From positions 34,303,246 through 34,367,245 of the forward strand of contig OV277866.1 in NCBI GenBank assembly GCA_922989275.2: 64,000 nucleotides of DNA. Direction: 5' to 3'. The notes beneath the pieces are model-generated. The model worked only from the letters and a program-made list of their open reading frames with translations, was not told where the DNA came from and ran no database searches. The stretch is from Gari tellinella (taxonomy: Eukaryota > Mollusca > Bivalvia > Cardiida > Psammobiidae). Both the position numbers and the translations under genes were made by a program. Positions 1-64,000 of this stretch are shown in pieces; the stretch's first letter is position 1, and every line of letters starts with the position of its first letter.

Positions 1-366
1 TTAAAGTCATACAACCTTAAATCCACCATTGTACTTGCAGACAACAATACTGAGGTAGACGACAATAATGCGGTGAAGGGGTACAGTGGAGAATCTGTTA
101 TTCTTTCCCGTTTAAACGCAAACGTACGCAAACGCAAAACACTCAAACGTAGAAAAGAACAACTTTTTGACAATTCTGATAATTCATTTTTATCTTGGTG
201 GCAAACAGTTTGGAGCCTGATCAGACGCCGGGTTACCCGGCGTCTGATCTGGCTCCAAACCGTTTGTAAAAGAAAAAATAGTTTTAGCGTAAACGCGTTT
301 ATCGGGAAAGAATAACAGATTCTCCACTGTAAACCTCTTCCGAATAATGTGATCATGAAAGGGTTA
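1..366. repeat. TTAA-type hairpin MITE (family G), left end outside window, split by family A MITE
   Basis: Bases 1-81 and 332-366 together match the right half of the intact family G copy at 33778-34023: CATACAACCTTAAATC, then CTTGCAGACAACAATACTGA, then GACGACAATAATGCGG and GAAGGGGTAA, then CTTCCGAATAAT and a final AAAGGGTTAA. The family A element at 82-331 sits in the middle. The intact copy reads GGGGTAAATATCTCCC at the matching point, so the flanking TA is the duplicated target. Confidence 0.75.
82..331. mobile_element. Family A MITE, full length (about 250 bp)
   Basis: This is the first full copy of the commonest element in the window. Ends are TACAGTGGAGAATCTGTTAT and its complement. 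Subterminal parts are CCCGTTTAAACGCAAACG on one side and GCGTAAACGCGTTTATYGGG on the other. The centre is a near-perfect hairpin, AACAGTTTGGAGCCTGATCA through CCGGGTTACCCGG to GATCTGGCTCCAAAC. No transposase is encoded, so it is non-autonomous. The TA target and CAGT ends are compatible with the Tc1/mariner-pogo group, which is inference. Short open frames in it are by-products of the palindrome. Confidence 0.9.
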
Positions 367-386
367 ATACTCCATGCTTTTTTCAG

Positions 387-571
387 AGTTTTACACTGGA
401 GATGAGTCTAGGAACTTTGTGAAGGAGATACAGGCGATGAAGAACCTCGGTCATCATCCCTACATTCTCAGCATCATTGGTTGCTGTTTAACCGGGCCCA
501 AGTTTTGTCTTGTCCTGGACTTCTGTGCCTTAGGTGATCTCAGGAACTACCTCAGAAAATACAGGGAAAAG
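387..571 (+). CDS. RTK exon: kinase N-lobe (C-helix to hinge), partial gene
   Basis: First visible exon of a receptor tyrosine kinase, a membrane receptor whose cytoplasmic domain phosphorylates tyrosines. It follows acceptor TGCTTTTTTCAG, starts with two bases of a split codon, and ends in phase 0 at donor AAG|GTAAAT. The product includes FVKEIQAMKNLGHHPYIL, with the C-helix Glu, then the SIIGCC strand and the hinge LVLDFCALGDLRNYLRKYRE. This is typical of FGFR/VEGFR/RET-like kinases. The glycine loop and the VAIK lysine must lie upstream of the window. The 3' intron of at least 13 kb is full of MITEs. The exact RTK subfamily cannot be fixed from this part. Confidence 0.85.
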
Positions 572-1275
572 GTAAATACTACAATGGAGAAAACGGTATT
601 CCTTATCACTTTCTTCCCTGAAACCTCAAATGGACAATTCTAGTTTTCAATTTAGTATAGTCCATTTTTACTTTATAGGGTTGAACTTTACAATATATGT
701 CAAAATAACAAACAGTGTAGACCCTGATCAGATGGCTCCTTATGGACATGTGTACTCCTAACAGGTGCGTGACTAGGGTTCAACGAGTTAAAGTTTAAAC
801 AAAAATAGAATCAAATGCATTACACTTAATGTTGAACATTACATCTGACTGAATATATTTACGGTTCATTTGTGTCTGGGTGGCGAACATTTTTAAGCCT
901 GATCAGACGCCGGGTTTACCGGCGTCTGGTCTTGCTTCAAGCTGTTTGCTTTGAAAAATAATCATTTAGCACAAACGCGTTTATTTGCTATAAAATAAAT
1001 AAGGAAATATGGTGATGTCAAACTGTCTTTACTCTATTCAGGAAGATTTTAATTCTTCACCTAAAACGGAATGAGATGGAAACATAATGCAACATGTGCA
1101 AATAAAACAATATAAAAGTAAAAGGACTGTTTAAATAAAGTCTGAGTAAACCAATCATCCCACTCCTGCTTAGCAAAAACACAAACAGATTGAAATCGAA
1201 AGGCTATTACCGGAAAGAGACACAAAGAAATGACGAACATACGTCCATGTGTACGCAGAAAGAAAAGCACGGATG
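572..1275. other. RTK intron with decayed hairpin pieces
   Basis: No coding exon is recognised. At 712-775 there is a remnant reading CAAACAGTGTAGACCCTGAT. At 850-990 there is a worn half of a family A element with its hairpin (CTGATCAGACGCCGGGTTTA) and the ACAAACGCGTTTATTTG end. The remainder up to 1275 is AT-rich and featureless to me. Confidence 0.5.
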
Positions 1276-1525
1276 TACAGTGGGGAAAACGTTATTCTTT
1301 CCCGTTTAAACGCAAACGTACGCAAACGCATTGCAATAAAACGTAGACAATTACATCTCATTGACAATCCTGACCTTTTATTTTAATCTGAGAGGCAAAC
1401 AGTTTGGAGCCTGATCAGACGCCGGGTAACCCGGCGTCTGATCTGGCTCCAAACCTTTTGCAGTGGAAATAAACGTTTTAGCGTAAACGCGTTTATTGGG
1501 AAAGAATAACACATTCTCCACTGTA
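1276..1525. mobile_element. Family A MITE, full length
   Basis: Ends TACAGTGGGGAAAACGTTAT and ACACATTCTCCACTGTA. The central hairpin GAGCCTGATCAGACGCCGGG / CCCGGCGTCTGATCTGGCTC is intact. It lies in an RTK intron. The left half has several substitutions against the copy at 82-331. Confidence 0.88.
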
Positions 1526-1725
1526 TGTGTTACCATGCATTTTCTCCTCTTTAAAGTTTTCGAGACACCTGCGACTGAACGTTACTACATGTATTTCCAG
1601 CCATAGATAGACTATCACGGGTTTTGCTGATTCTATATAACAAAGCATATTTTTATCAGACAATAGATAACGTTTGGTAAAGGAAATGCTGCAACCGCTC
1701 AACTGTTTGGCCGCTAACCTTTAAA

Positions 1726-1822
1726 GGCTTAATTTATGAGCCTGCTAAGCACTGCTTTACAGTAGATCTTATTCGGCTTAATTAATGAGCCTACTAAGCA
1801 CTGCTTTACAGTAGATCTAATT
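1726..1822. repeat. Two-copy tandem duplication, unit about 48 bp
   Basis: The unit GGCTTAATTTATGAGCCTGC...CTTTACAGTAGATCTTATTC is followed directly by GGCTTAATTAATGAGCCTAC...CTTTACAGTAGATCTAATTC. The units differ at only a few bases. It lies in an intron and no function is evident. Confidence 0.8.
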
Positions 1823-2336
1823 CATTGCAGGAGAGTGTTTCATGTATATACGAGTAACCTGAATAACCTTATTACCGTGACAGTATCCTTTACAGTGGCA
1901 GAATATCTAAAGGTTCTAAGCAACTGTTTAAGTTCAAACTTTATACGATCTCTGACGTTTGCGGCACTTAGATTTTTTTAAAGAAACAATTGTCTTAGTC
2001 AACTTGTGAATATAATATTTGTTGTAAAACATGAAACACCATACCTCGCGTACTCTTATTGATTGATTTATGAATGTGCAACCGTCATTGTGCACATTTT
2101 CAGTTAACACTCCTCTTTCGTTTGAGGTTTCTTGGATCCTTAATAATCATTGCTTCTCCACTACATGTATTCATATTCTTTTCCTAGCCATTATTATAGA
2201 GATTTGTCGCCAGACCCTGTTTCACTTTTATTCACACATTATTTTTGCTCCCTTTTTGCTAGACTCTATTACAAGAATTATGAGGGCACAAAGCAATGCC
2301 GAACAGCTGAAAAGCGGAACACGTCGAGAAAAAACA
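1823..2336. other. Intronic sequence, no feature seen
   Basis: AT-rich. A longer open frame starts near 2070 but runs straight through the MITE at 2337-2579 and has no recognisable domain, so it is not called as a gene. Confidence 0.4.
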
Positions 2337-2579
2337 GGGGCCCGTTTCATAAAACTTTGTACGACAAATTTTGTCGTAAGTCAGATTATAAAAGTATCAA
2401 TTTCTTTTTATTTCTTCATCTTATCCTGTCTTGTGATATCTTTTTGGAATCGTCTTGAAAAGACGATTCCAAAAAGATGTCACAAGACAGGATTAGATAG
2501 GGAAATCAGAAATTAAATGTATTTTTAATATTAGACTTACGATCGTTGTTGTCGTAAGATGTTTTATGAAACGGCCCCC
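2337..2579. mobile_element. GGGGCCCGTTT foldback MITE
   Basis: Ends GGGGCCCGTTTCATAAAAC and GTTTTATGAAACGGCCCCC are inverse. The next layer is ACGACAA...GTCGTAAGTC against GACTTACGAT..GTCGTAAG. The centre is a tight hairpin, CCTGTCTTGTGATATCTTTT ... AAAAGATGTCACAAGACAGG (2427-2492). A relative with the same GGGCCCGTTTTA(C)TAAAC ends lies at 12532-12736. Confidence 0.85.
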
Positions 2580-3867
2580 GGCTTGTAGCTAGTAAAAACT
2601 CTTTAACAGCAGATTTTACGCTTGCGTAAAACCTCGCTTGTTTTGTATTTATATGAGAAACAAAATCAAACCTTGAATGTTATACATACGGCCATAAACT
2701 ATTGCGATGCGTTTATTGCTTAATAAAATGTGTATTCGTATTTGCTGTTACCATTAGCGCTTTAATGGTCGATCTCAACTACGACGTATTGCAGCTTGCT
2801 GCAATTTCTCGGACGTTCTTTCATTCGCTGCTCAATCACATATCAAATCGCCATTAAGCAGTTCGAATCTTGATATACCGCCTAGTGACTCTGATCTTTT
2901 CTAGATCCGAACTGTAAGCAGTTTTCTTTAAAAAACTAAATGGCTTATTGAAGGTTTGGTGAATGCCTGAATGTGTCACTTGAGGACAGTAAACTACAGT
3001 GGAATTTTTAATTTCTTAGCAGCTTCCACAAATATATATACAGCGAAGCTCGCTTATAACAAAATTGTATATAATGAAATATTGGATATAATAAAACAAC
3101 TTTTATTTCCCGTAAATGAATTTTCCGTGGATATGCATTTAGCTCCCGTGGTATTATCATTCACACCATTTATGATTATTGAAAAAATGATACATCGTAC
3201 AAATGTCGTTCTGGGTGGAGACGGGGATAACAAGTGGAACGAATACAGCATCCCGCATCGTCTGAGCATTACAATTATACGAAATCAACGTACCGTAGTA
3301 ATGTATGATCCATGGAAAGGAATGGAGGTGTTCCGTCAAGTAATTTGTTCGACGTATATTTCCCTCTTCGCACCGTATTTCAACCTTCACAATTAAACTG
3401 AAACTGAATAATTTGATTAAACGCCCTTTTTACACATTGTATAATCAATGGCGTTGTACAATGAATGATAACATTATAATGAACAATCAATTATAGGGCA
3501 ATACTTAATTTTGACAAGTTGGAAGGATATATAGTATAAATATAAGAGATGAAATGACTTTGTATTTAGTGTCCATGTTTAACAAATGTAACAAACGAAA
3601 TTAATCGTCAGTTTTCACATGAATCGATTGCGTGGTTTATATATTTACCGATGATATCTCGTTGTTCATTTCTCATGAAATGCGAACAATGTTTTAATTC
3701 ATAAGTAGTTTATTGTAAACAGATTCATTTCCATTCTCAAGGGAAAGGGAACGGACCACAAGAACGTGCCCTCTTCTACAAACATATAACACAAAATGTC
3801 CATACAATGGCGTAAACAAGTATAAACACCTGAAATACATATAATGTTATGCATCTAAACGTAATGT

Positions 3868-3869
<2 letters not shown>
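2580..3869. other. RTK intron, mostly unassigned
   Basis: Around 3040-3115 the text GCTCGCTTATAACAAAATTG..ATAATGAAATATTGGATATA resembles the inner end of pogo/Tigger-like elements (low confidence). Nothing else recognisable. Open frames of 60-140 codons here overlap on both strands and lack domains. Confidence 0.35.
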
Positions 3870-3906
<37 letters not shown>

Positions 3907-3958
3907 GAGAGAGAGAGAAGAAGGGAAGAGGAGATATATAGAGAGAGAGAAAGAGACG
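3870..3958. repeat. (GA)n microsatellite
   Basis: An almost pure GA run with a few interruptions (GGGG, GAAGAAGGGAAGAGG, ATATAT). Confidence 0.95.
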
Positions 3959-4413
3959 CATTTAACTTTCAACACGTAAGGCGTTCAGTGGACGTAAAAT
4001 ATACAAAATTCCAAATAAAACAATACTAGGTGAATATTTGTAATAGTTACTGTACATAATAACAGATGATAATAAGTAAGAAACTAAGATTTTTAAGTTA
4101 GACACGTATTTCAATATATGTATTTTGTGGAGACTTTTCTTACCTTTATTTTTATCCTGTCGTTATACTGGCTGCTTTTGGAAAAGTCGTTTTCAAAAGT
4201 AGTTACAATGCGTAAGTTTGTATTCTGTGTTGAACAGTTTTAATCGAGATCAGGCTCAAATAATATCAGTGACGACGAGAACCGACATACAATGTATTTT
4301 TACTTCAGTCCAGTCATAAATTAAAGTAAGTTTGCTCTCTTAAACCCCTTACCTTTAAGACAGAACAAACCTCTACATGTACCCTCTCTTTCTTTTTCTT
4401 TCTTCTTTTTATG

Positions 4414-5035
4414 CCCCGGCATCGACAGATGCGGGAGCATATAGTACATGTAATCGTCCTGTCCGTCAGTCAGTCCGTCCGTCCGTCCGTCCGTAACATG
4501 GTTAAGTAGAATTTACCGTTTCGTCTAGCATCAACACCGTTTACCCAAATGCTTGGATACTTATACAGTTGTTACCTTGGACCATTCCCTATCCACCAAT
4601 GTCACCAAACTTTGAGTTTTACCTTGACCTTGACCTAATTTGGACTTAGACTATTTTAAATAGGCTATTTCTTGGTTAACTAGATTTTACCGTTTCGTCT
4701 AGCATCAACACATCTGACTACAACGGTTTGATACTTATACAGTTGTTGCCTTTGACCATTCCCTATCTACCAATATCAACAAACTTTGATTTTGACCTTG
4801 ACCTAATTTTAACTTAGAATATTTTAAATGGGCTCTTTTTTCGGTTAACTAGATTTTACCGTTTCGTCTAGCATCAACACTGTTAACTACAATGTTTTGA
4901 TACTTATACAGTTATTGCCTTAGACCATTACCAACTCACCAATAATACCCAAGCTCAGTTTGACCTTGACCTAATTTGGACTTAAAAAAAATCAGAATAT
5001 ATTGTCAAGGATGCCTACGGGGGCATAAGCGTTTA
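4414..5035. repeat. Minisatellite-bearing repeat: three units of about 170-175 bp after a (CCGT)n tract
   Basis: It begins CCCCGGCATCGACAGATGCG and a (TCCG)n tract near 4470-4495. Three related units follow, each starting TTAAGTAGAATTTACCGTTT or TTAACTAGATTTTACCGTTT (about 4502, 4676, 4849), each with TTCGTCTAGCATCAACAC and ACCTTGACCTAATTT. It ends near GGGGGCATAAGCG. Similar dispersed units are common in bivalves, as I recall them. The CAGACAGACAGACGGACGG and GGCATAA end at 38,900-38,995 looks like the opposite end of a related element. Confidence 0.8.
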
Positions 5036-5100
5036 TTGAACGCGCAGTCTTGTTATCCTTAAAATATATCAAATAGTTTTTGAGTTTCACTATAAACGTT

Positions 5101-5312
5101 CCTGAGACACTTCTAACAAAGGTATAGTTACCCAGACAGTTTCGTGAACTGGACTGTTCATTTGATCACTTGCGACTGAACTGTAGTCGATATGGTAGTA
5201 GTAAAGGGAAGTAACACTCATCGACTACTGTTCAGTCGCCAGTGATCAAGTAAACAGTCCAGTTCACGAAACTGTCAGGGTAACTATACCTTTGTTAGCA
5301 GTGTCTAAAGGA
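5101..5312. repeat. Long hairpin element, arms about 95 bp
   Basis: The left arm (GAGACACTTCTAACAAAGG...ACAGTTTCGTGAACTGGACT...GTAGTCGA) is matched by its inverse from 5218 (TCGACTACTGTTCAG ... AACTATACCTTTGTTAGCAG). The loop is only about 18 bases (TATGGTAGTAGTAAAGGG). It is probably a MITE. No other copy was seen in the window. Confidence 0.85.
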
Positions 5313-5782
5313 CGTGCACTATGTTATATAATACCTGCTAAATGAACCGTTTTGCAAATTACATTTGAGTTGTCTTTGACTCGAATCTCTAATAACACTG
5401 TTTCAATACAGTTCGCTTTAATTTTTATTGCTTATCTTTATTTTCCTTTAACATAATACACAAAAAGAGTCATGAAATACAATTGTAAACTAGCATACGT
5501 CACATTATGTAAACATGTTAGAAGGAGATGACTGTTCCTAACGTTGGAAGAGGTTGTAGCCCGACGATTTAACATATTTGTACCATTAGATCATTTTATG
5601 AATTGTTATATGACCTTCTGTGAAAATATTGGTCAATCAAATATCTTCAAACTATCCAGATGAGACACCGCATTTACGCGGAGTCTGATTTGGAGTCACA
5701 TTGCTTAAAGAAATCAACTAGGACCAGTAAACAAAAGGTTAGCACTGTAACACATTTTGTCTGCCAAATGTACACAGTATAT
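5313..5782. other. Intron with one hairpin remnant
   Basis: At 5655-5705, GATGAGACACCGCATTTACGCGGAGTCTGATTTGGAGTC is a decayed form of the shared internal hairpin. Nothing else recognised. Confidence 0.4.
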
Positions 5783-6025
5783 TAACAGTGGATAAAACGT
5801 TATTATTTCCCGTTTAAACGCAAACGAAACGCAAACGCAAAACACTACAACGTAGAAAAGGACAACTTTTTGACAATTCTGACTTTTCATTTTTATCAGA
5901 GTGGCAAACAGTTTGGAGCCTCATCAGACGCCGGGTTACCCGGCGTCTGATCTGGCTCCAAACTGTTTGCAAAGGAAATATTAGTTTTAGCGTAAACGGG
6001 AAAGAATAACGTTTTCTCCACTATA
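5783..6025. mobile_element. Family A MITE
   Basis: Ends AACAGTGGATAAAACGTTAT and ACGTTTTCTCCACTATA. The hairpin GAGCCTCATCAGACGCCGGG is present. The right subterminal GCGTTTATT is shortened by a small deletion. Confidence 0.85.
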
Positions 6026-6132
6026 CATGCCGTTCCCTTCTAACATCACGTATCAGCAGAATGTCGAAACGTTCGGATTCTGAGTAAACACATAATCTTA
6101 TATGGATTGAAATTGTTTGCAAAAGTTATCAT

Positions 6133-6377
6133 ATACAGTGGAGAAGACGTAATTCTTATCCATTAAATCGCCAACAAAACGCAAAAGCAAAGCACTAACA
6201 TGTAGAAAATAATCAATTGTTTGACATTTTTTGGGAATTGTATTGATCTGAGTCGCAAATTGTTCGGAGCCTCCGGGTTACTCGGTGTCTGATTTGGCTC
6301 CAAATTGTTTGTAATCATCGAAATAATAGTTTAAGCGTAAACGTTTTTTTTGTGAAAGAATAAGGTGTTTCCAGCTG
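6133..6377. mobile_element. Degenerate family A MITE
   Basis: ACAGTGGAGAAGACGTAATTC start, CCAACAAAACGC subterminal region, a worn hairpin (GGAGCCTCCGGGTTACTCGG), then GCGTAAACG and GTGAAAGAATAAGGTGTTT at the right. The left arm of the hairpin has lost the CTGATCAGACG block. Confidence 0.65.
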
Positions 6378-6418
6378 AATAGCGGGCTACAGATTTGATA
6401 GAAAATATAACACTGCTA

Positions 6419-6642
6419 TTAACCCAATCGTGACCACGGTCCCATATATGAGACATAGGCAAACAGTGTAGACTCTGATCAGACTCCGCATTATGCGGCG
6501 TCTGATCAGAGTTACACTGTTTGCTGATACATGTAGGAATTTCAATATAAAACAAAATGAAAATGAAAATTTTGGTCAGGCATCCCTTTGATAAAAAAAA
6601 TGGACTAATCCAATATATAAACATTGAAGAATCCATTAGGTA
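6419..6642. mobile_element. TTAA-type MITE, CCCATTTGTG family (family W), right end worn
   Basis: It starts TTAACCCAATCGTGACCACG, continues CCCATATATGAGACATAGGC, and has the hairpin AAACAGTGTAGACTCTGATC / GATCAGAGTTACACTGTTTG with core CCGCATTATGCGGCG. After that come AATTTCAATATAAAACAAAA and CATTGAAGAATCCATT, as in the intact copies at 30541 and 27452. The TTAA target is typical of piggyBac-type elements; that link is inference. Confidence 0.75.
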
Positions 6643-7527
6643 TATATGGGCTAACTTTCACAGTTCTGACCTCAACTCCAGAGAAACTAAAAGTTTAAAA
6701 TCAGATAAGACACCAACTACATGTAACACAGTGCCTGATTCGGCTCTAATCTATTAGAAATAGACATAGTTGTTTCAGCATTAATCTGCTAGTGGGTGGC
6801 CAAATAGTATTTGTTTTGCCGTATATTATGTTTATCAAGTTCCTACCATTCTTCTAAAATGAATAACCACTGTCACTGACGTAAAACAGAATGGAAATGT
6901 CATACATGAATCCATCATTATATAGATATTTATGATGGTTTCACATATCTGGTAACAGTTTCTATTTCTAAACTAGAAATACAGTCTGTTTCATTACACC
7001 TACGTATATTAAATGTAGGATAAAATTATCTTAAACATTATTATTTAGATGCATACAAATGTATATAACCAAACTTGAAGTTATCAGATATCAGTTAGGA
7101 AGCAAACTGTTTTATTTTAAACCATGAGTCATTGCTTAACTCATTTAAATGGCGGCTCTAAATGACCATTTTGTGTCGATGGGCCGTAAAACACCATTCA
7201 TTCATTCATTCTTTAATAAATTATGTACCTGTGAAAAGTAAACTTGTCCTAAACAAACAATGAAGACCCGAATCAGACGCTTCCTAAAAGAGAACTCAGA
7301 TCAGGGTAAACACTCTTTGAAAAGTGTGCACTATAGTGCACTAAACGACCCTAAATTGCCATATATGTACCCAGCTGAATAGAAAACTGAAATCGTCAAT
7401 GTTTAATGAGTTAATGCAAAACAACGATAATTATCACAGAAAGCTGTTATCGGAGTTTATTACATAACGTTTATTCTGATTTATCATATAAGCCGACATA
7501 TTACTGCAAGTTTCTCAATTAATCGGT
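6643..7527. other. Intron, no feature assigned
   Basis: I see only a short (ATTC)n run near 7195-7212 and a weak hairpin trace near 7270-7320. No exon with splice sites or homology is evident. Confidence 0.35.
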
Positions 7528-8044
7528 TTAAGCCCTTTACTGCCTTACCGAACGTACAACGGTTATTTGCAAACAGCTTGGATCCCGATCAGACGCCGAG
7601 TAAAACCGCGGTTGATCAATATCCAAACTGTTTGACACGCAATGCAATATTTCCAATGTCAGAATACCTAAACATAGTTTAGGCTAAGCCACGTTTTAAC
7701 TTTGAACTACGAGTATGTTCGACATAACCGAATTCGAGATATCGAAGTTCGAATGTATATTACAGTAATGCATAATTATGTTGTTATTCCAAGTACGCGT
7801 GTTTGTGCTAAACAGCAGTATCCATTGTAAATAGTTACGATTCTGGTCATAACTCGACGTCTGATCATGTTCTAAACTATTTGCGATCCAGATTTCAATA
7901 CATTATCGATATTATCAAGATCCTGTACTTTCTGAAATGCATTACATCTTAGGATAACGAAGTGCTGTGTACCAGGTTTCAAGTCAACTAACCTTGTCAG
8001 TTTAATCTCAATTATAGACAAGAATGTCCGGAGCATATAAGATA
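7528..8044. repeat. Worn family G hairpin and pogo-like fragment
   Basis: 7531-7650: AAGCCCTTTACTGCCTTACC then GCAAACAGCTTGGATCCCGA...ATATCCAAACTGTTTGACAC, a worn family G element. 7686-7775: GCCACGTTTTAACTTTGAAC..GTATGTTCGACATAACCGA..TTCGAGATATCGAAGTTCGA, which matches one half of the pogo-like element at 12228-12428. Confidence 0.55.
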
Positions 8045-8366
8045 TACAGTGCTCCCTCTCTACAACGACATCCAATGGGAGACACAAATTGTGTGCGTTG
8101 TTCAGAGTCGTTACAGGGAGGGAACTTGGCTTACATTTTCAAACATACCGCGGCCTCTGATCTGGCTTCAAGCTGTTTGTCACTCGTCATTATGTTTATT
8201 TCTTTAAAAATGTCATTTATGTAAGAAAAACAGCAGAGAACAATTTTAAGTAGACGATAATGCATCAGTGCAAGCATTTGGAATAATTTTCTTGGGAACA
8301 GCGGCAAATGTCGTTGTAAGGACGGAGTCGTTGTTCGGAGGGCCGTTGTAGGGAGAGAACGCTGTA
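8045..8366. mobile_element. Pogo-like MITE, CAGTGCTCCCTCTCTACAACGAC family (family T)
   Basis: Ends TACAGTGCTCCCTCTCTACA and CCGTTGTAGGGAGAGAACGC-TGTA are inverse, next to TA. CTACAACGAC-type ends resemble Tigger/pogo elements (family knowledge). Inside are CCAATGGGAGACA, a worn hairpin (ACCGCGGCCTCTGATCTGGC), then CAGCAGAGAACAATTTTAAG and AGACG, which recur in the other copies. Confidence 0.8.
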
Positions 8367-9644
8367 CCACTCCAACTAGGAACACAACAAATTGGGACAG
8401 CTGTTTGTCGCCTTTCATATTCGAAGGTTTTGTGCATGTATGAGTATATTTATAGATCAACCTACAACAAACAAACCTACATCCCAGTATCAATACAACA
8501 TTTGTTTGGCATTTGTGACTTACTCTGACACAATCCATGTTTATAATTACATTACATCATATCTCAAATCAATTGTAAACGGTTTGGAGTCTACTCAGAC
8601 GCTATCTCGGCATCAGATTTGTAAACTAATTTGAGAGTTGCTTCCATCACGAAGCACTCTGCTCTACCTTGTTTCCATTCTGCTATAAGCGATCATTTTC
8701 TTCAACACATTCAGCAAGTCGGACTCTGTAATATCGTGAAGACTATTGACGACACTATTGGTACCCGTTATAACAAAATCAAAGTGACAAGCTAAGCCAT
8801 GATATGTTAACATAAACAGGTTTTCAATTTTAACGCTTTGTTTATCTAGGAGATAAAAAAAACAATTTTCAGCATAATCAGTGGCCGGGTTACCCGACGT
8901 CTGGTCTGACTCCAAAGTCCGTAATATAACTAATTATTTTTTAACAAGCACGTGTATTAATGACATCTTCCTTTTGCATAATTAATATTGCTTTAATCAA
9001 CTTCAGCTCATGTGTAACGTACCCTCCCCCTATGGTATGATGTCGAAAGCTGAATGTGGGTTCCAGGACAACCGCGGAAACCGGTCGTCAGATACAGCCG
9101 AAAGTCAAGGTAAATGTGAAATACAACAATCGTATAGTGGCGTATGTGGAATGTGTTTTCCTTTGATCGACAAATTGAGTGGTCGTAATAGGGACGTTTT
9201 TCTGTAGTACAATAAAATGTTGAAACTATCAGTTCATGTATTATCAAGATATAGATTTATATAGTTTTGAATGGGAACAATTTAGAGCCTGATCAAGAGC
9301 CAGGTTACCTTTAGACTGAACTGGCTTCAAACTTTAAGCAATGTAGATAGGGTTTTTACATGTAACACAAGCATGTTCAACTCTGTAACCATTGTTTGGC
9401 GGTAATTTAATGAAGTTGTATGGAAACAGGTATTGAAGTTTACTTTCTAAAATATCGAACCCAAGTGACGGGTATATACGCTTTTGAAAATGGGTAGCTG
9501 TGAAGTTCAGTCATTTGATCAAGGTATTCACTGTGTGTCAGTTTGTAATACATTGTTAGAAGATACAAAAACGACTTCGTTGAAGTGAAACATAAATTAT
9601 AAATTGAAGGTTTTAGTGGGTAATGGGCAAATGCGGGGCAAACT
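8367..9644. other. Intron with three hairpin remnants
   Basis: Remnants of the shared hairpin occur near 8575-8630 (TTTGGAGTCTACTCAGACGC), 8880-8915 (GGGTTACCCGACGTCTGGTC) and 9275-9335 (TTAGAGCCTGATCAAGAGCC). They show repeated insertion and decay. No exon is recognised. Confidence 0.45.
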
Positions 9645-10280
9645 TAAGGCAGTCTACCCGTAATGCGCCATTTTGAAATTTATCAGACGTCGGAATAATT
9701 TTGGGTGATGTCGTAACCATTCGGCCATGTCCGTATCTTATTCGGCCATGTCCGTAGCATTATCTTTAAATCTAATTCTATTTTATTCGTTAACATTGTA
9801 TCAGATATACTCGAAATATGTTTATAAAAGGTGAAAGCTAATGTTCAAACCCTTTGGTTATAGTTAAATTATTTCCAAAAAAAGTTCTCACTTTTATCAA
9901 CTTCCGGTCTTTGATGATAATGGAGTTTCGCAACCTGAATTTAGCTTTTCTCGAAATGATAGGCATAAATCGGCGAAACAAACAATCAATGTAGGTCGCT
10001 AAAAGATCATAGTTATACAGTACCAAATGCCAAATACATCAAAAAGCATCCTTCTACAACCAAAATGCGAAAAACGGTAAGAGAATTGCAGAATGTTAGA
10101 CTTTAGATCTACTTTCGGTTTGAGCTGCTGCCAATCGTGTTTCATAGTTCATAACGTGACCCGTATCTTTATCCGAGCAAACATCATGTTACTACAGAAA
10201 GGGTTTGGTGGTCATTTGTACGTAAGATATGAAGAATGTGAAAGTAGTGGTCTAAGGGACCATTACGGGTAGACTACCTT
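9645..10280. mobile_element. TIR element of about 630 bp, ends CAGTCTACCCGTAATGG
   Basis: The left end AAGGCAGTCTACCCGTAATG is matched by the inverse CATTACGGGTAGACTACCTT at the right. No transposase is recognised between the ends, so it appears non-autonomous or gutted. A short tandem pair, TTCGGCCATGTCCGTA twice, lies at 9720-9760. Confidence 0.6.
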
Positions 10281-10291
10281 TATACAACTGC

Positions 10292-10500
10292 TTCAGTGGA
10301 GAACGCGTTATTATTTCCTAATAAAACTGTTTTTGTTTAAACCCTTACGTCCAAAGCAAAGAGTTTGAACCCAGATTACACTTTGCGTAATGGGGTAGCC
10401 GCGTCTAATCCGTCTACAAACTCAGATAAAAATGAATCGTCAACATTGTTTCTTTTCGATGCGTTTGCATTGAAAGAAGAAGAAAAAACGTCTGCTTAAC
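10292..10500. mobile_element. Strongly decayed family A MITE
   Basis: CTTCAGTGGAGAACGCGTTA TTATTTCC at the left. A hairpin trace follows (GAACCCAGATTACACTTTGC, AGCCGCGTCTAATCC), then AGATAAAAATGAATCGTCAA. The right end is not clear. Confidence 0.45.
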
Positions 10501-10723
10501 TGCAGTTCATATCTTCTTCGATTGTGCAACCTCTTCATCTTTAACTTGAGCTGTGGCATGACAAAAAACGCCTTTGGATGCATGAGGGTGTCCAACAGTG
10601 CAGATAAATACCAGTTTTGAGGCGGTCGCTTGCATTGATATACGGTGTCTGTAATGTAATAAGTCAGTGTTTTTCTCATGACCCTGCTCAATTTTATTTG
10701 AAGTCAAAATACAATGTGTATGT

Positions 10724-10973
10724 TACAGTGGAGAATCTGTTATTCTTTCCCAATAAACGCGTTTACGCTAAAACTATTATTTGCAGTGCAAATAGTTTGG
10801 AGCCAGATCAGACGCCGGGTAACCCGGCGTCTGATCAGGCTCCAAACTGTTTGCCACCAAGATAAACATGAATTATCAGAATTGTCCAATAGTTGTTCTT
10901 TTCTACGTTTTAGTGCTTTGCGTTTGCGTACGTTTGCGTTTAAACGGGAAAGAATAACAGATTCTCCACTGTA
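10724..10973. mobile_element. Family A MITE, full length, reverse orientation
   Basis: TACAGTGGAGAATCTGTTAT, CCAATAAACGCGTTTACGC, the hairpin GAGCCAGATCAGACGCCGGG / CCCGGCGTCTGATCAGGCTC, then CGTACGTTTGCGTTTAAACG and GATTCTCCACTGTA. Nearly identical to copies at 36665 and 43874, which suggests recent spread. Confidence 0.92.
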
Positions 10974-10984
10974 TATTATTTCTA

Positions 10985-11110
10985 ACTAAATGCGTACAGG
11001 AGACAGTGGACAATAATTGCGTCATGCCAAATAAACACGTTAACGCGTTGTATATTATTTCCAGTGCAAACAATATTGAGGCAGATAAGACACCGATCAA
11101 AACTGGTTAC
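10985..11110. repeat. Left-half remnant of a family A MITE
   Basis: GAGACAGTGGACAATAATTG ... CCAAATAAACACGTTAACGC followed by TTTCCAGTGCAAACAATATT and GATAAGACACCGATC. It is one half only. Confidence 0.5.
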
Positions 11111-11489
11111 CATGAAGATTAAAATGAAAGTGTCCCTTGATACAGTTGCATTTCGTTATTACTAAAATAACAATCGTACTTTTAGTATTCAATAATGAGG
11201 TTGTAAAACTAGTCGTAAAACTTGTCTTGATATGTAATGTCTCGTATTACTTCAATAGCGAAATGTTGTTCAGTATTAATCTAATACGTTTTTCGTCTTC
11301 AGAAATCAGATTATGTATTTAGAGCTTTTATATGATAATGGTGTAATTGTGTACGTCGTCAATATTTATAACCTCATTGATAACAAACATCACTGAGTTT
11401 ATCACGTAAAGAGTACGAAAAATGGTTCTTTGTATTGTATTACAAGAACTCCGCGGAATTGGAAGGTTGTTTGCTTACACTGGCCATTT

Positions 11490-11680
11490 ACATAAACCCT
11501 ACTATTACTAACATCGGTAAGAGGAATACTTGATGATTTTATAGGTGAAAGCAAGATGATTATAAAGCAGAACACTCTTTCAGAAAGTGTCAGTTTATCT
11601 CCGGCTCGCTGGACGCAGCCAAATGCCTTAAACACAGAACACATATCATTTAGTGGTCGTAATAGAGGAAATATACCGCA
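11490..11680. mobile_element. Decayed pogo-like MITE, CAGTAAAACCTCTCTATTACGAC family (family P)
   Basis: The left AAACCCTACTATTACTAACA and the right TAGTGGTCGTAATAGAGGAA are the inverse ends of the family, worn. The centre has GGTGAAAGCAAGATGATTAT with AAAGCAGAACACTCTTTC, a decayed form of the family's AGCAAGGTGA..AAACAGAAAGCTCC hairpin. Confidence 0.55.
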
Positions 11681-11687
11681 ATAAGTA

Positions 11688-11788
11688 TAGGTTAGACCAT
11701 GGTTGCGCGCGAATAAACGACATAGTTCTCGGGGGCTACGCCCCCGAGAACTATGTCGTTTATTCGCGCGCAACCATGGTCTAACCTA
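11688..11788. repeat. Perfect palindrome: 49-bp arms, 3-base loop
   Basis: Arms run 11688-11736 and 11740-11788 with loop TAC. The outer part is TAGGTTAGACCATGGTTGCG and the core is CTCGGGGGC-TAC-GCCCCCGAG. I found no mismatch when reading the arms against each other. A GGCTACGCC core also occurs at 46,02x. Confidence 0.95.
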
Positions 11789-12227
11789 TTTATCACTGGC
11801 TTGGGCTCGAGGAAAACAAGAAAACCATTCGTTTCTGATTTCTGTTTTAGACGAGAAAGTCATTTTGTTTGTAATATTTTACTAAAATTGAAAGGTTATT
11901 TCAAATGATAAGTTTGAGACATTAAGCATGCTTTAACACCAACATAAATAACGCTTATTGAAGCTCTATATGTAAGCACAATCATTAGTAATTGTCTTTA
12001 AAGTCTAGGTCTCACTGTACATAATAAAACATCATGAAGCGTGTGCAGTTCACCTCTGACCTCAGCTGTTTTTAGAATTGTGACGTCTATTGCCTTGAGA
12101 TGACGGAAGCGAGGAATAAGTGAACAGTTTGTTAGTTATTCCATGGTTTGTTGAAATAAACGATATATTCACAGGTTTTTGAAGCATCTGATTGGCCGAG
12201 AGCTCCAAGCCATGTGCTTAATATACA
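11789..12227. other. Intron, no feature assigned
   Basis: No repeat or exon is recognised by eye. Confidence 0.35.
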
Positions 12228-12428
12228 AATACAGTTAAAACTCGATTCTACGAACTCGCGTTACTTCGAACATACCCATATTTCAAAGTTAAAACGTGGC
12301 TGAGCCACGTTTTAACTTTGAAATACGGATATGTTCGTTTTAAACGAGATCGACTTATCAAAATTAAACCTACGAAATACTGGAAAGACCGATTTAAGCG
12401 AGTTCGTAGTATCGAGTTTCGACTGTAG
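12228..12428. mobile_element. Pogo-like MITE, ACAGT(T/C)AAAACTCGAT family
   Basis: ACAGTTAAAACTCGATTCTA-CGAACTCGC at the left, and GCGAGTTCGTAGTATCGAGT-TTCGACTGTA at the right. The centre is the hairpin TTTCAAAGTTAAAACGTGGC / GCCACGTTTTAACTTTGAAA. TA-flanked, with Tigger/pogo-like ends. Relatives are at 28541-28712 and 46160-46580. Confidence 0.8.
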
Positions 12429-12513
12429 TAACCGAAATCGAACGTAAAAAAATTGCTTAATAGATTTCATATTATCAATAATTGTAATATAGTCAGACTG
12501 GTACAAAAACTCA

Positions 12514-12922
12514 TTAACCCATTTGTGCCCAGGGGCCCGTTTTACTAAACTACTTACGCAAAATGTTTGCGTAAGTCAAAATTTTAAATTTTAATTTATA
12601 TTTTTTAGTATCACTTGCTACAAACAGCAAATAGTCAGATCAGAGGTCTGGCTATTTGCTGTTTGCAAACGTTTATGATCGAAAAATGTTGACTTACGCA
12701 AAAAATGTGCGCAAGTTGTTTAGTAAAACGGGCCCCAGGATACCATATATGGGATATAGGCAAACAGTGTAATAGCAGCGTCTGATCAGAGTATACACTG
12801 TTTGCTGAAAGAAATTTCAATATAAAACAAAATAAAAAGGAACATTTAGACTAGGTATCCCTTATAATAAAAAGAATAGTCCTATAAACATGGAAGAATC
12901 CACAGTGCGCAAAATGGGTTAA
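12514..12922. mobile_element. Family W MITE (TTAA-flanked) split by a GGGCCC MITE
   Basis: TTAACCCATTTGTGCCCA, then the insertion, then GGATACCATATATGGGATAT, a hairpin AAACAGTGTAATAGCAGCGT.. with half of its left arm lost, then TTTCAATATAAAACAAAATA, GGAAGAATCCACAGTGCGCA and AAATGGGTTAA. The outer TTAA is present on both sides. Confidence 0.82.
12532..12736. mobile_element. GGGGCCCGTTTTA MITE nested in family W
   Basis: Ends GGGGCCCGTTTTACTAAAC and GTTTAGTAAAACGGGCCCC are exact inverses. The inner layer is TTACGCAAAATGTTTGCGTAAGTC / GACTTACGCAAAAAATGTGCGCAA, and the inner hairpin is AACAGCAAATAGTCAGATC / GGTCTGGCTATTTGCTGTT. Confidence 0.88.
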
Positions 12923-13847
12923 ACGACCTGGATCAACTATGTAGGATAACATTCATGCCGAATGCCCCTATATGAGATTTCTGTATATTTCTCTATCCAG
13001 CACTATGTATTACTTTGCAATGTACTGAAGAAAAATCCCCAGTTAGTCAAATATCAAATATCAAATCAAATCAAATCAAATAAATTTTATTTTGAGTCGG
13101 CAAGACATATAACAATGAACATAAGCTTCAAAGCTTTTTAACCGACTAACAAACAAGTGTAAGCAATACAACACAGGTAAAACAGCTGCTAGGAGAAAGG
13201 ACATATTAAAAGTATCACAGTGAATTTCTATTTTGGCTTTTTGAATAAAAGTTTTAGACTGATTGAAGCTAAAGCATAATCCCCAACTCATCCCAAGTAG
13301 AGACCTGCTCAATGTTTAGTCACACATTAACTAGACATAATGTGGAAAACAGGACTGTCCATTAAACGTGTCAGGGTGAATAAGTGTAGTAATAACGTTA
13401 CAGATTACAAACGAGTCTTTATTTTGACTTTCGCCTTAGATAGTTTCTGCTACAAGCCGTTAAAACACATTTTGTGAAACTATAATGGTTAATGGAGCTT
13501 ACATCTGTTAGGATATTGAAACAATTCCTTATGGTAAATAATTATTCATGATTGTTTAAAGTCAAATTATTGGTTTAAGTGGAGGAAAAACCGAAGACGT
13601 AAAATGCATATTTATTGGATAATTGGTTAACCCCTTTGCCTGTTGGTCGCGACTTTACTGATGATTGCAAACAGGTAGGATTGCGTCTAATTTGGATCCA
13701 AACTGTTTGGCACTCGTATTTCGGTTTCTTTACTTCAAAAAATTTATAAATCTAGATTTCAAAAGTAATGCAGACGTCATTTTCAAAGCAGCCGATATTT
13801 ACGGAGCATGATAAGGGTTTAGTGACAATATTGCAATTTTTTTACAG
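12923..13847. other. Intron with (AAATC)n and a hairpin remnant
   Basis: 13045-13085 is a short AAATATC/AAATC run. 13660-13705, ATTGCGTCTAATTTGGATCCAAACTGTTTGG, is a half hairpin of family G type. No exon before the acceptor at 13847. Confidence 0.4.
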
Positions 13848-13918
13848 AAGGCCTAGAGGAGCTTGATATAACGGAGGCACAGCTACTCTCCTATGCAAGG
13901 CAGATTACTATGGGAATG
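13848..13918 (+). CDS. RTK exon: alpha-E helix region before the catalytic loop
   Basis: Acceptor TTGCAATTTTTTTACAG, donor GGAATG|GTGAGT. Read with two bases of a split codon first, it gives GLEELDITEAQLLSYARQI then TMGM, the helix that precedes EFLEQRKFIHRD of the next exon. This exon needs one base from its upstream partner, but the exon at 387-571 ends on a whole codon. So at least one more exon, probably the variable kinase insert, lies in the 13 kb between them. Confidence 0.82.
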
Positions 13919-15043
13919 GTGAGTTGTTTCCCTTTCTACATGGCAGCCATTTCTCCGGATATTTCCGAAATCTTCGGATTCTTATTAATTTCTCCTGACC
14001 TACTCCGGAATTCTACTCTGGATTTTTTTCTTCAGAAAAGCAAAGTGGTAACTGGTGTCAGAACCATGCCACCATATAATCCCCACGGACGTTCTCACAG
14101 TTGGACATTTGTTGGGTATATTTTTTGTTTAAAAGTACCCAACAGTACACTAAAATACCCAACAATAACAATAGGGCAATCACGGAATGAATGGAATCTA
14201 TTGTTCTCCCTACCCAACAAAGGACCTTTCGTGCGCTCGAACACACTACTGCCAATTCATCCAAAACCCGATCCGTCCATTGTTCATTCCACTTGACCTG
14301 TCAGTTGTACGGTTTGAAGCAAGCGACACAGCTTGACCCTAATGTGTGTCCTGTCCCGAAACGAGTAACTACAATTCATGATACTTAAACTAAATGTCAT
14401 TTGTAATAGCCGTGACACTATTAATTACCAATATGAATATTCTATTCAAATAAAATATATGTATAACATTCCTTGTATACATTTCGCTTATTGCATTTTG
14501 TTTAAGTCTTATTGCCATATTTAATAAGGAGCAAACGTTTCAGATTGCAAACCGCATTACCACTATTTTACAATTGAATAGCATGAGCTCATATCGTTGA
14601 AGAATCATTTTGGAACTAAATTCGAGTGCGTGTAGGTGGAGATCAAACAGTAAATAGTCCATGTCTTATTTGCGCATTGCAACTACTCAGTATAAGGCAA
14701 GTGACATACATTTTTTAACAATTTCCCCTCATTCGAACTATTTGTGATTACCGTAAAAAGCTTCAGAATAATGTTGGCCAATTTCAGATAGCAATAAACA
14801 TGTAGAATAATCGTTTCTAATCGAGCTCCGTTGTCTGTTTTGGTTGTTTCAAATAGAGTGACTTAAGAATAAGTCTCAAACTCATTGACTTAATTTACTT
14901 GACGGCAATATCAACCAATATATTTCTAAATGACTCTGACACATTTCATAAAGATATAGTTACTTAAAACGAACATAATATCATAGCCATTTCAACAGGA
15001 CCGTTTACACCATAGAACATCACGTTTTAGATACAATATATAT
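13919..15043. other. RTK intron, no clear feature
   Basis: TGTTGGGTATATTTT / AAAATACCCAACA form a small inverted pair at 14110-14165, and further CCCAACA repeats lie nearby. Otherwise no MITE or exon is recognised. Confidence 0.4.
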
Positions 15044-15654
15044 TACAGCGCTCCCTTTCTACAACGACACCCAATGGGAGACAAGAAATGTGTGCGTTGT
15101 TCGATGAGAGTCGTTATAGGGAGGGAATTTGCTTTCATTGCAAACAGCTTGAATCCAGATCAGACATCGCATAACGCGGCGTCTGATCAGGATTCAAGTT
15201 GTTTGTCACCTGTTAACCCTTTACCTGATAGCCTGTTTCTAGTATTGAAGATATGTGACTACTTAAAGCAGGTTGAAAGTAAAGCAGAATGCGCCCTAAG
15301 GCGCATTCTGCTTTACTTTCAGCCTGCTTTAAGCTATTAACTGCTAGAAAAAGGAAAGTATTAAATATGACACATATGCATTACGGTATAATTTGGAACT
15401 ATTTTCTTCAACGGATGAATGAAATGAATGTGCTAAAAGTCGCTTCTATAAGGGAAAGGGTTAATAATTGTTTTTTCTGTAAAAATGTTCATTATGTAAT
15501 AACTTTGAGAAAAACAGCTGACGACAATTTTAGGCAGACGATATCGCAACTCGAAAATGTCTATACCTATTTGCCTTTTTTGGTGGACGGCGACTTGGTC
15601 GTTGTTAGGAGGGACCCGTTGTTCAGGGTGCCGCTGTAGAGAGGGGGCACTGTA
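15044..15654. mobile_element. Family T pogo-like MITE split by a TTAA-type MITE
   Basis: TACAGCGCTCCCTTTCTACA and GTAGAGAGGGGGCACTGTA are the outer ends. The left half holds CACCCAATGGGAGACA and the full hairpin GCTTGAATCCAGATCAGACA .. GGATTCAAGTTGTTTGTCAC. The right half holds AAAATGTTCATTATGTAA and ACAGCTGACGACAATTTTAG. The element at 15212-15464 interrupts at CCTG-TTAA-TAATTG. Confidence 0.85.
15212..15464. mobile_element. TTAA-type MITE, CCCTTTACCTGATAGCC family (family S), nested
   Basis: Outer TTAACCCTTTACCTGATAGC and AAAGTCGCTTCTATAAGGGA-AAGGGTTAA. The centre is a hairpin of about 35-bp arms: TTAAAGCAGGTTGAAAGTAA AGCAGAATGCGCC-TAA-GGCGCATTCTGCTTTACTTT. TTAA lies on both sides. Confidence 0.9.
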
Positions 15655-17139
15655 GTTATTTCAACAAATTAAGTTTTCTTATTGCACGTATCCTGTAACA
15701 AAGACTTCCCACAGCAACATAATTCCACATGTTTATTAATCATCAATGTTTTCCCTTACAAAAAGCACATGCCACGATGCCGTGTGATATTCATGTTGCC
15801 ATGGCAATAATATAAACAACCTCTTTGTTTTGCACTAGATTTGTTACATCATTACACCAGAAGCCAAATTATTCATCACTCGATCTGATCTGAAATTAAT
15901 AAACATTGTGTTAGATAATACCAACATAATACCATTTTTTAAGTTGATCTGCAAGCAGGTTCCGTTCACCTGGAACAGTCATTCGTTGCTCAATAAGTAC
16001 GCATTTCATTTACTCCTCTATTAAGGAACTAAGTACCAATTTATACTGACATAAATACGTAGAAAAAGCTATTTTCTATATCCTAGCAGATGGTAACTTG
16101 AAGCAGGCTTTATTTTCCATTATACAATATACAATAAAATATTTCTTATTGACATTAAGTACAACGGCTACTTCATCACTGGAGTGAACATGAACATTAC
16201 ACATACAAATAACATTTTGTCAGGGAAGCATAAATAAATCAACAAGTAATAATAAAACTATCGTACCTTATATACACGTACAATATTTCTGTTAGCAAGT
16301 TTTCTGAGACTCTCTCGAGTATTCCTTTTAAGTAAGGACGACCTATGCCGCCATTAAATATAATGGAATACTATGAGTGGTAACGGAATTATTTATTCAT
16401 TTGGAGAAGTTAAGATAGTGTTTTAAGAGCATTTGTAAAATATATAATGGTCGCTCAAAGTTGAATTAAACGACACCGAAAGCTACTGATATAGCCTTCT
16501 GTTTCGTTTTCACCCCACCGTCACATGTCGTAAAAAGAAATAGTAACAGGCTATAGGGTAAAAGTTAAGTACAAACATAATTGTGACATTCCTGACAGAA
16601 ACTCATTTCATGTCACTTGACTGTATATTAGTGAAAATATGCGAGTCATGTTGTCATTCAAATATTGCCGATACTATCATGTGTAACTTTTCTATTACAA
16701 TGCCATACTATATTGGGAAGAGGAAACTGTGGTATGTTTATTGCTACAATGCCATAGTGCATATTAAAATAAGGACAAGGGGGGTATGTGAATATTGTCG
16801 AGAAGGTCAATTAGATTCTAACTTGGTCATCAGCGTATAAATCATCTGATAAGACTCATTAGTTGTTCGTTTGACCAACATGTACCTAACACATGTAATT
16901 CATATGGTTTATTTAGAGACAAAACAGTTCGGTATTTATCCTAAATCAAGTTTATTATAACGAATAATGTAGGGGTAAATACTCAAAGTTTAAAGCAGAC
17001 GACAAAATATTGGGATTAATTTATTTGCCCCATCACTGCCATGACGTCATCAATGTTAATAAATGGTCGTCTGCTTTTATTTATCATATTTAAACTAGAT
17101 ATTTTGAGTTAAGCAATAATGAATTTAAATGCAACGAGT
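15655..17139. other. RTK intron, no clear feature
   Basis: No MITE is recognised, apart from a weak trace near 16,080-16,110 (CCTAGCAGATGGTAACTTGAAGCAGGC) that resembles part of family S. Open frames here lack domains. Confidence 0.35.
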
Positions 17140-17300
17140 TTGTATCCTGATTAGATGCAAGGTCACGCGGCGTCCGGTAAGGATCAAGACTTTTTGCAAA
17201 TAACAGTTGTACTCGGAGTAAGGCAACGAAATCTTACCCCCTCCCCCCCCCAAAAAAAACAACAAAAAAAACAACAACAACAAAAAAACACACAAAAGTA
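17140..17300. repeat. Worn hairpin followed by C-rich and (CAA)n low complexity
   Basis: 17140-17200 TTTGTATCCTGATTAGATGC..GCGGCGTCCGGTAAGGATCA is a decayed family G-type hairpin. 17235-17300 is CCCCCTCCCCCCCCC followed by an A-rich CAACAA tract. Confidence 0.6.
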
Positions 17301-17810
17301 TTCCCCCCGACTGCACTCGCATTAGTAACCGGGTGAAATGCGGCATCTTGCGGGATCTGATTCGAATATCAGTTGTTACAAATTGAAACAATGTTAATTA
17401 CGTAGAAATTAACCATATTTACGCTTTAGAAATAAAAGCAGATGCTATATTTAGCAGAATATGTTATTACAATGAATGTATAAGACGGGTTATAGCGCCA
17501 ATTTAGCAGTGAAATAGTTAAGGTGACGGTTTATGGCCACAGGAGGCCTAGTACAGAACAGATGGGGCCCATGTTAACTCTCAGTAAGAATAATACATAT
17601 ATATTGTCCAATACAAACAGTGTTTTTTGGTATGCAGTGATTGTTTTATGTTCAATAGTGTATGGCAATAACCCTGTAAATGCACATGAACTTAAGTTTA
17701 GCTGGGTTGTTTTAAAAAAATATACTGTGAATACTGTATTTGAAAGATATCAGTCATTTGTCTTTGATTTTCTATTGTTTGATTATTAACTCTACTGTAT
17801 GTTACATGTG
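17301..17810. other. RTK intron, no feature assigned
   Basis: Nothing is recognised between the low-complexity tract and the family T element. An open frame of 88 codons at 17523 has no domain signal and no splice context. Confidence 0.3.
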
Positions 17811-18129
17811 CAGTGCTCCCTCATTATAACGACCCTTGTCGCAGTTCCCTAAACAGAACGATTATGTCTAACCTTTTCATAACTGCAATACTGTCTGCTT
17901 AAAAGGCGCCTGCTGTTTTTCTCAAAATAACTTAAAAGTGGACATTTTGATTGAATCAATATCACATGTATGACCAGAGACAAACAGCTTGACGCAGCGT
18001 CTTATCTGCATTCAAGCTGTTTGCAAATTTAATCTTGGTCTGAAATACCCCTTCCTATGACAACTCCATCCGCACAGCACACATTGTCTGTGTCTCCCAT
18101 CGGGTGTCGTTGTAGAGAGGGAGCACTGT
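17811..18129. mobile_element. Family T pogo-like MITE, reverse orientation
   Basis: CAGTGCTCCCTCATTATAAC at one end and GTGTCGTTGTAGAGAGGGAG-CACTGT at the other. The body is reversed relative to 8045: ATAACTGCAATACTGTCTGC, CTCAAAATAACTT, a shortened hairpin (ACAAACAGCTTGACGCAGCG..CATTCAAGCTGTTTGC) and TGTCTCCCATCGGGTGTCG. Confidence 0.8.
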
Positions 18130-18133
18130 TTAT

Positions 18134-18383
18134 TACAGTGGAGAATCTGTTATTCTTTCCCGTTTAAACGCAAACGTACGCAAACGCAAAGCACTAAAAC
18201 GTAGAAAAGAACAACGTTTGGACAATTCTGATAATTCTTGTTTATCTTGGTGGCAAACAGTTTGGAGCCTGATCAGACGCCGGGTTACCCGGCGTCTGAT
18301 CTGGCTCCAAACTGTTTGCACTGGGAATAATAGTTTTAGCGTAAACGCGTTTATTGGGAAAGAATAACACATTCTCCACTGTA
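18134..18383. mobile_element. Family A MITE, full length, a few bases from family T
   Basis: TACAGTGGAGAATCTGTTAT to ACACATTCTCCACTGTA. The hairpin GCCTGATCAGACGCCGGGTT is complete. It ends about 72 bases before the RTK exon at 18456, so it lies across or near the branch-point region of that intron. Confidence 0.92.
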
Positions 18384-18455
18384 TTATATCATATCACAAC
18401 TTTACATAACATAGCCTATGCCAAACATCGCTAACGGGTTTTCTATCTACTTTAG

Positions 18456-18670
18456 GAATTTTTAGAACAAAGGAAGTTTATTCACCGGGATCTTGCCGCC
18501 CGGAACGTGCTGCTTTATGACAAGCGTCATGTCAAAATATCCGACTTTGGTCTTACAAGAGATGTGTACGAGACTAACATGTATCAGCCTACCTCAGCGA
18601 GAAAACTGCCTTATAAATGGATGGCCATCGAGTCACTATTCAGTCAAAGGTTTACGATTAAAAGCGACGT
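18456..18670 (+). CDS. RTK exon: catalytic loop, DFG and activation segment
   Basis: Acceptor CTATCTACTTTAG, donor GACGT|GTAAGT. Product EFLEQRKFIHRDLAARNVLL (catalytic loop HRDLAARN), VKISDFGLTRDVYETNMYQP (DFG and two candidate activation-loop tyrosines), then KLPYKWMAIESLFSQRFTIK and SDV. All residues needed for catalysis in this part are present, so the kinase looks active and not a pseudokinase. HRDLAARN is characteristic of tyrosine kinases. It starts in phase 0, matching the end of the 13848 exon, and ends two bases into the Val codon completed by the next exon. Confidence 0.93.
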
Positions 18671-19988
18671 GTAAGTAATAACCTCTTTTTGTTATCTGCA
18701 AAAGTATACATGTACATTAGAGATGCCGACATTCTTGTCAGTTTAAACGCAAACGAAACTGAATCAGATAGAATGGAAACAAATGCGTTTTTAGAAAAAA
18801 AATCTAACGACCTTGTTTAATCTGAATGGCAAATATTAAAAATTTACCCGGCGTCTGCTCTGGTTCTAAACTGTTTCCAGGGGGCATTATTGATTTAGCA
18901 TAAACCAATTACATGTATTACATATTCTCCACTGCACATGTCTTCTAATTTTTATCAAAAATGTTCGAATGGGCAATTCGTGTTTCGGTCCAAATAACCG
19001 CATTGAGCTGCAGTGTCGAAAACGTGTTTTTTCCCGCTAAACACGTGTGCGCTACAGCTATTATTTCGTTTGCAAACAGTTTGGAGCCATATCAAACATC
19101 GGTTAACCTGGCATCTGATCTGGCCTCAAGCTGTTTTGCCAATCAGAATAATATAAATAGTCAGAATTGCCACAGTATTGTCATTCCATTGAAGACAGCT
19201 ACAACCATTGCCAACAGGTTTGAGCTAGACTTAAAAAAATGTACCACATAATAAACACGTTCAAAACCCTGTTATTTTTTGTATGTTATAACAGTGCATT
19301 TCGTACTGTTTAAACAGTAAATAACAACATCGTTTCGATGTAGATCAAATCAAGATTATTCGGCGTCTGATCTGGTTTCAGACTGTTTGCAATGTTACAA
19401 ACCCGGTTTTGATTATAAAGAATGTCATCCCTGTTGTATATAGTGTACACAACCTTTTAATTGATGCATGCTCTTAAATAAGTACGTTGCTAGTTACAAA
19501 ACTTCACTATATTTTATACTATCCAATGTCAGGAAAAGCTATATGTTTCAAGTTTTATACTGTCATAGAGAAAATTTTAAATTTGAAAAAGAACACCAAA
19601 AAAAACAGATTAAACGGATTTGACTTAAGTGCATTAGCGCAAAAATGACAAAATGTTACGTTCATTGCAATCAGTTCGCAGCAAGATCAGACTCCAAACT
19701 GTTTGCCTCACTAAACTAAACCCTTTTCATGATCAAATTATTCGGGAGAATTTTACACCTTTACCGCTTTATGGTCATCTGCATCATTATTGTTGTCTTC
19801 AAGACACGTTTCGAAGTTAAATTTAAGGTTGTTTGACATAATGGTAATCAATAGAAGTGTCAAATAGTGTGGGTCTTGATCAGACGCCGTGTTATGCGGC
19901 GTCTACTCCGGACCCAAACTGTTTGCAAACGCGCTTTAAAGCGTAATTGGAAGTGAAAGGGTTAAAAATATAACAAACATATATGATA
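18671..19988. repeat. RTK intron filled with decayed MITEs
   Basis: 18716-18937: worn family A (GTTTAAACGCAAACGAAACT ... CATATTCTCCACTGCA). 19012-19150: second worn piece (AACGTGTTTTTTCCCGCTAA, GAGCCATATCAAACATCGG). 19310-19400: half hairpin (TTATTCGGCGTCTGATCTGG). 19744-19972: a family G element in reverse, with GTCTTCAAGACACGTTTCGA, TCAGACGCCGTGTTATGCGG and GGAAGTGAAAGGGTTAA. Confidence 0.6.
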
Positions 19989-20197
19989 TACAGTAAAACC
20001 TCTCTATTACGACCACTAAAGATAGTTAAATGTTGGGTGTTCAAGGCAGTTGACTATTTAAAGAAAGGTGACAGTGAAACAGAAAGCTCCTTTAGGAGCT
20101 TTCTGTTTCGCTGTCATCTTGCTTTAAGTTTGTGCCTGTCTTTTATACAATCAATTAGCATTCGTTTTAGTGGTCATAATAGAGGGGTTTTACTGTA
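19989..20197. mobile_element. Family P pogo-like MITE, full length
   Basis: TACAGTAAAACCTCTCTATT-ACGACCACT and AGTGGTCATAATAGAGGGGT-TTTACTGTA are near-exact inverse ends on TA. Centre hairpin: AGAAAGGTGACAGTGAAACA GAAAGCTCC-TTTA-GGAGCTTTCTGTTTCGCTGT. It ends about 75 bases before the next RTK exon. Confidence 0.92.
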
Positions 20198-20272
20198 TAT
20201 AAAAAAAACTGTCAGTCTATACATTGTATACTCAACGTTTGCAATAATGAGACAACTTTATATTGTTTTCAG

Positions 20273-20410
20273 CTGGTCATTCGGAATTGTCCTGTGGGAG
20301 ATAGTGACACTAGGGGGTTCGCCGTACCCTAGTATTCCTCTCAAGGACCTTTATGGTTTGTTGAACGAGGGGTATAGAATGGAGAAACCGGAAAACTGTA
20401 GTAAACAAGT
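20273..20410 (+). CDS. RTK exon: C-lobe (WSFGIVLWE)
   Basis: Acceptor TATTGTTTTCAG, donor CAAGT|GTAAGT. Begins with the third base of a Val codon; then [40 protein letters not shown] and NCSKQ plus two bases of Val. DVWSFG (kinase subdomain IX) and the [14 protein letters not shown] block are characteristic of FGFR/VEGFR/RET-type receptors. Both exon edges are phase 2, so skipping this exon alone would keep frame but remove a core helix. Confidence 0.93.
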
Positions 20411-21139
20411 GTAAGTATAATATTGACAAGAGATTCGGTCAAAATTTAATTTTGGTGAAAATTTTCGCAGTTTGTCATTCTTGCCAAATGACCGTGCGAA
20501 CCGCACAATGCTTGAGTCCCCGCGTAATATGCATATAATTTTTCACAAGTGAATTCAAATTGAACAATGAAACCGCTCCAATTTTAATTATTAGTCGGCA
20601 GGTTGTCTCTTTTTTAAAGGGTATTATCTACAATTTCTGCATTTCGTTTGCAGTTTAGTTTCGTTTCAGCCTTTATCCCATACGTGTAGCTTGTTTCCAG
20701 CAATGGAGACATATACTTGCTTTAAGCAGACTGGATATTAAACGGAATGTGCCGTAAGACGCATTCTGTCAAACTTTCAGTCTTCTTTAAGCGCCATCTG
20801 CTAGGATATATAGTTTTCGTTACGTACTCATATAGCTGTTTTGAGGGAAACAATTTTCTTCAATGAAGGTATAACTTAATATAAAGAAGTAATAAGCGTA
20901 TCAAAGGAGTAATGTGTTCACTGCCTTACCCCGAGCACAATATGTTTTTGCAAACAGTTTTGGTCCTGATCAGACGCCGCGTCAAGCGGCGTCTAATCAG
21001 GATTCAAATTGTTTGACACTCATTTCAATATTTCTTCAGTCAAAATAGGACTACTTAAAATTTAATAAATAAAAGCAGACGACAATTGTTAAAATTGATG
21101 ACGTCACGGCATTGGATGGGTTTTCCTGTTTAATTGCAG
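20411..21139. repeat. RTK intron with family S and family G pieces
   Basis: 20700-20835: worn family S (CTTTAAGCAGACTGGATATT, GGAATGTGCCGTAAGACGCA). 20920-21100: family G copy with AACAGTTTTGGTCCTGATCA-GACGCCGCGTCAAGCGGCGT, CACTCATTTCAATATTTCTT and AAAGCAGACGACAATTG. Confidence 0.6.
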
Positions 21140-21298
21140 ATATGAAATAATGCTCACGTGTTGGCATCCTAATCCTAACGGTAGGCCTTCGTTTGGGAGT
21201 CTTAGAATGCAAATCGAAAAACTGTTGGAGCAAACTAATTCCTACATTGACCTGTCAGTGGAGGTCAGCGGGGACTATTTCAAAGAATCAGCAGCAAA
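21140..21298 (+). CDS. RTK exon: end of kinase domain
   Basis: Acceptor TTTAATTGCAG, donor GCAAA|GTAAGT. After one base completing Val: YEIMLTCWHPNPNGRPSFGS then LRMQIEKLLEQTNSYIDLSV and EVSGDYFKESAA. CW-x6-RP-x-F is the conserved last motif (subdomain XI) of tyrosine kinases; here CWHPNPNGRPSF. SYIDLS and DYFKES carry tyrosines that could become docking sites once phosphorylated (inference). It ends two bases into an Asn codon. Confidence 0.92.
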
Positions 21299-22079
21299 GT
21301 AAGTATTACTACTTCGTTTACTAATAGTACAGCTACTACTACTACTGCTGCTTTACATGCTGTTACTAGTGCTATTATTGTTACTACAACGCTCCCTCTC
21401 TACAACGACACTGAATGGGAGACAGCACTTTTGTTCGTTGTTCGACGGGAGTCGTTATCGGGAGGGTAATTTGCTTACATTTGAAATCAGCTTGAAACAA
21501 GATCAGACGCAGTCTAACGCGGCGTTCGATCTGGATCCAAACTCTTTGTCACTCCTCATTAAGTTCTGTTTCTGTCAAAATGTCCATGATGTAACTTTGA
21601 GAGAAAACTACAGACGACATATTTAAGCAGACGGTATTGCAATTATGAAAAGGTTGGATACATGTATTAACGTCTTGTTTGGGGAACAGCAGCAATGGTC
21701 GTTGTAAGGAGGGAGTCTTTGTTTTGAGGGCCGTTGTGTGGAGTGGGGCACTGTAGTTGTTTTAGCCTTAACGCGCACTGTACCACTTCCATTACTACAA
21801 CAGTCATTTCTTCTGGCTCTACTATATCTACTACTATATTCTACAGACACTGCTATTTCAACTACCGCTACTTCTACAACAACTACTACTATATGTACTT
21901 TTTGTCTACTACTACTTCATGTACTACTACTGTTTATGTGAATACTGCTGATTTTGAAACTGATACAAATAATGGTAATGATATTTATAATAATGATAAT
22001 GATAACGGTACTGATAATACATGTAATCATAAAGGTTATAATAATGTTTCTGATAAAATATTAATTATTGCTTTCAATA
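21299..22079. repeat. Family T MITE plus (ACT)n and (GATAAT)n low complexity
   Basis: 21320-21360 is a (CTA)n run. 21385-21755 is a family T element (CAACGCTCCCTCTCTACAAC to GGAGTGGGGCACTGTA) with hairpin GCTTGAAACAAGATCAGACG. 21780-21935 is ACT/CTA-rich, and 21960-22010 is TAATGATAATGATAAC. The open frames of 67-159 codons are products of this simple sequence. Confidence 0.75.
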
Positions 22080-22525
22080 ACGATATTTATTATATGCCTT
22101 CGAATGATATCGAGCGTTTCCGCGTGTATCTGCAGAGTAAAATACAAGAGTCTGTACCAGCCACCTTGTATCAGCCACTTTGTATTTTTACTCTGACGTC
22201 ACTTTCGATTTAACATGACGTTATTTACGTACATGTACGAGTGCCGCGTTATTCTTTGTGGCATACAAAATTCTTGTTCTGCTTTAACTAACTAATAAAT
22301 TTTGGATGTAAAATGATTTAAACAGTTGTTTCTGGTTTGTATTCAATGCATATAATAAACACATTACCAGTTGGCAGTGCGATACAGAGTGTTGCATTTT
22401 TGGCGGAAACAACCGATCAGACTCGCGCCAAGGCACTCGTCATATCGGCTATTTCCGCCAAAAACGTCTCGAGCTAAATACATCACTCTGTATCGCACTG
22501 TCAACTGGTAATGTGTATATATAAA
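22080..22525. mobile_element. Large palindromic element (family V), copy 1
   Basis: It holds GCCTTCGAATGATATCGAGC, CGCGTGTATCTGCAGAGTAA, ATAATAAACACATTACCAGT, and a terminal hairpin CAGTTGGCAGTGCGATACAG..TTTTTGGCGGAAACA...TATTTCCGCCAAAAACGTC..CTGTATCGCACTGTCAACTG. The same blocks in reverse order and orientation occur at 45085-45540. Confidence 0.75.
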
Positions 22526-22821
22526 CTCAAACGCAATAAAAACGCACCACCCGAAAAATATAAGTTAATTAAGGGCTTTTGAAATTTCGTTTTAATAAGA
22601 CAATGGTGAAGCATTTTAACATGCATTGCCACAACAGTACCTGTGAATTTCATAGTAAGTAATACAAATTAATGTCTTAAACAAGACAGGTAGAATTTCG
22701 AAATTCAAAAATTTCAGTTTCTGGTAGGCCTACCGACTGCATTAACCGTAGCCTGGTAATACCGCTGCGAGTACGGCGGACCGCATGCTGTATTAGGTAT
22801 TGTAGAATGCCATTCCACTCC
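22526..22821. other. Last RTK intron, no feature assigned
   Basis: AT-rich; nothing recognised between family V and the next family A element. Confidence 0.35.
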
Positions 22822-23039
22822 TACAGTGGAGAATCTGTTATTTTTTCCCGTTTAAACGCAAACGTACGCAAACGCAAAGCACTAAAACGTAGAAAAGAAC
22901 AACTTTTGGACAATTCTGATAATTCATATTTATCTTGGTAGCAAACAGTTTGGAGCTTGGCTCCAAACTGTTTGCATTGGAAATTACAGTTTTAGCGTAA
23001 ACGCGTTTATTGGGAAAGAATAACTTTTTCTTCACTGTA
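22822..23039. mobile_element. Family A MITE with hairpin collapsed
   Basis: Ends TACAGTGGAGAATCTGTTAT and TTTTTCTTCACTGTA are intact, but the hairpin is reduced to GTTTGGAGCTTGGCTCCAAAC: the whole TGATCAGACGCCGGG core is deleted symmetrically. Such loss is expected from replication slippage at a hairpin (inference). Confidence 0.88.
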
Positions 23040-23309
23040 TACTAGTGCGTCAACCAGATCACGACGGCTCTGGTGGTGCGTTTTCATTGCGTTTGAGTAT
23101 AATAGTTAATTTAAATATTGGGTGTTAGAGACGGTCAATTTCTTGACCTAAAAAACGGCGGTTGATTTTAAGATAACTCTGCATTTTTCTGTTCTGTTCT
23201 GTTCTGCACTGCAAGCTATTTATGTTTAATTTAATAAAGGTTTCAAATGGGATTTATTTGGTGAAAAATTACATGTAGTAGAATTAAGTTTAATTTTATT
23301 GCTTTTCAG

Positions 23310-23817
23310 TTCCCAGGCGGAATGCCAAAGTCAGGAAACTGCCAATAACGCTAAGAACACTGAAATCAATCAGGCTGATATTATTGCATATCTAGAGACG
23401 GAGAAACTTATTGTAGATATTCATGATGAACCTAAACTTCATGAACAGTGCCTTGCAAACGGTGGAACAGATCTACCGAAGTCAAAACTTGAACCAGGAG
23501 ACTCAGACAAAAACTCTATAGATCCTGGAATGTACTGCCTATTTAAACAACACCTTGGAAAAAATTGGTCGAAATCGGATCGACAGTTGGATAAGCGTGG
23601 GTCGTCGCAGTCCAATCGTTCGTTGCAAACTGCTACGGTGCTAGAAAATAAACACTCGTTTAAGCAAAATATTAAATCCATATTTGACAAGGTTGGTATT
23701 ACGCAGTTTGTTAGCACACCAAAGACAAGAAGACGCTCAGTGAGTTTGACAGATAGTAAACGCTCTCCTGTGTTGGACAGTGAAAGAGAACTTCGCTCAT
23801 CCGTGACGGTGTTGTGA
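23310..23817 (+). CDS. RTK terminal exon: C-terminal tail, stop and PDZ-ligand end
   Basis: Acceptor ATTGCTTTTCAG, open to TGA at 23815-23817. About 168 residues, hydrophilic, starting SQAECQSQETANNAKN. It has no domain, but a basic, Ser-rich segment TPKTRRRSVSLTDSKRSP. RRRSVS is a PKA-type site by consensus. The last residues RSSVTVL fit a class I PDZ ligand (Thr at -2, Leu at 0). The tail is expected to be cytoplasmic and to hold the regulatory sites. Frame and phase continue exactly from the exon at 21140-21298. Confidence 0.9.
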
Positions 23818-23828
23818 TATTGTATCTA

Positions 23829-24069
23829 GACTACGTTATTCTTTTCCGTTTAAACGCAAACGAAACGCAAACGAATGCAATTAAAAGGCGATTTTGACAA
23901 TTTGTTGACAATGTTCGTCGTTTATTTCTAATCTGAGTGACAACAGTTTAGAGCCTGATCAGACGCCGAGTAAACCGGCGTCTGATCTGGCTCCAAACAG
24001 TTTGCAATGCAAATAATATATTTAGCCTAAATGCGTTTTGGGGGGAAAGAATTACGGTTTTCTACTGTA
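23829..24069. mobile_element. Family A MITE in the RTK 3' UTR
   Basis: CTACGTTATTCTTTTCCGTT at the left (end worn), hairpin GAGCCTGATCAGACGCCGAG / CCGGCGTCTGATCTGGCTCC, and GGTTTTCTACTGTA at the right. It begins about 12 bases after the stop codon, so the mature mRNA probably carries a strong hairpin unless polyadenylation is very short. Confidence 0.82.
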
Positions 24070-24097
24070 AGTTCATTAAAACCCTTTCAATGCCACT

Positions 24098-24346
24098 ATA
24101 TAGAAAAGAGGACGCTATTATTTCCCGTTTAAATGCAACCGAAATCGCAACAAATTCAATATTATAACAACGTAGAAAATATTATTTATTTTAATGTCAC
24201 GATACTATTTAGTTGTAAGCAGTTGGAGCCGGATCAGATGCCGGGTAACCCGGCGCCTGATCAGGTTTCAAACTGTTTGCACATATAGGAAATAGTTATT
24301 TTAGTACAAATACTTTTATAAAGAAAACATAACGTCTTCCCAACTG
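24098..24346. mobile_element. Family A MITE, worn ends
   Basis: GAGGACGCTATTATTTCCCG at the left; hairpin GAGCCGGATCAGATGCCGGG / CCCGGCGCCTGATCAGGTTT; ACATAACGTCTTCCCAACTG at the right. Confidence 0.72.
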
Positions 24347-24439
24347 TGACGTACATGTACAAATGTAATGACCCGTCTAACACAGTCACTGCTACAGCAT
24401 CGTCTGCTTAAAATGTTGGTATGTTTTGTTATATAACAT

Positions 24440-24965
24440 TATTACTGGGGGCCAACTATGGATTCTGCTACGACAACGTATAAGGGTATTACAATAGATT
24501 TGTATTCCCACGACGTCAGTGTATATACCTGTACTGGAAAATGGTTTGCTACGAAAACAGTGTTACAGTGGTAAATACGCTATTCCTACCAACTTTACGC
24601 GTTTATTATCCGTTTCGATAAACGCGTTTGCTAGCCGTTTTTTACGCATTTCTTTACGCGCTTAAAAGAGCCCGGATGAAAGGGTCATCACTTAGCCGAC
24701 GGACCCCTTAGCCGAGACTGCATTGGTATAATCGTTTACTAACGCGTAAAATGGGTTAAAATCGTTAGGCGGTAACCGTTCGTTAACGGTTCACTATGCG
24801 TTTCTGACGCATAGATTAACGCGTAAATAGGTAGGAATAGTATTTTCCACTGGTTACCTTCGTAGGAATACAAATATATCATAACACCTATACAACACGT
24901 TGGACCCTGTTCAACCCTGATTAACGGCGCCTTTCGCGGGGGCTAATATGGGTCCCCATTTTTTG
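24440..24965. mobile_element. Inverted-repeat region enclosing a CAGTGGTAAATACG MITE
   Basis: The outer arms are GGGGGCCAACTATGGATTC..CAACGTATAAGGGTATTACA..TTGTATTCCC, against CGTAGGAATACAAATATATC..CCTATACAACACGTTGG..GCGGGGGCTAATATGGG. Inside, 24568-24851 has its own inverse ends CAGTGGTAAATACGCTATTC and GTAGGAATAGTATTTTCCAC-TG, rich in ACGCGTT motifs. GTTA flanks it on both sides, a possible 4-bp target duplication. No transposase. Confidence 0.65.
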
Positions 24966-25840
24966 CAAGTGATTGTGTAGTCGAGTTTGTCATTGAAGGG
25001 TTAATGCCGCAAAGTATGGCAGACAATGTTCCTTCGAGTTTGAACGAAACTAAACAGTAATGCAATCCATTAAACTGTTGAAATTAACAGGCTTTGCAAA
25101 TATTAGCGATAAATCATAATCTGAATGGAAAATAGTTTGCATCTGAATCAGATGCCGGATAACTCGGCGTTAAATCAGGCTCAAAAGTGTGTTCAATTGA
25201 TTGTTGCAATGAGCTTAAATACTTATGCACAAATACCTTCGTTGAGACATACATTGTAACATAGTGTTAGCATTGGAGAGGATGTTAATCTTTCTCAATA
25301 AACGTTTGTTATGTTAAAACAATTGTTTCTGTTTCAAAATAGTTTGGAGCCAGATCTGACGCCGGGTAACCCGACATCAGATCAAACTTCAAACTGTTTC
25401 TAACTATGATAAGAATAAATTGTCAACATGTTCATTATTTTCACCATTTTATTGTACATCAATAAATTTTGCGTTTTGTTTCGTTCCAAATGGGAAATAA
25501 GAACGCCTATCTTTTACACGCTTCATCACGCTGAGTGATCTGCGCTGCCTGCCTTACTATTTCATTTTTTTTATTTCTTGCTATTTATACCCCACAGACC
25601 TTTCCAGTAAAGTGACAGATTAAAACATCCTCCATAGCCTTTTCTGGTTTTAAGGACAAGTCAGGGGCGGCCGGGGCAAATTCAGGCAGAGTTCATGTAA
25701 GACACAGTCTGCTTTTCTTACAGCCTGCTTTAAGCTACCATGTGCTACGGAAACTATTTCGTATGATGCGTATTCATTACTGTATAAAGTTAAATATTTT
25801 CTTCAGTTGAGGAATACACAAGGGTATAAAAGGTATCTTT
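24966..25840. repeat. Decayed hairpins and a worn family A element
   Basis: 25125-25200: half-worn hairpin (AGATGCCGGATAACTCGGCG). 25269-25500: worn family A (AGCATTGGAGAGGATGTTAA, GGAGCCAGATCTGACGCCGG, TTGCGTTTTGTTTCGTTCC). 25690-25760: piece of family S (GTCTGCTTTTCTTACAGCCTGCTTTAAGC). Confidence 0.55.
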
Positions 25841-26130
25841 ATGGTGTAATCGGTTACAAATAGTATTGTAGAAAGACACAAGGATTCAGGAGTTTGCTGT
25901 CATCTAATTTGCTTTTATTGTAGATATTCATTCCGTATCTGTTGTTCTCTAAGGTAGATGGTTAGCTAAAAGTTCCTAAAGGAACTACTGCACGCTTTTG
26001 TCGCCCACCTCTAGGGCTGTAATAAAACGTTTATACAGCTCTAAATCATGATATAAAACTGTATAAATATGACAATATAATTCTATGAGGAATACGTAGG
26101 TGCGGCTCAGAGCTTAAGTGGAGGAAAAAT
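25841..26130. other. No feature assigned
   Basis: Nothing recognised beyond AT-rich sequence. Confidence 0.3.
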
Positions 26131-26396
26131 TTAACCTTTTACCCAATAGAAGTGTCTTTTAGCACATTTAATTCATTCCTACACTGAAGAAAATAGTTCC
26201 CATTTATACAGTCATGAATATGTATTATCATAAATAGTTTATATGTTTTAGCAGACAGTAGCTTAAAGCAGGCTGAAGTAAAGCAGAATGCGCCTTGAGG
26301 CGCATTCTGCTTTACTTTCAACCTGCTTTAAGTGATCAGCTATATTCAGTACTAGAAATGGCATACATGTATTAGGTAAAGGGTTAAGCAATAACG
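26131..26396. mobile_element. Family S TTAA-type MITE, reverse orientation
   Basis: TTAACCTTTTACCCAATAGA AGTGTC, then TAGCTTAAAGCAGGCTGAAG-TAAAGCAGAATGCGCC-TTGA-GGCGCATTCTGCTTTACTTT, ending ATTAGGTAAAGGGTTAA. Confidence 0.85.
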
Positions 26397-27007
26397 TGTC
26401 TGACAGTTTCATCTTGGTAATCTAAATCAAATGGTTGTTTGATATCCTACATGTATTCGAGTTACACAGGGCGTGAAGTTTTCACAGAAAACACGTTTTC
26501 TTCTCAATATCAACTGTATGCTGCCAAAATATATTTACCATAGTTTGTGTACATTGGTAAAAGAAATGTTGTAAGCGTTGGTGTGTTATCTTTTGGTTGT
26601 CTCAATAAAGATCGATAACAACTTTGGGCTTTCAACACCGCAAACGTTATTTTCAAATTTCTTAATAATGGGACTTTGCTTAAGCTTTTGTCCAATAGAT
26701 ACGCCTTTTAACACCATTTATCTATTACTTCACTGAGGAAACTAGTTTTAATTTATCAGATTAAGAATATGTATCACAAAAAATATTTTCAATAGACTAG
26801 CAAATGGTAATTTAAAACAGGCTGAAAACAAAGCATACATGTAATGAGCCTTAAGGTGCATTCTGCTTTACATGTACATCCAATTCGCTTTAAGTGATCA
26901 CCTGTCTTCGAATTCAAGAACAGGCTTTGGGATAAAAAGTTCACCCATTATCATGTGTAGCCCGATGTGCAGCTGCCGCCTATATATAAGCATTAAAGTG
27001 CTCTATG
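26397..27007. repeat. Mixed, with a worn family S element at about 26690-26905
   Basis: 26690-26905 has TGTCCAATAGATACGCCTTT, TTCACTGAGGAAACTAG, AAACAGGCTGAAAACAAAGC and GGTGCATTCTGCTTTACATG, a decayed family S copy. 26400-26690 holds nothing I recognise. Confidence 0.5.
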
Positions 27008-27247
27008 TACAGTGGAAAATCTGTTATTCTTTTCCAATAAACGCGTTTACGCTAAAACTATTATTTGCAGTACAAACATTTTGGAGCCAGATCAGACGCC
27101 GGGTACGATCAGGCTCCAAACTGTTTGCCGCCAAGATAAACAAGAATTATCAGAATTGTCCAAAAGTTGTTCTTTTCTACGTTTTAGTGCTTTGCGTTTG
27201 CGTACGTTTGCGTTTAAACGGGAAAGAATAACAGATTCTCCACTGTA
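27008..27247. mobile_element. Family A MITE, shortened hairpin
   Basis: TACAGTGGAAAATCTGTTAT to AACAGATTCTCCACTGTA. In the hairpin GAGCCAGATCAGACGCCGGG TACGATCAGGCTCC the right core CCCGGCGTCT is missing. Confidence 0.9.
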
Positions 27248-27253
27248 ACTACA

Positions 27254-27707
27254 GAGGAGAAGACGTTATTTTCCCCAATCCACACGTTTACGCTAAAACT
27301 ATTATTTCCATTGCAAATAGTTTGGAGCCAGATCAGACGCCGGGCAACCGGACGTTTGACCAGGCTTCAAACTGTTTGCCAGTCAGATTATAATGAGCGT
27401 TCAGACTTGTCAAAAAGTTGCCATTTTCCAAAATTAACAGTGCGTTTGAATTTAACCCATTTATACCCAATTGATCTTCAATGTTTATATATTGTTCTAA
27501 TCTTTATCAAAGGGATGCCTGGTCAAAAATTTCATTTTCATTTTTTTCATATTGAAATTCCTATCAACAAACAGTGTAGTGTCTGATCAGACGCCGCATG
27601 ATGCGGCGTCTGATCAGAGTCTACACTGTTTGCCTATGTCCCATAAATGGGATCGTGGGCACAAATGGGTTAAGAGGGAAAGCATGACATCTTCTCCACT
27701 GTACGAG
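27254..27707. mobile_element. Family A MITE split by a family W element
   Basis: ACAGAGGAGAAGACGTTATT ... GAGCCAGATCAGACGCCGGG .. TGCGTTTGAATTTAA, then the insertion, then GAGGGAAAGCATGACATCTT-CTCCACTGTA. The cut falls exactly at the TTTAA of the GCGTTTAAACGGG motif, so TTAA was the target. Confidence 0.82.
27452..27673. mobile_element. Family W TTAA-type MITE, nested, reverse orientation
   Basis: TTAACCCATTTATACCCAAT, then CATTTTCATTTTTTTCATAT, hairpin CAAACAGTGTAGTGTCTGAT-CAGACGCCGCATGATGCGGC, CCCATAAATGGGATCGTGGG and CACAAATGGGTTAA. TTAA is present on both sides. Confidence 0.88.
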
Positions 27708-27882
27708 TAATGTCTTCTCTAATGTATATGAATTGTTATTGTTTTATTCGGATTTGTTATATATATTATATATTGTTGATGTTTTATTTGTACTGGTTAG
27801 GTAATGATAACTTCACTTTAAAATTCTGAAGGAATGGTGACTGTATTATCTAACCAAAATAGGTCACAGAAGCTATTCTCCT
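27708..27882. other. AT-rich spacer
   Basis: Nothing recognised. Confidence 0.3.
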
Positions 27883-28301
27883 TGTACACTGGAGATCGCG
27901 TTATACTTTTCAACTAACGCGTCTACGCTAAAACTATTATTACAGTGGATAAAACGTTATTCTTTCCCAATAAACGCGTTAACGCATAAACTATTATTTC
28001 TTTTGTAAACAGTTTGAAGCCAGATCAGACGTCGGGGTACCAGGCTCCAAACTGCTTGCCACTTAGATAAACATGAATTATCAGAATTGTCTATAAGTTG
28101 TTTTTTCTACGTTTTAGTGTTTTTATTGTGTTTTGCGTTTCGTTGCATTTAAACGGCAAAGAATAACGTATTCTCCACTGTAGTTTGTCCAAGTTGCAAA
28201 CAGGTTAGAGCAAGCTCAGAGGCCGGGTAACCCGGTGTCTGATTAGGCTCCAAGCCTTCGCTGTCTTTTAAACGGAAACGAATAACGTCTTATCCACTGT
28301 A
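27883..28301. mobile_element. Family A MITE containing another family A MITE
   Basis: Outer copy: TACACTGGAGATCGCGTTAT..CGCTAAAACTATTAT, interrupted, then GTTTGTCCAAGTTGCAAACA, GGCCGGGTAACCCGGTGTCT and ACGTCTTATCCACTGTAC. The inner copy occupies 27941-28183. The outer copy is more worn than the inner, as expected for its age. Confidence 0.82.
27941..28183. mobile_element. Inner family A MITE
   Basis: TACAGTGGATAAAACGTTAT to CGTATTCTCCACTGTA, with a shortened hairpin (GAAGCCAGATCAGACGTCGG GGTACCAGGCTCC). Inserted next to TTAT/TA of the outer copy. Confidence 0.87.
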
Positions 28302-28486
28302 CATCGTATTCACCGAAAGCGTGTGGACAAATCTTTAAGTAGATCTAATATATTATTTGTAATATCAACGTGTAAAATATAATTGTTTTTATACTGGAAT
28401 TCTCCCCACCAATAAAGAGAGTTTGATCTGAATACATTTCATCCATTAAACATATTTTGAAGTGCAAATACAGACTTTGAAAAGAT

Positions 28487-28900
28487 ACAGTGGAGAATAA
28501 GTTATTATTTCCCCGTAAACTTTTTTTACGCTAAACACAGTACAGTCGAAACACGATACTTCGAACTCGCTTACATCGATATTACCAGTAGTTGGTAAGT
28601 TGAATGTTGATATGTCGATCTCACTTAAGTCGAACATACCCGTATTTTAAAATATATTTTGAAATATGGGCATGTTTGAAGAACATGAGTTCGTAGAATC
28701 GAGTTTGAACTGTATTTCCACTGCAAATCGTTTGGAGACAGATAACCGAGTAACCCGACGTCTGATCAGCTCCTGACTGATTGTCAATCAGATTAAAATA
28801 ACAAGTGGGAAATGTCAAAAAATGTATTTTCTGCATTTTATTGCATTGCGTTTGCGTTTCGTACGCTTTAAAACGGAAAATAATAACGTCTTCTCCACTA
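28487..28900. mobile_element. Family A MITE split by a pogo-like MITE
   Basis: TACAGTGGAGAATAAGTTAT..ACGCTAAACACAG, then the insertion at 28541-28712, then TTTCCACTGCAAATCG, CCGAGTAACCCGACGTCTGA, TGCGTTTGCGTTTCGTACGC and AACGTCTTCTCCACTATA. It ends directly against the next family A copy at 28901. Confidence 0.83.
28541..28712. mobile_element. Pogo-like MITE (CAGTCGAAACACGATACTTCG), nested
   Basis: TACAGTCGAAACACGATACT TCGAACTCGC at the left; GAGTTCGTAGAATCGAGTTT-GAACTGTA at the right; inner TAAGTCGAACATACCCGTAT / ATATGGGCATGTTTGAAG. TA on both sides. Confidence 0.83.
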
Positions 28901-29150
28901 TACAGTGGAGAAAACGTTATTATTTCCCATATAAACGCAAACGAAACGCAAATGCAAAACACTTAAATGTAGAAAAGCACATATCTTGTCGATTCTGACT
29001 TATCATTTTTATCTGAGTGGCAAAGAGTTTGTAGCCTGATCAGACGCCGGGTGACCCGGCGTCTGATCAGGATTCAAACTGTTTGCAGTGGAAAAAACAG
29101 TTTTAGCGTCAACGCGTTTATTGGGAAAAAATAATGTCTTCTCCACTGTA
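28901..29150. mobile_element. Family A MITE, full length, abutting the previous copy
   Basis: TACAGTGGAGAAAACGTTAT to ATGTCTTCTCCACTGTA, perfect core GTAGCCTGATCAGACGCCGG-GTGACCCGGCGTCTGATC. Directly joined to the copy ending at 28900 with one shared TA-like junction. Confidence 0.92.
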
Positions 29151-29977
29151 CCGGTTGAAGTAACAGTTGATAACGCTTTATCCTCCCAATAAATTCGTTT
29201 ATGATAAACATTTACGTTATTCGCAAACAGTTTGGGGCCAGATCAGATACCGGGTAACCCTGTGTCTGATCATGTTCAAACTGTTTGACACTCACGAAGT
29301 TGCTCCCGATGCCCGTAAAGTTCAGACGGATCCCACAAGGGTGCCTGAAGAAGCCCACACGAATGACCCGATGATTACACGATCAGGCCCGAATGTGAAC
29401 ATTTCGTGTATCGTGTGTCCATCTGTTGTCAACTTCGGGACAGTGTGACGCGGGCATTATATTTAAATACGTTCTCAGAATTATACCACCAATGCTATTT
29501 TCTACATTTTAGATTACGGTTTTCGTTTAAAGAGGGGAGATAACGTCATTTTTATAATGCAATAACTCTAATTTTATCATTCCGCGGGTCAACTGGTTGT
29601 TAATATTAAAGCAGTATTATTTATTTCATCCAAATTGTGTTGATATTTTTATTTACCCTGCGCACTCAATACAACAGGGTTGTATGTGTATCGGGTCTTG
29701 TTTGTTAGTGTGTTTGTTCGTCTCTCGTTTTTTATTCAATAAACGAAACACATAAACGGAAGAATAAAACAAAAGCTCTACAAAATGATGTAAGCTTGTA
29801 CTCCATATATCTCATTTTAACGCATTAATTGTATTCCTCCACGCACAAAATATTTCCAAATTATACAGTTTTGAATAAAGACCATACTAAGTATGTCCTA
29901 TATCCTAGCAGATAGAAGTTTAAAGTATGCTAATAGTAATTAAAGCAGGCTTAAATTAAAGGAGCATTCTGCTTTAC
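29151..29977. repeat. Partial family A, a GC-richer block, and a worn family S piece
   Basis: 29160-29290 resembles the left half of family A (AACGCTTTATCCTCCCAATA, GGGGCCAGATCAGATACCGG). 29285-29448 is clearly richer in G and C and reads open (KVQTDPTRVPEEAHTNDPMI), bounded by GAAGTTGCTCCCG and CAACTTCGGGA, which are partly inverse. 29820-29975 is worn family S (GTCCTATATCCTAGCAGATA, AAAGCAGGCTTAAATTAAAG). Confidence 0.5.
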
Positions 29978-30227
29978 TACAGCGGAGAATCTGTTATTCT
30001 TTCCCGTTTAAACGCAAACGTACGCAAACGCAAAGCACTAAAACGTAGAAAAGAACAACGTTTGGACAATTCTTATAAATCTTGTTTATCTTGGTGGCAA
30101 ACAGTTTGGAGCCTGATCAGACGCCGGGTTACCCGGCGTCTGATCTGGCTCCAAACTGTTTGCACTACAAATAATAGTTTTAGCGTAAACGCGTTTATTG
30201 GGAAAGAATAACAGATTCTCCACTGTA
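29978..30227. mobile_element. Family A MITE, full length, inside a family S remnant
   Basis: TACAGCGGAGAATCTGTTAT to CAGATTCTCCACTGTA, complete hairpin. The preceding GGAGCATTCTGCTTTAC is the broken family S hairpin, so this copy inserted into it. Confidence 0.92.
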
Positions 30228-30540
30228 CATGTATCAGCCTACTTTAAATCAGCGACAATTTGACTGACAACACTACTGACAACACGCTATGGAGTAAAAT
30301 GTTAAGAGTATCTTCAATATAAATGCTCAGTGAAGAAAGCACTTTTTAAAAAAAAATAAAACAACATTAAAAACAAGCTCATGCTTTACAAAATGCTTTC
30401 AAAACAGAATAAGACTGTTTGCTTTTCGGATTCAAACTAATTGATCACATTTTCAAAACTGTGACATTTGCTACATTTTATTGCATATGCTGTGCATTCT
30501 TATTCGTCAAGACGGGATTGAATAAAAACGTCTTCCTCTC
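30228..30540. other. AT-rich spacer with a hairpin trace
   Basis: Only a weak trace of a family A end is visible near 30415-30535 (GACTGTTTGCTTTTCGGATTC, GTCTTCCTCTC). Otherwise featureless. Confidence 0.35.
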
Positions 30541-30769
30541 TTAACCAATTTGTGCCCACGATCCCATATATGGGACATAGGCAAACAATGTAGACTATGA
30601 TCAGACGCCGCATTATGCGGCGACTGATCAGAGTCTACACTGTTTGTTGATATGAATTTCAAAATAAAACAAAACGAAAATGAAAATTTTGACTAGGCAT
30701 CCCTTTGATAAAAACTGGTCTAATCCAATATATAAACATGGAAGAATCCACTGTGCGTAAATGGGTTAA
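30541..30769. mobile_element. Family W TTAA-type MITE, full length
   Basis: TTAACCAATTTGTGCCCACG, ATCCCATATATGGGACATAG, hairpin ACAATGTAGACTATGATCAG-ACGCCGCATTATGCGGCG, GAAAATTTTGACTAGGCATC, ATGGAAGAATCCACTGTGCG, AAATGGGTTAA. Confidence 0.88.
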
Positions 30770-31168
30770 TTGACTTAGGAAGTGACGTTACATGTAGCAC
30801 AGTACAAACACGTTTGTACAGGAACATATTTCTTCTGTGTTAAAATAAAATACGGATCTTCAGTTTTTACCTGCCTTATATCAGCGAACGTGAGACCAAT
30901 TCTTATGTCACAAGCGGGTCCAAGAAAATAAAGAGCTTGAGTTGAGTCTGATATTGTTCTCAAGCATTTGATTGGTCAGATTTGAGACGTTGCACAAATC
31001 AGACCATTCATATGCTTCCGAGCGATCTGCCCTAATTTGGCCTATCAAAGGCGTAAGAACGATCTTAGAATGAACTCAAATGTTTTATAAACTTGAGAGT
31101 CAAACGCTAACTGTTTGAAACGTACGTACGTCCTTAGCGGCAAAATCGCAGAGATCGAAGAAGGTATA
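30770..31168. other. No feature assigned; weak internal inverted similarity
   Basis: CTTGAGTTGAGTCTGATA and CTCAAGCATTTGATTGGTC sit near ATGAACTCAAATGTT..AACTTGAG, a weak inverted arrangement. No end motif is recognised. Confidence 0.35.
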
Positions 31169-31401
31169 TAGTGGAGAAAACTTTATTTTACCCCAATAAA
31201 CGCGTTTTCTCTTAAATAATTTTTCAATTGCTAACAGTTTGGAGCCTGATCAATCTCTGGGTAACCCGACTCCAAACTGATTGCCACTCAGATATAAATA
31301 AATATTCAGAATTGTCAAAAAGGTGCAATATCCTCAATTTTATTGAAATACGTTTGCGTTTCGTTTGCGTTTAAACGGGAAAAAATAACGTTTTCTCCAC
31401 A
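31169..31401. mobile_element. Family A MITE, worn
   Basis: ATAGTGGAGAAAACTTTATT..CCAATAAACGCGTTTTCTC, hairpin GAGCCTGATCAATCTCTGGG with the right core missing, TTTGCGTTTCGTTTGCGTTT, ACGTTTTCTCCAC. Confidence 0.78.
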
Positions 31402-31499
31402 AGATCCTTACCCTTTAATCGAGATGATGGAACGCTCGCGTCATTTGCGTTTCTCGCGAGATCGTAGATTTTGTTATGCATGCTTTAACATTCAGCGCA

Positions 31500-33000
31500 C
31501 TCACTTACGAGTGGCCTACTAGAGTTGTATACGCGCAGTGCGGAGGCGGCCTGCGACTGTCGGACTTCGACTTCCAAGCAGGGCCCGTCTCAAAGAGGTT
31601 TTGAAAGCCTAAAACCTGCATTATTGCGGCAATCAATGCCTATCCATATTTGAACGCTACATTATAGCTGTTGAATTTTAAAACATTAAATGGTGTCAAA
31701 GCATATCGTTAGAACTCTTCTCGTCGGACATCGACTCTCATTGCACATAATCAGGATAGAAAGATGAATAAACGCAGGCGTTTAAGCAGACATTACTTTA
31801 CAACAGGCTAAAGGTTACGAATGAAATATGCGTGGAGACCTGTAAAGGTATCCTTCCGAAACGCCCGCACCTAATTTGAAAAGAATTTAATTTCTTTAGC
31901 TGGATTGTTTCGATCATACATACGTTAATTCTGAGGCATTTTGAAGAAAATGGAAAAGATAGATAAGGAAGCAATTTCTATTGTTTCATGTTGGCTACCG
32001 ATCTGACATACTTTGGAGAAAACGTTATTTTTCCGTTCAAACGCAAAGGCATTGTAATGAAATATAGAAAATGACATTTTTTTAAAACAGTTCTGACTAC
32101 CAGTTTTTTTAACCTGAATGGCAAAACGTTTGGAGCAGGCGTCTGATCTGGCTCCAAACTGTTTGCAATTAAAAATAATAGTTTAAGATTAAACGCGGTT
32201 ATTTGGAAATAAAACGTTTCTCTACTGTACTCTGCACGCTGCAAACGGGGCAAAAAATGCTATCCTAAACAGCAAGCAGAGGTAATTGAACACGCTACGG
32301 GTCTATGGTGTTTCAATTTTGCACTTAATGGACTACCCTGACAGGACCTCTCAGTCGTAATTATTATTGATTTTTCAGGAGTAACAAGTAGATGTAAAAT
32401 TCACAAGTTTGAATTTTGCATAAATTGCAGACGACAAATTAAGCGGACGTTATTTTGTCTGCGAGAGAGGGTTAAGAGTGACTGGCTGAATTTGGCATAG
32501 CCTTCTAGTGCTAATATCGAACTGACTAGACTTTTCAAGTACATAATTTTGGGTCCAGATGATGACGCCGACAAGCCATTCGTCAAGTCACAACTAAAAC
32601 TGTTCCACACTCATAGTCAAATTTCTTAACTATAAAGGATTCAAATTACTATTATATAGGGCTCAGGGAGAATACCGTTACATATCGTCCATGAGCTTGA
32701 CCTTTAGCCTGTTATAAAATGGTGTCTGCTTAAACTCTTGCGTTTCTTCATCTTTCTATTCTGATTATTTACCATGAGAGTATAGGTCCAAAGGGAAGAG
32801 ATCGAACGATATGCTTTAACTCCATTAGACGCTTTAAAATTTAACAGCTATAATATAACGTTGAAATATGGATAGGTATTTGCCGCAATAATGCAGGTTT
32901 TAGGCTTTCAAAACCTCTTTGAGACGGGCCCTGCTTGAACGTCGGAGTACGCAGTCGCAGTCCGACGTCCGACCTGCGCGTATACATCTCTACTACACAC
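31500..33000. repeat. Inverted duplication 1: arms about 300 bp, spacer about 880 bp
   Basis: The arm at 31500-31816 is repeated inverted at 32697-33000. Shared blocks are TTGTATACGCGCAG / CTGCGCGTATACA, GGGCCCGTCTCAAAGAGGTT / AACCTCTTTGAGACGGGCCC, CTAAAACCTGCATTATTGCG / CGCAATAATGCAGGTTTTAG, and ACAGGCTAAAGGT / ACCTTTAGCCTGT. The arms have diverged by small changes. The spacer contains a worn family A element and no recognised gene. Confidence 0.88.
32009..32229. mobile_element. Family A MITE, worn
   Basis: ACTTTGGAGAAAACGTTATT left, hairpin reduced to TTTGGAGCAGGCGTCTGATC-TGGCTCC, AACGCGGTTATTTGG and AACGTTTCTCTACTGTA right. Sits in the spacer of inverted duplication 1. Confidence 0.75.
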
Positions 33001-33078
33001 TGGTAAGACGTAACGTCGCCGACTGCTGTTCTACGTTCCCACTGCTGTAAAATCTACGCTATAACTGTGGAACAAAAA

Positions 33079-33105
33079 TGGCTGCGCCCTTGATAAACAA
33101 CGAGG
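33079..33105 (+). CDS. Candidate first coding exon of the zinc-finger gene (left arm)
   Basis: ATG GCT GCG CCC TTG ATA AAC AAC GAG encodes MAAPLINNE and stops at a good donor, GAG|GTAAGG. The start is chosen because it is the first ATG after a GC-richer stretch and has an A at -3 (AAAATGG). Phase 0 joins cleanly with exon 34081. The exon lies inside an arm of the inverted duplication, so an identical copy sits on the opposite strand at 36,339-36,365. It could instead be the first exon of another transcript. Confidence 0.6.
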
Positions 33106-33605
33106 TAAGGACAATGAAACGTTGTTTTTGAGAGTCTTTCTTTATAATATCAAAAAAGGAGTAGTTGCACGGAATATCCCGGTTATATGTGCATGCTCCG
33201 GCGTTGTGTTCTCGTTGGATACTCGCTTAGTTAAAACGTTTAACTCGATAAAGTTGCGACAGATACCGGATTTCTTAAACATTTACGTGTGAAGAACTCC
33301 GAAAAAGCTTCGTAAAGCTGGTGTATTAGAGATTCTGCAATATTATCCAAACCAAAACACTCCCTGATGGACAGTATTGATAAATTGATATAAAAATGTC
33401 CCCTTTACGTGAATATAAAAACTTTATAAGTTATTTTTCAAATACAACGTTCCTCCATGCCGGACACGATACAACGTTCAGACTGCAGGGTAAAAAATGC
33501 ATCGAGCTAATACTATACGTATAAGTGACTGTGCTCTCACTTACAAGACAGTTGAAGACATACCTTCAGTAGTGTGTACCTATAGACCTTTGTAGTGTAT
33601 ATTTT

Positions 33606-34080
33606 TAGACAACCACCCGGGTAACACTTGACAATGAACTTATAATCGTGGAATTAGGGCATGCATACATGTGTTTTAAAGCGATCTTGCGAGGCAACTT
33701 GCATAACATATCACTCATACTTAAAAGCAGGCCCGGCAAAGTATGTTTATGTAATTAATACCTGCTCTGTTAGTTGGTTAACCCTTTCGGCGCCGTAGTC
33801 GCATAAAGTAGACGTTGCAAAGAGTTCGGATCCAGATTAGACGCCGCGCAACGCGGCGTCTGATCAGGATCCAAACTGTTTGATACTTTTATCGATATTT
33901 CGTAAGTCATAAAACCTTAAATCTAACTTTGAAACGTTCTTGCAGAGAACAGTACTAAAGCAGACGACAATAAAGCGGCGAAGGGGTAAATATCTCCCGA
34001 ATAATTTGGCGCCGAAAGGGTAATGATTTTTTATACTGAAACACCACTCTTTCCTGATGACACGTTGTTTTACTTTTCAG
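33606..34080. repeat. Zinc-finger intron with a family G MITE
   Basis: 33778-34023 is an intact family G element: TTAACCCTTTCGGCGCCGTA, hairpin GAGTTCGGATCCAGATTAGA-CGCCGCGCAACGCGGCGTCT, AAACCTTAAATCTAACTTTG, AGCAGACGACAATAAAGCGG, and TTGGCGCCGAAAGGGTAA. It serves as the reference copy for family G. The intron ends at TTTTACTTTTCAG. Confidence 0.85.
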
Positions 34081-34498
34081 AACATGCGATCATTTATATG
34101 CGAAGAGTGTGGGAAGAAGCTGTCGTCACCCAGTTCACTGTCGCGGCACTGAAGAGAAGACACTCAAATGTGCAGTGTGAGAGAGAAAGTTTAATTTGAA
34201 GGCATCACTGAAGCAGCATCTAATAGCCCATTCATCAAAAGCTGAGAATACTTGCGCCAAATGTGGCAAACAATTCAAACATCGCCAGTCATTACAACAC
34301 CATATGAAAGGGCACTCGGGCAATACACAAAGAGTTCAGCGTCCATCCAAGAAACAAAGATGCCAGAACTGTGGCAGAGAGTTCTTACACATTCGCAAAC
34401 ATACCGTCGTCTGTGAAGAAGATTATGTGCAATGTCAACACTTTTTTTGTTTTTCCTCTTTGTGCCGATCTCATAGTAATATATTATTACGTAAATGA
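34081..34498 (+). pseudogene. C2H2 zinc-finger exon with broken frame
   Basis: It starts NMRSFICEECGKKLSSPSSL SRH, a finger whose first His is followed directly by TGA (34150-34152). The frame then shifts. In frame +2 the linker EEKTLKC, then AV, a TGA at 34178-34180 where the second Cys belongs, then KFNLKASLKQHLIAH. The third finger CAKCGKQFKHRQSLQHH-MKGH is complete, and the fourth is a C2HC type, CQNCGREFLHIRKHTVVC. A small deletion at the end of finger 1 would explain the frame change. Known role of the family: DNA-binding regulators in the nucleus. Start and stop codons suggest decay, but an alternative start at finger 3 cannot be excluded. An AATAAATAAA signal is at 34538-34547. Confidence 0.72.
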
Positions 34499-35857
34499 TT
34501 CTTGTTTGTTTCATAATAAGAGTTTCTATATTTTGAATAAATAAAAGAATGAACATATAGTTTAGATTTATTACTGTTACAAAGTTACAAACACATTTCT
34601 TATGGTTACAGAATGATACGAGCGTTGGTTATCGAAAACTAGACCAATAAGAATGAGATACAAAAATTGTGGAAGACCTGTTTAGACATAACTATTAAAT
34701 ACCTTATCAGAAGTCCATCACAGTGACAATGTAATCGAGACGACTTTTAAAACATGATGTCAATCCGACAATGGGTAACTACAATTTGCACTCGTGTTTT
34801 AAATCGGATTTCAACTAAATTGTCACAATCGTGTGATAAATTTAGACCATTGAGCTGTAGATTGACTGTGATAACTATAAACGGTTCCAACTATAAAACA
34901 AACTTTATGGATCGTCTTGAAAGCATGACTATTTGATGTCTCGATTCCATGTTGCTGGAATGGACTTCTGACACTGTTCTAAACCGCAGCACTTTGGTCT
35001 TCCTTGTTCCACATTTATTTCAGGTCACAGGTGCTCGTCGCATGCTATGTCTCTACCCCAATCAGAAAAACAAACTTTTGCAAGATCCCATGTTCTTATT
35101 ATCTAAACCAAATATGAAATAATATGTATAATTAAAAAATATCCGCGAACATAGTAGCTCTATAACTATAATAAGTAAAATATATTCCATTCCCGCAGAA
35201 ATCGATGTATGCACTCGCGGCTTTCATCCTTGCAAGCTTGTTTGACCACCAATTGTCATACACTTAGTCTAATTTATCAAACAAATCACCACTCTTGATG
35301 ATTGGCCAACTATTTTAACACACGCTTTTAAAACGAGTCGTCAAATTAACAAACTCCTCTTGGACAATGTTAGTCACTGAAGGATAATTTTCACAGTCAA
35401 TAAACTGGAGCTCTATTAGTGAATATAAATGTCTCCTTCAGTGAATATAAAAACTTAACAGGTTCTTTGATAGATGAGACCAAGTTTACGACAGTTGGTG
35501 GTCGTACAAGCTTGCAAGGGTGACATCTGCGAATTCAAGTACCCATTTTAGAGACGATTTCGTCCGGAGTAAATTTCCATTTCCAAATGCCCCACCTCCC
35601 CTATCTGGTGTGTTTGGCTTCCTCTCGTTTAGGCATGAATCCCCCGAATGGTAACTAAAACCGTTCTGGTTCCGCACCTTTATGAACAAAATGCCTTTTT
35701 CGAGTGCATCTGTCGGTGCCTCTGACAAAGCGAATGCATACGTAGAATAGATCACACCAATCCATATTTGATTATTTGCTAAATATATGCATATAGCCAT
35801 GTAGATTTCAAATTTGCACAACAATCAGAATCAAAGCGTTCCTAAAATATACGCTAC
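34499..35857. other. Spacer of inverted duplication 2, no gene seen
   Basis: It contains the AATAAATAAA polyadenylation signal near 34538, the small inverted pair at 35215-35285 and 35468-35530, and AT-rich sequence. A GC-richer stretch at 35560-35720 has an open frame on the minus strand (ALEKGILFIKVRNQNGFSYH) but no domain I can name. Confidence 0.4.
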
Positions 35858-36338
35858 AAAGGTCTATAGGTACACACTACTCAAGGTATGTCTTCAACTG
35901 TCTTGTAAGTGAGAGCAAAGTCGCGTATACGTATAGTATTAGCTCGATGCATTTTTTACCCTGCAGTCTGAACGTTGTATCGTGTCCAGCATGGAGGAAC
36001 GTTGTATTTGTAAAATAACCTATGAAGTTTTTATATTCATGTAAAGGGGACATTTTTATATCAATTTATCAATACTGTCCATCAGGGAGTGTTTTGGTTT
36101 GGATAATATTGCAGAATCTCTAATACACCAGCTTAACGAAGCTTTTTCGGAGTTCATCACACGTAAATGTTCAAGAAATCCGGTATCTGTCGCAACTTTA
36201 TCGAGTTAAACGTCTTAACTAAGCGAGTATCCAACGAGAACACAACGCCGGAGCATGCACATATAACCGGGATATTCCGTGCAACTACTCCTTTTTTGAT
36301 ATTATAAAGAAAGACTCTCAAAAACAACGTTTCATTGT

Positions 36339-36365
36339 CCTTACCTCGTTGTTTATCAAGGGCGC
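36339..36365 (-). CDS. Mirror copy of the first exon, right arm
   Basis: Read on the minus strand, ATGGCTGCGCCCTTGATAAA CAACGAG|GTAAGG gives the same MAAPLINNE and the same splice donor as 33079-33105. It faces the zinc-finger gene from its 3' side. Whether it is transcribed, and into what it splices, cannot be seen here. Confidence 0.5.
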
Positions 36366-36463
36366 AGCCATTTTTTTTCCACAGTTATAGCGTAGATTTA
36401 ACAGCAGTGGGAACGTAGAACAGCAGTCGGCGACGTTACGTCTTACCAGTGTGTACTACTCAA

Positions 36464-36664
36464 CAAGAACGCGCGTTGACAGTGACCTCCTTAACGTTTC
36501 TATAGCAGGAACACCGTCAGGAGCATGATCATACGACGGGTTACCTGGAGTCTGATTTGGCTGCGAACTGTTTATCATGCAAATTAAAAAGAGTCGCCAA
36601 AAGTGTCAAACAACTTGTATTTTTCTTTATTTTTTTTTAAATGCGTTTGTGTAACTTTTGCGAT
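36464..36664. repeat. Hairpin remnant
   Basis: AGGAGCATGATCATACGACG GGTTACCTGGAGTCTGATTTGG is a decayed internal hairpin, followed by a TTTTTTTTTAAATGCGTTTG piece of family A. Confidence 0.45.
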
Positions 36665-36914
36665 TACAGTGGATAATCTGTTATTCTTTCCCAATAAACG
36701 CGTTTACGCTAAAACTATTATTTGCAGTGCAAACAGTTTGGAGCCAGATCAGACGCCGGGTAACCCGGCGTCTGATCAGGCTCCAGACTGTTTGCCACCA
36801 AGATAAACATGAATTATCAGAATTGTCAAAAAGTTGTACTTTTCTACGTTTTAGTGTTTTGCGTTTGCGTACGTTTGCGTTTAAACGGGAAAGAATAACA
36901 GATTCTCCACTGTA
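36665..36914. mobile_element. Family A MITE, full length, reverse orientation
   Basis: TACAGTGGATAATCTGTTAT to AACAGATTCTCCACTGTA, complete hairpin, close in sequence to 10724-10973. It is followed at once by a 26-base echo of an end: AAAGGGAAAGAACAACTTTT-CCACTGTA. Confidence 0.92.
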
Positions 36915-38148
36915 AAAGGGAAAGAACAACTTTTCCACTGTAATAGCAATTGTTTGGACAAGCGATATAATTAGTGAAACTAAAAGCAGCATGAAGGCTA
37001 TAACATGTAGGAAATATATATTTGAGCCATGCCATGAGACAACCTGATTTTGTGTATTGCAAACAGTGTAGATCAGTCAAGGCGCTACGTCAAAACTGCG
37101 ACGGTTTGTCTTGACCTACACTATATGACACCTACAAGCACCTGTTTACATGTAGCTGTATTATTTACGGTATTTGGCAGTGAAGACAATCTTCAGATAC
37201 AGAGCTTAAGATAACAACGGTGTTTGATCTGTATATTCTTGCAATGCAATAAGGCTGGTTTTGTAATGGCATGGCTCAGTTCCTTATTCCCATCTGACAG
37301 GTAAGAAAGGGATCCTTAATCTATATTATCGGCTTCAGATTTGGCTAGCGTTTAATCGTATTCCAATGAATTAACTGTTTTAACAAAATCTTATTTATTG
37401 AAAGAATGACGTAAAACAACGATGCCCCCATTGTATCAATTTTAGCGTAAAGCTGTTGGGTGATATTGTTACAGAGAAAAAAGTTTTTCTTTCCCAATTA
37501 AACGTGCTAAAACGTTATGTCCATAACAAACAGACTGGAAACAGATCAGAGGCCGGAGAACCATAACATGCTCAAAACTGTTTGCAAATCGGATAAAGGT
37601 ACATGTAAATCATCAGAATGTTCGGGAAACATCCTATTTCTCCATTTAATAGATTCTTGTTTGTGTTTCGTTTCATTTAAAACGGGAACAAGCAACGACT
37701 TTTTACTGTAGTTATACTTGTTATCAATTGTTGGTGATAAAAATACTCTATCAAAGATACGTGTTATATATTCACATTAAAACAATGAAAATATGGTCTT
37801 TTTCTACTTTTGATTTGAAAATATCCTATTTATATACGGGAAGATGTTACTCTTTCCCATTTAAAAGAAACCATCACTGTATACATGTACATGCGAAGCA
37901 GTAAATTGTATATTAGAATCATGGTTTTGGGGGAAATATTGATGAAACAAGAACTGTCACTGAAATATGACAATGTTCAGAACTGATGCGTTGACCTATT
38001 GTGATATATTATAATATAATATATATACGGAAGTTATAAGCCATGTTAAAGATTTCCATCAAATTTGACTCTAAATGTCAAAGGCATTGAGGGAGTAGTA
38101 TACATTGTATGTCTGCTGCAAAGTCTTGTCACCATGGGCACTGTGTCC
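36915..38148. repeat. Intergenic, with hairpin and worn family A pieces
   Basis: 37045-37125: GCAAACAGTGTAGATCAGTC AAGGCGC..GCGACGGTTTGTCTTGACCTACACT, a variant hairpin. 37469-37709: worn family A (TACAGAGAAAAAAGTTTTTC, GGAAACAGATCAGAGGCCGG, CGACTTTTTACTGTA). Otherwise unassigned. Confidence 0.5.
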
Positions 38149-38995
38149 AAGTATGAAGTAAATCCATTGAAAAATAAAGAAAGTATGGCCAATGTTGAAG
38201 CTTTTAACAAATTAGATCATCTAGGTCAAGGTCATCGAGGTATCAATGTCAAATAAGTATACGTCAGCTGAAAGTTCCTGTATCAAGGGGTGTTGTGACT
38301 AAGTATGAAGTAAATCCATTGAAAAATAAGGAAAGTATGGCCAATGTTGAAGCTTTTAACAAATTAGATCATCTAGGTCAAGGTCATCGAGGTATCAATG
38401 TCAAATAAGTATACGTCAGCTGAAAGTTCCTGTCTCAAGGGGTGTTGTGACTAAGTATGAAGTAAATCCATTTGCCAATAAGGAAGTTATGGCCAATGTT
38501 AGAGGGTTTTTTAAACAATATACTCACGGTCAATGTCATTGAGGGGCCAAAGTCAAAAAAAGGTTTATTTCAATTGAAAGGTGCTGTCCCAAAGGGTGTT
38601 GTACAGTGGAGATAACGTTATTCTTTTCCAAAAACCGCGTTAAAGCTTAAACTATTTCCCCCCATGCAAACAGTTTGGAGCCTGATCAGACAGCGGGTAA
38701 CAGGTTCCAAACTGTTGGCCACTCATTTTTTATAATACATGGTTAGATTTATCAAAATGATGTCATTTTCTCCATTTTAATGCAATGCGTTTGCGTTTGT
38801 TTGCGTTTATACGGGAGATAATATCGATTCCCCTCTGTATTTAGGTATGATACAATTCCATTCAGTAATAAGTAAGTTATGAGCAATGTTTAAGTTTTCG
38901 GACGGAATGACAGACAGACAGACAGACAAACGGACGGACTGGCAGACAGACGGACAATTCAGAAACTATATTTCTTCCTTCAGCGGCATAAAAAA
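38149..38995. repeat. Minisatellite, period 152 bp, interrupted by a family A MITE
   Basis: AAGTATGAAGTAAATCCATT recurs at 38149, 38301 and 38453, an exact spacing of 152. The first two units (…GGCCAATGTTGAAGCTTTTA…) are almost identical; the third has diverged. A fourth begins before 38602 (AAAGGGTGTTG) and continues after 38839 (TTTAGGTATGATACAATTCC), split by the MITE. A (GACA)n/(GACG)n tail and AGCGGCATAAAA end the block. Confidence 0.9.
38602..38839. mobile_element. Family A MITE inside the 152-bp minisatellite
   Basis: TACAGTGGAGATAACGTTAT to CGATTCCCCTCTGTA, hairpin shortened (GAGCCTGATCAGACAGCGGG TAACAGGTTCC). GTTG-TA and TA-TTTAGG flank it. Confidence 0.83.
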
Positions 38996-39459
38996 CCTTG
39001 ATATAAGAGGTATATATAGTTCCCCATGTCGTCGGATAGGCAACACAGCTGTTTTACTGTGAACTGAAAATAAAATTGTTAGACATTTCAACGAAATGTT
39101 ATCTTCTACATTATATTGAATTGCGTTTGCGTTGAACCGAAAAATAATACCGCTGGAGATGTTAGTGTATACACCGATCTGAGCCTAGGCATGTAGTACA
39201 CTAATGAGTGAAAGATAAATGTGTGTAAATCTGTGTTTGAGTATTCAAGAGTTGTCTTTCCTGGGTAATGTACCTCTAATCCACAAAACACGAACAGACC
39301 AGGAATTGCATAAAAATACTTCGATTCCATTCGAACGTCAGTCTGCAAAAGTGGCACTTATCCAAGTTTTCAAAACAACTAAAATGGAACTTGAAAAACC
39401 ATTTGAGCTGATATAAGTGTCTGACTAAAAAAAGGATACTTCTCTCTTACTCGTTTTAC
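38996..39459. other. No feature assigned
   Basis: A short trace of a family A end is near 39100-39155 (TTATATTGAATTGCGTTTGC). Nothing else recognised. Confidence 0.35.
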
Positions 39460-39711
39460 TTAACCCTTTACCTGATAGCCTATTTCTAGTATTGAAAATA
39501 GGTGACTACTTAAAGCAGGTTGAAAATAAAGCAGAATGCGCCATATGGCGCATTCTGCTTTACTTTCAGCCTACTTTAAGTTACTATTTGCTAGTATATA
39601 GAAAATATTTCTTATAGTATATATTCATGACAGTATAAAATGGAACTATTTTCTTTGGCGGATGAATAAAATGAATGCGCTAAAAGTCGCTTCTATAAGG
39701 GAAAGGGTTAA
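39460..39711. mobile_element. Family S TTAA-type MITE, full length
   Basis: TTAACCCTTTACCTGATAGC, hairpin AAAGCAGGTTGAAAATAAAG-CAGAATGCGCC-ATAT-GGCGCATTCTGCTTTACTTT, then GCTAAAAGTCGCTTCTATAA, GGGAAAGGGTTAA. The right TTAA (39708-39711) is shared with the next element. Confidence 0.92.
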
Positions 39712-39925
39712 CACTGTCACTTCCGAGGACGCCTAACGTCGAATTTGCAAACAGTTTGGAACCGGATCAGAAGCCACGTGAGGTTGCTTCTGATCAGGAT
39801 CAACCCTGTTAGTTGTATCGATATCTCTCAAGTCAATATACCAAATATATATCTTTATATCTTTGAAACGATCTTGCAGACAACAATATTGAAGCAGACG
39901 ACAATGTGGCGGGGAGGGACAAACG
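39708..39925. mobile_element. Family G TTAA-type MITE sharing a TTAA with family S
   Basis: TTAACACTGTCACTTCCGAG, hairpin AACAGTTTGGAACCGGATCA-GAAGCC.., AATATACCAAATATATATCT, GAAACGATCTTGCAGACAAC, AGCAGACGACAATGTGGCGG. The right end is worn (GGGAGGGACAAACG). Confidence 0.7.
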
Positions 39926-40232
39926 ATTACGATTAAGTTGACAATTATATTTATATTCAAACTAATTCAAATCCTTTAAAAAATGACTTTTAATTTGTTG
40001 TCTGCAATGTTGTTTCAAAATTACAAATTAGGCAGTTTGACTGCGGAAATTTCAAAACGAGTGTCAAATAGTTTCAATCCTGATCAGACGCCGCGTAACA
40101 CGACGTCTGATCAGGATCGAAACTGTTTGCAAACGCGCTTCAAAGCAAGGGTAACATTTGCAACCGTTTTACATCACTCTCATGACATCGTCTGCATTAT
40201 ACAATTTCGTCTGCATTAATTTATTATTAGGT
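39926..40232. repeat. Family G MITE, reverse orientation, worn
   Basis: TTGTTGTCTGCAATGTTGTT TCAAA..., hairpin AATAGTTTCAATCCTGATCA-GACGCCGCGTAACACGACGT, CAAACGCGCTTCAAAGC. Confidence 0.65.
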
Positions 40233-40490
40233 CAGGGCTGCCATAAGTTGACATGAAAAATCCTAAGATTCCCAAAATTGCATTTTTCAAGTGCGATTTT
40301 ACGAATCGTACCTTTACCCCATAGCCTTTTTCTTGTTTTGTTGACATGCGACTACTTAAAGCAGGTTGTAAGTAGAGCAGAATGCGCCTTAGGGCACATT
40401 CTGCTTTACTTTCAGCCTGCTTTAAGCTACCACGTACTGGGGAAAAATCCGGAGATTTAGGAAAAATCCGGAGAAATGGCAGCCCTGTTA
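40233..40490. mobile_element. AGGGCTGCCAT-ended element carrying a family S hairpin
   Basis: The left AGGGCTGCCATAAGTTGACA and the right GGAGAAATGGCAGCCCTG have inverse ends. Inside, 40315-40440 is a family S hairpin (AAAGCAGGTTGTAAGTAGAG-CAGAATGCGCC). ATCCGGAGATTTAGGAAAA repeats near the right end. Ends with CAGGGCTG-type sequence may indicate a hAT-like element (weak inference). Confidence 0.65.
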
Positions 40491-41276
40491 GGTATTTAGA
40501 CTAACGAAATATTTATATCAGTATTAAACAGATTTGGCCTTGAGAAATGCTATCTGTTTGCAAATAACTATTGCACTATTGAGCTGGCCTTGGCTACATG
40601 TATAATTTTAATACGTGTATTAATGTACAAGTACTGATTCGTAATATTTAGTTTTGTTTTGGATTCGAACTTTACTCAGAAACAAAGCTGAAAATGAAAC
40701 TACACGTAATTCCAAAACCAATGACATGCAGCGCTATATATCGATCTGGCTTTCTATGCACTGGCCAAGATATTTTAAACAGATAATATAAATTATAAAA
40801 CGAACAACAGTGCACACTATTGTCCTCTGATCTCGGTTTACATTGTTTGCAAAAGACAATGTACGATTCGCATGGTTGCAAAATATTTTACATCAAATTA
40901 GACAACTCCTTTAGGATCTTTCTGTTTTACTGTCATCTTGCTTAATGCTTTCACAAGTCTTCTATACAATCAATTAGCCGTCATTTAAATGGTCGTAATG
41001 GAGAGATGTTACTGTACTGGAATACCTGTGGGTAATCGGGCATTTCAAATCAGACAAAGTCCGTATAACATACACTTATACGCAGATACCCCCGCGGTGC
41101 TATTCAAAAAGTGTCCTCTTACATCTGATACCGGACACTTTTTCGGCGGAGCTGTCTGTTATCTATTTAGTCACACATTTCTATTTAGACAAACATTTGA
41201 ACCAATCATATTTGATCAGAAATTTAGAATTAAGAGCACCTGTTGAAACTGAATTGTCTGATTGGATAGTAGCCAG
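40491..41276. other. Family P remnant and unassigned sequence
   Basis: 40895-41022 keeps the right half of family P (AACTCCTTTAGGATCTTTCT, ATGGTCGTAATGGAGAGATG-TTACTGTA). 41108-41155 has AAAAAGTGTCCTCTTACATC / GGACACTTTTT, a small inverted pair. Confidence 0.5.
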
Positions 41277-41466
41277 GGCTCCAGATAAGAGAATTATTTC
41301 AAAACTTAAAAACTTTATTTGTGCATTAAACCCTATGGTGTCCATCTCATATGAATTGTCTCTTCGAGACGATAAAAATGAGTGGTAACACCATAGGGTT
41401 TGGTGCTGAAATGAGTGAGAAAATGTTAGATTTGTTAAATTTACTCCCCTCTTATCTGGAGCCCTG
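41277..41466. mobile_element. GGGCTCCAGATAAG foldback MITE
   Basis: Ends GGGCTCCAGATAAGAGAATT and CTCCCCTCTTATCTGGAGCCC. Inner AACCCTATGGTGT / ACACCATAGGGTTT with hairpin CATCTCATATGAATTGTC. No other copy noticed. Confidence 0.8.
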
Positions 41467-42225
41467 AAACAGTAGCCTAGCTGTTTATGCACTGATGTGA
41501 GTGTAAAATTAGACACAGCCAGTGTGTAATACTGAGCTTCTATTTTAAGATATGCTAGCAGAATCTGATGTGTATTTATAGATAGACAGTGGCAGCTAGG
41601 TATTTTGTTTAATAATGGTTTACTTCCAATTTATTTTAATTGTTAACTAATAAATTTTGTACAAATTTACCATACGTTGATAGCAATATAATAAATGGCC
41701 TCAAGTGAGTTAAACACAATTGTGTTGTTTCATCATTTATTTACAAGAGTGATGTGTTATAGACCTTGTAAAGCAGGGCAGACTGTTCTGTAAGGGCCTG
41801 CACAGTTTATCTAGTTATAGTTTGTTTCAAGAAACTCCCCATGAATGAAGTTTGATATACAGAACAATATAATTTAATCTGAGGATCTCCTACCAGTAGC
41901 TAGGATATGTTTTGCATTTCTGTACATTTATAGTTTTTTAGTCAGAGTTATGCTATATCGTTGAATGTGTATTTTTTGCTTTTCAATCCAAGATATTACA
42001 ATTCTTTGAAAACCTCCAATTTCGTACAATTTTGCACACCCATCAACAGCATGAATTCCACCAACCATTCCGCCGAATATCTTTTTTAAAGATATTTCTT
42101 GTTTCTGTTACCGGACAGTTTTACTTTCTGTTATTGTATACTTTTTACGGGCGTGATGCACGTGTCACCTGTTTAACTCTTGCACTGCCCGGGTACATGT
42201 ATGAACGAGGTAACCCTTGTAATGC
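41467..42225. other. No feature assigned
   Basis: Nothing recognised by eye in this stretch. Confidence 0.3.
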
Positions 42226-42472
42226 TACAGTGGAGAAAACTTTATTCTTTCCCAACAAACGCGTTTACGATTAAACTATTGATTCCATTGCAAACAGTTT
42301 GGAGCCTGATCAGACGCCGGGTAACTCGGTTCCAAACTGTTTGTCACTCAAATTAAAACAAATAATGAGAAATACCAAAAAATGGTAATTGCCTACATTT
42401 GTACATTTTAGCGATTTGCGTTTGTGTTTCGTTTGCGTTTAAATGGGAAAGAATAACGTTTTCTCCACTGTA
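42226..42472. mobile_element. Family A MITE, full length
   Basis: TACAGTGGAGAAAACTTTAT to ACGTTTTCTCCACTGTA, hairpin shortened (GAGCCTGATCAGACGCCGGG TAACTCGGTTCC). Confidence 0.88.
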
Positions 42473-42850
42473 AGTACCGTTTGGCTAACATTGGCAAACA
42501 GTTTGGATCCGGAGAAGACACTGCGTAACGCAACATGTGATCTGGATCCAAATTGTTCGGCACTCATATTCAATTTTTATTCAATTTGAATAGCATAGGA
42601 AAGATTTTGTGTTTCTCCGCAGACGATATATTTGAAGCAGATGGCAATTCAGCATGATAAGGGATAACGAACATTTACAAACAGTTTTGATCAATATCGA
42701 CACACAGTAACTCTGCGTTTGAACAGGATCCAAACTAATAACACTTGTATCAATATTCATGCAGTCAAAGCCAGAAAGTTTGCTTTGGAGAATAAATGCA
42801 GACGGCATTTTCAAAGCAGGCGACAATATTGCAGAGAAAGAGTAAAAAAC
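42473..42850. repeat. Two worn family G elements
   Basis: 42485-42655 (AACAGTTTGGATCCGGAGAA, CTGCGTAACGCAACATGTGA) and 42660-42845 (ATCGACACACAGTAACTCTG, GCAGTCAAAGCCAGAAAGTT, AAGCAGGCGACAATATTGCA). Confidence 0.55.
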
Positions 42851-43273
42851 GCAATTTAATAGTGTGCCTGTTCGGGAGAAAAATCTTTGGCCCTTGGTTT
42901 GATTATAATGGGGTGGAAAATGAATAATATCGGTCTAAGATGAAGAGATTAAAATATTTATTGAACTTATTACTAAATGCTAAAAAAGAAATGCTACCTA
43001 AACTGATAAATAGAGCGCTTACCTTACTAGCTGAATACTAACGCGGAACGAAGACAAACAAATACGTAGTTATTTTAGGCATGACCCAGTACACAGGCTG
43101 CATGGTATGCCCGTGCAAGTTAGAAAAAGGACAAATGAAAAATAAAGTTGGTTTACGTGTAATTCCATATTTTAGAAGTGGATATTTTAAATTACTATAT
43201 TAAATTGACCACAATCATTATTGACTCGGTATAAAATATTTATCAAAATCTTCGTATAAGTCAGATACCGATA
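42851..43273. other. No feature assigned
   Basis: AT-rich; nothing recognised. Confidence 0.3.
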
Positions 43274-43403
43274 CTCGTTCGCTTTAAAATAGTCCGCTAA
43301 CAAGGGTAAGAGTATTGTTTCGCTCGGACGAACAACAACCTTGTTGTTCATACTCGCAAAACAATACTCTTACCCTTGTTAGCGGACTCTTTTATAGCGA
43401 AAC
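43274..43403. repeat. Palindrome with about 60-bp arms
   Basis: GTCCGCTAACAAGGGTAAGA GTATTGTTT is matched by AAACAATACTCTTACCCTTG TTAGCGGAC, with inner AACAACAACC-TTGTTGTT and outer TTCGCTTTAAAA / TTTTATAGCGAA. Confidence 0.88.
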
Positions 43404-43483
43404 TCAAACGGTATCTATTACTTATAATACACTTGAAACATACATACCGAAAGTTCATAAATGCGTTGTCTGCTTTGCTTATA

Positions 43484-43842
43484 TAGCGTTCCCTCCTTAC
43501 AACGACCCGCCCAACAACGACTCCCTCCTTACAACGACCATTACCGCTGTTCCGTAAACAGGACAATTGTGTCCAACCTGTTCACGAATGCAATGTCGTC
43601 TGCGTAAAATTGTCTCCTGCTAACTTTCTCAAGGTTACATAATGGACATTTTGACGGTTAAAACTTAATTAGGAGTGACAAACAGCTTGAATCAAGATCA
43701 GACGCCGCGTAACGCGGCGTCTGGTCTTGATTCAAACTGTTTGCAAATGTAAATCAATGTCCCTCTCTATAACGACTCCCTCCGAACAACACACACACTC
43801 TCTGTCTCCAATTGGGTGTCGTTGAAGAGAGGAAACACTGTA
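43484..43842. mobile_element. Family T pogo-like MITE, reverse orientation
   Basis: AGCGTTCCCTCCTTACAACG and GTGTCGTTGAAGAGAGGAAA-CACTGTA, with a complete hairpin ACAGCTTGAATCAAGATCAG-ACGCCGCGTAACGCGGCGTC. A second ACAACGACTCCCTCCTTACA lies near the left end, a partial doubling. Confidence 0.85.
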
Positions 43843-43873
43843 TTTGTTTTATGATTTCGTCTTCTTCGATGTG

Positions 43874-44123
43874 TACAGTGCAGAATCTGTTATTTTTTCC
43901 CAATAAACGCGTTTACGCTAAAACTATTATTTGCAGTGCAAACAGTTTGGAGCCAGATCAGACGCCGGGTAACCCGGCGTCTGATCAGGCTCCAAACTGT
44001 GTGCCACCAAGATAAACAAAAAGTATCAGAATTGTACAAAAATTGTTCTTTTCTACGTTTTAGTGCTTTGCGTTTGCGTACGTTTGCGTTTAAACGGGAA
44101 ATAATAACAGATTTTCCACTGTA
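43874..44123. mobile_element. Family A MITE, full length, reverse orientation
   Basis: TACAGTGCAGAATCTGTTAT to AACAGATTTTCCACTGTA, complete hairpin GAGCCAGATCAGACGCCGGG-TAACCCGGCGTCTGATCAGG. Confidence 0.92.
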
Positions 44124-44214
44124 CATGAATATAAATACACCTTCAAAGAATGGCTTCTTGATTCAACTGTTCCTACAAATACACACGATATTATAACATT
44201 ACCCCATAATACGC

Positions 44215-44804
44215 ACGTTTACGCCTTTTAATTATTCCTCAAATGAAGAAAATAGTTTCTTTTTATACTGTCAAGAATACGTACCATAAAGAAATATTTT
44301 CTTAGCAGGTACTAGCTTAAAGCAGGTGGAAAGTAAACAGAATGCACCTTAAGGTGCATTCTGCTTTACTTTTAAACTGCTTTAAATGGTCACCTATTTT
44401 GAATACTCGAAAAAGGTAATTGGGTGATGAGCTTTCACACGTTTATGATGTATAAAACTCTTTTCAATTTCAATACTTCAATATACCATTTACATAATTT
44501 GTGCATAATGATGAACCCCCTGCGTGTCTTCTTTAAGATTTGAAAATAGCATCAGGGATTAGTGCCGCCATATGTTAGACAAAGTATATTAGAAAGCGGG
44601 GCAAACTCTGGTCATACAATTTCCAATCTGAATCTACATTGATTTCGAAAAGCGCGAATAAACGCATTTCACAGTAAAGTGGTCTAAGGCCAGATATATA
44701 TTTTGACGATATCTAGCCGTAATTACAAGTTAAATACTTTATTAGCCCTGTGAAATAACGGATAATTCGGCTGCACGTGCATGTATGACCCAGATAACGT
44801 AGAT
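44215..44804. repeat. Worn family S copy then unassigned
   Basis: 44215-44405: TTTACGCCTTTTAATTATTC, TAGCTTAAAGCAGGTGGAAA-GTAAACAGAATGCACC-TTAA-GGTGCATTCTGCTTTACTTT. 44406-44804 shows nothing I can name. Confidence 0.6.
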
Positions 44805-45052
44805 AATATAGATATAACTTATTCTTTCCATTTTAAATTAAACGAAACGCAAACACATTGCAATGAAATGTAGAAAATTACATGTTTGCCAATTCTTACC
44901 AGTTATTTTAATCTGAGTGGCAATAAATGTTGAGTCTGATCACCCGCCGGTTTGTCTGGCTTCTAATCTGGCTCCAACCCGTCTACAGGGAAACATATTG
45001 TAAAAGCATGAACGCGTTTTATTGGGAAAGCATAACATATTCTTCATTGTAA
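44805..45052. mobile_element. Degenerate family A MITE
   Basis: TATAACTTATTCTTTCCATT, AAACGAAACGCAAACACATT, worn hairpin (GAGTCTGATCACCCGCCGGT), TGAACGCGTTTTATTGGGAA, ACATATTCTTCATTGTA. Confidence 0.62.
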
Positions 45053-45084
45053 CCCATGTACATGCATGACGTAAGAACAACTTG

Positions 45085-45540
45085 CTATCTGATAAATACA
45101 CGTTACCAGTTGACAGTGCGATACAGAGTTATGTATTTAGCTCGAGATGTTTTTGGCGGAAATAGCCGATCTGACGAGCGCCTTGGCGCGAGTCTGATTG
45201 GTTGTTTCCGCCAAAAACGTCGAAAGCTAAATAACACTCTGTAGCGCACTGTCAACCAGTGATGTTTTTATTGTATGCCTTTAATACAATCCAGAAACAA
45301 CTAAATAGTTGTTTAAATCGTTTTAAATCCAAAATTTATTGATATTTGAAGCAGAAAAAGATTTTTAGCATACCACAAATAATAACGCGGCATTTATACA
45401 TGTACCTAAATGACGTCACGCTAAATCGAAAGCGAGGTCAGAGTAAAATACAAGGTGGCTGATACAGACTCTTGTATTTTACTCTGAAGATACACGCGGA
45501 AACGCTCGATATCGTACGAAGGCATATAATAAATGTACGA
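45085..45540. mobile_element. Large palindromic element (family V), copy 2, inverted
   Basis: ACACGTTACCAGTTGACAGT, GCGATACAGAGTTATGTATT, TTTTTGGCGGAAATAGCCGA, TTGGTTGTTTCCGCCAAAAA, GCACTGTCAACCAGTGATG, then the body TAATAACGCGGCATTTATAC and CAGAGTAAAATACAAGGTGG CTGATACAGACTCTTGTATT. It matches 22080-22525 in reverse complement. Confidence 0.75.
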
Positions 45541-45950
45541 GTTGTACTTATAATCAGTCAGTGAATATCTTTGTGTGTCACCTATATTTTGCTTTATTAC
45601 ACCTCGCTTTGAGTTACAATGTTAAATTCCCATAGACCTACAGTTAACATTTTGCATGTCTTTTACATCTATTCAAAATATACTGTCACTCTTTATGATA
45701 TTCTTTTTGTGACGTCACTCTAAAGGACATTACATTTTTACTCCGTCCGAAAACGTACTGTCAGCATTGACATTGAGTTCGCTATTGGATACATTGGAAC
45801 GTTATAAAGAGTGGTAACATAATTATAAACAATGTGACGTCATAGACGGCAACGTCGTTTCCCGCGTTACGTACATGTCTGCGCTAAATTAGTATTCACA
45901 ACACATTTTATAAAAGACGATTCAAAAGCTAGAATTGATAAGCTCGGTGT
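45541..45950. other. No feature assigned
   Basis: Nothing recognised; several GTGACGTCA/TGACGTCA words occur but without clear arrangement. Confidence 0.3.
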
Positions 45951-45952
45951 AA

Positions 45953-46104
45953 TAAAATAAATATTAGATGTCAGTTTGCGTGACATTCAAATTGTCAACC
46001 CTCGAAAACAAGAATGTCACCCTCGGCTACGCCTCGGGGTGACATGCTGTTTCTCGGGTTGACAATTTGAATGTCACGCAAACTGCCATCTAATATTTAT
46101 ATAA
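45953..46104. repeat. Palindrome, about 65-bp arms, GGCTACGCC centre
   Basis: AAATATTAGATGTCAGTTTG CGTGACATTCAAATTGTCAA is matched by TTGACAATTTGAATGTCACG CAAACTGCCATCTAATATTT. The centre GTCACCCTCGGCTACGCCTC GGGGTGAC resembles the CGGGGGCTACGCCCCCG core of the palindrome at 11688. Confidence 0.9.
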
Positions 46105-46159
46105 TGTCGTATTTGAACAGGTACATGTATGTCCTTGGTATTTATCTGCATTTGTAAAG

Positions 46160-46580
46160 TACAGTCAAAACTCAATAACTCGAACTAACTGAATTCAAAA
46201 GAACCTGCATTTCTACAGTTAACTCTTTTACTCTGAATGATGTCATATATCGCATTTGCAAACCATATCGCATTTGCAAACAGTTTTGATCCTGATCAGA
46301 CGCCGCGTAACGCGGCGTCTGATCAGGATCAAAACTGTTTGCCACTTGTTTTGAAATAATATCAGTTATAATGCCTCATATACCACTTTGAAACGATATT
46401 GCAGACAACAATATTGAAGCAGACGACAATATAGCAAGGAAGAGGTAAACATCCCAAGATACATTTGATGACGAAATGATTAAATCCGATAACTTGATTT
46501 CGCTTAAGTCAAGCATACTCGTGTTTCAAAATTAAAAGGTTGACACACAGGAGTGTTCGACATAAACGAAATCGAGCTTG
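46160..46580. mobile_element. Pogo-like MITE split by a family G MITE
   Basis: TACAGTCAAAACTCAATAAC TCGAACT at the left. Then the family G insertion at 46219-46483 (TTAACTCTTTTACTCTGAAT..hairpin TTTTGATCCTGATCAGACGC-CGCGTAACGCGGCGTCTGAT..ACGAAATGATTAAA). Then ATAACTTGATTTCGCTTAAG TCAAGCATACTCG and GTTCGACATAAACGAAATCG. Confidence 0.72.
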
Positions 46581-46689
46581 CAAATCCATGTCAGGTTATA
46601 TAGTTCACTATATCACGAGAAGTAGCATTGAAGATGTCTACAGTAGTGGACGAAACAGTCACCATTTAAATTAATAAATGTTTGTATTT

Positions 46690-47130
46690 AGACTTTTATT
46701 TTAACCCTTTCACTTCCAACAGCGCAAAAACACGACTTTGCAAACATATTGGGGTCTGATCAAACGCCGCGTGACATTCGTATCGATATTACTTCAGTAA
46801 ACAGCCCTTAATACAGTGGAGAAAACGTTATTCTTTCCCGTTTAAACGAAACGAAACGCAAACGCAAAACACTGAAACGTAGAAAAGGACAACTTTGGAC
46901 AATTCTGATAGTTCATGTTTATCTTGGTGGCAAACAGTTTGGAGCCAGATCAGCCGCCGGGTAACCCGGCGTCTGATCTGGCTCCAAACTGTTTGCAGTG
47001 GACATAATAGTTTTAGCGTAAACGCGTTTTGTTGAGAAAGAATAACACATTCTCCACTGTATGTATAAATAGACTGCAGACAATACTTACCAATGCAGAC
47101 GAAATATTTGTGGTAAGAGGGTTAAAGAAG
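46690..47130. mobile_element. Family G MITE split by a family A MITE
   Basis: AACCCTTTCACTTCCAACAG, CATATTGGGGTCTGATCAAA CGCCGCGTGACA, CGATATTACTTCAGTAAACA-GCCCTTAA, then the family A insertion, then TAAATAGACTGCAGACAATA, GTGGTAAGAGGGTTAAAG. The intact family G copy at 49997-50209 reads through without a break. The right arm of the hairpin is missing. Confidence 0.78.
46812..47061. mobile_element. Family A MITE, full length, nested
   Basis: TACAGTGGAGAAAACGTTAT to ACACATTCTCCACTGTA; complete hairpin with one change (CAGCCGCCGGGTAACCCGGC). Confidence 0.92.
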
Positions 47131-47182
47131 ACCATAGAATTTGGCAGGGAAGGAGTTATTATTAACGTTCGACTGAATGTTT

Positions 47183-47465
47183 ACTTTAAAGACATCTCCT
47201 GGCGACCTTTTGGTCATAACGTATTGCCAGACAATTTCCTTGCAAAAAACATGGGTCTTGTGCATATTGAACCATTGAAGCGTCTTGTGTGAGACTGTAC
47301 CTTTATATTTGATAGTTTGGTTAGAAATAACCATTGAAACTCACTAGAGCATGAGTATAATCTGTGGTAAACTGCACGTGATTTGACAGTTACATTGACA
47401 CATCCAGAACACTATGCTGGTGGTCCCTCAATGGACTGAGGAAAAGTCTTTAAGTCCTTCATGGG
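47183..47465. repeat. Dispersed repeat, copy 1 (paired with 54306-54613)
   Basis: CTTTAAAGACATCTCCTGGC GACCTTTTGGTCATAACG, AACATGGGTCTTGTGCATAT TGAACCA, TTAGAAATAACCATTG, CTAGAGCATGAGTATAATCT, ATGCTGGTGGTCCCTCAATG, ACTGAGGAAAAGTCTTTAA. It is not a hairpin and has no open frame across it. Type unknown; a retroposed piece or part of a larger element is possible. Confidence 0.8.
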
Positions 47466-48021
47466 GCACATGATTTAATCAATGCATGCTGCAGTGAAAC
47501 AGACGAGTTAACTGAAAACGTTCCGAAACTATGATTTTGAAAATTACAAGGGGAAAACAGCTAAAAACCTGCTTATACTTCTAGTAACATGTACTTGACG
47601 TCTGAGTTGGATCCACGCATAGTGTGCCCATTGTATGAAATGCAAACCCAAACATAGGTTTAAGTTTGTAAAGAAATATGAAATTATAGCTTTTCGTACA
47701 CACGCAGTTGTTGAATTAATTACAACTAACGCAGTTTCGATGCAGATGAGAATAATGAGATAATCTGGTTTCCTCGTCAATATCATTGCTGTCAATAATG
47801 TTCTCACTCTTATGCGTTTTTTTCTGTTAAAATAGCCAAACACCCTCGATAAATCAACTCTTGAGATTTTGCAGACAACAAACTTGACTGACGACGAGAG
47901 CAAAGTATTATAAAGATTTCACCCTTATTATATCAAAATATCGGCTGCTTTGAACGTGCCGTCTGCAGAATTTGATTTCTGAAATTAATACATGTTTGTG
48001 GTGTTTTGAAACAGAATACAC
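47466..48021. other. No feature assigned
   Basis: Only a weak family G trace at the right (GAGATTTTGCAGACAACAAA, CGGCTGCTTTGAACGTGCCG). No gene. Confidence 0.35.
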
Positions 48022-48273
48022 TTAACCCTTTACCTGATAGCCTATTTCTAGTACTTAAGATAGGTGACTACTTAAAGCAGGTTGAAAGTAAAGCAGAATG
48101 CGCCTTAGGGCGCATTCTGCTTTACTTTCAGCCTGCTTTAAGCTATCATGTGCTATAATAAAGAAAATGTTCCCTATAATACATATTCATTACTGATTAA
48201 ATTGGAACTATTTTCTTCAGCGGATGAATAAATCATATCCGCTAAAAGGCGCTTCTATTGGGTAAAGGGTTAA
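48022..48273. mobile_element. Family S TTAA-type MITE, full length
   Basis: TTAACCCTTTACCTGATAGC, AAAGCAGGTTGAAAGTAAAG-CAGAATGCGCC-TTAG-GGCGCATTCTGCTTTACTTT, GCTAAAAGGCGCTTCTATTG, GGTAAAGGGTTAA. Confidence 0.93.
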
Positions 48274-48438
48274 AGCCGTTGGTCTAACTGTAAGGATCCA
48301 AGATAAAAGCCACGTGAAGCGGCGTCAGCTCTGTGATGCAGACTGTGTCTGATCTCGATGCAAACTGTTTGCAAATACTAACCCAGGAAACCATCGGCAT
48401 GGTAAAGGGTAATAACTTCAGGTCAGTTGATTGGATAG
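48274..48438. repeat. Hairpin remnant
   Basis: AGATAAAAGCCACGTGAAGC GGCGTCAGCTCTGTGATGCA with GATGCAAACTGTTTGCAAAT at the right. Confidence 0.45.
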
Positions 48439-48690
48439 TTAACCCTTTCCCTTATAGAAGCGACTTTTAGCGTATTTAATTTATTCCTCCGCTGAAGAAA
48501 ATAGTTCCAATATATACCGTAATGAATATGTGTCATATTTAATAATTTCCTTATTCTAACAGGTAATGGCTTAAAGCAGGCTGAAAGTAAAGCAGAATGC
48601 GCCATATGGCGCATTCTGCTTTACTTTCAACCTGCTTTAAGTGGTCACCTATATTCTATACTAGAAACAGGCTATCAGGTAAAGGGTTAA
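48439..48690. mobile_element. Family S TTAA-type MITE, reverse orientation, full length
   Basis: TTAACCCTTTCCCTTATAGA AGCGAC, hairpin AAAGCAGGCTGAAAGTAAAG-CAGAATGCGCC-ATAT-GGCGCATTCTGCTTTACTTT, AACAGGCTATCAGGTAAAGG-GTTAA. It is about 165 bases from the forward copy at 48022, so the two form a mirror pair. Confidence 0.93.
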
Positions 48691-49376
48691 GATAAAAGCT
48701 GCTTTTTGTAATTGTCAATCAAGTTTGGCTTTTTACGATGATTTATACATACATGTATATGTACAAGTGCAGTTGAGACGACACTATATCTTATCAAGTA
48801 ATGGCGCTTGTGCAGTAGTCAATTACAGTAAAACCTCTCTATAATGAACACAACTTATTGTCAATTAGTAGGTGTTTACGACGGTTGACTGTTTAAAGCA
48901 AGGTATGTTTAAACAGAAATGTATTCACTGTTACCTTGCTTTATCCCTTTCACTATCAATGACGCCAACAGGCACATGGTCATCTTGTTTAGATCCTGAT
49001 CAGACGCAGCGTGACGCGGCATTTGACCAGGATCCAAACTGTTTGACACTCGTTTTGAAATTTCGTTTTCCCTTCTTCTTGTAGCATGTGAATCATACTG
49101 GGGAATACAATAACCCACACCCCCAACCCCGTTAAAGGTTTTTTTTAAACAGTGTGTATGTGATAGATTGATTATCTTGGTTTCTGATCTCGGTACAGAC
49201 TGTTTTTGAAGTGACATGATATTGTTTGAACACGCACGCGTTTATTCGGAAAGAAAAACGCAGTCCCAACTGTGTTAGATGAGTCAATCGTATTTTGATT
49301 CATCGTGTATCATGTGCTCAATCTTAAACCTGCTATAATCAAGTATCTTTCAAAAGTTCCATCTAAGTTATTACAT
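48691..49376. repeat. Family P half and worn family G
   Basis: 48825-48960: CAGTAAAACCTCTCTATAAT GAACAC, GACTGTTTAAAGCAAGGTAT, the left half of family P. 48948-49075: CCCTTTCACTATCAATGACG, TTTAGATCCTGATCAGACGC AGCGTGACGCGG, family G. 49130-49280 holds a worn end (GCACGCGTTTATTCGGAAAG). Confidence 0.6.
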
Positions 49377-49575
49377 ACAGTGACACCTCTCTATTACAAC
49401 CGTTCAATTTCGTTAAGTTATAGGCGCGTAAGACAGGTGGCTGCTTTAAGGAAAAGTGAAAGGAAAGCAGGAAACTCCTATAGGATATTCTTGTTTTATT
49501 TTAACGTTGATTTAGGCTGCAAATGTCTTCTATACAATTATTAGGTCGTCTTTTTAGTTGTCTTAATAAAGTGGC
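49377..49575. mobile_element. Family P pogo-like MITE, worn
   Basis: TACAGTGACACCTCTCTATT ACAACCG, GAAAAGTGAAAGGAAAGCAG-GAAACTCC-TATAGGA, right end TTTTTAGTTGTCTTAATAAA GTGG. Confidence 0.7.
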
Positions 49576-49996
49576 TTTATCGTTCAGCGAAAACTTAATT
49601 TTATAATCGTGTCATGACGTTTAAATCAAGATCAGACAAGCTGTAGCTCTGATCTTCAGTCTGAACTGAAAACAAATTGTTTGTCGCATTAAGCTGGTAA
49701 ATGGTTAACTATCAGATAAGGAAGTACATTTAGCAGGTAATTCGCTGGCATTATAAATACCAAATATCTACAATAGTAATATGTAAATGTACTTCCTTGA
49801 AAACGAAACAAGAAGTTTTGTAAGCAGTGCTTAGTCATTACAGACAGTCCCTTTAACCTCCATGGCTGATCTGATTTAATCAATAGAAGTCTACTTTGAT
49901 TTCTCAAATTTAGAATTTAGTTAATTTGACAAAAGCAAGTTAATGTGTTTTGATTCTGTGCCATGTGACATATGATCCGGGTGCAAGGTGTTTGTA
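49576..49996. other. Hairpin traces only
   Basis: AAGATCAGACAAGCTGTAGC TCTGATCTTC at 49628-49656 is a small hairpin. GGAAGTACATTTA and TAAATGTACTTCC (49720 and 49785) form an inverted pair about 65 bases apart. Confidence 0.4.
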
Positions 49997-50209
49997 ATTA
50001 ATTCTTTCACAGCCAATGACATCATAAGGCGACTTTGCAATCAGTTTTGACCCTGATCAGACGCCGCGTTACGCGGCGTCTGATCAGGATCCGAACTGTT
50101 TGAGCCGCCTATCGACATTTTCTTCAGTCAAACAGCCCTAAAGCTGACTTTTAAAATATTGCACACGACATTGCCAGTATAAACGATATTTTGGCGGTAA
50201 GAGGGTTAA
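49997..50209. mobile_element. Family G TTAA-type MITE, full length
   Basis: TTAATTCTTTCACAGCCAAT, hairpin TTTTGACCCTGATCAGACGC-CGCGTTACGCGGCGTCTGAT, TTCTTCAGTCAAACAGCCCT, GGCGGTAAGAGGGTTAA. Reads through the point where the copy at 46690 is interrupted. Confidence 0.88.
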
Positions 50210-50619
50210 AGCAGACGATAAAACTTGGCACAGATAAATAGTTAACCATTATATTCGAAATGAGACCTGTCTAACAAAATTAATCGCGAATGCAGTGCGC
50301 TTAAAATGTAGAAAGCGCGTCTAACTAGGAACTGGGTTTCCTTTTATAATGCCTATCACGTATCATGTATCCTTTAACCCATTGTCACCTGCCGCTTTGA
50401 ATGGGCATTCCCAGTGTGTGGATATGAACATGTATATGTTTAATGCCAATAAAATTTGAATGGAATTGAACCATATAAGACATTGTTTTTGTTATATATC
50501 AAATTAAGAAACAGTTTAGAGCCTGATCAGTAGGATCCTGTAGGACGTCTCTGATCTGGGTTTACACTGTCTGTATATGACAAGTCAAAGTGTACATTGC
50601 ACAAGTATATTGTCTGTAA
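50210..50619. other. Left flank of the giant foldback
   Basis: Mostly unassigned. 50515-50580, TTTAGAGCCTGATCAGTAGG ATCC..GTCTCTGATCTGGGTTTACACTGTCTG, is a variant hairpin like those at 712 and 59215. The foldback may have inserted next to it. Confidence 0.45.
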
Positions 50620-50639
50620 GGTGTGTGAAGTTTGCACGA

Positions 50640-52435
50640 CAATCGACATTTCGACATTCGACCTTTCACAAATGAAAGGTCGAACAGCTGTCGAATTTCG
50701 ACTTTCGACATTTAAGCTTTCACATAATGTAACAAATGTTGCCGATCGAAAATTCAACTTTGCCATAATGTCGAAATATTGTCGAAATTCGACGTTCGAC
50801 ATTCAACATTTTCAAAACACATTACTTTGTCGAACTGATGTCGAATTTCGACGTTCGACACTTATACAAAGTCGGGAAATTGTCGAACTAGGGTCGAAAT
50901 TCGACGTTCGACATTCAACAGTTTAAATATACATTACTTTGTCGAACTGATGTCGAATTTCGACGTTCGACATTTATACAAAGTCGGGAAATTGTCGAAC
51001 TAGGGTCGAATTTCGACGTTCGACAAACTGCAATTAAGGGAAAAAGTCGAAATATTGTCGAAATTCGACGTTCGACATTCAACAGTTTAAATAAACATTA
51101 CTTTGTCGAACTGATGTCGAATGTTGACGTTCGATACTTATACAAAGTCAGGAAATTGTCGAAAAAGGGTCGAATTTCGACGTTCGACAAACTGCAAGTA
51201 AGGGAAAAAGTCGAAATATTGTCGAAATTCGACGTTAGACATTCACCATTTTTAAAACACATTACTTTGTCGAGCGCATGTCGAATTTCGACGTTCGATA
51301 CTTATACAAAGTCGGGAAAATGTCGAACTAGGGTCGAAGTTCGACGTCCGACAAACTGCAAGTGAGGGAAAAGTCGAAATATTGTCGAAATTCGACGTTC
51401 GATATCAAACTGTCTTCAACACATTCCCTCTGTTGAACTTATGTCGAATTTCGACGCTCGACAATTTGCCGGACCCGGGAAAAGTCGAAATATTGTCGAA
51501 ATTCGACGTTCGACATTCAAAATTTCTTAAACACATTACTATGTCGGACTCATGTCGAATTTCGACGTTCGACATGTGGCCGGCCCGGGAATATGTCTAA
51601 ATATTGTCGAATTTCGACATTCGACACTTATCCAAAGTCGACATAAGTTCGAACTAGTGTCGAATTTCGACGTTCGACAAGTGGCTGGCCCGGAAAATGT
51701 CGAAATACTGTCGAATTTCGACATTCGACACTTATTCAAAGTCGGGAGATTGTCGAACTAGGGTCGAAGTTCGACGTTCGACAAATTGCAAGTAAGAGAA
51801 ATAGTCGAAATATTGTCGAAATTCGACGTTCGACATTCAAGATTTCTTAAACACATTCACTCTGTCGAACTAGGGTCGAATTTCGACGTTTGACAATTTG
51901 CCGGACCCGGGAAAAGTCGAAATATTGTCGAAATTCGACATTAGACATTTATCCAAAGTCGACATAAGTTCGGGATAGTGTCGAGTTTCGACGTTCGACA
52001 AGTGGCCGGCCCGGAAAATGTCGAAATACTGTCGAATTTCGACATTCGAGGAAAATTTGTCGGGAAATTGTCGAACTAGGGTCGAATTTCGACGTTCGAC
52101 ATTGTCCTTTTTACCAAAATGTCGAACATTTGACGAAATTCGATGTTCGACTTTCAACACTACTTAAAAACATTCACTATGTCGAACTTGTGTAGAATTT
52201 AGACGTTCAATAATTTGGCGAGCCTAGAAAAAGTCGAAATATTGTCGAAATTCGACATTTGACAATCAACATTTCTTTACCACATTCAATATGTCGAACT
52301 TAATAAATTATGTCGAATTTCTACGTTCGACATTGTCCTTTCACCAAAGTGTCAAACATTAAACAATTCTATAAAGTCGGGAAATGTACAAAAAGTATCA
52401 AATTTCAAATTTCGACAATTTAACGGCAGATAGTG
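50640..52435. repeat. Left arm satellite of the foldback
   Basis: The motif GTCGAAATTCGACGTTCGAC recurs dozens of times, separated by linkers in a loose higher-order order: ATTCAACA..AAACACATTACTTTGTC, then ACTTATACAAAGTCGGGAAA, then ACTGCAAGTAAGGGAAAA. Toward the centre, linkers change to GGCCGGCCCGGGAAA and TTTGCCGGACCCGGG. The inner end is more diverged than the outer end. Confidence 0.9.
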
Positions 52436-55094
52436 CGGATAAGTCTTCGGGAGTCGTGCGATTTATTCTGTATACGTATGGGCGCAATTGCGGACTGGAC
52501 CGAATGTGCCTAGAAGAGCCCTTTGATCTAGTTATACACTGTTTACTACATGTATTTGACAAGTATGAATTACTGTACCACGCACTAATATTTTGTAATT
52601 GTATGTAGATGTATAACCTGTACATTTATACGAAAAACGGCTTGAATCCAGATTAAAGGTATTCTACCGAACTATATTTATCTAGGTCTACACTGTTAAT
52701 CTTGTACTTGTCTAACCTGCTGTGTAACTTATTGATGTAAATTTTGGTACAGCTAGATCGCAAAGAGATAACACCGGGCCGGATGTTTCCTACCAGAGCC
52801 AACTGGGCTGGGTCTACACTATACAAATTATACAATAATATGTATTTTGTGTAGTTTTATATAGGCGTATCGTCGGTAAGTTCATTGACATATTAAAGAT
52901 TGCTCACTATCAAATCTTCAATAACCTTAAATGTACGAGTTACTATGTAATAGAGTGAAGTAATATTTTACATATAGATACGGTGTATATACTGATTATA
53001 CCAGAACTATATTGGTCACATGGGAGGGCCAATGTGCTGATCCTTCACTGTTTTCAGTAATCTTGCATGCACGGATTATCTTACACTGGTCGAATGCCAT
53101 TTCTATACTAAGATAGAACATTCACAAGACAAACTGTTTAGGTGTAGGTTGGTGGTCTTCAATCCGAAACCATTGACATGTGCACCTAAAGCGGGTTTAG
53201 AGTTAAGTAGAATGCAAGTAAAGACAAGTTCTGCTTTGCTATCAACCTGCTTTAAGCTTTAGAATATCATCTGCTAGATTATAGAGAATGTTACTTATAA
53301 TTAATAGTCTTGAATGTATAGACTAGAACTATTTTTGGCAAAAAGTGGAAAATGAAAGATGTTAAAATGCGTATCTGTGGAGTAATGAGTTAAGCAAACG
53401 TTTACCTTCCTGTATCTGATCGCTTAAAGCAGATATAGATTGAAACATGATGCGCCTTATAGGGCGCGTTCTGTTTCAAGTTCAGACTGCTTTACCCAAT
53501 AAATACGCCTCTAATTTATTCCTTCACTGACGAAAATACTTCCAATTTATACAGCCATGAAACTGTATCATAAAGCAGACTAAAAGTAAAACAGAATGTG
53601 CCTTAAGGCGCATTCTGTTTTACCTTCAATCTGCTTTATGTATTCAGTTATTCACCTATCTTAAAAACGAAGAAACGGGCTATGTGGTAATGGGTAAATA
53701 GAACATATATTGGTGACTGTCTAGGCAGAAACTATTTTTTATAGTGTTGGAGTGAATTGAAATGCGTATATGGAGCAATGGGTTAATTGGTCAACCAATA
53801 TGTGTTGTCCGTGAACATTAACTCATTAGCTCCATAGACTGTTTCTAGTATTGAATATAGGTGACCAATTAAAGCGGGTTAACAGTAAAGCAAAATGCGC
53901 ATTGAGACGCGTTCTGCTTTACTTTCAGTCTGCTTTAAGCTTCAAACTAGATGAGACTCATTGTAAGGATTCTGACTGGTGCCCTTGATATTTATACTAG
54001 CTGCTCAGGGATTCTAACACGAAAGTTATGTAATTGATCAGTGAGTAAAGGTTCCAATAATTTATTGGTCTGTATTCTGGGAATCAAACTTAGATGACCA
54101 AGGAGCTCCATATTTGGGCAAACCTGCGCAGAATTAAAGCGGCAACGTTCGAGTCATTGATTCGTCATTCAAATCGGATATCAACATTGGTCGTCTCAAA
54201 AACGATCAATATTTGGATCCAGTTGCGCATAAGTACAATAGGTACGCCCTTGACCTATATTTTGGAATGTTGCAAGTGTGAGACTCGTGAAAGCCATGCA
54301 ATATATAACTTAAAGACATCTCCTGACGACCTTTTGGTCATAACGCCTTGCCAGATTATTTACTGTCAATTTCCTGGCAAAAAGCATGGGTCTTGTGCAT
54401 ATTGAACCACTGAATCGTCTTATGTGAGACCGGACCTTTATATTTTATAGTTTTGTTAGAAATAACCATTGGAAATCACTAGAGCATGAGTATAATCTGG
54501 ACCTCACCAGGTAAACTGAGATTGTCTTGCACATGCTTTACAGTTACATTGACACCTCCAGACCAATAATTATGCTGGTGGTCCCTCAATAGACTGAGGA
54601 AAAGTCTTTAAACCGCAGTCAGTGAAATATGTAGCCTTAGCCAATCAGACCATGTCCTTTCTCAAATATCGGCGCCACAAACTCTATGAGGATGAAGAAA
54701 ATTTGATTTGCTGACTGCTTCAGTTCATCGACGCAGCACGTGAATCATATACGCAATACATGGACACTGCATGCAAACCTAATAACTTCATTTATCAATC
54801 TTTCAACTAAATAGATACACAATTCATACAGTTATAACTTTGTAAGTCGGGCAGACACAAAGCATCCACTTTATTAAACACGTCACTGTTTAATGCAGAG
54901 CAAAAGTGATGCAGATAGACCTTATGACAGCGTTCTGCATTTCTTTTGTCCTGCACCAAAATACATGTCCATTATTGTCTTTGTAAATGCACTTCTTTTT
55001 GAGTACCGATGGACACAGGTGTGACTGTAGGATTTTCATAGATGTTTAACTATCTAATCCGCACATGACTGTGGTGTTTTAAGAGAGTTGACTT
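52436..55094. other. Centre of the foldback: mixed older repeats, no transposase
   Basis: 52436-53150 shows hairpin traces only (GGTCTACACTGTTAATC). Family S copies are at 53160-53410 (AAGCGGGTTTAGAGTTAAGT), 53415-53690 (two, TGATGCGCCTTATAGGGCGC and AATGTGCCTTAAGGCGCATT) and 53815-53960 (AATGCGCATTGAGACGCGTT). A dispersed repeat lies at 54306-54613. 54890-54960 is a small hairpin (AGCAAAAGTGATGCAGATAG..TCTGCATTTCTTTTG). No coding domain is visible. Confidence 0.6.
54306..54613. repeat. Dispersed repeat, copy 2 (paired with 47183-47465)
   Basis: TATAACTTAAAGACATCTCC TGACGACCTTTTGGTCATAA, AGCATGGGTCTTGTGCATAT TGAACCACT, CTAGAGCATGAGTATAATCT, ATGCTGGTGGTCCCTCAATA-GACTGAGGAAAAGTCTTTAA. Same strand as copy 1, 7.1 kb away; it also has an insertion GGACCTCACCAGGTAAACTG relative to copy 1. 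Confidence 0.8.
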
Positions 55095-57292
55095 CTGATT
55101 TCGACAAAATTTCGAAATGTTATGTTTGATAAATTTCGAATGTCGAATTTCTACAATAGTTTGACTTTTCCCGGTCCGGCAAATTGTCGAACGTCGAAAT
55201 TCGACACAAGTTCGACTTAGTAAATATGTTATAGAAATTATGAATGTCGAACGTTGAATTTCGACAATATTTCGAATTTTACCTGCCCGGCAAATTGTCG
55301 AACGTCGAAATTAGACATATGCTCTACATAGTGAATGTGTTTCAGAAATATTGACAGTCGAAAGTCGAATTACAATAATGTGTCGTCTTTTGCAGCCCGG
55401 CAAGTTGTCGAAAGTCGAATTTCGACAAATTTTCGACATTTTGGTAAAAGCACAATGTCGAACGTCGAAATTCGACAATATTTCGACTATTTCCCAGTTT
55501 GGCAATTTTTCAAATGTCGAAAGTCGAAATAAAGTCGACACTTCACCAGCTTTGTTGAAATGTCGAATGTCGAAATTCGACAATGTTTCGATTTTTTCAT
55601 GGCCCGGCAAATTGTCAAACGTCGAAATTCTACAAAGTGAATGTGTTTAAGATACGTCAAATTTCCGTCATTTTGGTAAAAGGACAATATCGAATGTCGA
55701 AATTTGACAATATTTCAACTATTTCACTGTCTGGCAATTTGTCGAATGTCGAATTTCGACATAAATTCGACACTTTATCGGCTTTGTTGAAATGTCGAAT
55801 GTCAAAATTCGACAATATTTTGATTTTTTCCTGGCCCGGCAAATTGTCGAACGTCGAAATTCGACATAAATTCGACATAGTGAATGCGTTTAAGATATGT
55901 TGAAAGTCGAACATCGAATTTGGACAAATGTTCGACATTTTGGTAAAAGGACAATGTCGAACGTCGAAATTCGACAATAATTCGACTATAGCCCTGTCTT
56001 GTAATTTGTCGAATGCCGAATTTCGACATAAATTCGACACTTTACTGGCTTTGTTGAAATGTCGAATGTCGAAATTCGACAATATTTCGACTTTTCCCTG
56101 CCAGGCCACTTGTCGAACGTCGAAAGTAGACATTAGTTCGACATAATGAATGTGTTTAAGAATTGTTGAATGTCGAACGTCGAATTTCGACAATATTTCG
56201 ACTTTTCCAGGTCCAGCAAATTGTCGAACATCGAAATTCGACATAAGTTCAATAGTGTTTAAGAAATCTTGAATGTCGAACGTCGAATTCCGACAATATT
56301 TGGACTATTTCCCTTACTTGCAATTTGTCGAACGTCGAAATTCGACCCTAGTTTGACAATTTCCCGACTTTGTATAAGTGTCGAACGTCGAAATTCGACA
56401 TGAGTTCGACATGAGTTCGACAAAGTAATGTGTTTAAGAAGTTTTGAATGTCGAACGTCGAAAATCGACATGAGTTCGACATAGTAATGTGTTTAAGAAA
56501 TTTTGAATGTCGAACGTTGAAAATCAACAATATTTCGACTTTTCCCGGGTCCGGCAAATTGTCGAGCGTCGAAATACGACATAATTTCAACAGAGGGAAT
56601 GTGTTGAAGAAATTTTGAATATCGAACGTCGAATTTCGACAATATTTCGACTTTTCCCTTACTTGCAGTTTGTCGAACGTCGAAATTCGACCCTAGTTCG
56701 ACAATTTCCCCACTTTGTATAAGTGTCGAACGTCGAAATTCGACATAAGCTCGACAAAGTAATGTGTTTTAAAAATGGTGAATGTCGAACGTCGAATTTA
56801 GACAGTATTTCGACTTTTTCCCTTAGTTGCAGTTTGTCGAACGTCGAAATTCGACCCTAGTTCGACAATTTCCCGACTTTGTATAAGTGTCGAACGTCGA
56901 AATTCGACATCAGTTCGACAAAGTAATGTGTATTGAAACTGTTGAATGTCGAACGTCGAATTTCGACAATATTACGACTTTTCCCCTTACTTGCAGTTTG
57001 TCGAACGTCGAATTTCGACCCTAGTTCGACAATTTCCCGACTTTGTATAAGTGTCGAACGTCGAAATTCGACATCAGTTCGACAAAGTAATGTGTTTTAA
57101 AAATGTTGAATGTCGAACGTCGAATTTCGACAATATTTCGACATTATGGCAAAGCTGAATTGTCGATCGGCAAAATTTGTTACATTATGTGAAAGCTTAA
57201 ATGTCGAAAGTCGAAATTCTACAGCTGTTCGACCTTTCATTTGTGAAAGGTCGAATGTCGAATTGTCGAATGTCGTGCAAACTTCACACACC
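55095..57292. repeat. Right arm satellite of the foldback
   Basis: Inverse of the left arm: GTCGAACGTCGAAATTCGAC with linkers TAATGTGTTTAAGAAATTTT, GACAATTTCCCGACTTTGTA-TAAGTGTC, CCCTTACTTGCAGTTTG. It is longer than the left arm and contains linkers (TTTTGGTAAAAGGACAATGT, CACTTTATCGGCTTTGTTGA) that are rarer on the left. Confidence 0.9.
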
Positions 57293-57828
57293 TCTGTCTG
57301 TACATGATGCATACACACATCGCCAGTTTTCAATAGAATGATGTGCGCAAGGACGGTATTTTGAATATTGTAAAACCGATCTTTCCCGTCCGAGACCAGT
57401 GTGTTTTCTGTTTAGACCCTTAGTTACCGATCAGGAATGGTCAGAAATCTAGGTCAATGACCACTTTTTGAACTGTAGCACTCTCATTGGCCAATTAGAC
57501 TAGGTTTCTGTTGTTGTTTTCTTACATTTATCTTGGAGTTTAATCCTTTGAAAACAATGAGATACTGTCTAAAGTATTACTGTGTCATCATTTCTGAATT
57601 TAGCATAATTCACGAAACAAATTATACATGTTTGATTTAATGAATAATGAAAAGTCTAAACTGCGACGGATTATCTTTTTAAAAATATCTCTAGTCGAGT
57701 CTGAATATGTAACAAACCGGGAACAATTTGTTCTCTCTCGTTAATACTAACTGAAACGCAACGCCAACACAATAATAAGAAGAAACAGACAACCTCTTCC
57801 TTGATTGTATGCAGCTTTCGTTTTTAAT
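57293..57828. other. Right flank of the foldback, no feature assigned
   Basis: Nothing recognised except a faint family A trace at 57730-57800 (CTGAAACGCAACGCCAACAC). Confidence 0.35.
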
Positions 57829-58180
57829 TACAGCGTTCCCTCTCCTCAACGATATCAAATGGGAGACTAAAATTGTGTGCGTTGTTTGGAGGGAGTCGTT
57901 ATAGAGAGCAAAATTATCTTACTTTTGTAACAGCTTGAATCCAGATCAGACGCCGCGTTTCGCAGGGGATTCAAGCTGTTTGTCACTCGTTATTAGGTTT
58001 CTCTTCTGTCAAAATGTCCATTATGTAACTTTGAGAAAAACAACAGACGACAATTATAAGCAGACAATATAGCAGACGTGAAAAGGTTGGACATACTTGT
58101 TATGTTTGGGAAACAACGCCAAGTGTTGTTGTTAGGAGAGAGTCGTCGTTGGGAGAACCGTTGTAGGGAGTGAACACTGC
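57829..58180. mobile_element. Family T pogo-like MITE
   Basis: TACAGCGTTCCCTCTCCTCA ACGATATC, CAAATGGGAGACTAAAA, hairpin CTTGAATCCAGATCAGACGC-CGCGTTTCGCAGGGGATTCA, CGACAATTATAAGCAGACAA, GTTGTAGGGAGTGAACACTG. Confidence 0.82.
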
Positions 58181-58256
58181 ATCAATAATCAAAAGGGTAT
58201 GTTAACATGTAGCCAATTCGCCAGTGACGAGTATAGTCGTCGCAAAGGTTCAATGT

Positions 58257-58468
58257 GTAAACCCTTTCAATGCCGAAGTCGCATAAGTCGATATTGCAAA
58301 CAGTTTACTTCCTGATTAGACGCAACGTAACTGTTTGACAGTCGTATCTAACTTTCTAACAAAAAGTCATACAACCTTAACGATCTTGCAGAAAACAATA
58401 TCAAAAGAGACGACAGCACGGCGGGTAGGAGAAACTCTTAACAATTAATATGGTGCCGAATGGGTTAA
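58257..58468. mobile_element. Family G TTAA-type MITE, hairpin shortened
   Basis: TAAACCCTTTCAATGCCGAA GTCGCATAAG, AACAGTTTACTTCCTGATTA GACGCAACG, AAAAGTCATACAACCTTAAC, AATATGGTGCCGAATGGGTT-AA. Its ends match the reference copy at 33778. Confidence 0.8.
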
Positions 58469-59706
58469 ACTGGTCGACATATTATGGTTCGAAAGAACCT
58501 TTGTATGCAACATAGCCGTGTTCTAATAATAGCTCTTGTAATGCCGAATTATCATATACTTCAAATACAGTGATCCCTCTCTAAAACGACAACCAATGGG
58601 AGACAAACAATACACGTCTGTTGTTCGCAATAGGGTTATTAAAGGGAGGGAACATTAAGAAACAGCTTGAATCTAGGTCAGACGTCTGATCTGGATTCAA
58701 GCTTTTATATTTGGTCATTATATTTTTTCTGTCAAAATGTCCACTTATTCGAGCGTATGTAACTTTGAGAAAAAACAGCAGATGACAGTTTTAAGTAGGC
58801 GGCTTTGCAGTCTCATCTGGATCCAAACTGTTTGCACAAGTAAGTCAGTTGCGCTTAGCATGATAAGGGTTAGGTCGAGTTGCTATCGTTATCTACTCAG
58901 AATGTCAGCTGACTACATCTACGTGCAGTAAAACCCTTGTGTCCAATGCCCAAAAGTCGTCTTAGATGCAGAAGAAAATAATACAAAAGACATTTAAAAG
59001 ACATTCTGTGTTATTTTTCTCCTGTTGAAAGCAGGCTTTAGAAAGCTCAGTTCTTCTTAAATGAGTTTGTGCACAGTTGACTTAAGAAGACCTTGAACTC
59101 CGTTTCATAATAACTCATTCTCCCCTGAAACTTTTACTAGACAATTCCAATTTAAACATACATCTAGACGATTTTCGACTATTTAGGGTTGATTAAACAA
59201 TATATTTCAAAATGACAAACAGTGTAGACCCTGATCAGGAGTCCTCTGATCTGGGTTTACACTGTTTGCATAGGACAAATGTAATCCTCACAGGTATACT
59301 GTTTGCAAATGACGAGTATACTCGTCGCTAGGGTTGAATGTGTTTATTAAAAAAACGACCTGAATTTGATTATTTTGCAGTCGCAGGCGGACAATGCATA
59401 GTGAAACAATGGTCCACAAATACCTGGACAAATATTTAACCCTTTTGCAAACAACTTATCTTCAGATAAAACTTTGCAATTCCATGTATAATTCAAATTG
59501 TTTACATTTTAACTGAACAATTATTAAAACGAACGTCAAACAGTATGGGTTCTTAAAAACACCTGATCAAAACTCGCTATTATTATTAGTAGTAGTATTA
59601 TTATCGTTCTGCAAATTTGAATTTTTGTCGACTTTGAGGGTAAACAGGGTTAAAGAAGAATTCACCGGAATCCCAAATGAAATTAGGTTAATCGGACGAC
59701 CTACTG
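58469..59706. repeat. Family T piece and variant hairpin
   Basis: 58566-58800: TACAGTGATCCCTCTCTAAA ACGAC, AATGGGAGACAAACA, worn hairpin TTGAATCTAGGTCAGACGTC. The right end is lost in a mosaic with CATCTGGATCCAAACTGTTT. 59215-59290: CAAACAGTGTAGACCCTGAT-CAGGAG..CTGATCTGGGTTTACACTGT. 59575-59605: TATTAT/AGTAGT microsatellite. Confidence 0.55.
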
Positions 59707-59956
59707 TACAGTGGAGAATCTGTGATTATTTCCCGTTTAAACGCAAACGTACGCAAACGCAAAGCACTAAAACGTAGAAAAGTACAACTTTTGGACCATT
59801 CTGATAATTCATGTTTATCTTGGTGGCAAACAGTTTGGAGCCTGATCAGACGCCGGTTTACCCGGCGTCTGATCTGGCTCCAAACTATTTGCACTGCAAT
59901 TAATAGTTTTAGCGTAAACGCGTTTATTGGGAAAGAATAACAGATTCTCCACTGTA
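59707..59956. mobile_element. Family A MITE, full length
   Basis: TACAGTGGAGAATCTGTGAT to CAGATTCTCCACTGTA; complete hairpin GAGCCTGATCAGACGCCGGT-TTACCCGGCGTCTGATC. Confidence 0.92.
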
Positions 59957-59966
59957 CGTGCTGACG

Positions 59967-60168
59967 TACAGTATTTTAAAACCTCTAAATTACAACCACT
60001 TAAATGAAGGCTAATTGATTGTATAAACTACAGATGATAGCTGAAAGCAAGGTGATCGTAAAATAGAAAGCTCCTGAAGGAGCTTTCGGTTTGTCGCTTC
60101 CCTTGCTTTAAGCAGCCACATCTGATGAATACCACAAGTTATTGGTCGTTTTAGAAAGCCTTTACTGT
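59967..60168. mobile_element. Family P pogo-like MITE
   Basis: TACAGTATTTTAAAACCTCT AAATTACAACCACTTAA, hairpin AAGCAAGGTGATCGTAAAAT-AGAAAGCTCC-TGAA-GGAGCTTTCGGTTTGTCGCT, right end TTGGTCGTTTTAGAAAGCCT TTACTGTG. Confidence 0.82.
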
Positions 60169-60645
60169 GTGTTTTTCTAGTTTCGTTTTCGTGTCGATTC
60201 TGATTCGTGGAAGAGGCGTTGTTAACAACAAGACGGACATTTTGATAGCTAAACGATTAGCAGTTTGAAAAGGAACAGAGGCGTGCTTTAATGGAAAAGG
60301 TAAGCTTTTTATTAATTTGAATCCGTGGTATGTGTGGTAATAGGCGTATGTTGTATACTCTGAGGAAATTAAACAGAAACAATCTATCCACGAAATATCG
60401 AAGTCATTTTATGTCGAACTGTCCTGTGTTTTTATTTTACTACTGTAAGAGTTGAATTTGATTTTGATTTCTTTGAATGCGTAGCCCTGTGATAGCTTAG
60501 CTCAGTCGTATAATCGTCGACTGAGCAAACAATTAAGATTCAGATCAGACACCGCAACTGTATTACACGTCGTATTGAATTTTCGTCAGTCATACTGCCT
60601 GATATTTAACTTTGAAGCGAGCTTACAGACGTCAACATTGAAGCA
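60169..60645. other. Worn family G piece and unassigned
   Basis: 60530-60650 keeps AATTAAGATTCAGATCAGAC ACCGC, TTTTCGTCAGTCATACTGCC, AGCGAGCTTACAGACGTCAA CATTGAAGCAG, a family G right half broken off by the SINE. Confidence 0.45.
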
Positions 60646-60960
60646 GCCGCCGGCAGTAGTCCGGTGGTAACACATTCGACTACGGTACCAGGGGTCGTGA
60701 GTTCGATCCCCCGCCGGCCAGCGGTCTGACCAGGGGATTTTTTGAATCCCCGATGATGTACAGGATTGTTCTTGAGCAAGACATGTACCGCGAATTGCTC
60801 CTCAAATGGGTACCTGTGAAGGGTCTGGGCTGGTACTACGGCTGCATTTGATTGCGCCATTTGTTAGCAGTGCTCAATAGTGTAGGCACGATGGCTCAAT
60901 GATCAGGAGAGTAAATGTACGGCTGAGCGGTCATTCGGACTGAAAGTAGACTATAACTTG
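60646..60960 (+). mobile_element. tRNA-derived SINE
   Basis: A tRNA-like head: GCCGGCAGTAGTCCGGTGGT (A-box like) and GTGAGTTCGATCCCCCGCCG (B box GTTCGATCC). The body GACCAGGGGATTTTTTGAAT, ATTGTTCTTGAGCAAGACAT and GAATTGCTCCTCAAATGGG resembles the conserved central block seen in several animal SINEs (V-SINE-like, from memory). Transcription by RNA polymerase III is expected. It is not called as a true tRNA: the clover-leaf is poor and the sequence continues into a SINE body. It inserts into a family G remnant. Confidence 0.68.
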
Positions 60961-61554
60961 ATATTTTTATCATTAATTCGACACCGGTAATCACCGAGTC
61001 CGGTTAGTACTGAAACTGATTAATATTAATGTTGATGTTTTGTTTCGATATTGTTTTAATTTATTTTGCCTTAACTTAATTTTGAGTTCATTGTGCGTTG
61101 GCAATGATCGTTGACCACAATTAAAGAGTATAACATGCATTAGGCATACGCAAAGTATACCAGATGTTATGTATGCACATATTGGGGTGGTAAAGTTTTA
61201 TGTACCATTTGCAGTACGGTTAACCTGCTAGAGGTTTATACATGTATATCGCACACATATTCAAAGTTTTTTTACCACGATGCATTTGATTGAAAATTAA
61301 CACCAGATGTGTATGTGATTTAACTTCTTGTACATGTTCTACAACAAGGTAAACGGAGGTGATTAGTGTGTATACTAGAAAAATCGAGTGACTGTGTGTT
61401 AAAGGAAGTAACCCACTTTTTACTCGAGCTAATTAATCATAGACATGTGCTGTCTCGCTATCTATTACTGCAATGCGGTGTCGTCTGCTTACCCAGTTAC
61501 GTTTATTACATCACATACTTTCATCTAGAACCGTTTGTGCGTTATTAAAATTGC
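60961..61554. other. No feature assigned
   Basis: AT-rich; nothing recognised. Confidence 0.3.
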
Positions 61555-61632
61555 ATGTTGACTCATTCGCTCAGTGGTGATGATATTGGATTGTCACGCA
61601 TGCGTCCCGGGTACGATCCCTGCTGGAGTTTC
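61555..61632 (+). mobile_element. tRNA-like SINE head, fragment
   Basis: TCGCTCAGTGGTGATGATAT (A-box like, CTCAGTGGT) and CCGGGTACGATCCCTGCTGG (B box, GGTACGATCC) at the usual spacing. Different from the first SINE. Body after it is not recognised. Confidence 0.5.
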
Positions 61633-62080
61633 TTTTATATCTAATATCGTGATATGCTTTGTTACGAGAGCTTCGCGTAGGCCGTTCTTTATTAGATTAT
61701 CAGTCATGGTGTTAAGAGTATAAACAGGAAAGAGTCGAGCACAGACCCTCGCTGCCTACTGGCCATAACAGCTATGAAGTCGATATAGACTATCTCAGTC
61801 ACTACCATGTGTCCCCTTTCCCTGAAATAACTTTCCACCCACCGAAGTATATTGTCCGGTTAACCATTTTCGCTAAGTTTCAATAGAAGACATTTCTTAA
61901 GAGAACTATCGTTACCACATTATTAAGGTTATGTAATAAGTTGTTGTCATTAACTTATTTGAATAGATGCATATACATGTATAAGACCAGTAAAGGAAAC
62001 AGGATAATGATTATTTGTTATTTCTTACATAGTCTAAACTTTTCAATTTCACACACAAATGTAGAAAGCAATACCTGGTA
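61633..62080. other. 3' flank of the Penelope-like element, limits not seen
   Basis: Reading toward the left from the retroelement's end, no poly-A tail or repeat of its start is evident. The element's 3' boundary may lie anywhere here. Confidence 0.3.
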
Positions 62081-62111
62081 GCTTTCGTCCGAGTACTTCG
62101 GACTTCGTCAG
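62081..62111 (-). ncRNA. Hammerhead-ribozyme-like core near the 3' end of the Penelope-like element
   Basis: On the minus strand: CTGACGA-A-GTCCGA-AGTAC-TCGGAC-GAAA-GC. This has the CUGANGA and GAAA boxes around a perfect 6-bp stem II. One extra A separates CUGACGA from the stem, which departs from the strict consensus. I could not draw convincing stems I and III. Hammerheads are known in the repeats of Penelope-like elements, which is why this is noted. It may be inactive or coincidental. Confidence 0.35.
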
Positions 62112-62128
62112 CCAACTGTTCTGACATC

Positions 62129-64000
62129 TCATTGGGGATTAACACCGCTCGAGGCCTTCGTGAGCGATGTTAATGTTGAGTCCCAGATGTGCGGAAGATT
62201 GTACCGGCCCCCGTCCCTGTTTAGGGCTGGTTTGTGAGCTCTTATGTATATCGATTCTTTCACCCCCCGTTCAAACCATGAGGGTTCTCTGTTTAGAATA
62301 GTCCCTGATTCAAGAGAAACATAATGTCCTGGCGAGTCCTTGTGAATATGGCGTGATACCTCACTTGTACTGGAGCTAGGCCGCCTATGCTCCATGAACC
62401 TAGCTTTCAAGTTCCTCTCTGTTTCCCCGATGTAATCCTGGTCACACTGATCTTGTTCATGTCCTTCACATTTGATATGGTAGATTGGGCCACATATGTC
62501 CTGTTTCTTAGATTTGTCCTTGGGGTGCACTAGGGTTTGTCTAAGTGTCCTATGGGGCTTAAAACATACATTTATGCTGTGTTTGCCAAACACCCTTCTC
62601 AAGGTTTCAGATTTTCCCTTGATGTATGGTAGGACAATGTTGCCTTTAGAGTCTTTCTTTCTAGAGTTTGTTGTTTTAGTTTTATTTCTTGTCTTTGAGA
62701 GTTTGGCTGTCACTTTCTTTATCGCCCACTTGGGGTAGTTACACTTTTGAAGGGCATTGTTGACGTGGCGTATCTCGGTTCCCAGATCCTTTTGGTCGGA
62801 TGTCACTGTTTCTGCCCTCTGATGCAGGGTACGCACAACACCTAGTTTGTGTTCCTCGGGATGCGCCGACTCAAAATTTAAATATTGGTCTGTATGGGTG
62901 GATTTACGAAAGACAGTAGTTTTGATTGTGCCATCAGGTTGTCTTATGGTGTTCGTGTCCAAAAATGCCAATGTGTTATTTTCTTCTGTCTCTATAGTGA
63001 ATTTGATATCCGGGTCAATACTGTTAATATGATCTGTGAACTCACTCACATATTCCTTCCTTTGCTTGGTGTGTGTGTCATCCACGTATCTGTACCATCA
63101 TCCAGGTGGGTGTGGAGCTGTGGAAAGTGCTATGGCTTCAAAGTGTTCCATGTACAGATTACAGACAATCGGAGACACAGGAGAGCCCATTGCCGCACCA
63201 TGGATCTGAAGGTAATATGTCCCATCGTAAACAAAATATGTGCAATTTAGGCACAACTCTAATAGTCTAGTCACACGTTCTGGGGATAGAGATGTTCTCT
63301 TTGAGAGAGAGCTGTCACTGCATAATCTGTCTTTTATGACGTTGAGTGCTCTGTCAACCGGTACACTGGTAAACAAAGCACTGACGTCATAAGAGACTAA
63401 GATCTCCTCTTCCTCAACTGTCTTCTCCTTAATAACCGATGCAAAATGCTTTGTGTTCTTTACATGGTGTTCTGTCTGTCCAACAAGAGGTGATAGCACT
63501 TTAGCCAGGTATTTGGCACAATTGTAGGTGATAGATCCTACACTACTGACGATAGGACGGAGTGGCATATTAGGTTTGTGTACTTTGGGGAGTCCATAAA
63601 ACTTTGGGGGAGTGTCTGTGGTAGGGTAGAGCTGTCTGCTTAGACTGAATTCTATTTCCCCTTTGTCCTTAAGTTCCCTTATAAAGTCTGAGAGTTCTTT
63701 CTTGTATTTAGTGGTGGGGTCTCTAGTCAAAACTTTATAGGTGCTGGAGTCTTGCAGCATAGTCTTACACTTCTCCATGTAGGAGGAACTGTCCATAACC
63801 ACTGTGCATCTCCCCTTGTCAGCAGGTAAAATAACTATTGATTTGTCACTCTGTAGGTCTTTCAAGGCTAGTCTCTCCTCTTTGGATATGTTAGAAGGGG
63901 GAGTCTTCCCTTTCTTTAGTATTCCCACTACTTCCGAACGAAGTTCGTCGGCCTCACTTTTCTGAAGTTTTCTACATGCCGATTCGGTAGCCGTTATAAT
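62129..64000 (-). pseudogene. Penelope-like retroelement polyprotein (RT + GIY-YIG), one in-frame stop, 5' end outside window
   Basis: Encodes the copying enzyme of a Penelope-like retrotransposon: reverse transcription primed at a nick made by its GIY-YIG nuclease. The frame is open from the window edge. RT motifs in order: SIVILPADKGRCTVVMD, FYGLPKVHKPNMPLRPIVSS, SYDVSALFTSVPVDRAL, QIHGAAMGSPVSPIVCNLYM, then TGA at 63098-63100, then WYRYVDDTHT (catalytic YVDD) in the same frame, NNTLAFLDT, and after a basic linker the nuclease GPIYHIKC plus DYIGETERNLKARFMEHR and PALNRDGG. About 600 residues are visible. Apart from the one stop nothing is broken, so the copy died recently or reads through. 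The N-terminal part is missing from the window. Confidence 0.88.

Follow-up and report, generated by a model that had tools for sequence, protein, structure and literature searches.

The same near-palindromic core of 66-68 bp is present inside MITE families of Gari tellinella that have different ends and different target sites. In the stretch of 64,000 nucleotides analyzed here (the window), 64 copies were found, and a further 145 copies were identified in a 200-kb sample of the genome (1.6 Gb), which by extrapolation corresponds to about 1.16 million copies in all; five sets of shuffled controls contained none. An initial annotation had noted the hairpin in families A, G, W, and T. This observation was confirmed and is larger than stated: the four named cores are present, with edges moved by a few bases (A, 10788-10854; G, 33817-33883; W, 30581-30647; T, 43678-43744). 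On balance, the hairpin is probably a module that has been kept by selection during amplification and was occasionally joined to new ends.

The core and the elements that carry it

A single 67-nt query gave 67 matches in the window at E<10, of which 49 were at E<1e-3, and none in 20 first-order Markov shuffles of the window. The arms of the core are 33-34 bp long and contain two better-kept boxes, GCAAACAG and GAT-AGA; on the whole, conservation at 1-8 and at 19-25 (22 excepted) exceeds that of neighboring positions. The consensus cores of A, G, T, and W share 49-61 of 67 positions in pairwise comparison, and core identity among A, V, G, and T is 0.69-0.91, with V pairs barely exceeding shuffles. 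Look-ups of the core letters in prokaryote, viral, and literature sources gave no match.

Hosts of the core with differing ends comprise eight TTAA groups, two TA families (A and T), and motif-level relatives (H). They have the features of MITEs, being short, non-coding, homogeneous in length, present in many copies, and bounded by terminal inverted repeats. In family A, 37 copies carry the two exact end words, and 23 of these measure 246 nt between the TAs; by strict words, TA borders each end in 36 among 67 two-sided copies. As judged by eye, TTAA adjoins copies of G, W, V, D, E, F, and G2. We take A and T to be pogo-like, based on their TA target and CAGT ends. The elements of the window are as follows.

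81..332, minus strand: family A MITE (TA target, CAGTGGAGAA ends); core at 201-267 (family profile 1.6e-84, core 4.5e-16)
10723..10974, plus strand: family A MITE; core at 10788-10854 (family profile 7.3e-86, core 4.5e-17)
12529..12739, plus strand: element H (CCAGGGGCCCG ends) inside a W element; central palindrome at 12620-12686
22822..23039, minus strand: family A MITE, hairpin without the central 32 nt
30541..30774, plus strand: family W MITE (TTAACC-ATTTGTG ends); core at 30581-30647 (family profile 2.1e-79)
33777..33998, plus strand: family G MITE (TTAACCCTTTCGGCGCC start; right TTAA mutated); core at 33817-33883 (family profile 2.2e-61)
43471..43830, minus strand: family T MITE (CAGTG.. 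and CCTCTCT ends at TA) with G-type flank; core at 43678-43744 (T profile 3.5e-117)
46700..47130, plus strand: family G element, into which a family A element (46811-47061) has inserted at TA
59215..59269, plus strand: V-type core with shortened center; left flank matches 611-706
59705..59956, minus strand: family A MITE; core at 59826-59892 (family profile 6.1e-84, core 1.4e-15)

The likeness of the H palindrome to the core is at box level only, and a fuller copy lies at L016:2479-2549. By eye, the A element at 81..332 lies within the right part of a G element, for which a G profile match was obtained at 4-84.

Shared flanks and the probable joining of new ends

The statement of the initial annotation that centers are shared and ends are not holds for A, for W, and for G and T taken together. 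Between G and T, however, a long internal flank is shared as well, a feature that the initial annotation did not mention. These two families have the core and about 100 bp of one flank in common, and the G profile also matches the T element at 43589-43759 (2.8e-30), whereas their ends differ; the ends therefore appear to have been swapped around a shared center. Among flank pairs from different families, only the right flanks of G and T stood clear of shuffles (0/500), the next best pair, A left and G left, being equaled by 24/500. In a comparison of A, V, G, and T, all flank pairs were within the shuffle range except the right flanks of G and T. For left flanks anchored at the core edge, the corresponding values are 3/300 for G/T, 13/300 for A/T, and 16/300 for G/W. 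The right flank of A, anchored in the same way, resembles that of G and T little past its first 5 nt, CACTC. With CACTC included, 10/300 (A/G) and 5/300 (A/T) shuffles reached the observed likeness, as compared to 179/300 and 156/300 without it, and kinship of these flanks past CACTC is not significant. In the genome-wide clustering of cores by flank, which used fixed queries, the G-type left-flank group was partly joined through neighboring A elements, and family G was for this reason defined by its right flank.

The simplest reading of a comparable case in corals (see below) would be a single ancestral MITE of which the ends alone diverged, with no joining of parts. Traces of common descent can be cited for it, since the eight TTAA groups start with CCC or CTC, a flank motif, RCAGAYRAY, is common to G, G2, T, E, F, and part of D (right flank of 16/17 G and 8/12 T copies, but of 0/84 A, 0/19 V, and 0/5 W copies), and CACTC is often found at the start of the right flank (G, T, D, K, and older copies of A). 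Such an origin is nevertheless unlikely in view of the insertion of A and T at TA instead of TTAA, their unlike terminal repeats, the absence of clear sharing of A flanks past CACTC, and the mixed flanks of elements with a second hairpin, P2. The latter hairpin behaves like the core and is represented in the window by three loci.

20058..20127, plus strand: P2b hairpin in a TA family (CAGTAAAACCTCTCTA ends)
40355..40426, plus strand: P2 hairpin in an element with CAGGGCTGCCA ends, one flank resembling a TTAA family and the other different
48071..48142, plus strand: P2 hairpin in its own TTAA family (TTAACCCTTTACC start)

Six P2 elements carry the flank of the TTAA family on one side of the hairpin and a different flank on the other. 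Between the first hairpin, P1, and P2, only V showed some likeness to P2b (33 versus 23 for the best half-arm shuffle, a control that is not like-for-like). Together with T, which combines a G-type center and flank with TA-type ends, the six P2 elements support the occasional joining of new ends to the module. The junctions lie beside the hairpin, in T (from a G-type element), in A, and in the P2 elements with CAGGGCTGCC ends, and the joining step may have been a template switch made while a gap at the hairpin was being repaired.

As for the source of mobility, TTAACCCTTTCGGCGCC is found at both ends of the autonomous piggyBac loci L031, L033, and L034, matching the G element that starts at 33777; the remaining G copies diverge after CCCTTTC. 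By this identity of ends, family G is classified as a putative piggyBac-mobilized MITE. Derivation of the core from this autonomous partner was rejected, as no core lies within the three loci. The core matches near L033 and L034 fall outside their ends, and L029/L030 contain a separate core-bearing TTAA MITE.

Inheritance, loss, and paired changes of the core

Of 132 cores tested, 126 are of the type that their flank family predicts; D cores are mostly nearest to G types (1/5 right). Because core type follows flank family, frequent conversion between families finds no support. The initial annotation had also considered an independently mobile cassette, to be recognized as a core standing alone with its own target duplication. 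Neither flank belongs to a repeated group in 37 of the 209 cores of the window and the 200-kb sample, and among the nine strongest of these (E<1e-7), seven resemble members or relatives of known groups. The two others, L010:6395 and window position 50507, could be placed in no known element and are in favor of a cassette inserting into MITEs. So are the outer 13-mers of the A hairpin, which match in direct orientation at 10 of 13 positions, can mimic a target duplication, and are represented by one copy in core-less A elements. However, other families that do have the hairpin show little or no such repetition (W 6, V 4, and H 4 of 13), and direct repeats of at least 6 nt at the edges of the 37 ungrouped cores occurred once as compared to 0.39 times at random places (maximum 3), which is no excess.

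Core-less A copies gave 668 exact-word matches across the genome; core-bearing A copies number 14 in 200 kb, or about 110,000 by extrapolation. Losses of 54 nt between the outer repeats of the hairpin are recurrent, and among 100 listed of the 668 matches, 78 share an identical 18-nt interval. Every form that a switch between the two 13-mers should produce occurs. These copies fit slippage between the outer repeats and not empty target sites; no true empty site was found, and the other core-less cases seen were imprecise deletions. The distances of 39 core-less A copies are 0.030-0.042, as compared to 0.043 for 17 core-bearing copies. Core-less copies do not cluster clearly by form (18.2 versus 14.9±3.0; 70/500), and their separation from core-bearing copies is mild (38.3 versus 32.2±4.6; 39/500). 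With inheritance congruent with flank family and core-less copies in the forms that 13-mer switching predicts, a cassette moving on its own is very improbable.

Recurrent loss is also relevant to the idea of a hotspot without benefit, in which the hairpin stalls forks or breaks, repair swaps its surroundings, and the hairpin persists for that reason only. Besides the 54-nt losses, junctions near the hairpin edges would agree with it, as would deletions of at least 5 nt in 58 A copies, of which 10 (one being a duplicate listing) are in the core and 4 in the next 67 nt, a difference that is weak alone. We regard a hotspot as rather improbable, given that swapping is rare (126/132 congruent) and that a passive site predicts neither complementary changes nor better-kept boxes.

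Such complementary changes are evident between families. The consensus cores of A, G, T, and W differ in the symmetric pairs 9-59, 10-58, 12-56, 13-55, 15-53, 16-52, 31-37, and 32-36; pair 18-50 also differs for G/T, where A itself is mismatched, and the remaining differences are at the center (34) and the edge (67). Two-sided change in 53 distinct cores amounted to 95 cells, which count related sequences, versus 35.3±4.6 in shuffles (0/500) and 25-43 in slid controls, whereas a second measure was within the shuffles (16 double-change pairs versus 12.9±2.0; 46/500).

Inserted copies, in turn, decay freely. In 26 young A copies, private substitutions per base were 0.0145 in the core, 0.0139 and 0.0106 in the inner flanks, and 0.0058-0.0075 in the terminal repeats. 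The pair changes in young A copies were one-sided in 33 cases and compensated in none, and ongoing arm-to-arm copying was rejected as the source of the symmetry. In A copies retrieved with a single flank as the only query, core mismatch was 0.053 versus 0.098 (core lower in 52/59), and in a further one-flank comparison it was 0.043 versus 0.120 (core lower in 52/56), with the same direction in T, G, and V. The ratio of core to left-flank divergence is 0.46-0.75, or 0.41-0.73 without CpG sites, with no clean age trend. This slower divergence of the core is modest and may in part reflect old subfamily structure, and more bases are deleted from the core than from the compared flank (172 versus 39 in A by the right flank).

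Recognition of the hairpin by a host factor or RNA pathway, as a box bound by a protein or as a transcribed stem-loop, might aid spread or the survival of insertions. The better-kept positions and the stem, very stable as RNA (about -61 kcal/mol), are consistent with this, but the core shows no constraint in young inserted copies, and the window has no Rfam family at the gathering threshold, by which a known RNA family was also rejected as the identity of the core. Such recognition is thus improbable. Taken together, the paired changes and the unhindered decay of copies once inserted suggest selection acting on elements as they spread, and not host use. The preferred reading is therefore that of a module kept by selection during amplification: the core would be the structural module of a large MITE clan, folding as a hairpin or cruciform, in which arm stretches outside the boxes change in complementary pairs. 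It is inherited with its family, shows no sign of solo movement, and would be kept because elements holding the hairpin multiply. The proposal of the initial annotation that the hairpin rather than the ends is the unit kept, crossing families with different target sites, is upheld, and among the options offered there, a signal that would aid spread fits best.

Precedents and significance

A kept central domain with differing other parts is also a feature of SINEs, and SINEs with highly conserved domains exchange heads and tails. Unlike the Gari module, SINEs are RNA-copied, and to our knowledge no hairpin has been described in their highly conserved domains. Such domains are named in a report (PMC6887750) in which the MER6 MITE has a SINE V domain between mariner ends, likewise a domain known from another kind of element; it is of SINE origin, whereas in Gari the module is a palindrome that has DNA MITEs as both donors and recipients. 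Stowaway and mPing contain internal sequences that raise or lower transposition and thus, as may be the case in Gari, affect movement, but in the review concerned they do not appear as a module common to unrelated families (PMC12595863).

Within the literature collection searched for a shared internal MITE hairpin, only one paper came near, that on the CMITEs of the coral Acropora, which are the closest precedent (PMC2872659). CMITEs, with about 1600 copies estimated, have differing TTAA terminal repeats and an internal region of about 75 bases that is more conserved than the ends; in Gari, too, families resemble each other more in the internal region than at the ends. For the coral elements a role in transposition was proposed, and the origin and role of the internal region were left open there. 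The single matched coral autonomous piggyBac resembles CMITEs at the ends and weakly beside them. All CMITEs use TTAA, whereas the Gari families A and T use TA, and, compared by description and not by letters, the Gari module is a palindrome with paired changes and far more numerous; 'hairpin', 'palindrom', and 'stem' are absent from the main text of the coral paper (PMC2872659).

In Gari, several successful families share a central hairpin and not the ends bound by transposase, across at least two target-site classes. As a tentative generalization, the hairpin could be a transferable amplification module, acting as structured DNA or RNA independently of transposase class and raising the copy gain of MITEs. 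If so, any MITE whose ends enclose the hairpin would expand, as P1 and P2 would have done across TTAA and TA, and hairpin modules would play for DNA transposons the part that conserved central domains play for SINEs. Many genomes, including those of bivalves, are rich in MITEs, and the finding bears on why a few non-coding MITE families explode, a question that it makes directly testable.

Abundance of the core and its carrier families

A 67-nt query built from the core of the initial annotation had 67 matches at E<10 and 49 at E<1e-3 in the window, and none in 20 Markov-shuffled windows. In the 1.5976-Gb assembly, where the window occupies positions 34303246-34367245 of contig C11, the arm word TGATCAGACGCCG had 138,844 forward and 138,716 reverse occurrences, and the reversed word had none. 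Six fixed queries (E<1e-2) identified 64 cores in the window and 145 in a genome sample of 20 regions of 10 kb, taken at set places on contigs C1 to C10, and no core in five shuffles of the same 264 kb. The density of 7.25 cores per 10 kb (SD 5.3) in the sampled regions extrapolates to approximately 1.16 million genomic copies (bootstrap over regions, 0.80 to 1.53 million), or 0.79 million when restricted to E<1e-6.

This core is shared by MITE families with differing ends. The 140-nt outward flanks of 209 cores were clustered without use of the core itself, and the resulting groups mostly paired one to one: both sides were grouped in 67 elements of family A, 13 of V, 12 of G, 11 of T, and 4 of W, and D, E, F, G2, Ga, Gb, and V2 are smaller flank-defined sets. 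The G/T-type flank groups 2 and 3 each had several partner groups, group 2, comprising short G-type left flanks, being held together partly by adjacent A elements; two cores carried a group 0 flank on both sides, and 37 of the 209 had neither flank in any group. A family was assigned to 158 of the 209 cores, some via one flank and K and H by hand. Inspection of the ends by eye places G, G2, W, V, D, E, F, and the L029/L030 MITE at TTAA targets, each starting with CCC or CTC, and A and T at TA targets, with CAGTG at their ends; no ends were found for K. There were 86 matches to PF13843, and the autonomous piggyBac elements that share their ends with the G copy at 33777 include those at loci L031, L033, and L034, which contain no core. 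Element H, of which two copies were seen, has only the boxes and the layout in common with the core, the stretches between the boxes being different.

Element H and other sequence in the window
12529-12739: element H, CCTGGGGCCCG/CGGGCCCCAGG-type ends
Locus L016, about 2380-2650: second copy of H, with the same type of ends; central palindrome at 2479, 32/35 paired
2332-2584: near-palindrome of ~250 bp, CAGGGGCCCG ends resembling H; core boxes absent (by eye)
50769-52300 and 55132-57148: two tandem arrays of TGTCGAA..TTCGACA units (BLAST), ~3 kb apart and inverted relative to each other
62129-63097 (-): open frame, presumably Penelope-like; itself without a Pfam hit at 1e-3, its relatives bearing PF00078 (reverse transcriptase) and PF26215 domains; the top named relative is a protein of the bivalve Dreissena polymorpha (62%), outscored by four unnamed proteins and one "hypothetical protein"; the source organism is thus probably an invertebrate and perhaps a bivalve

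Co-inheritance with flanks and joining to new ends

Core and flanks are inherited together. For 132 cores (E<1e-4, families of at least 3 members), the nearest core belonged to the same flank family in 126 cases (A 75/75, G 17/17, T 11/11, W 4/4, V 16/17, Ga 2/3, D 1/5), so that exchange of the core between families is old or rare. Frequent conversion between elements, one option of the initial annotation, is thus not supported; that exchange did happen emerges from two lines of evidence.

The first is the G/T pair. These families differ in their ends (TTAA and TA, respectively), but their right flanks are alike far above shuffles (z 10; 0/500), and on the left similarity is 0.80 over the initial 15 nt (shuffled, 0.50) and 0.40 over the 15 nt that follow (shuffled, 0.56). 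The shared flank contains RCAGAYRAY in 16/17 G, 8/12 T, and 2/2 each of E, F, and G2, as well as in 2/3 Ga, 2/3 Gb, and 2/5 D elements, and in none of the A (0/84), V (0/19), W (0/5), or K (0/2) elements, the background rate being 47/1,520 tiles. Family A has the core in common with G and T, and little past CACTC.

The second line comes from P2, a different hairpin of 70 to 72 bp with 88 copies at E<1e-3 and no match in five shuffled sets. Both flanks were from a TTAA family in 37 P2 elements, and from a TA family with CAGTAAAACC ends in 8 elements with P2b cores. Six mixed elements are one-sided chimaeras, in which a TTAA-family flank faces a CAGGGCTGCC-ended flank across the hairpin, the changeover lying ~7 to 18 nt outside the hairpin (by eye).

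P2 and adjoining sequence in the window
15262, 20058, 26262, 39509, 40355, 48071, 48570, 60042, and others: P2, 17 copies at E<1e-3
20274-20411 (+): exon-like tyrosine kinase stretch adjoining a P2b MITE (PF07714, 1.9e-12; match covering residues 101-146 of frame 19974-20411)

Paired divergence, decay, and loss of the core

The arms of the core have diverged in pairs. Consensus differences among A, G, T, and W fall at symmetric positions: A and G differ at 15-53 and 31-37, A and T additionally at 9-59 and 13-55, A and W at 10-58, 12-56, 15-53, 16-52, 31-37, and 32-36, and G and T additionally at 18-50, a mismatched pair in A; the unpaired differences are at centre 34 and edge 67. For covariation, 67 cores were picked, 20 random A copies plus full-length cores of other families (E<1e-5), of which 55 were aligned, with the 12 V cores excluded for length and no F core included. 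Paired cells amounted to 85.8% (shuffled, 80.5±0.4), cells altered on both sides to 95 (35.3±4.6 shuffled, 25 to 43 in slid controls), and the covariation score to 0.199 (shuffled, 0.109±0.006); double changes occurred in 16 pairs, which is within the shuffle range (46/500). Overall, conservation is higher across positions 1-8 and 19-25 (22 excepted) and lower across 9-18 and 26-32; in D and E both members of the pair 22-46 are altered together. Three cores (L019:1486, L028:4979, and L027:8207) carry additional inverted pieces centrally, as template switching within the hairpin would leave.

Inserted copies decay freely, since 26 young A copies had 0.0145 private substitutions per core base, near the 0.0139 and 0.0106 of the inner flanks (terminal repeats, 0.0058 to 0.0075), and altered pairs were one-sided in 33 cases and compensated in none; the arms thus show no visible mutual correction. 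Over A pairs binned by right flank only, core divergence was 0.46 to 0.75 times that of the inner left flank (0.41 to 0.73 without CpG sites). Among copies recovered by one flank alone, six comparisons had the same direction (copies with the less altered core: A 52/59 and 52/56, T 9/12, G 15/20, V 11/11 and 16/21), where the demand for an alignable second flank creates a bias against this result and deleted bases, more numerous in the core, do not count as changes. Old subfamily structure may explain part of the slower core divergence.

Family A also loses the core. Its outer 13-mers GCAAACAGTTTGG and CCAAACTGTTTGC are direct repeats (10/13 positions), and 668 exact-word matches genome-wide had 0 to 30 nt where the core would be (reversed-word control, 0); in the sampled 200 kb the same words flank a core in 14 cases and lack one in none. 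Among 100 listed places of the 668, 78 had exactly 18 nt, in forms that vary by the switch point between both 13-mers. Forty places were picked by form on C1 and C2, most of them bounded by TA on either side and lying in dissimilar sequence contexts; 39 copies were usable. Distances within three core-less forms were 0.0385, 0.0421, and 0.0295, on a par with the 0.0428 among 17 core-bearing copies; there was no clear clustering of the 39 by form (18.2 versus 14.9±3.0; 70/500), and the separation of core-bearing from core-less copies was 38.3 versus 32.2±4.6 (39/500). No amplified core-less lineage was seen among the copies examined. Judged by sequence, the core-less copies fit recurrent slippage products between the 13-mers rather than an empty target site, which speaks against the captured mobile cassette that the initial annotation had envisaged.

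Known systems and a candidate mechanism

MITEs take a considerable genome share in a survey of bivalves (PMC10294476). The outline seen here is like that of the coral CMITEs, in which families that differ in their TTAA ends have an internal region of ~75 bases in common, largely dissimilar to the corresponding autonomous piggyBac; the main text of that work does not mention a hairpin (PMC2872659). The mariner MITE MER6, which contains a SINE domain, is a parallel across element classes (PMC6887750), and in rice elements the MITE interior can increase or decrease transposition, according to a review (PMC12595863). Against these precedents, the new features are the co-varying palindrome, its span across TTAA and TA families, and the scale.

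Gap repair following excision may lead to a template switch at a hairpin, by which the core, or the core plus one flank, would be joined to other ends and give rise to a new family. What is read may be a DNA cruciform, an RNA stem, or a bound protein, and the hairpin would be a module that a multiplying element needs or gains from.
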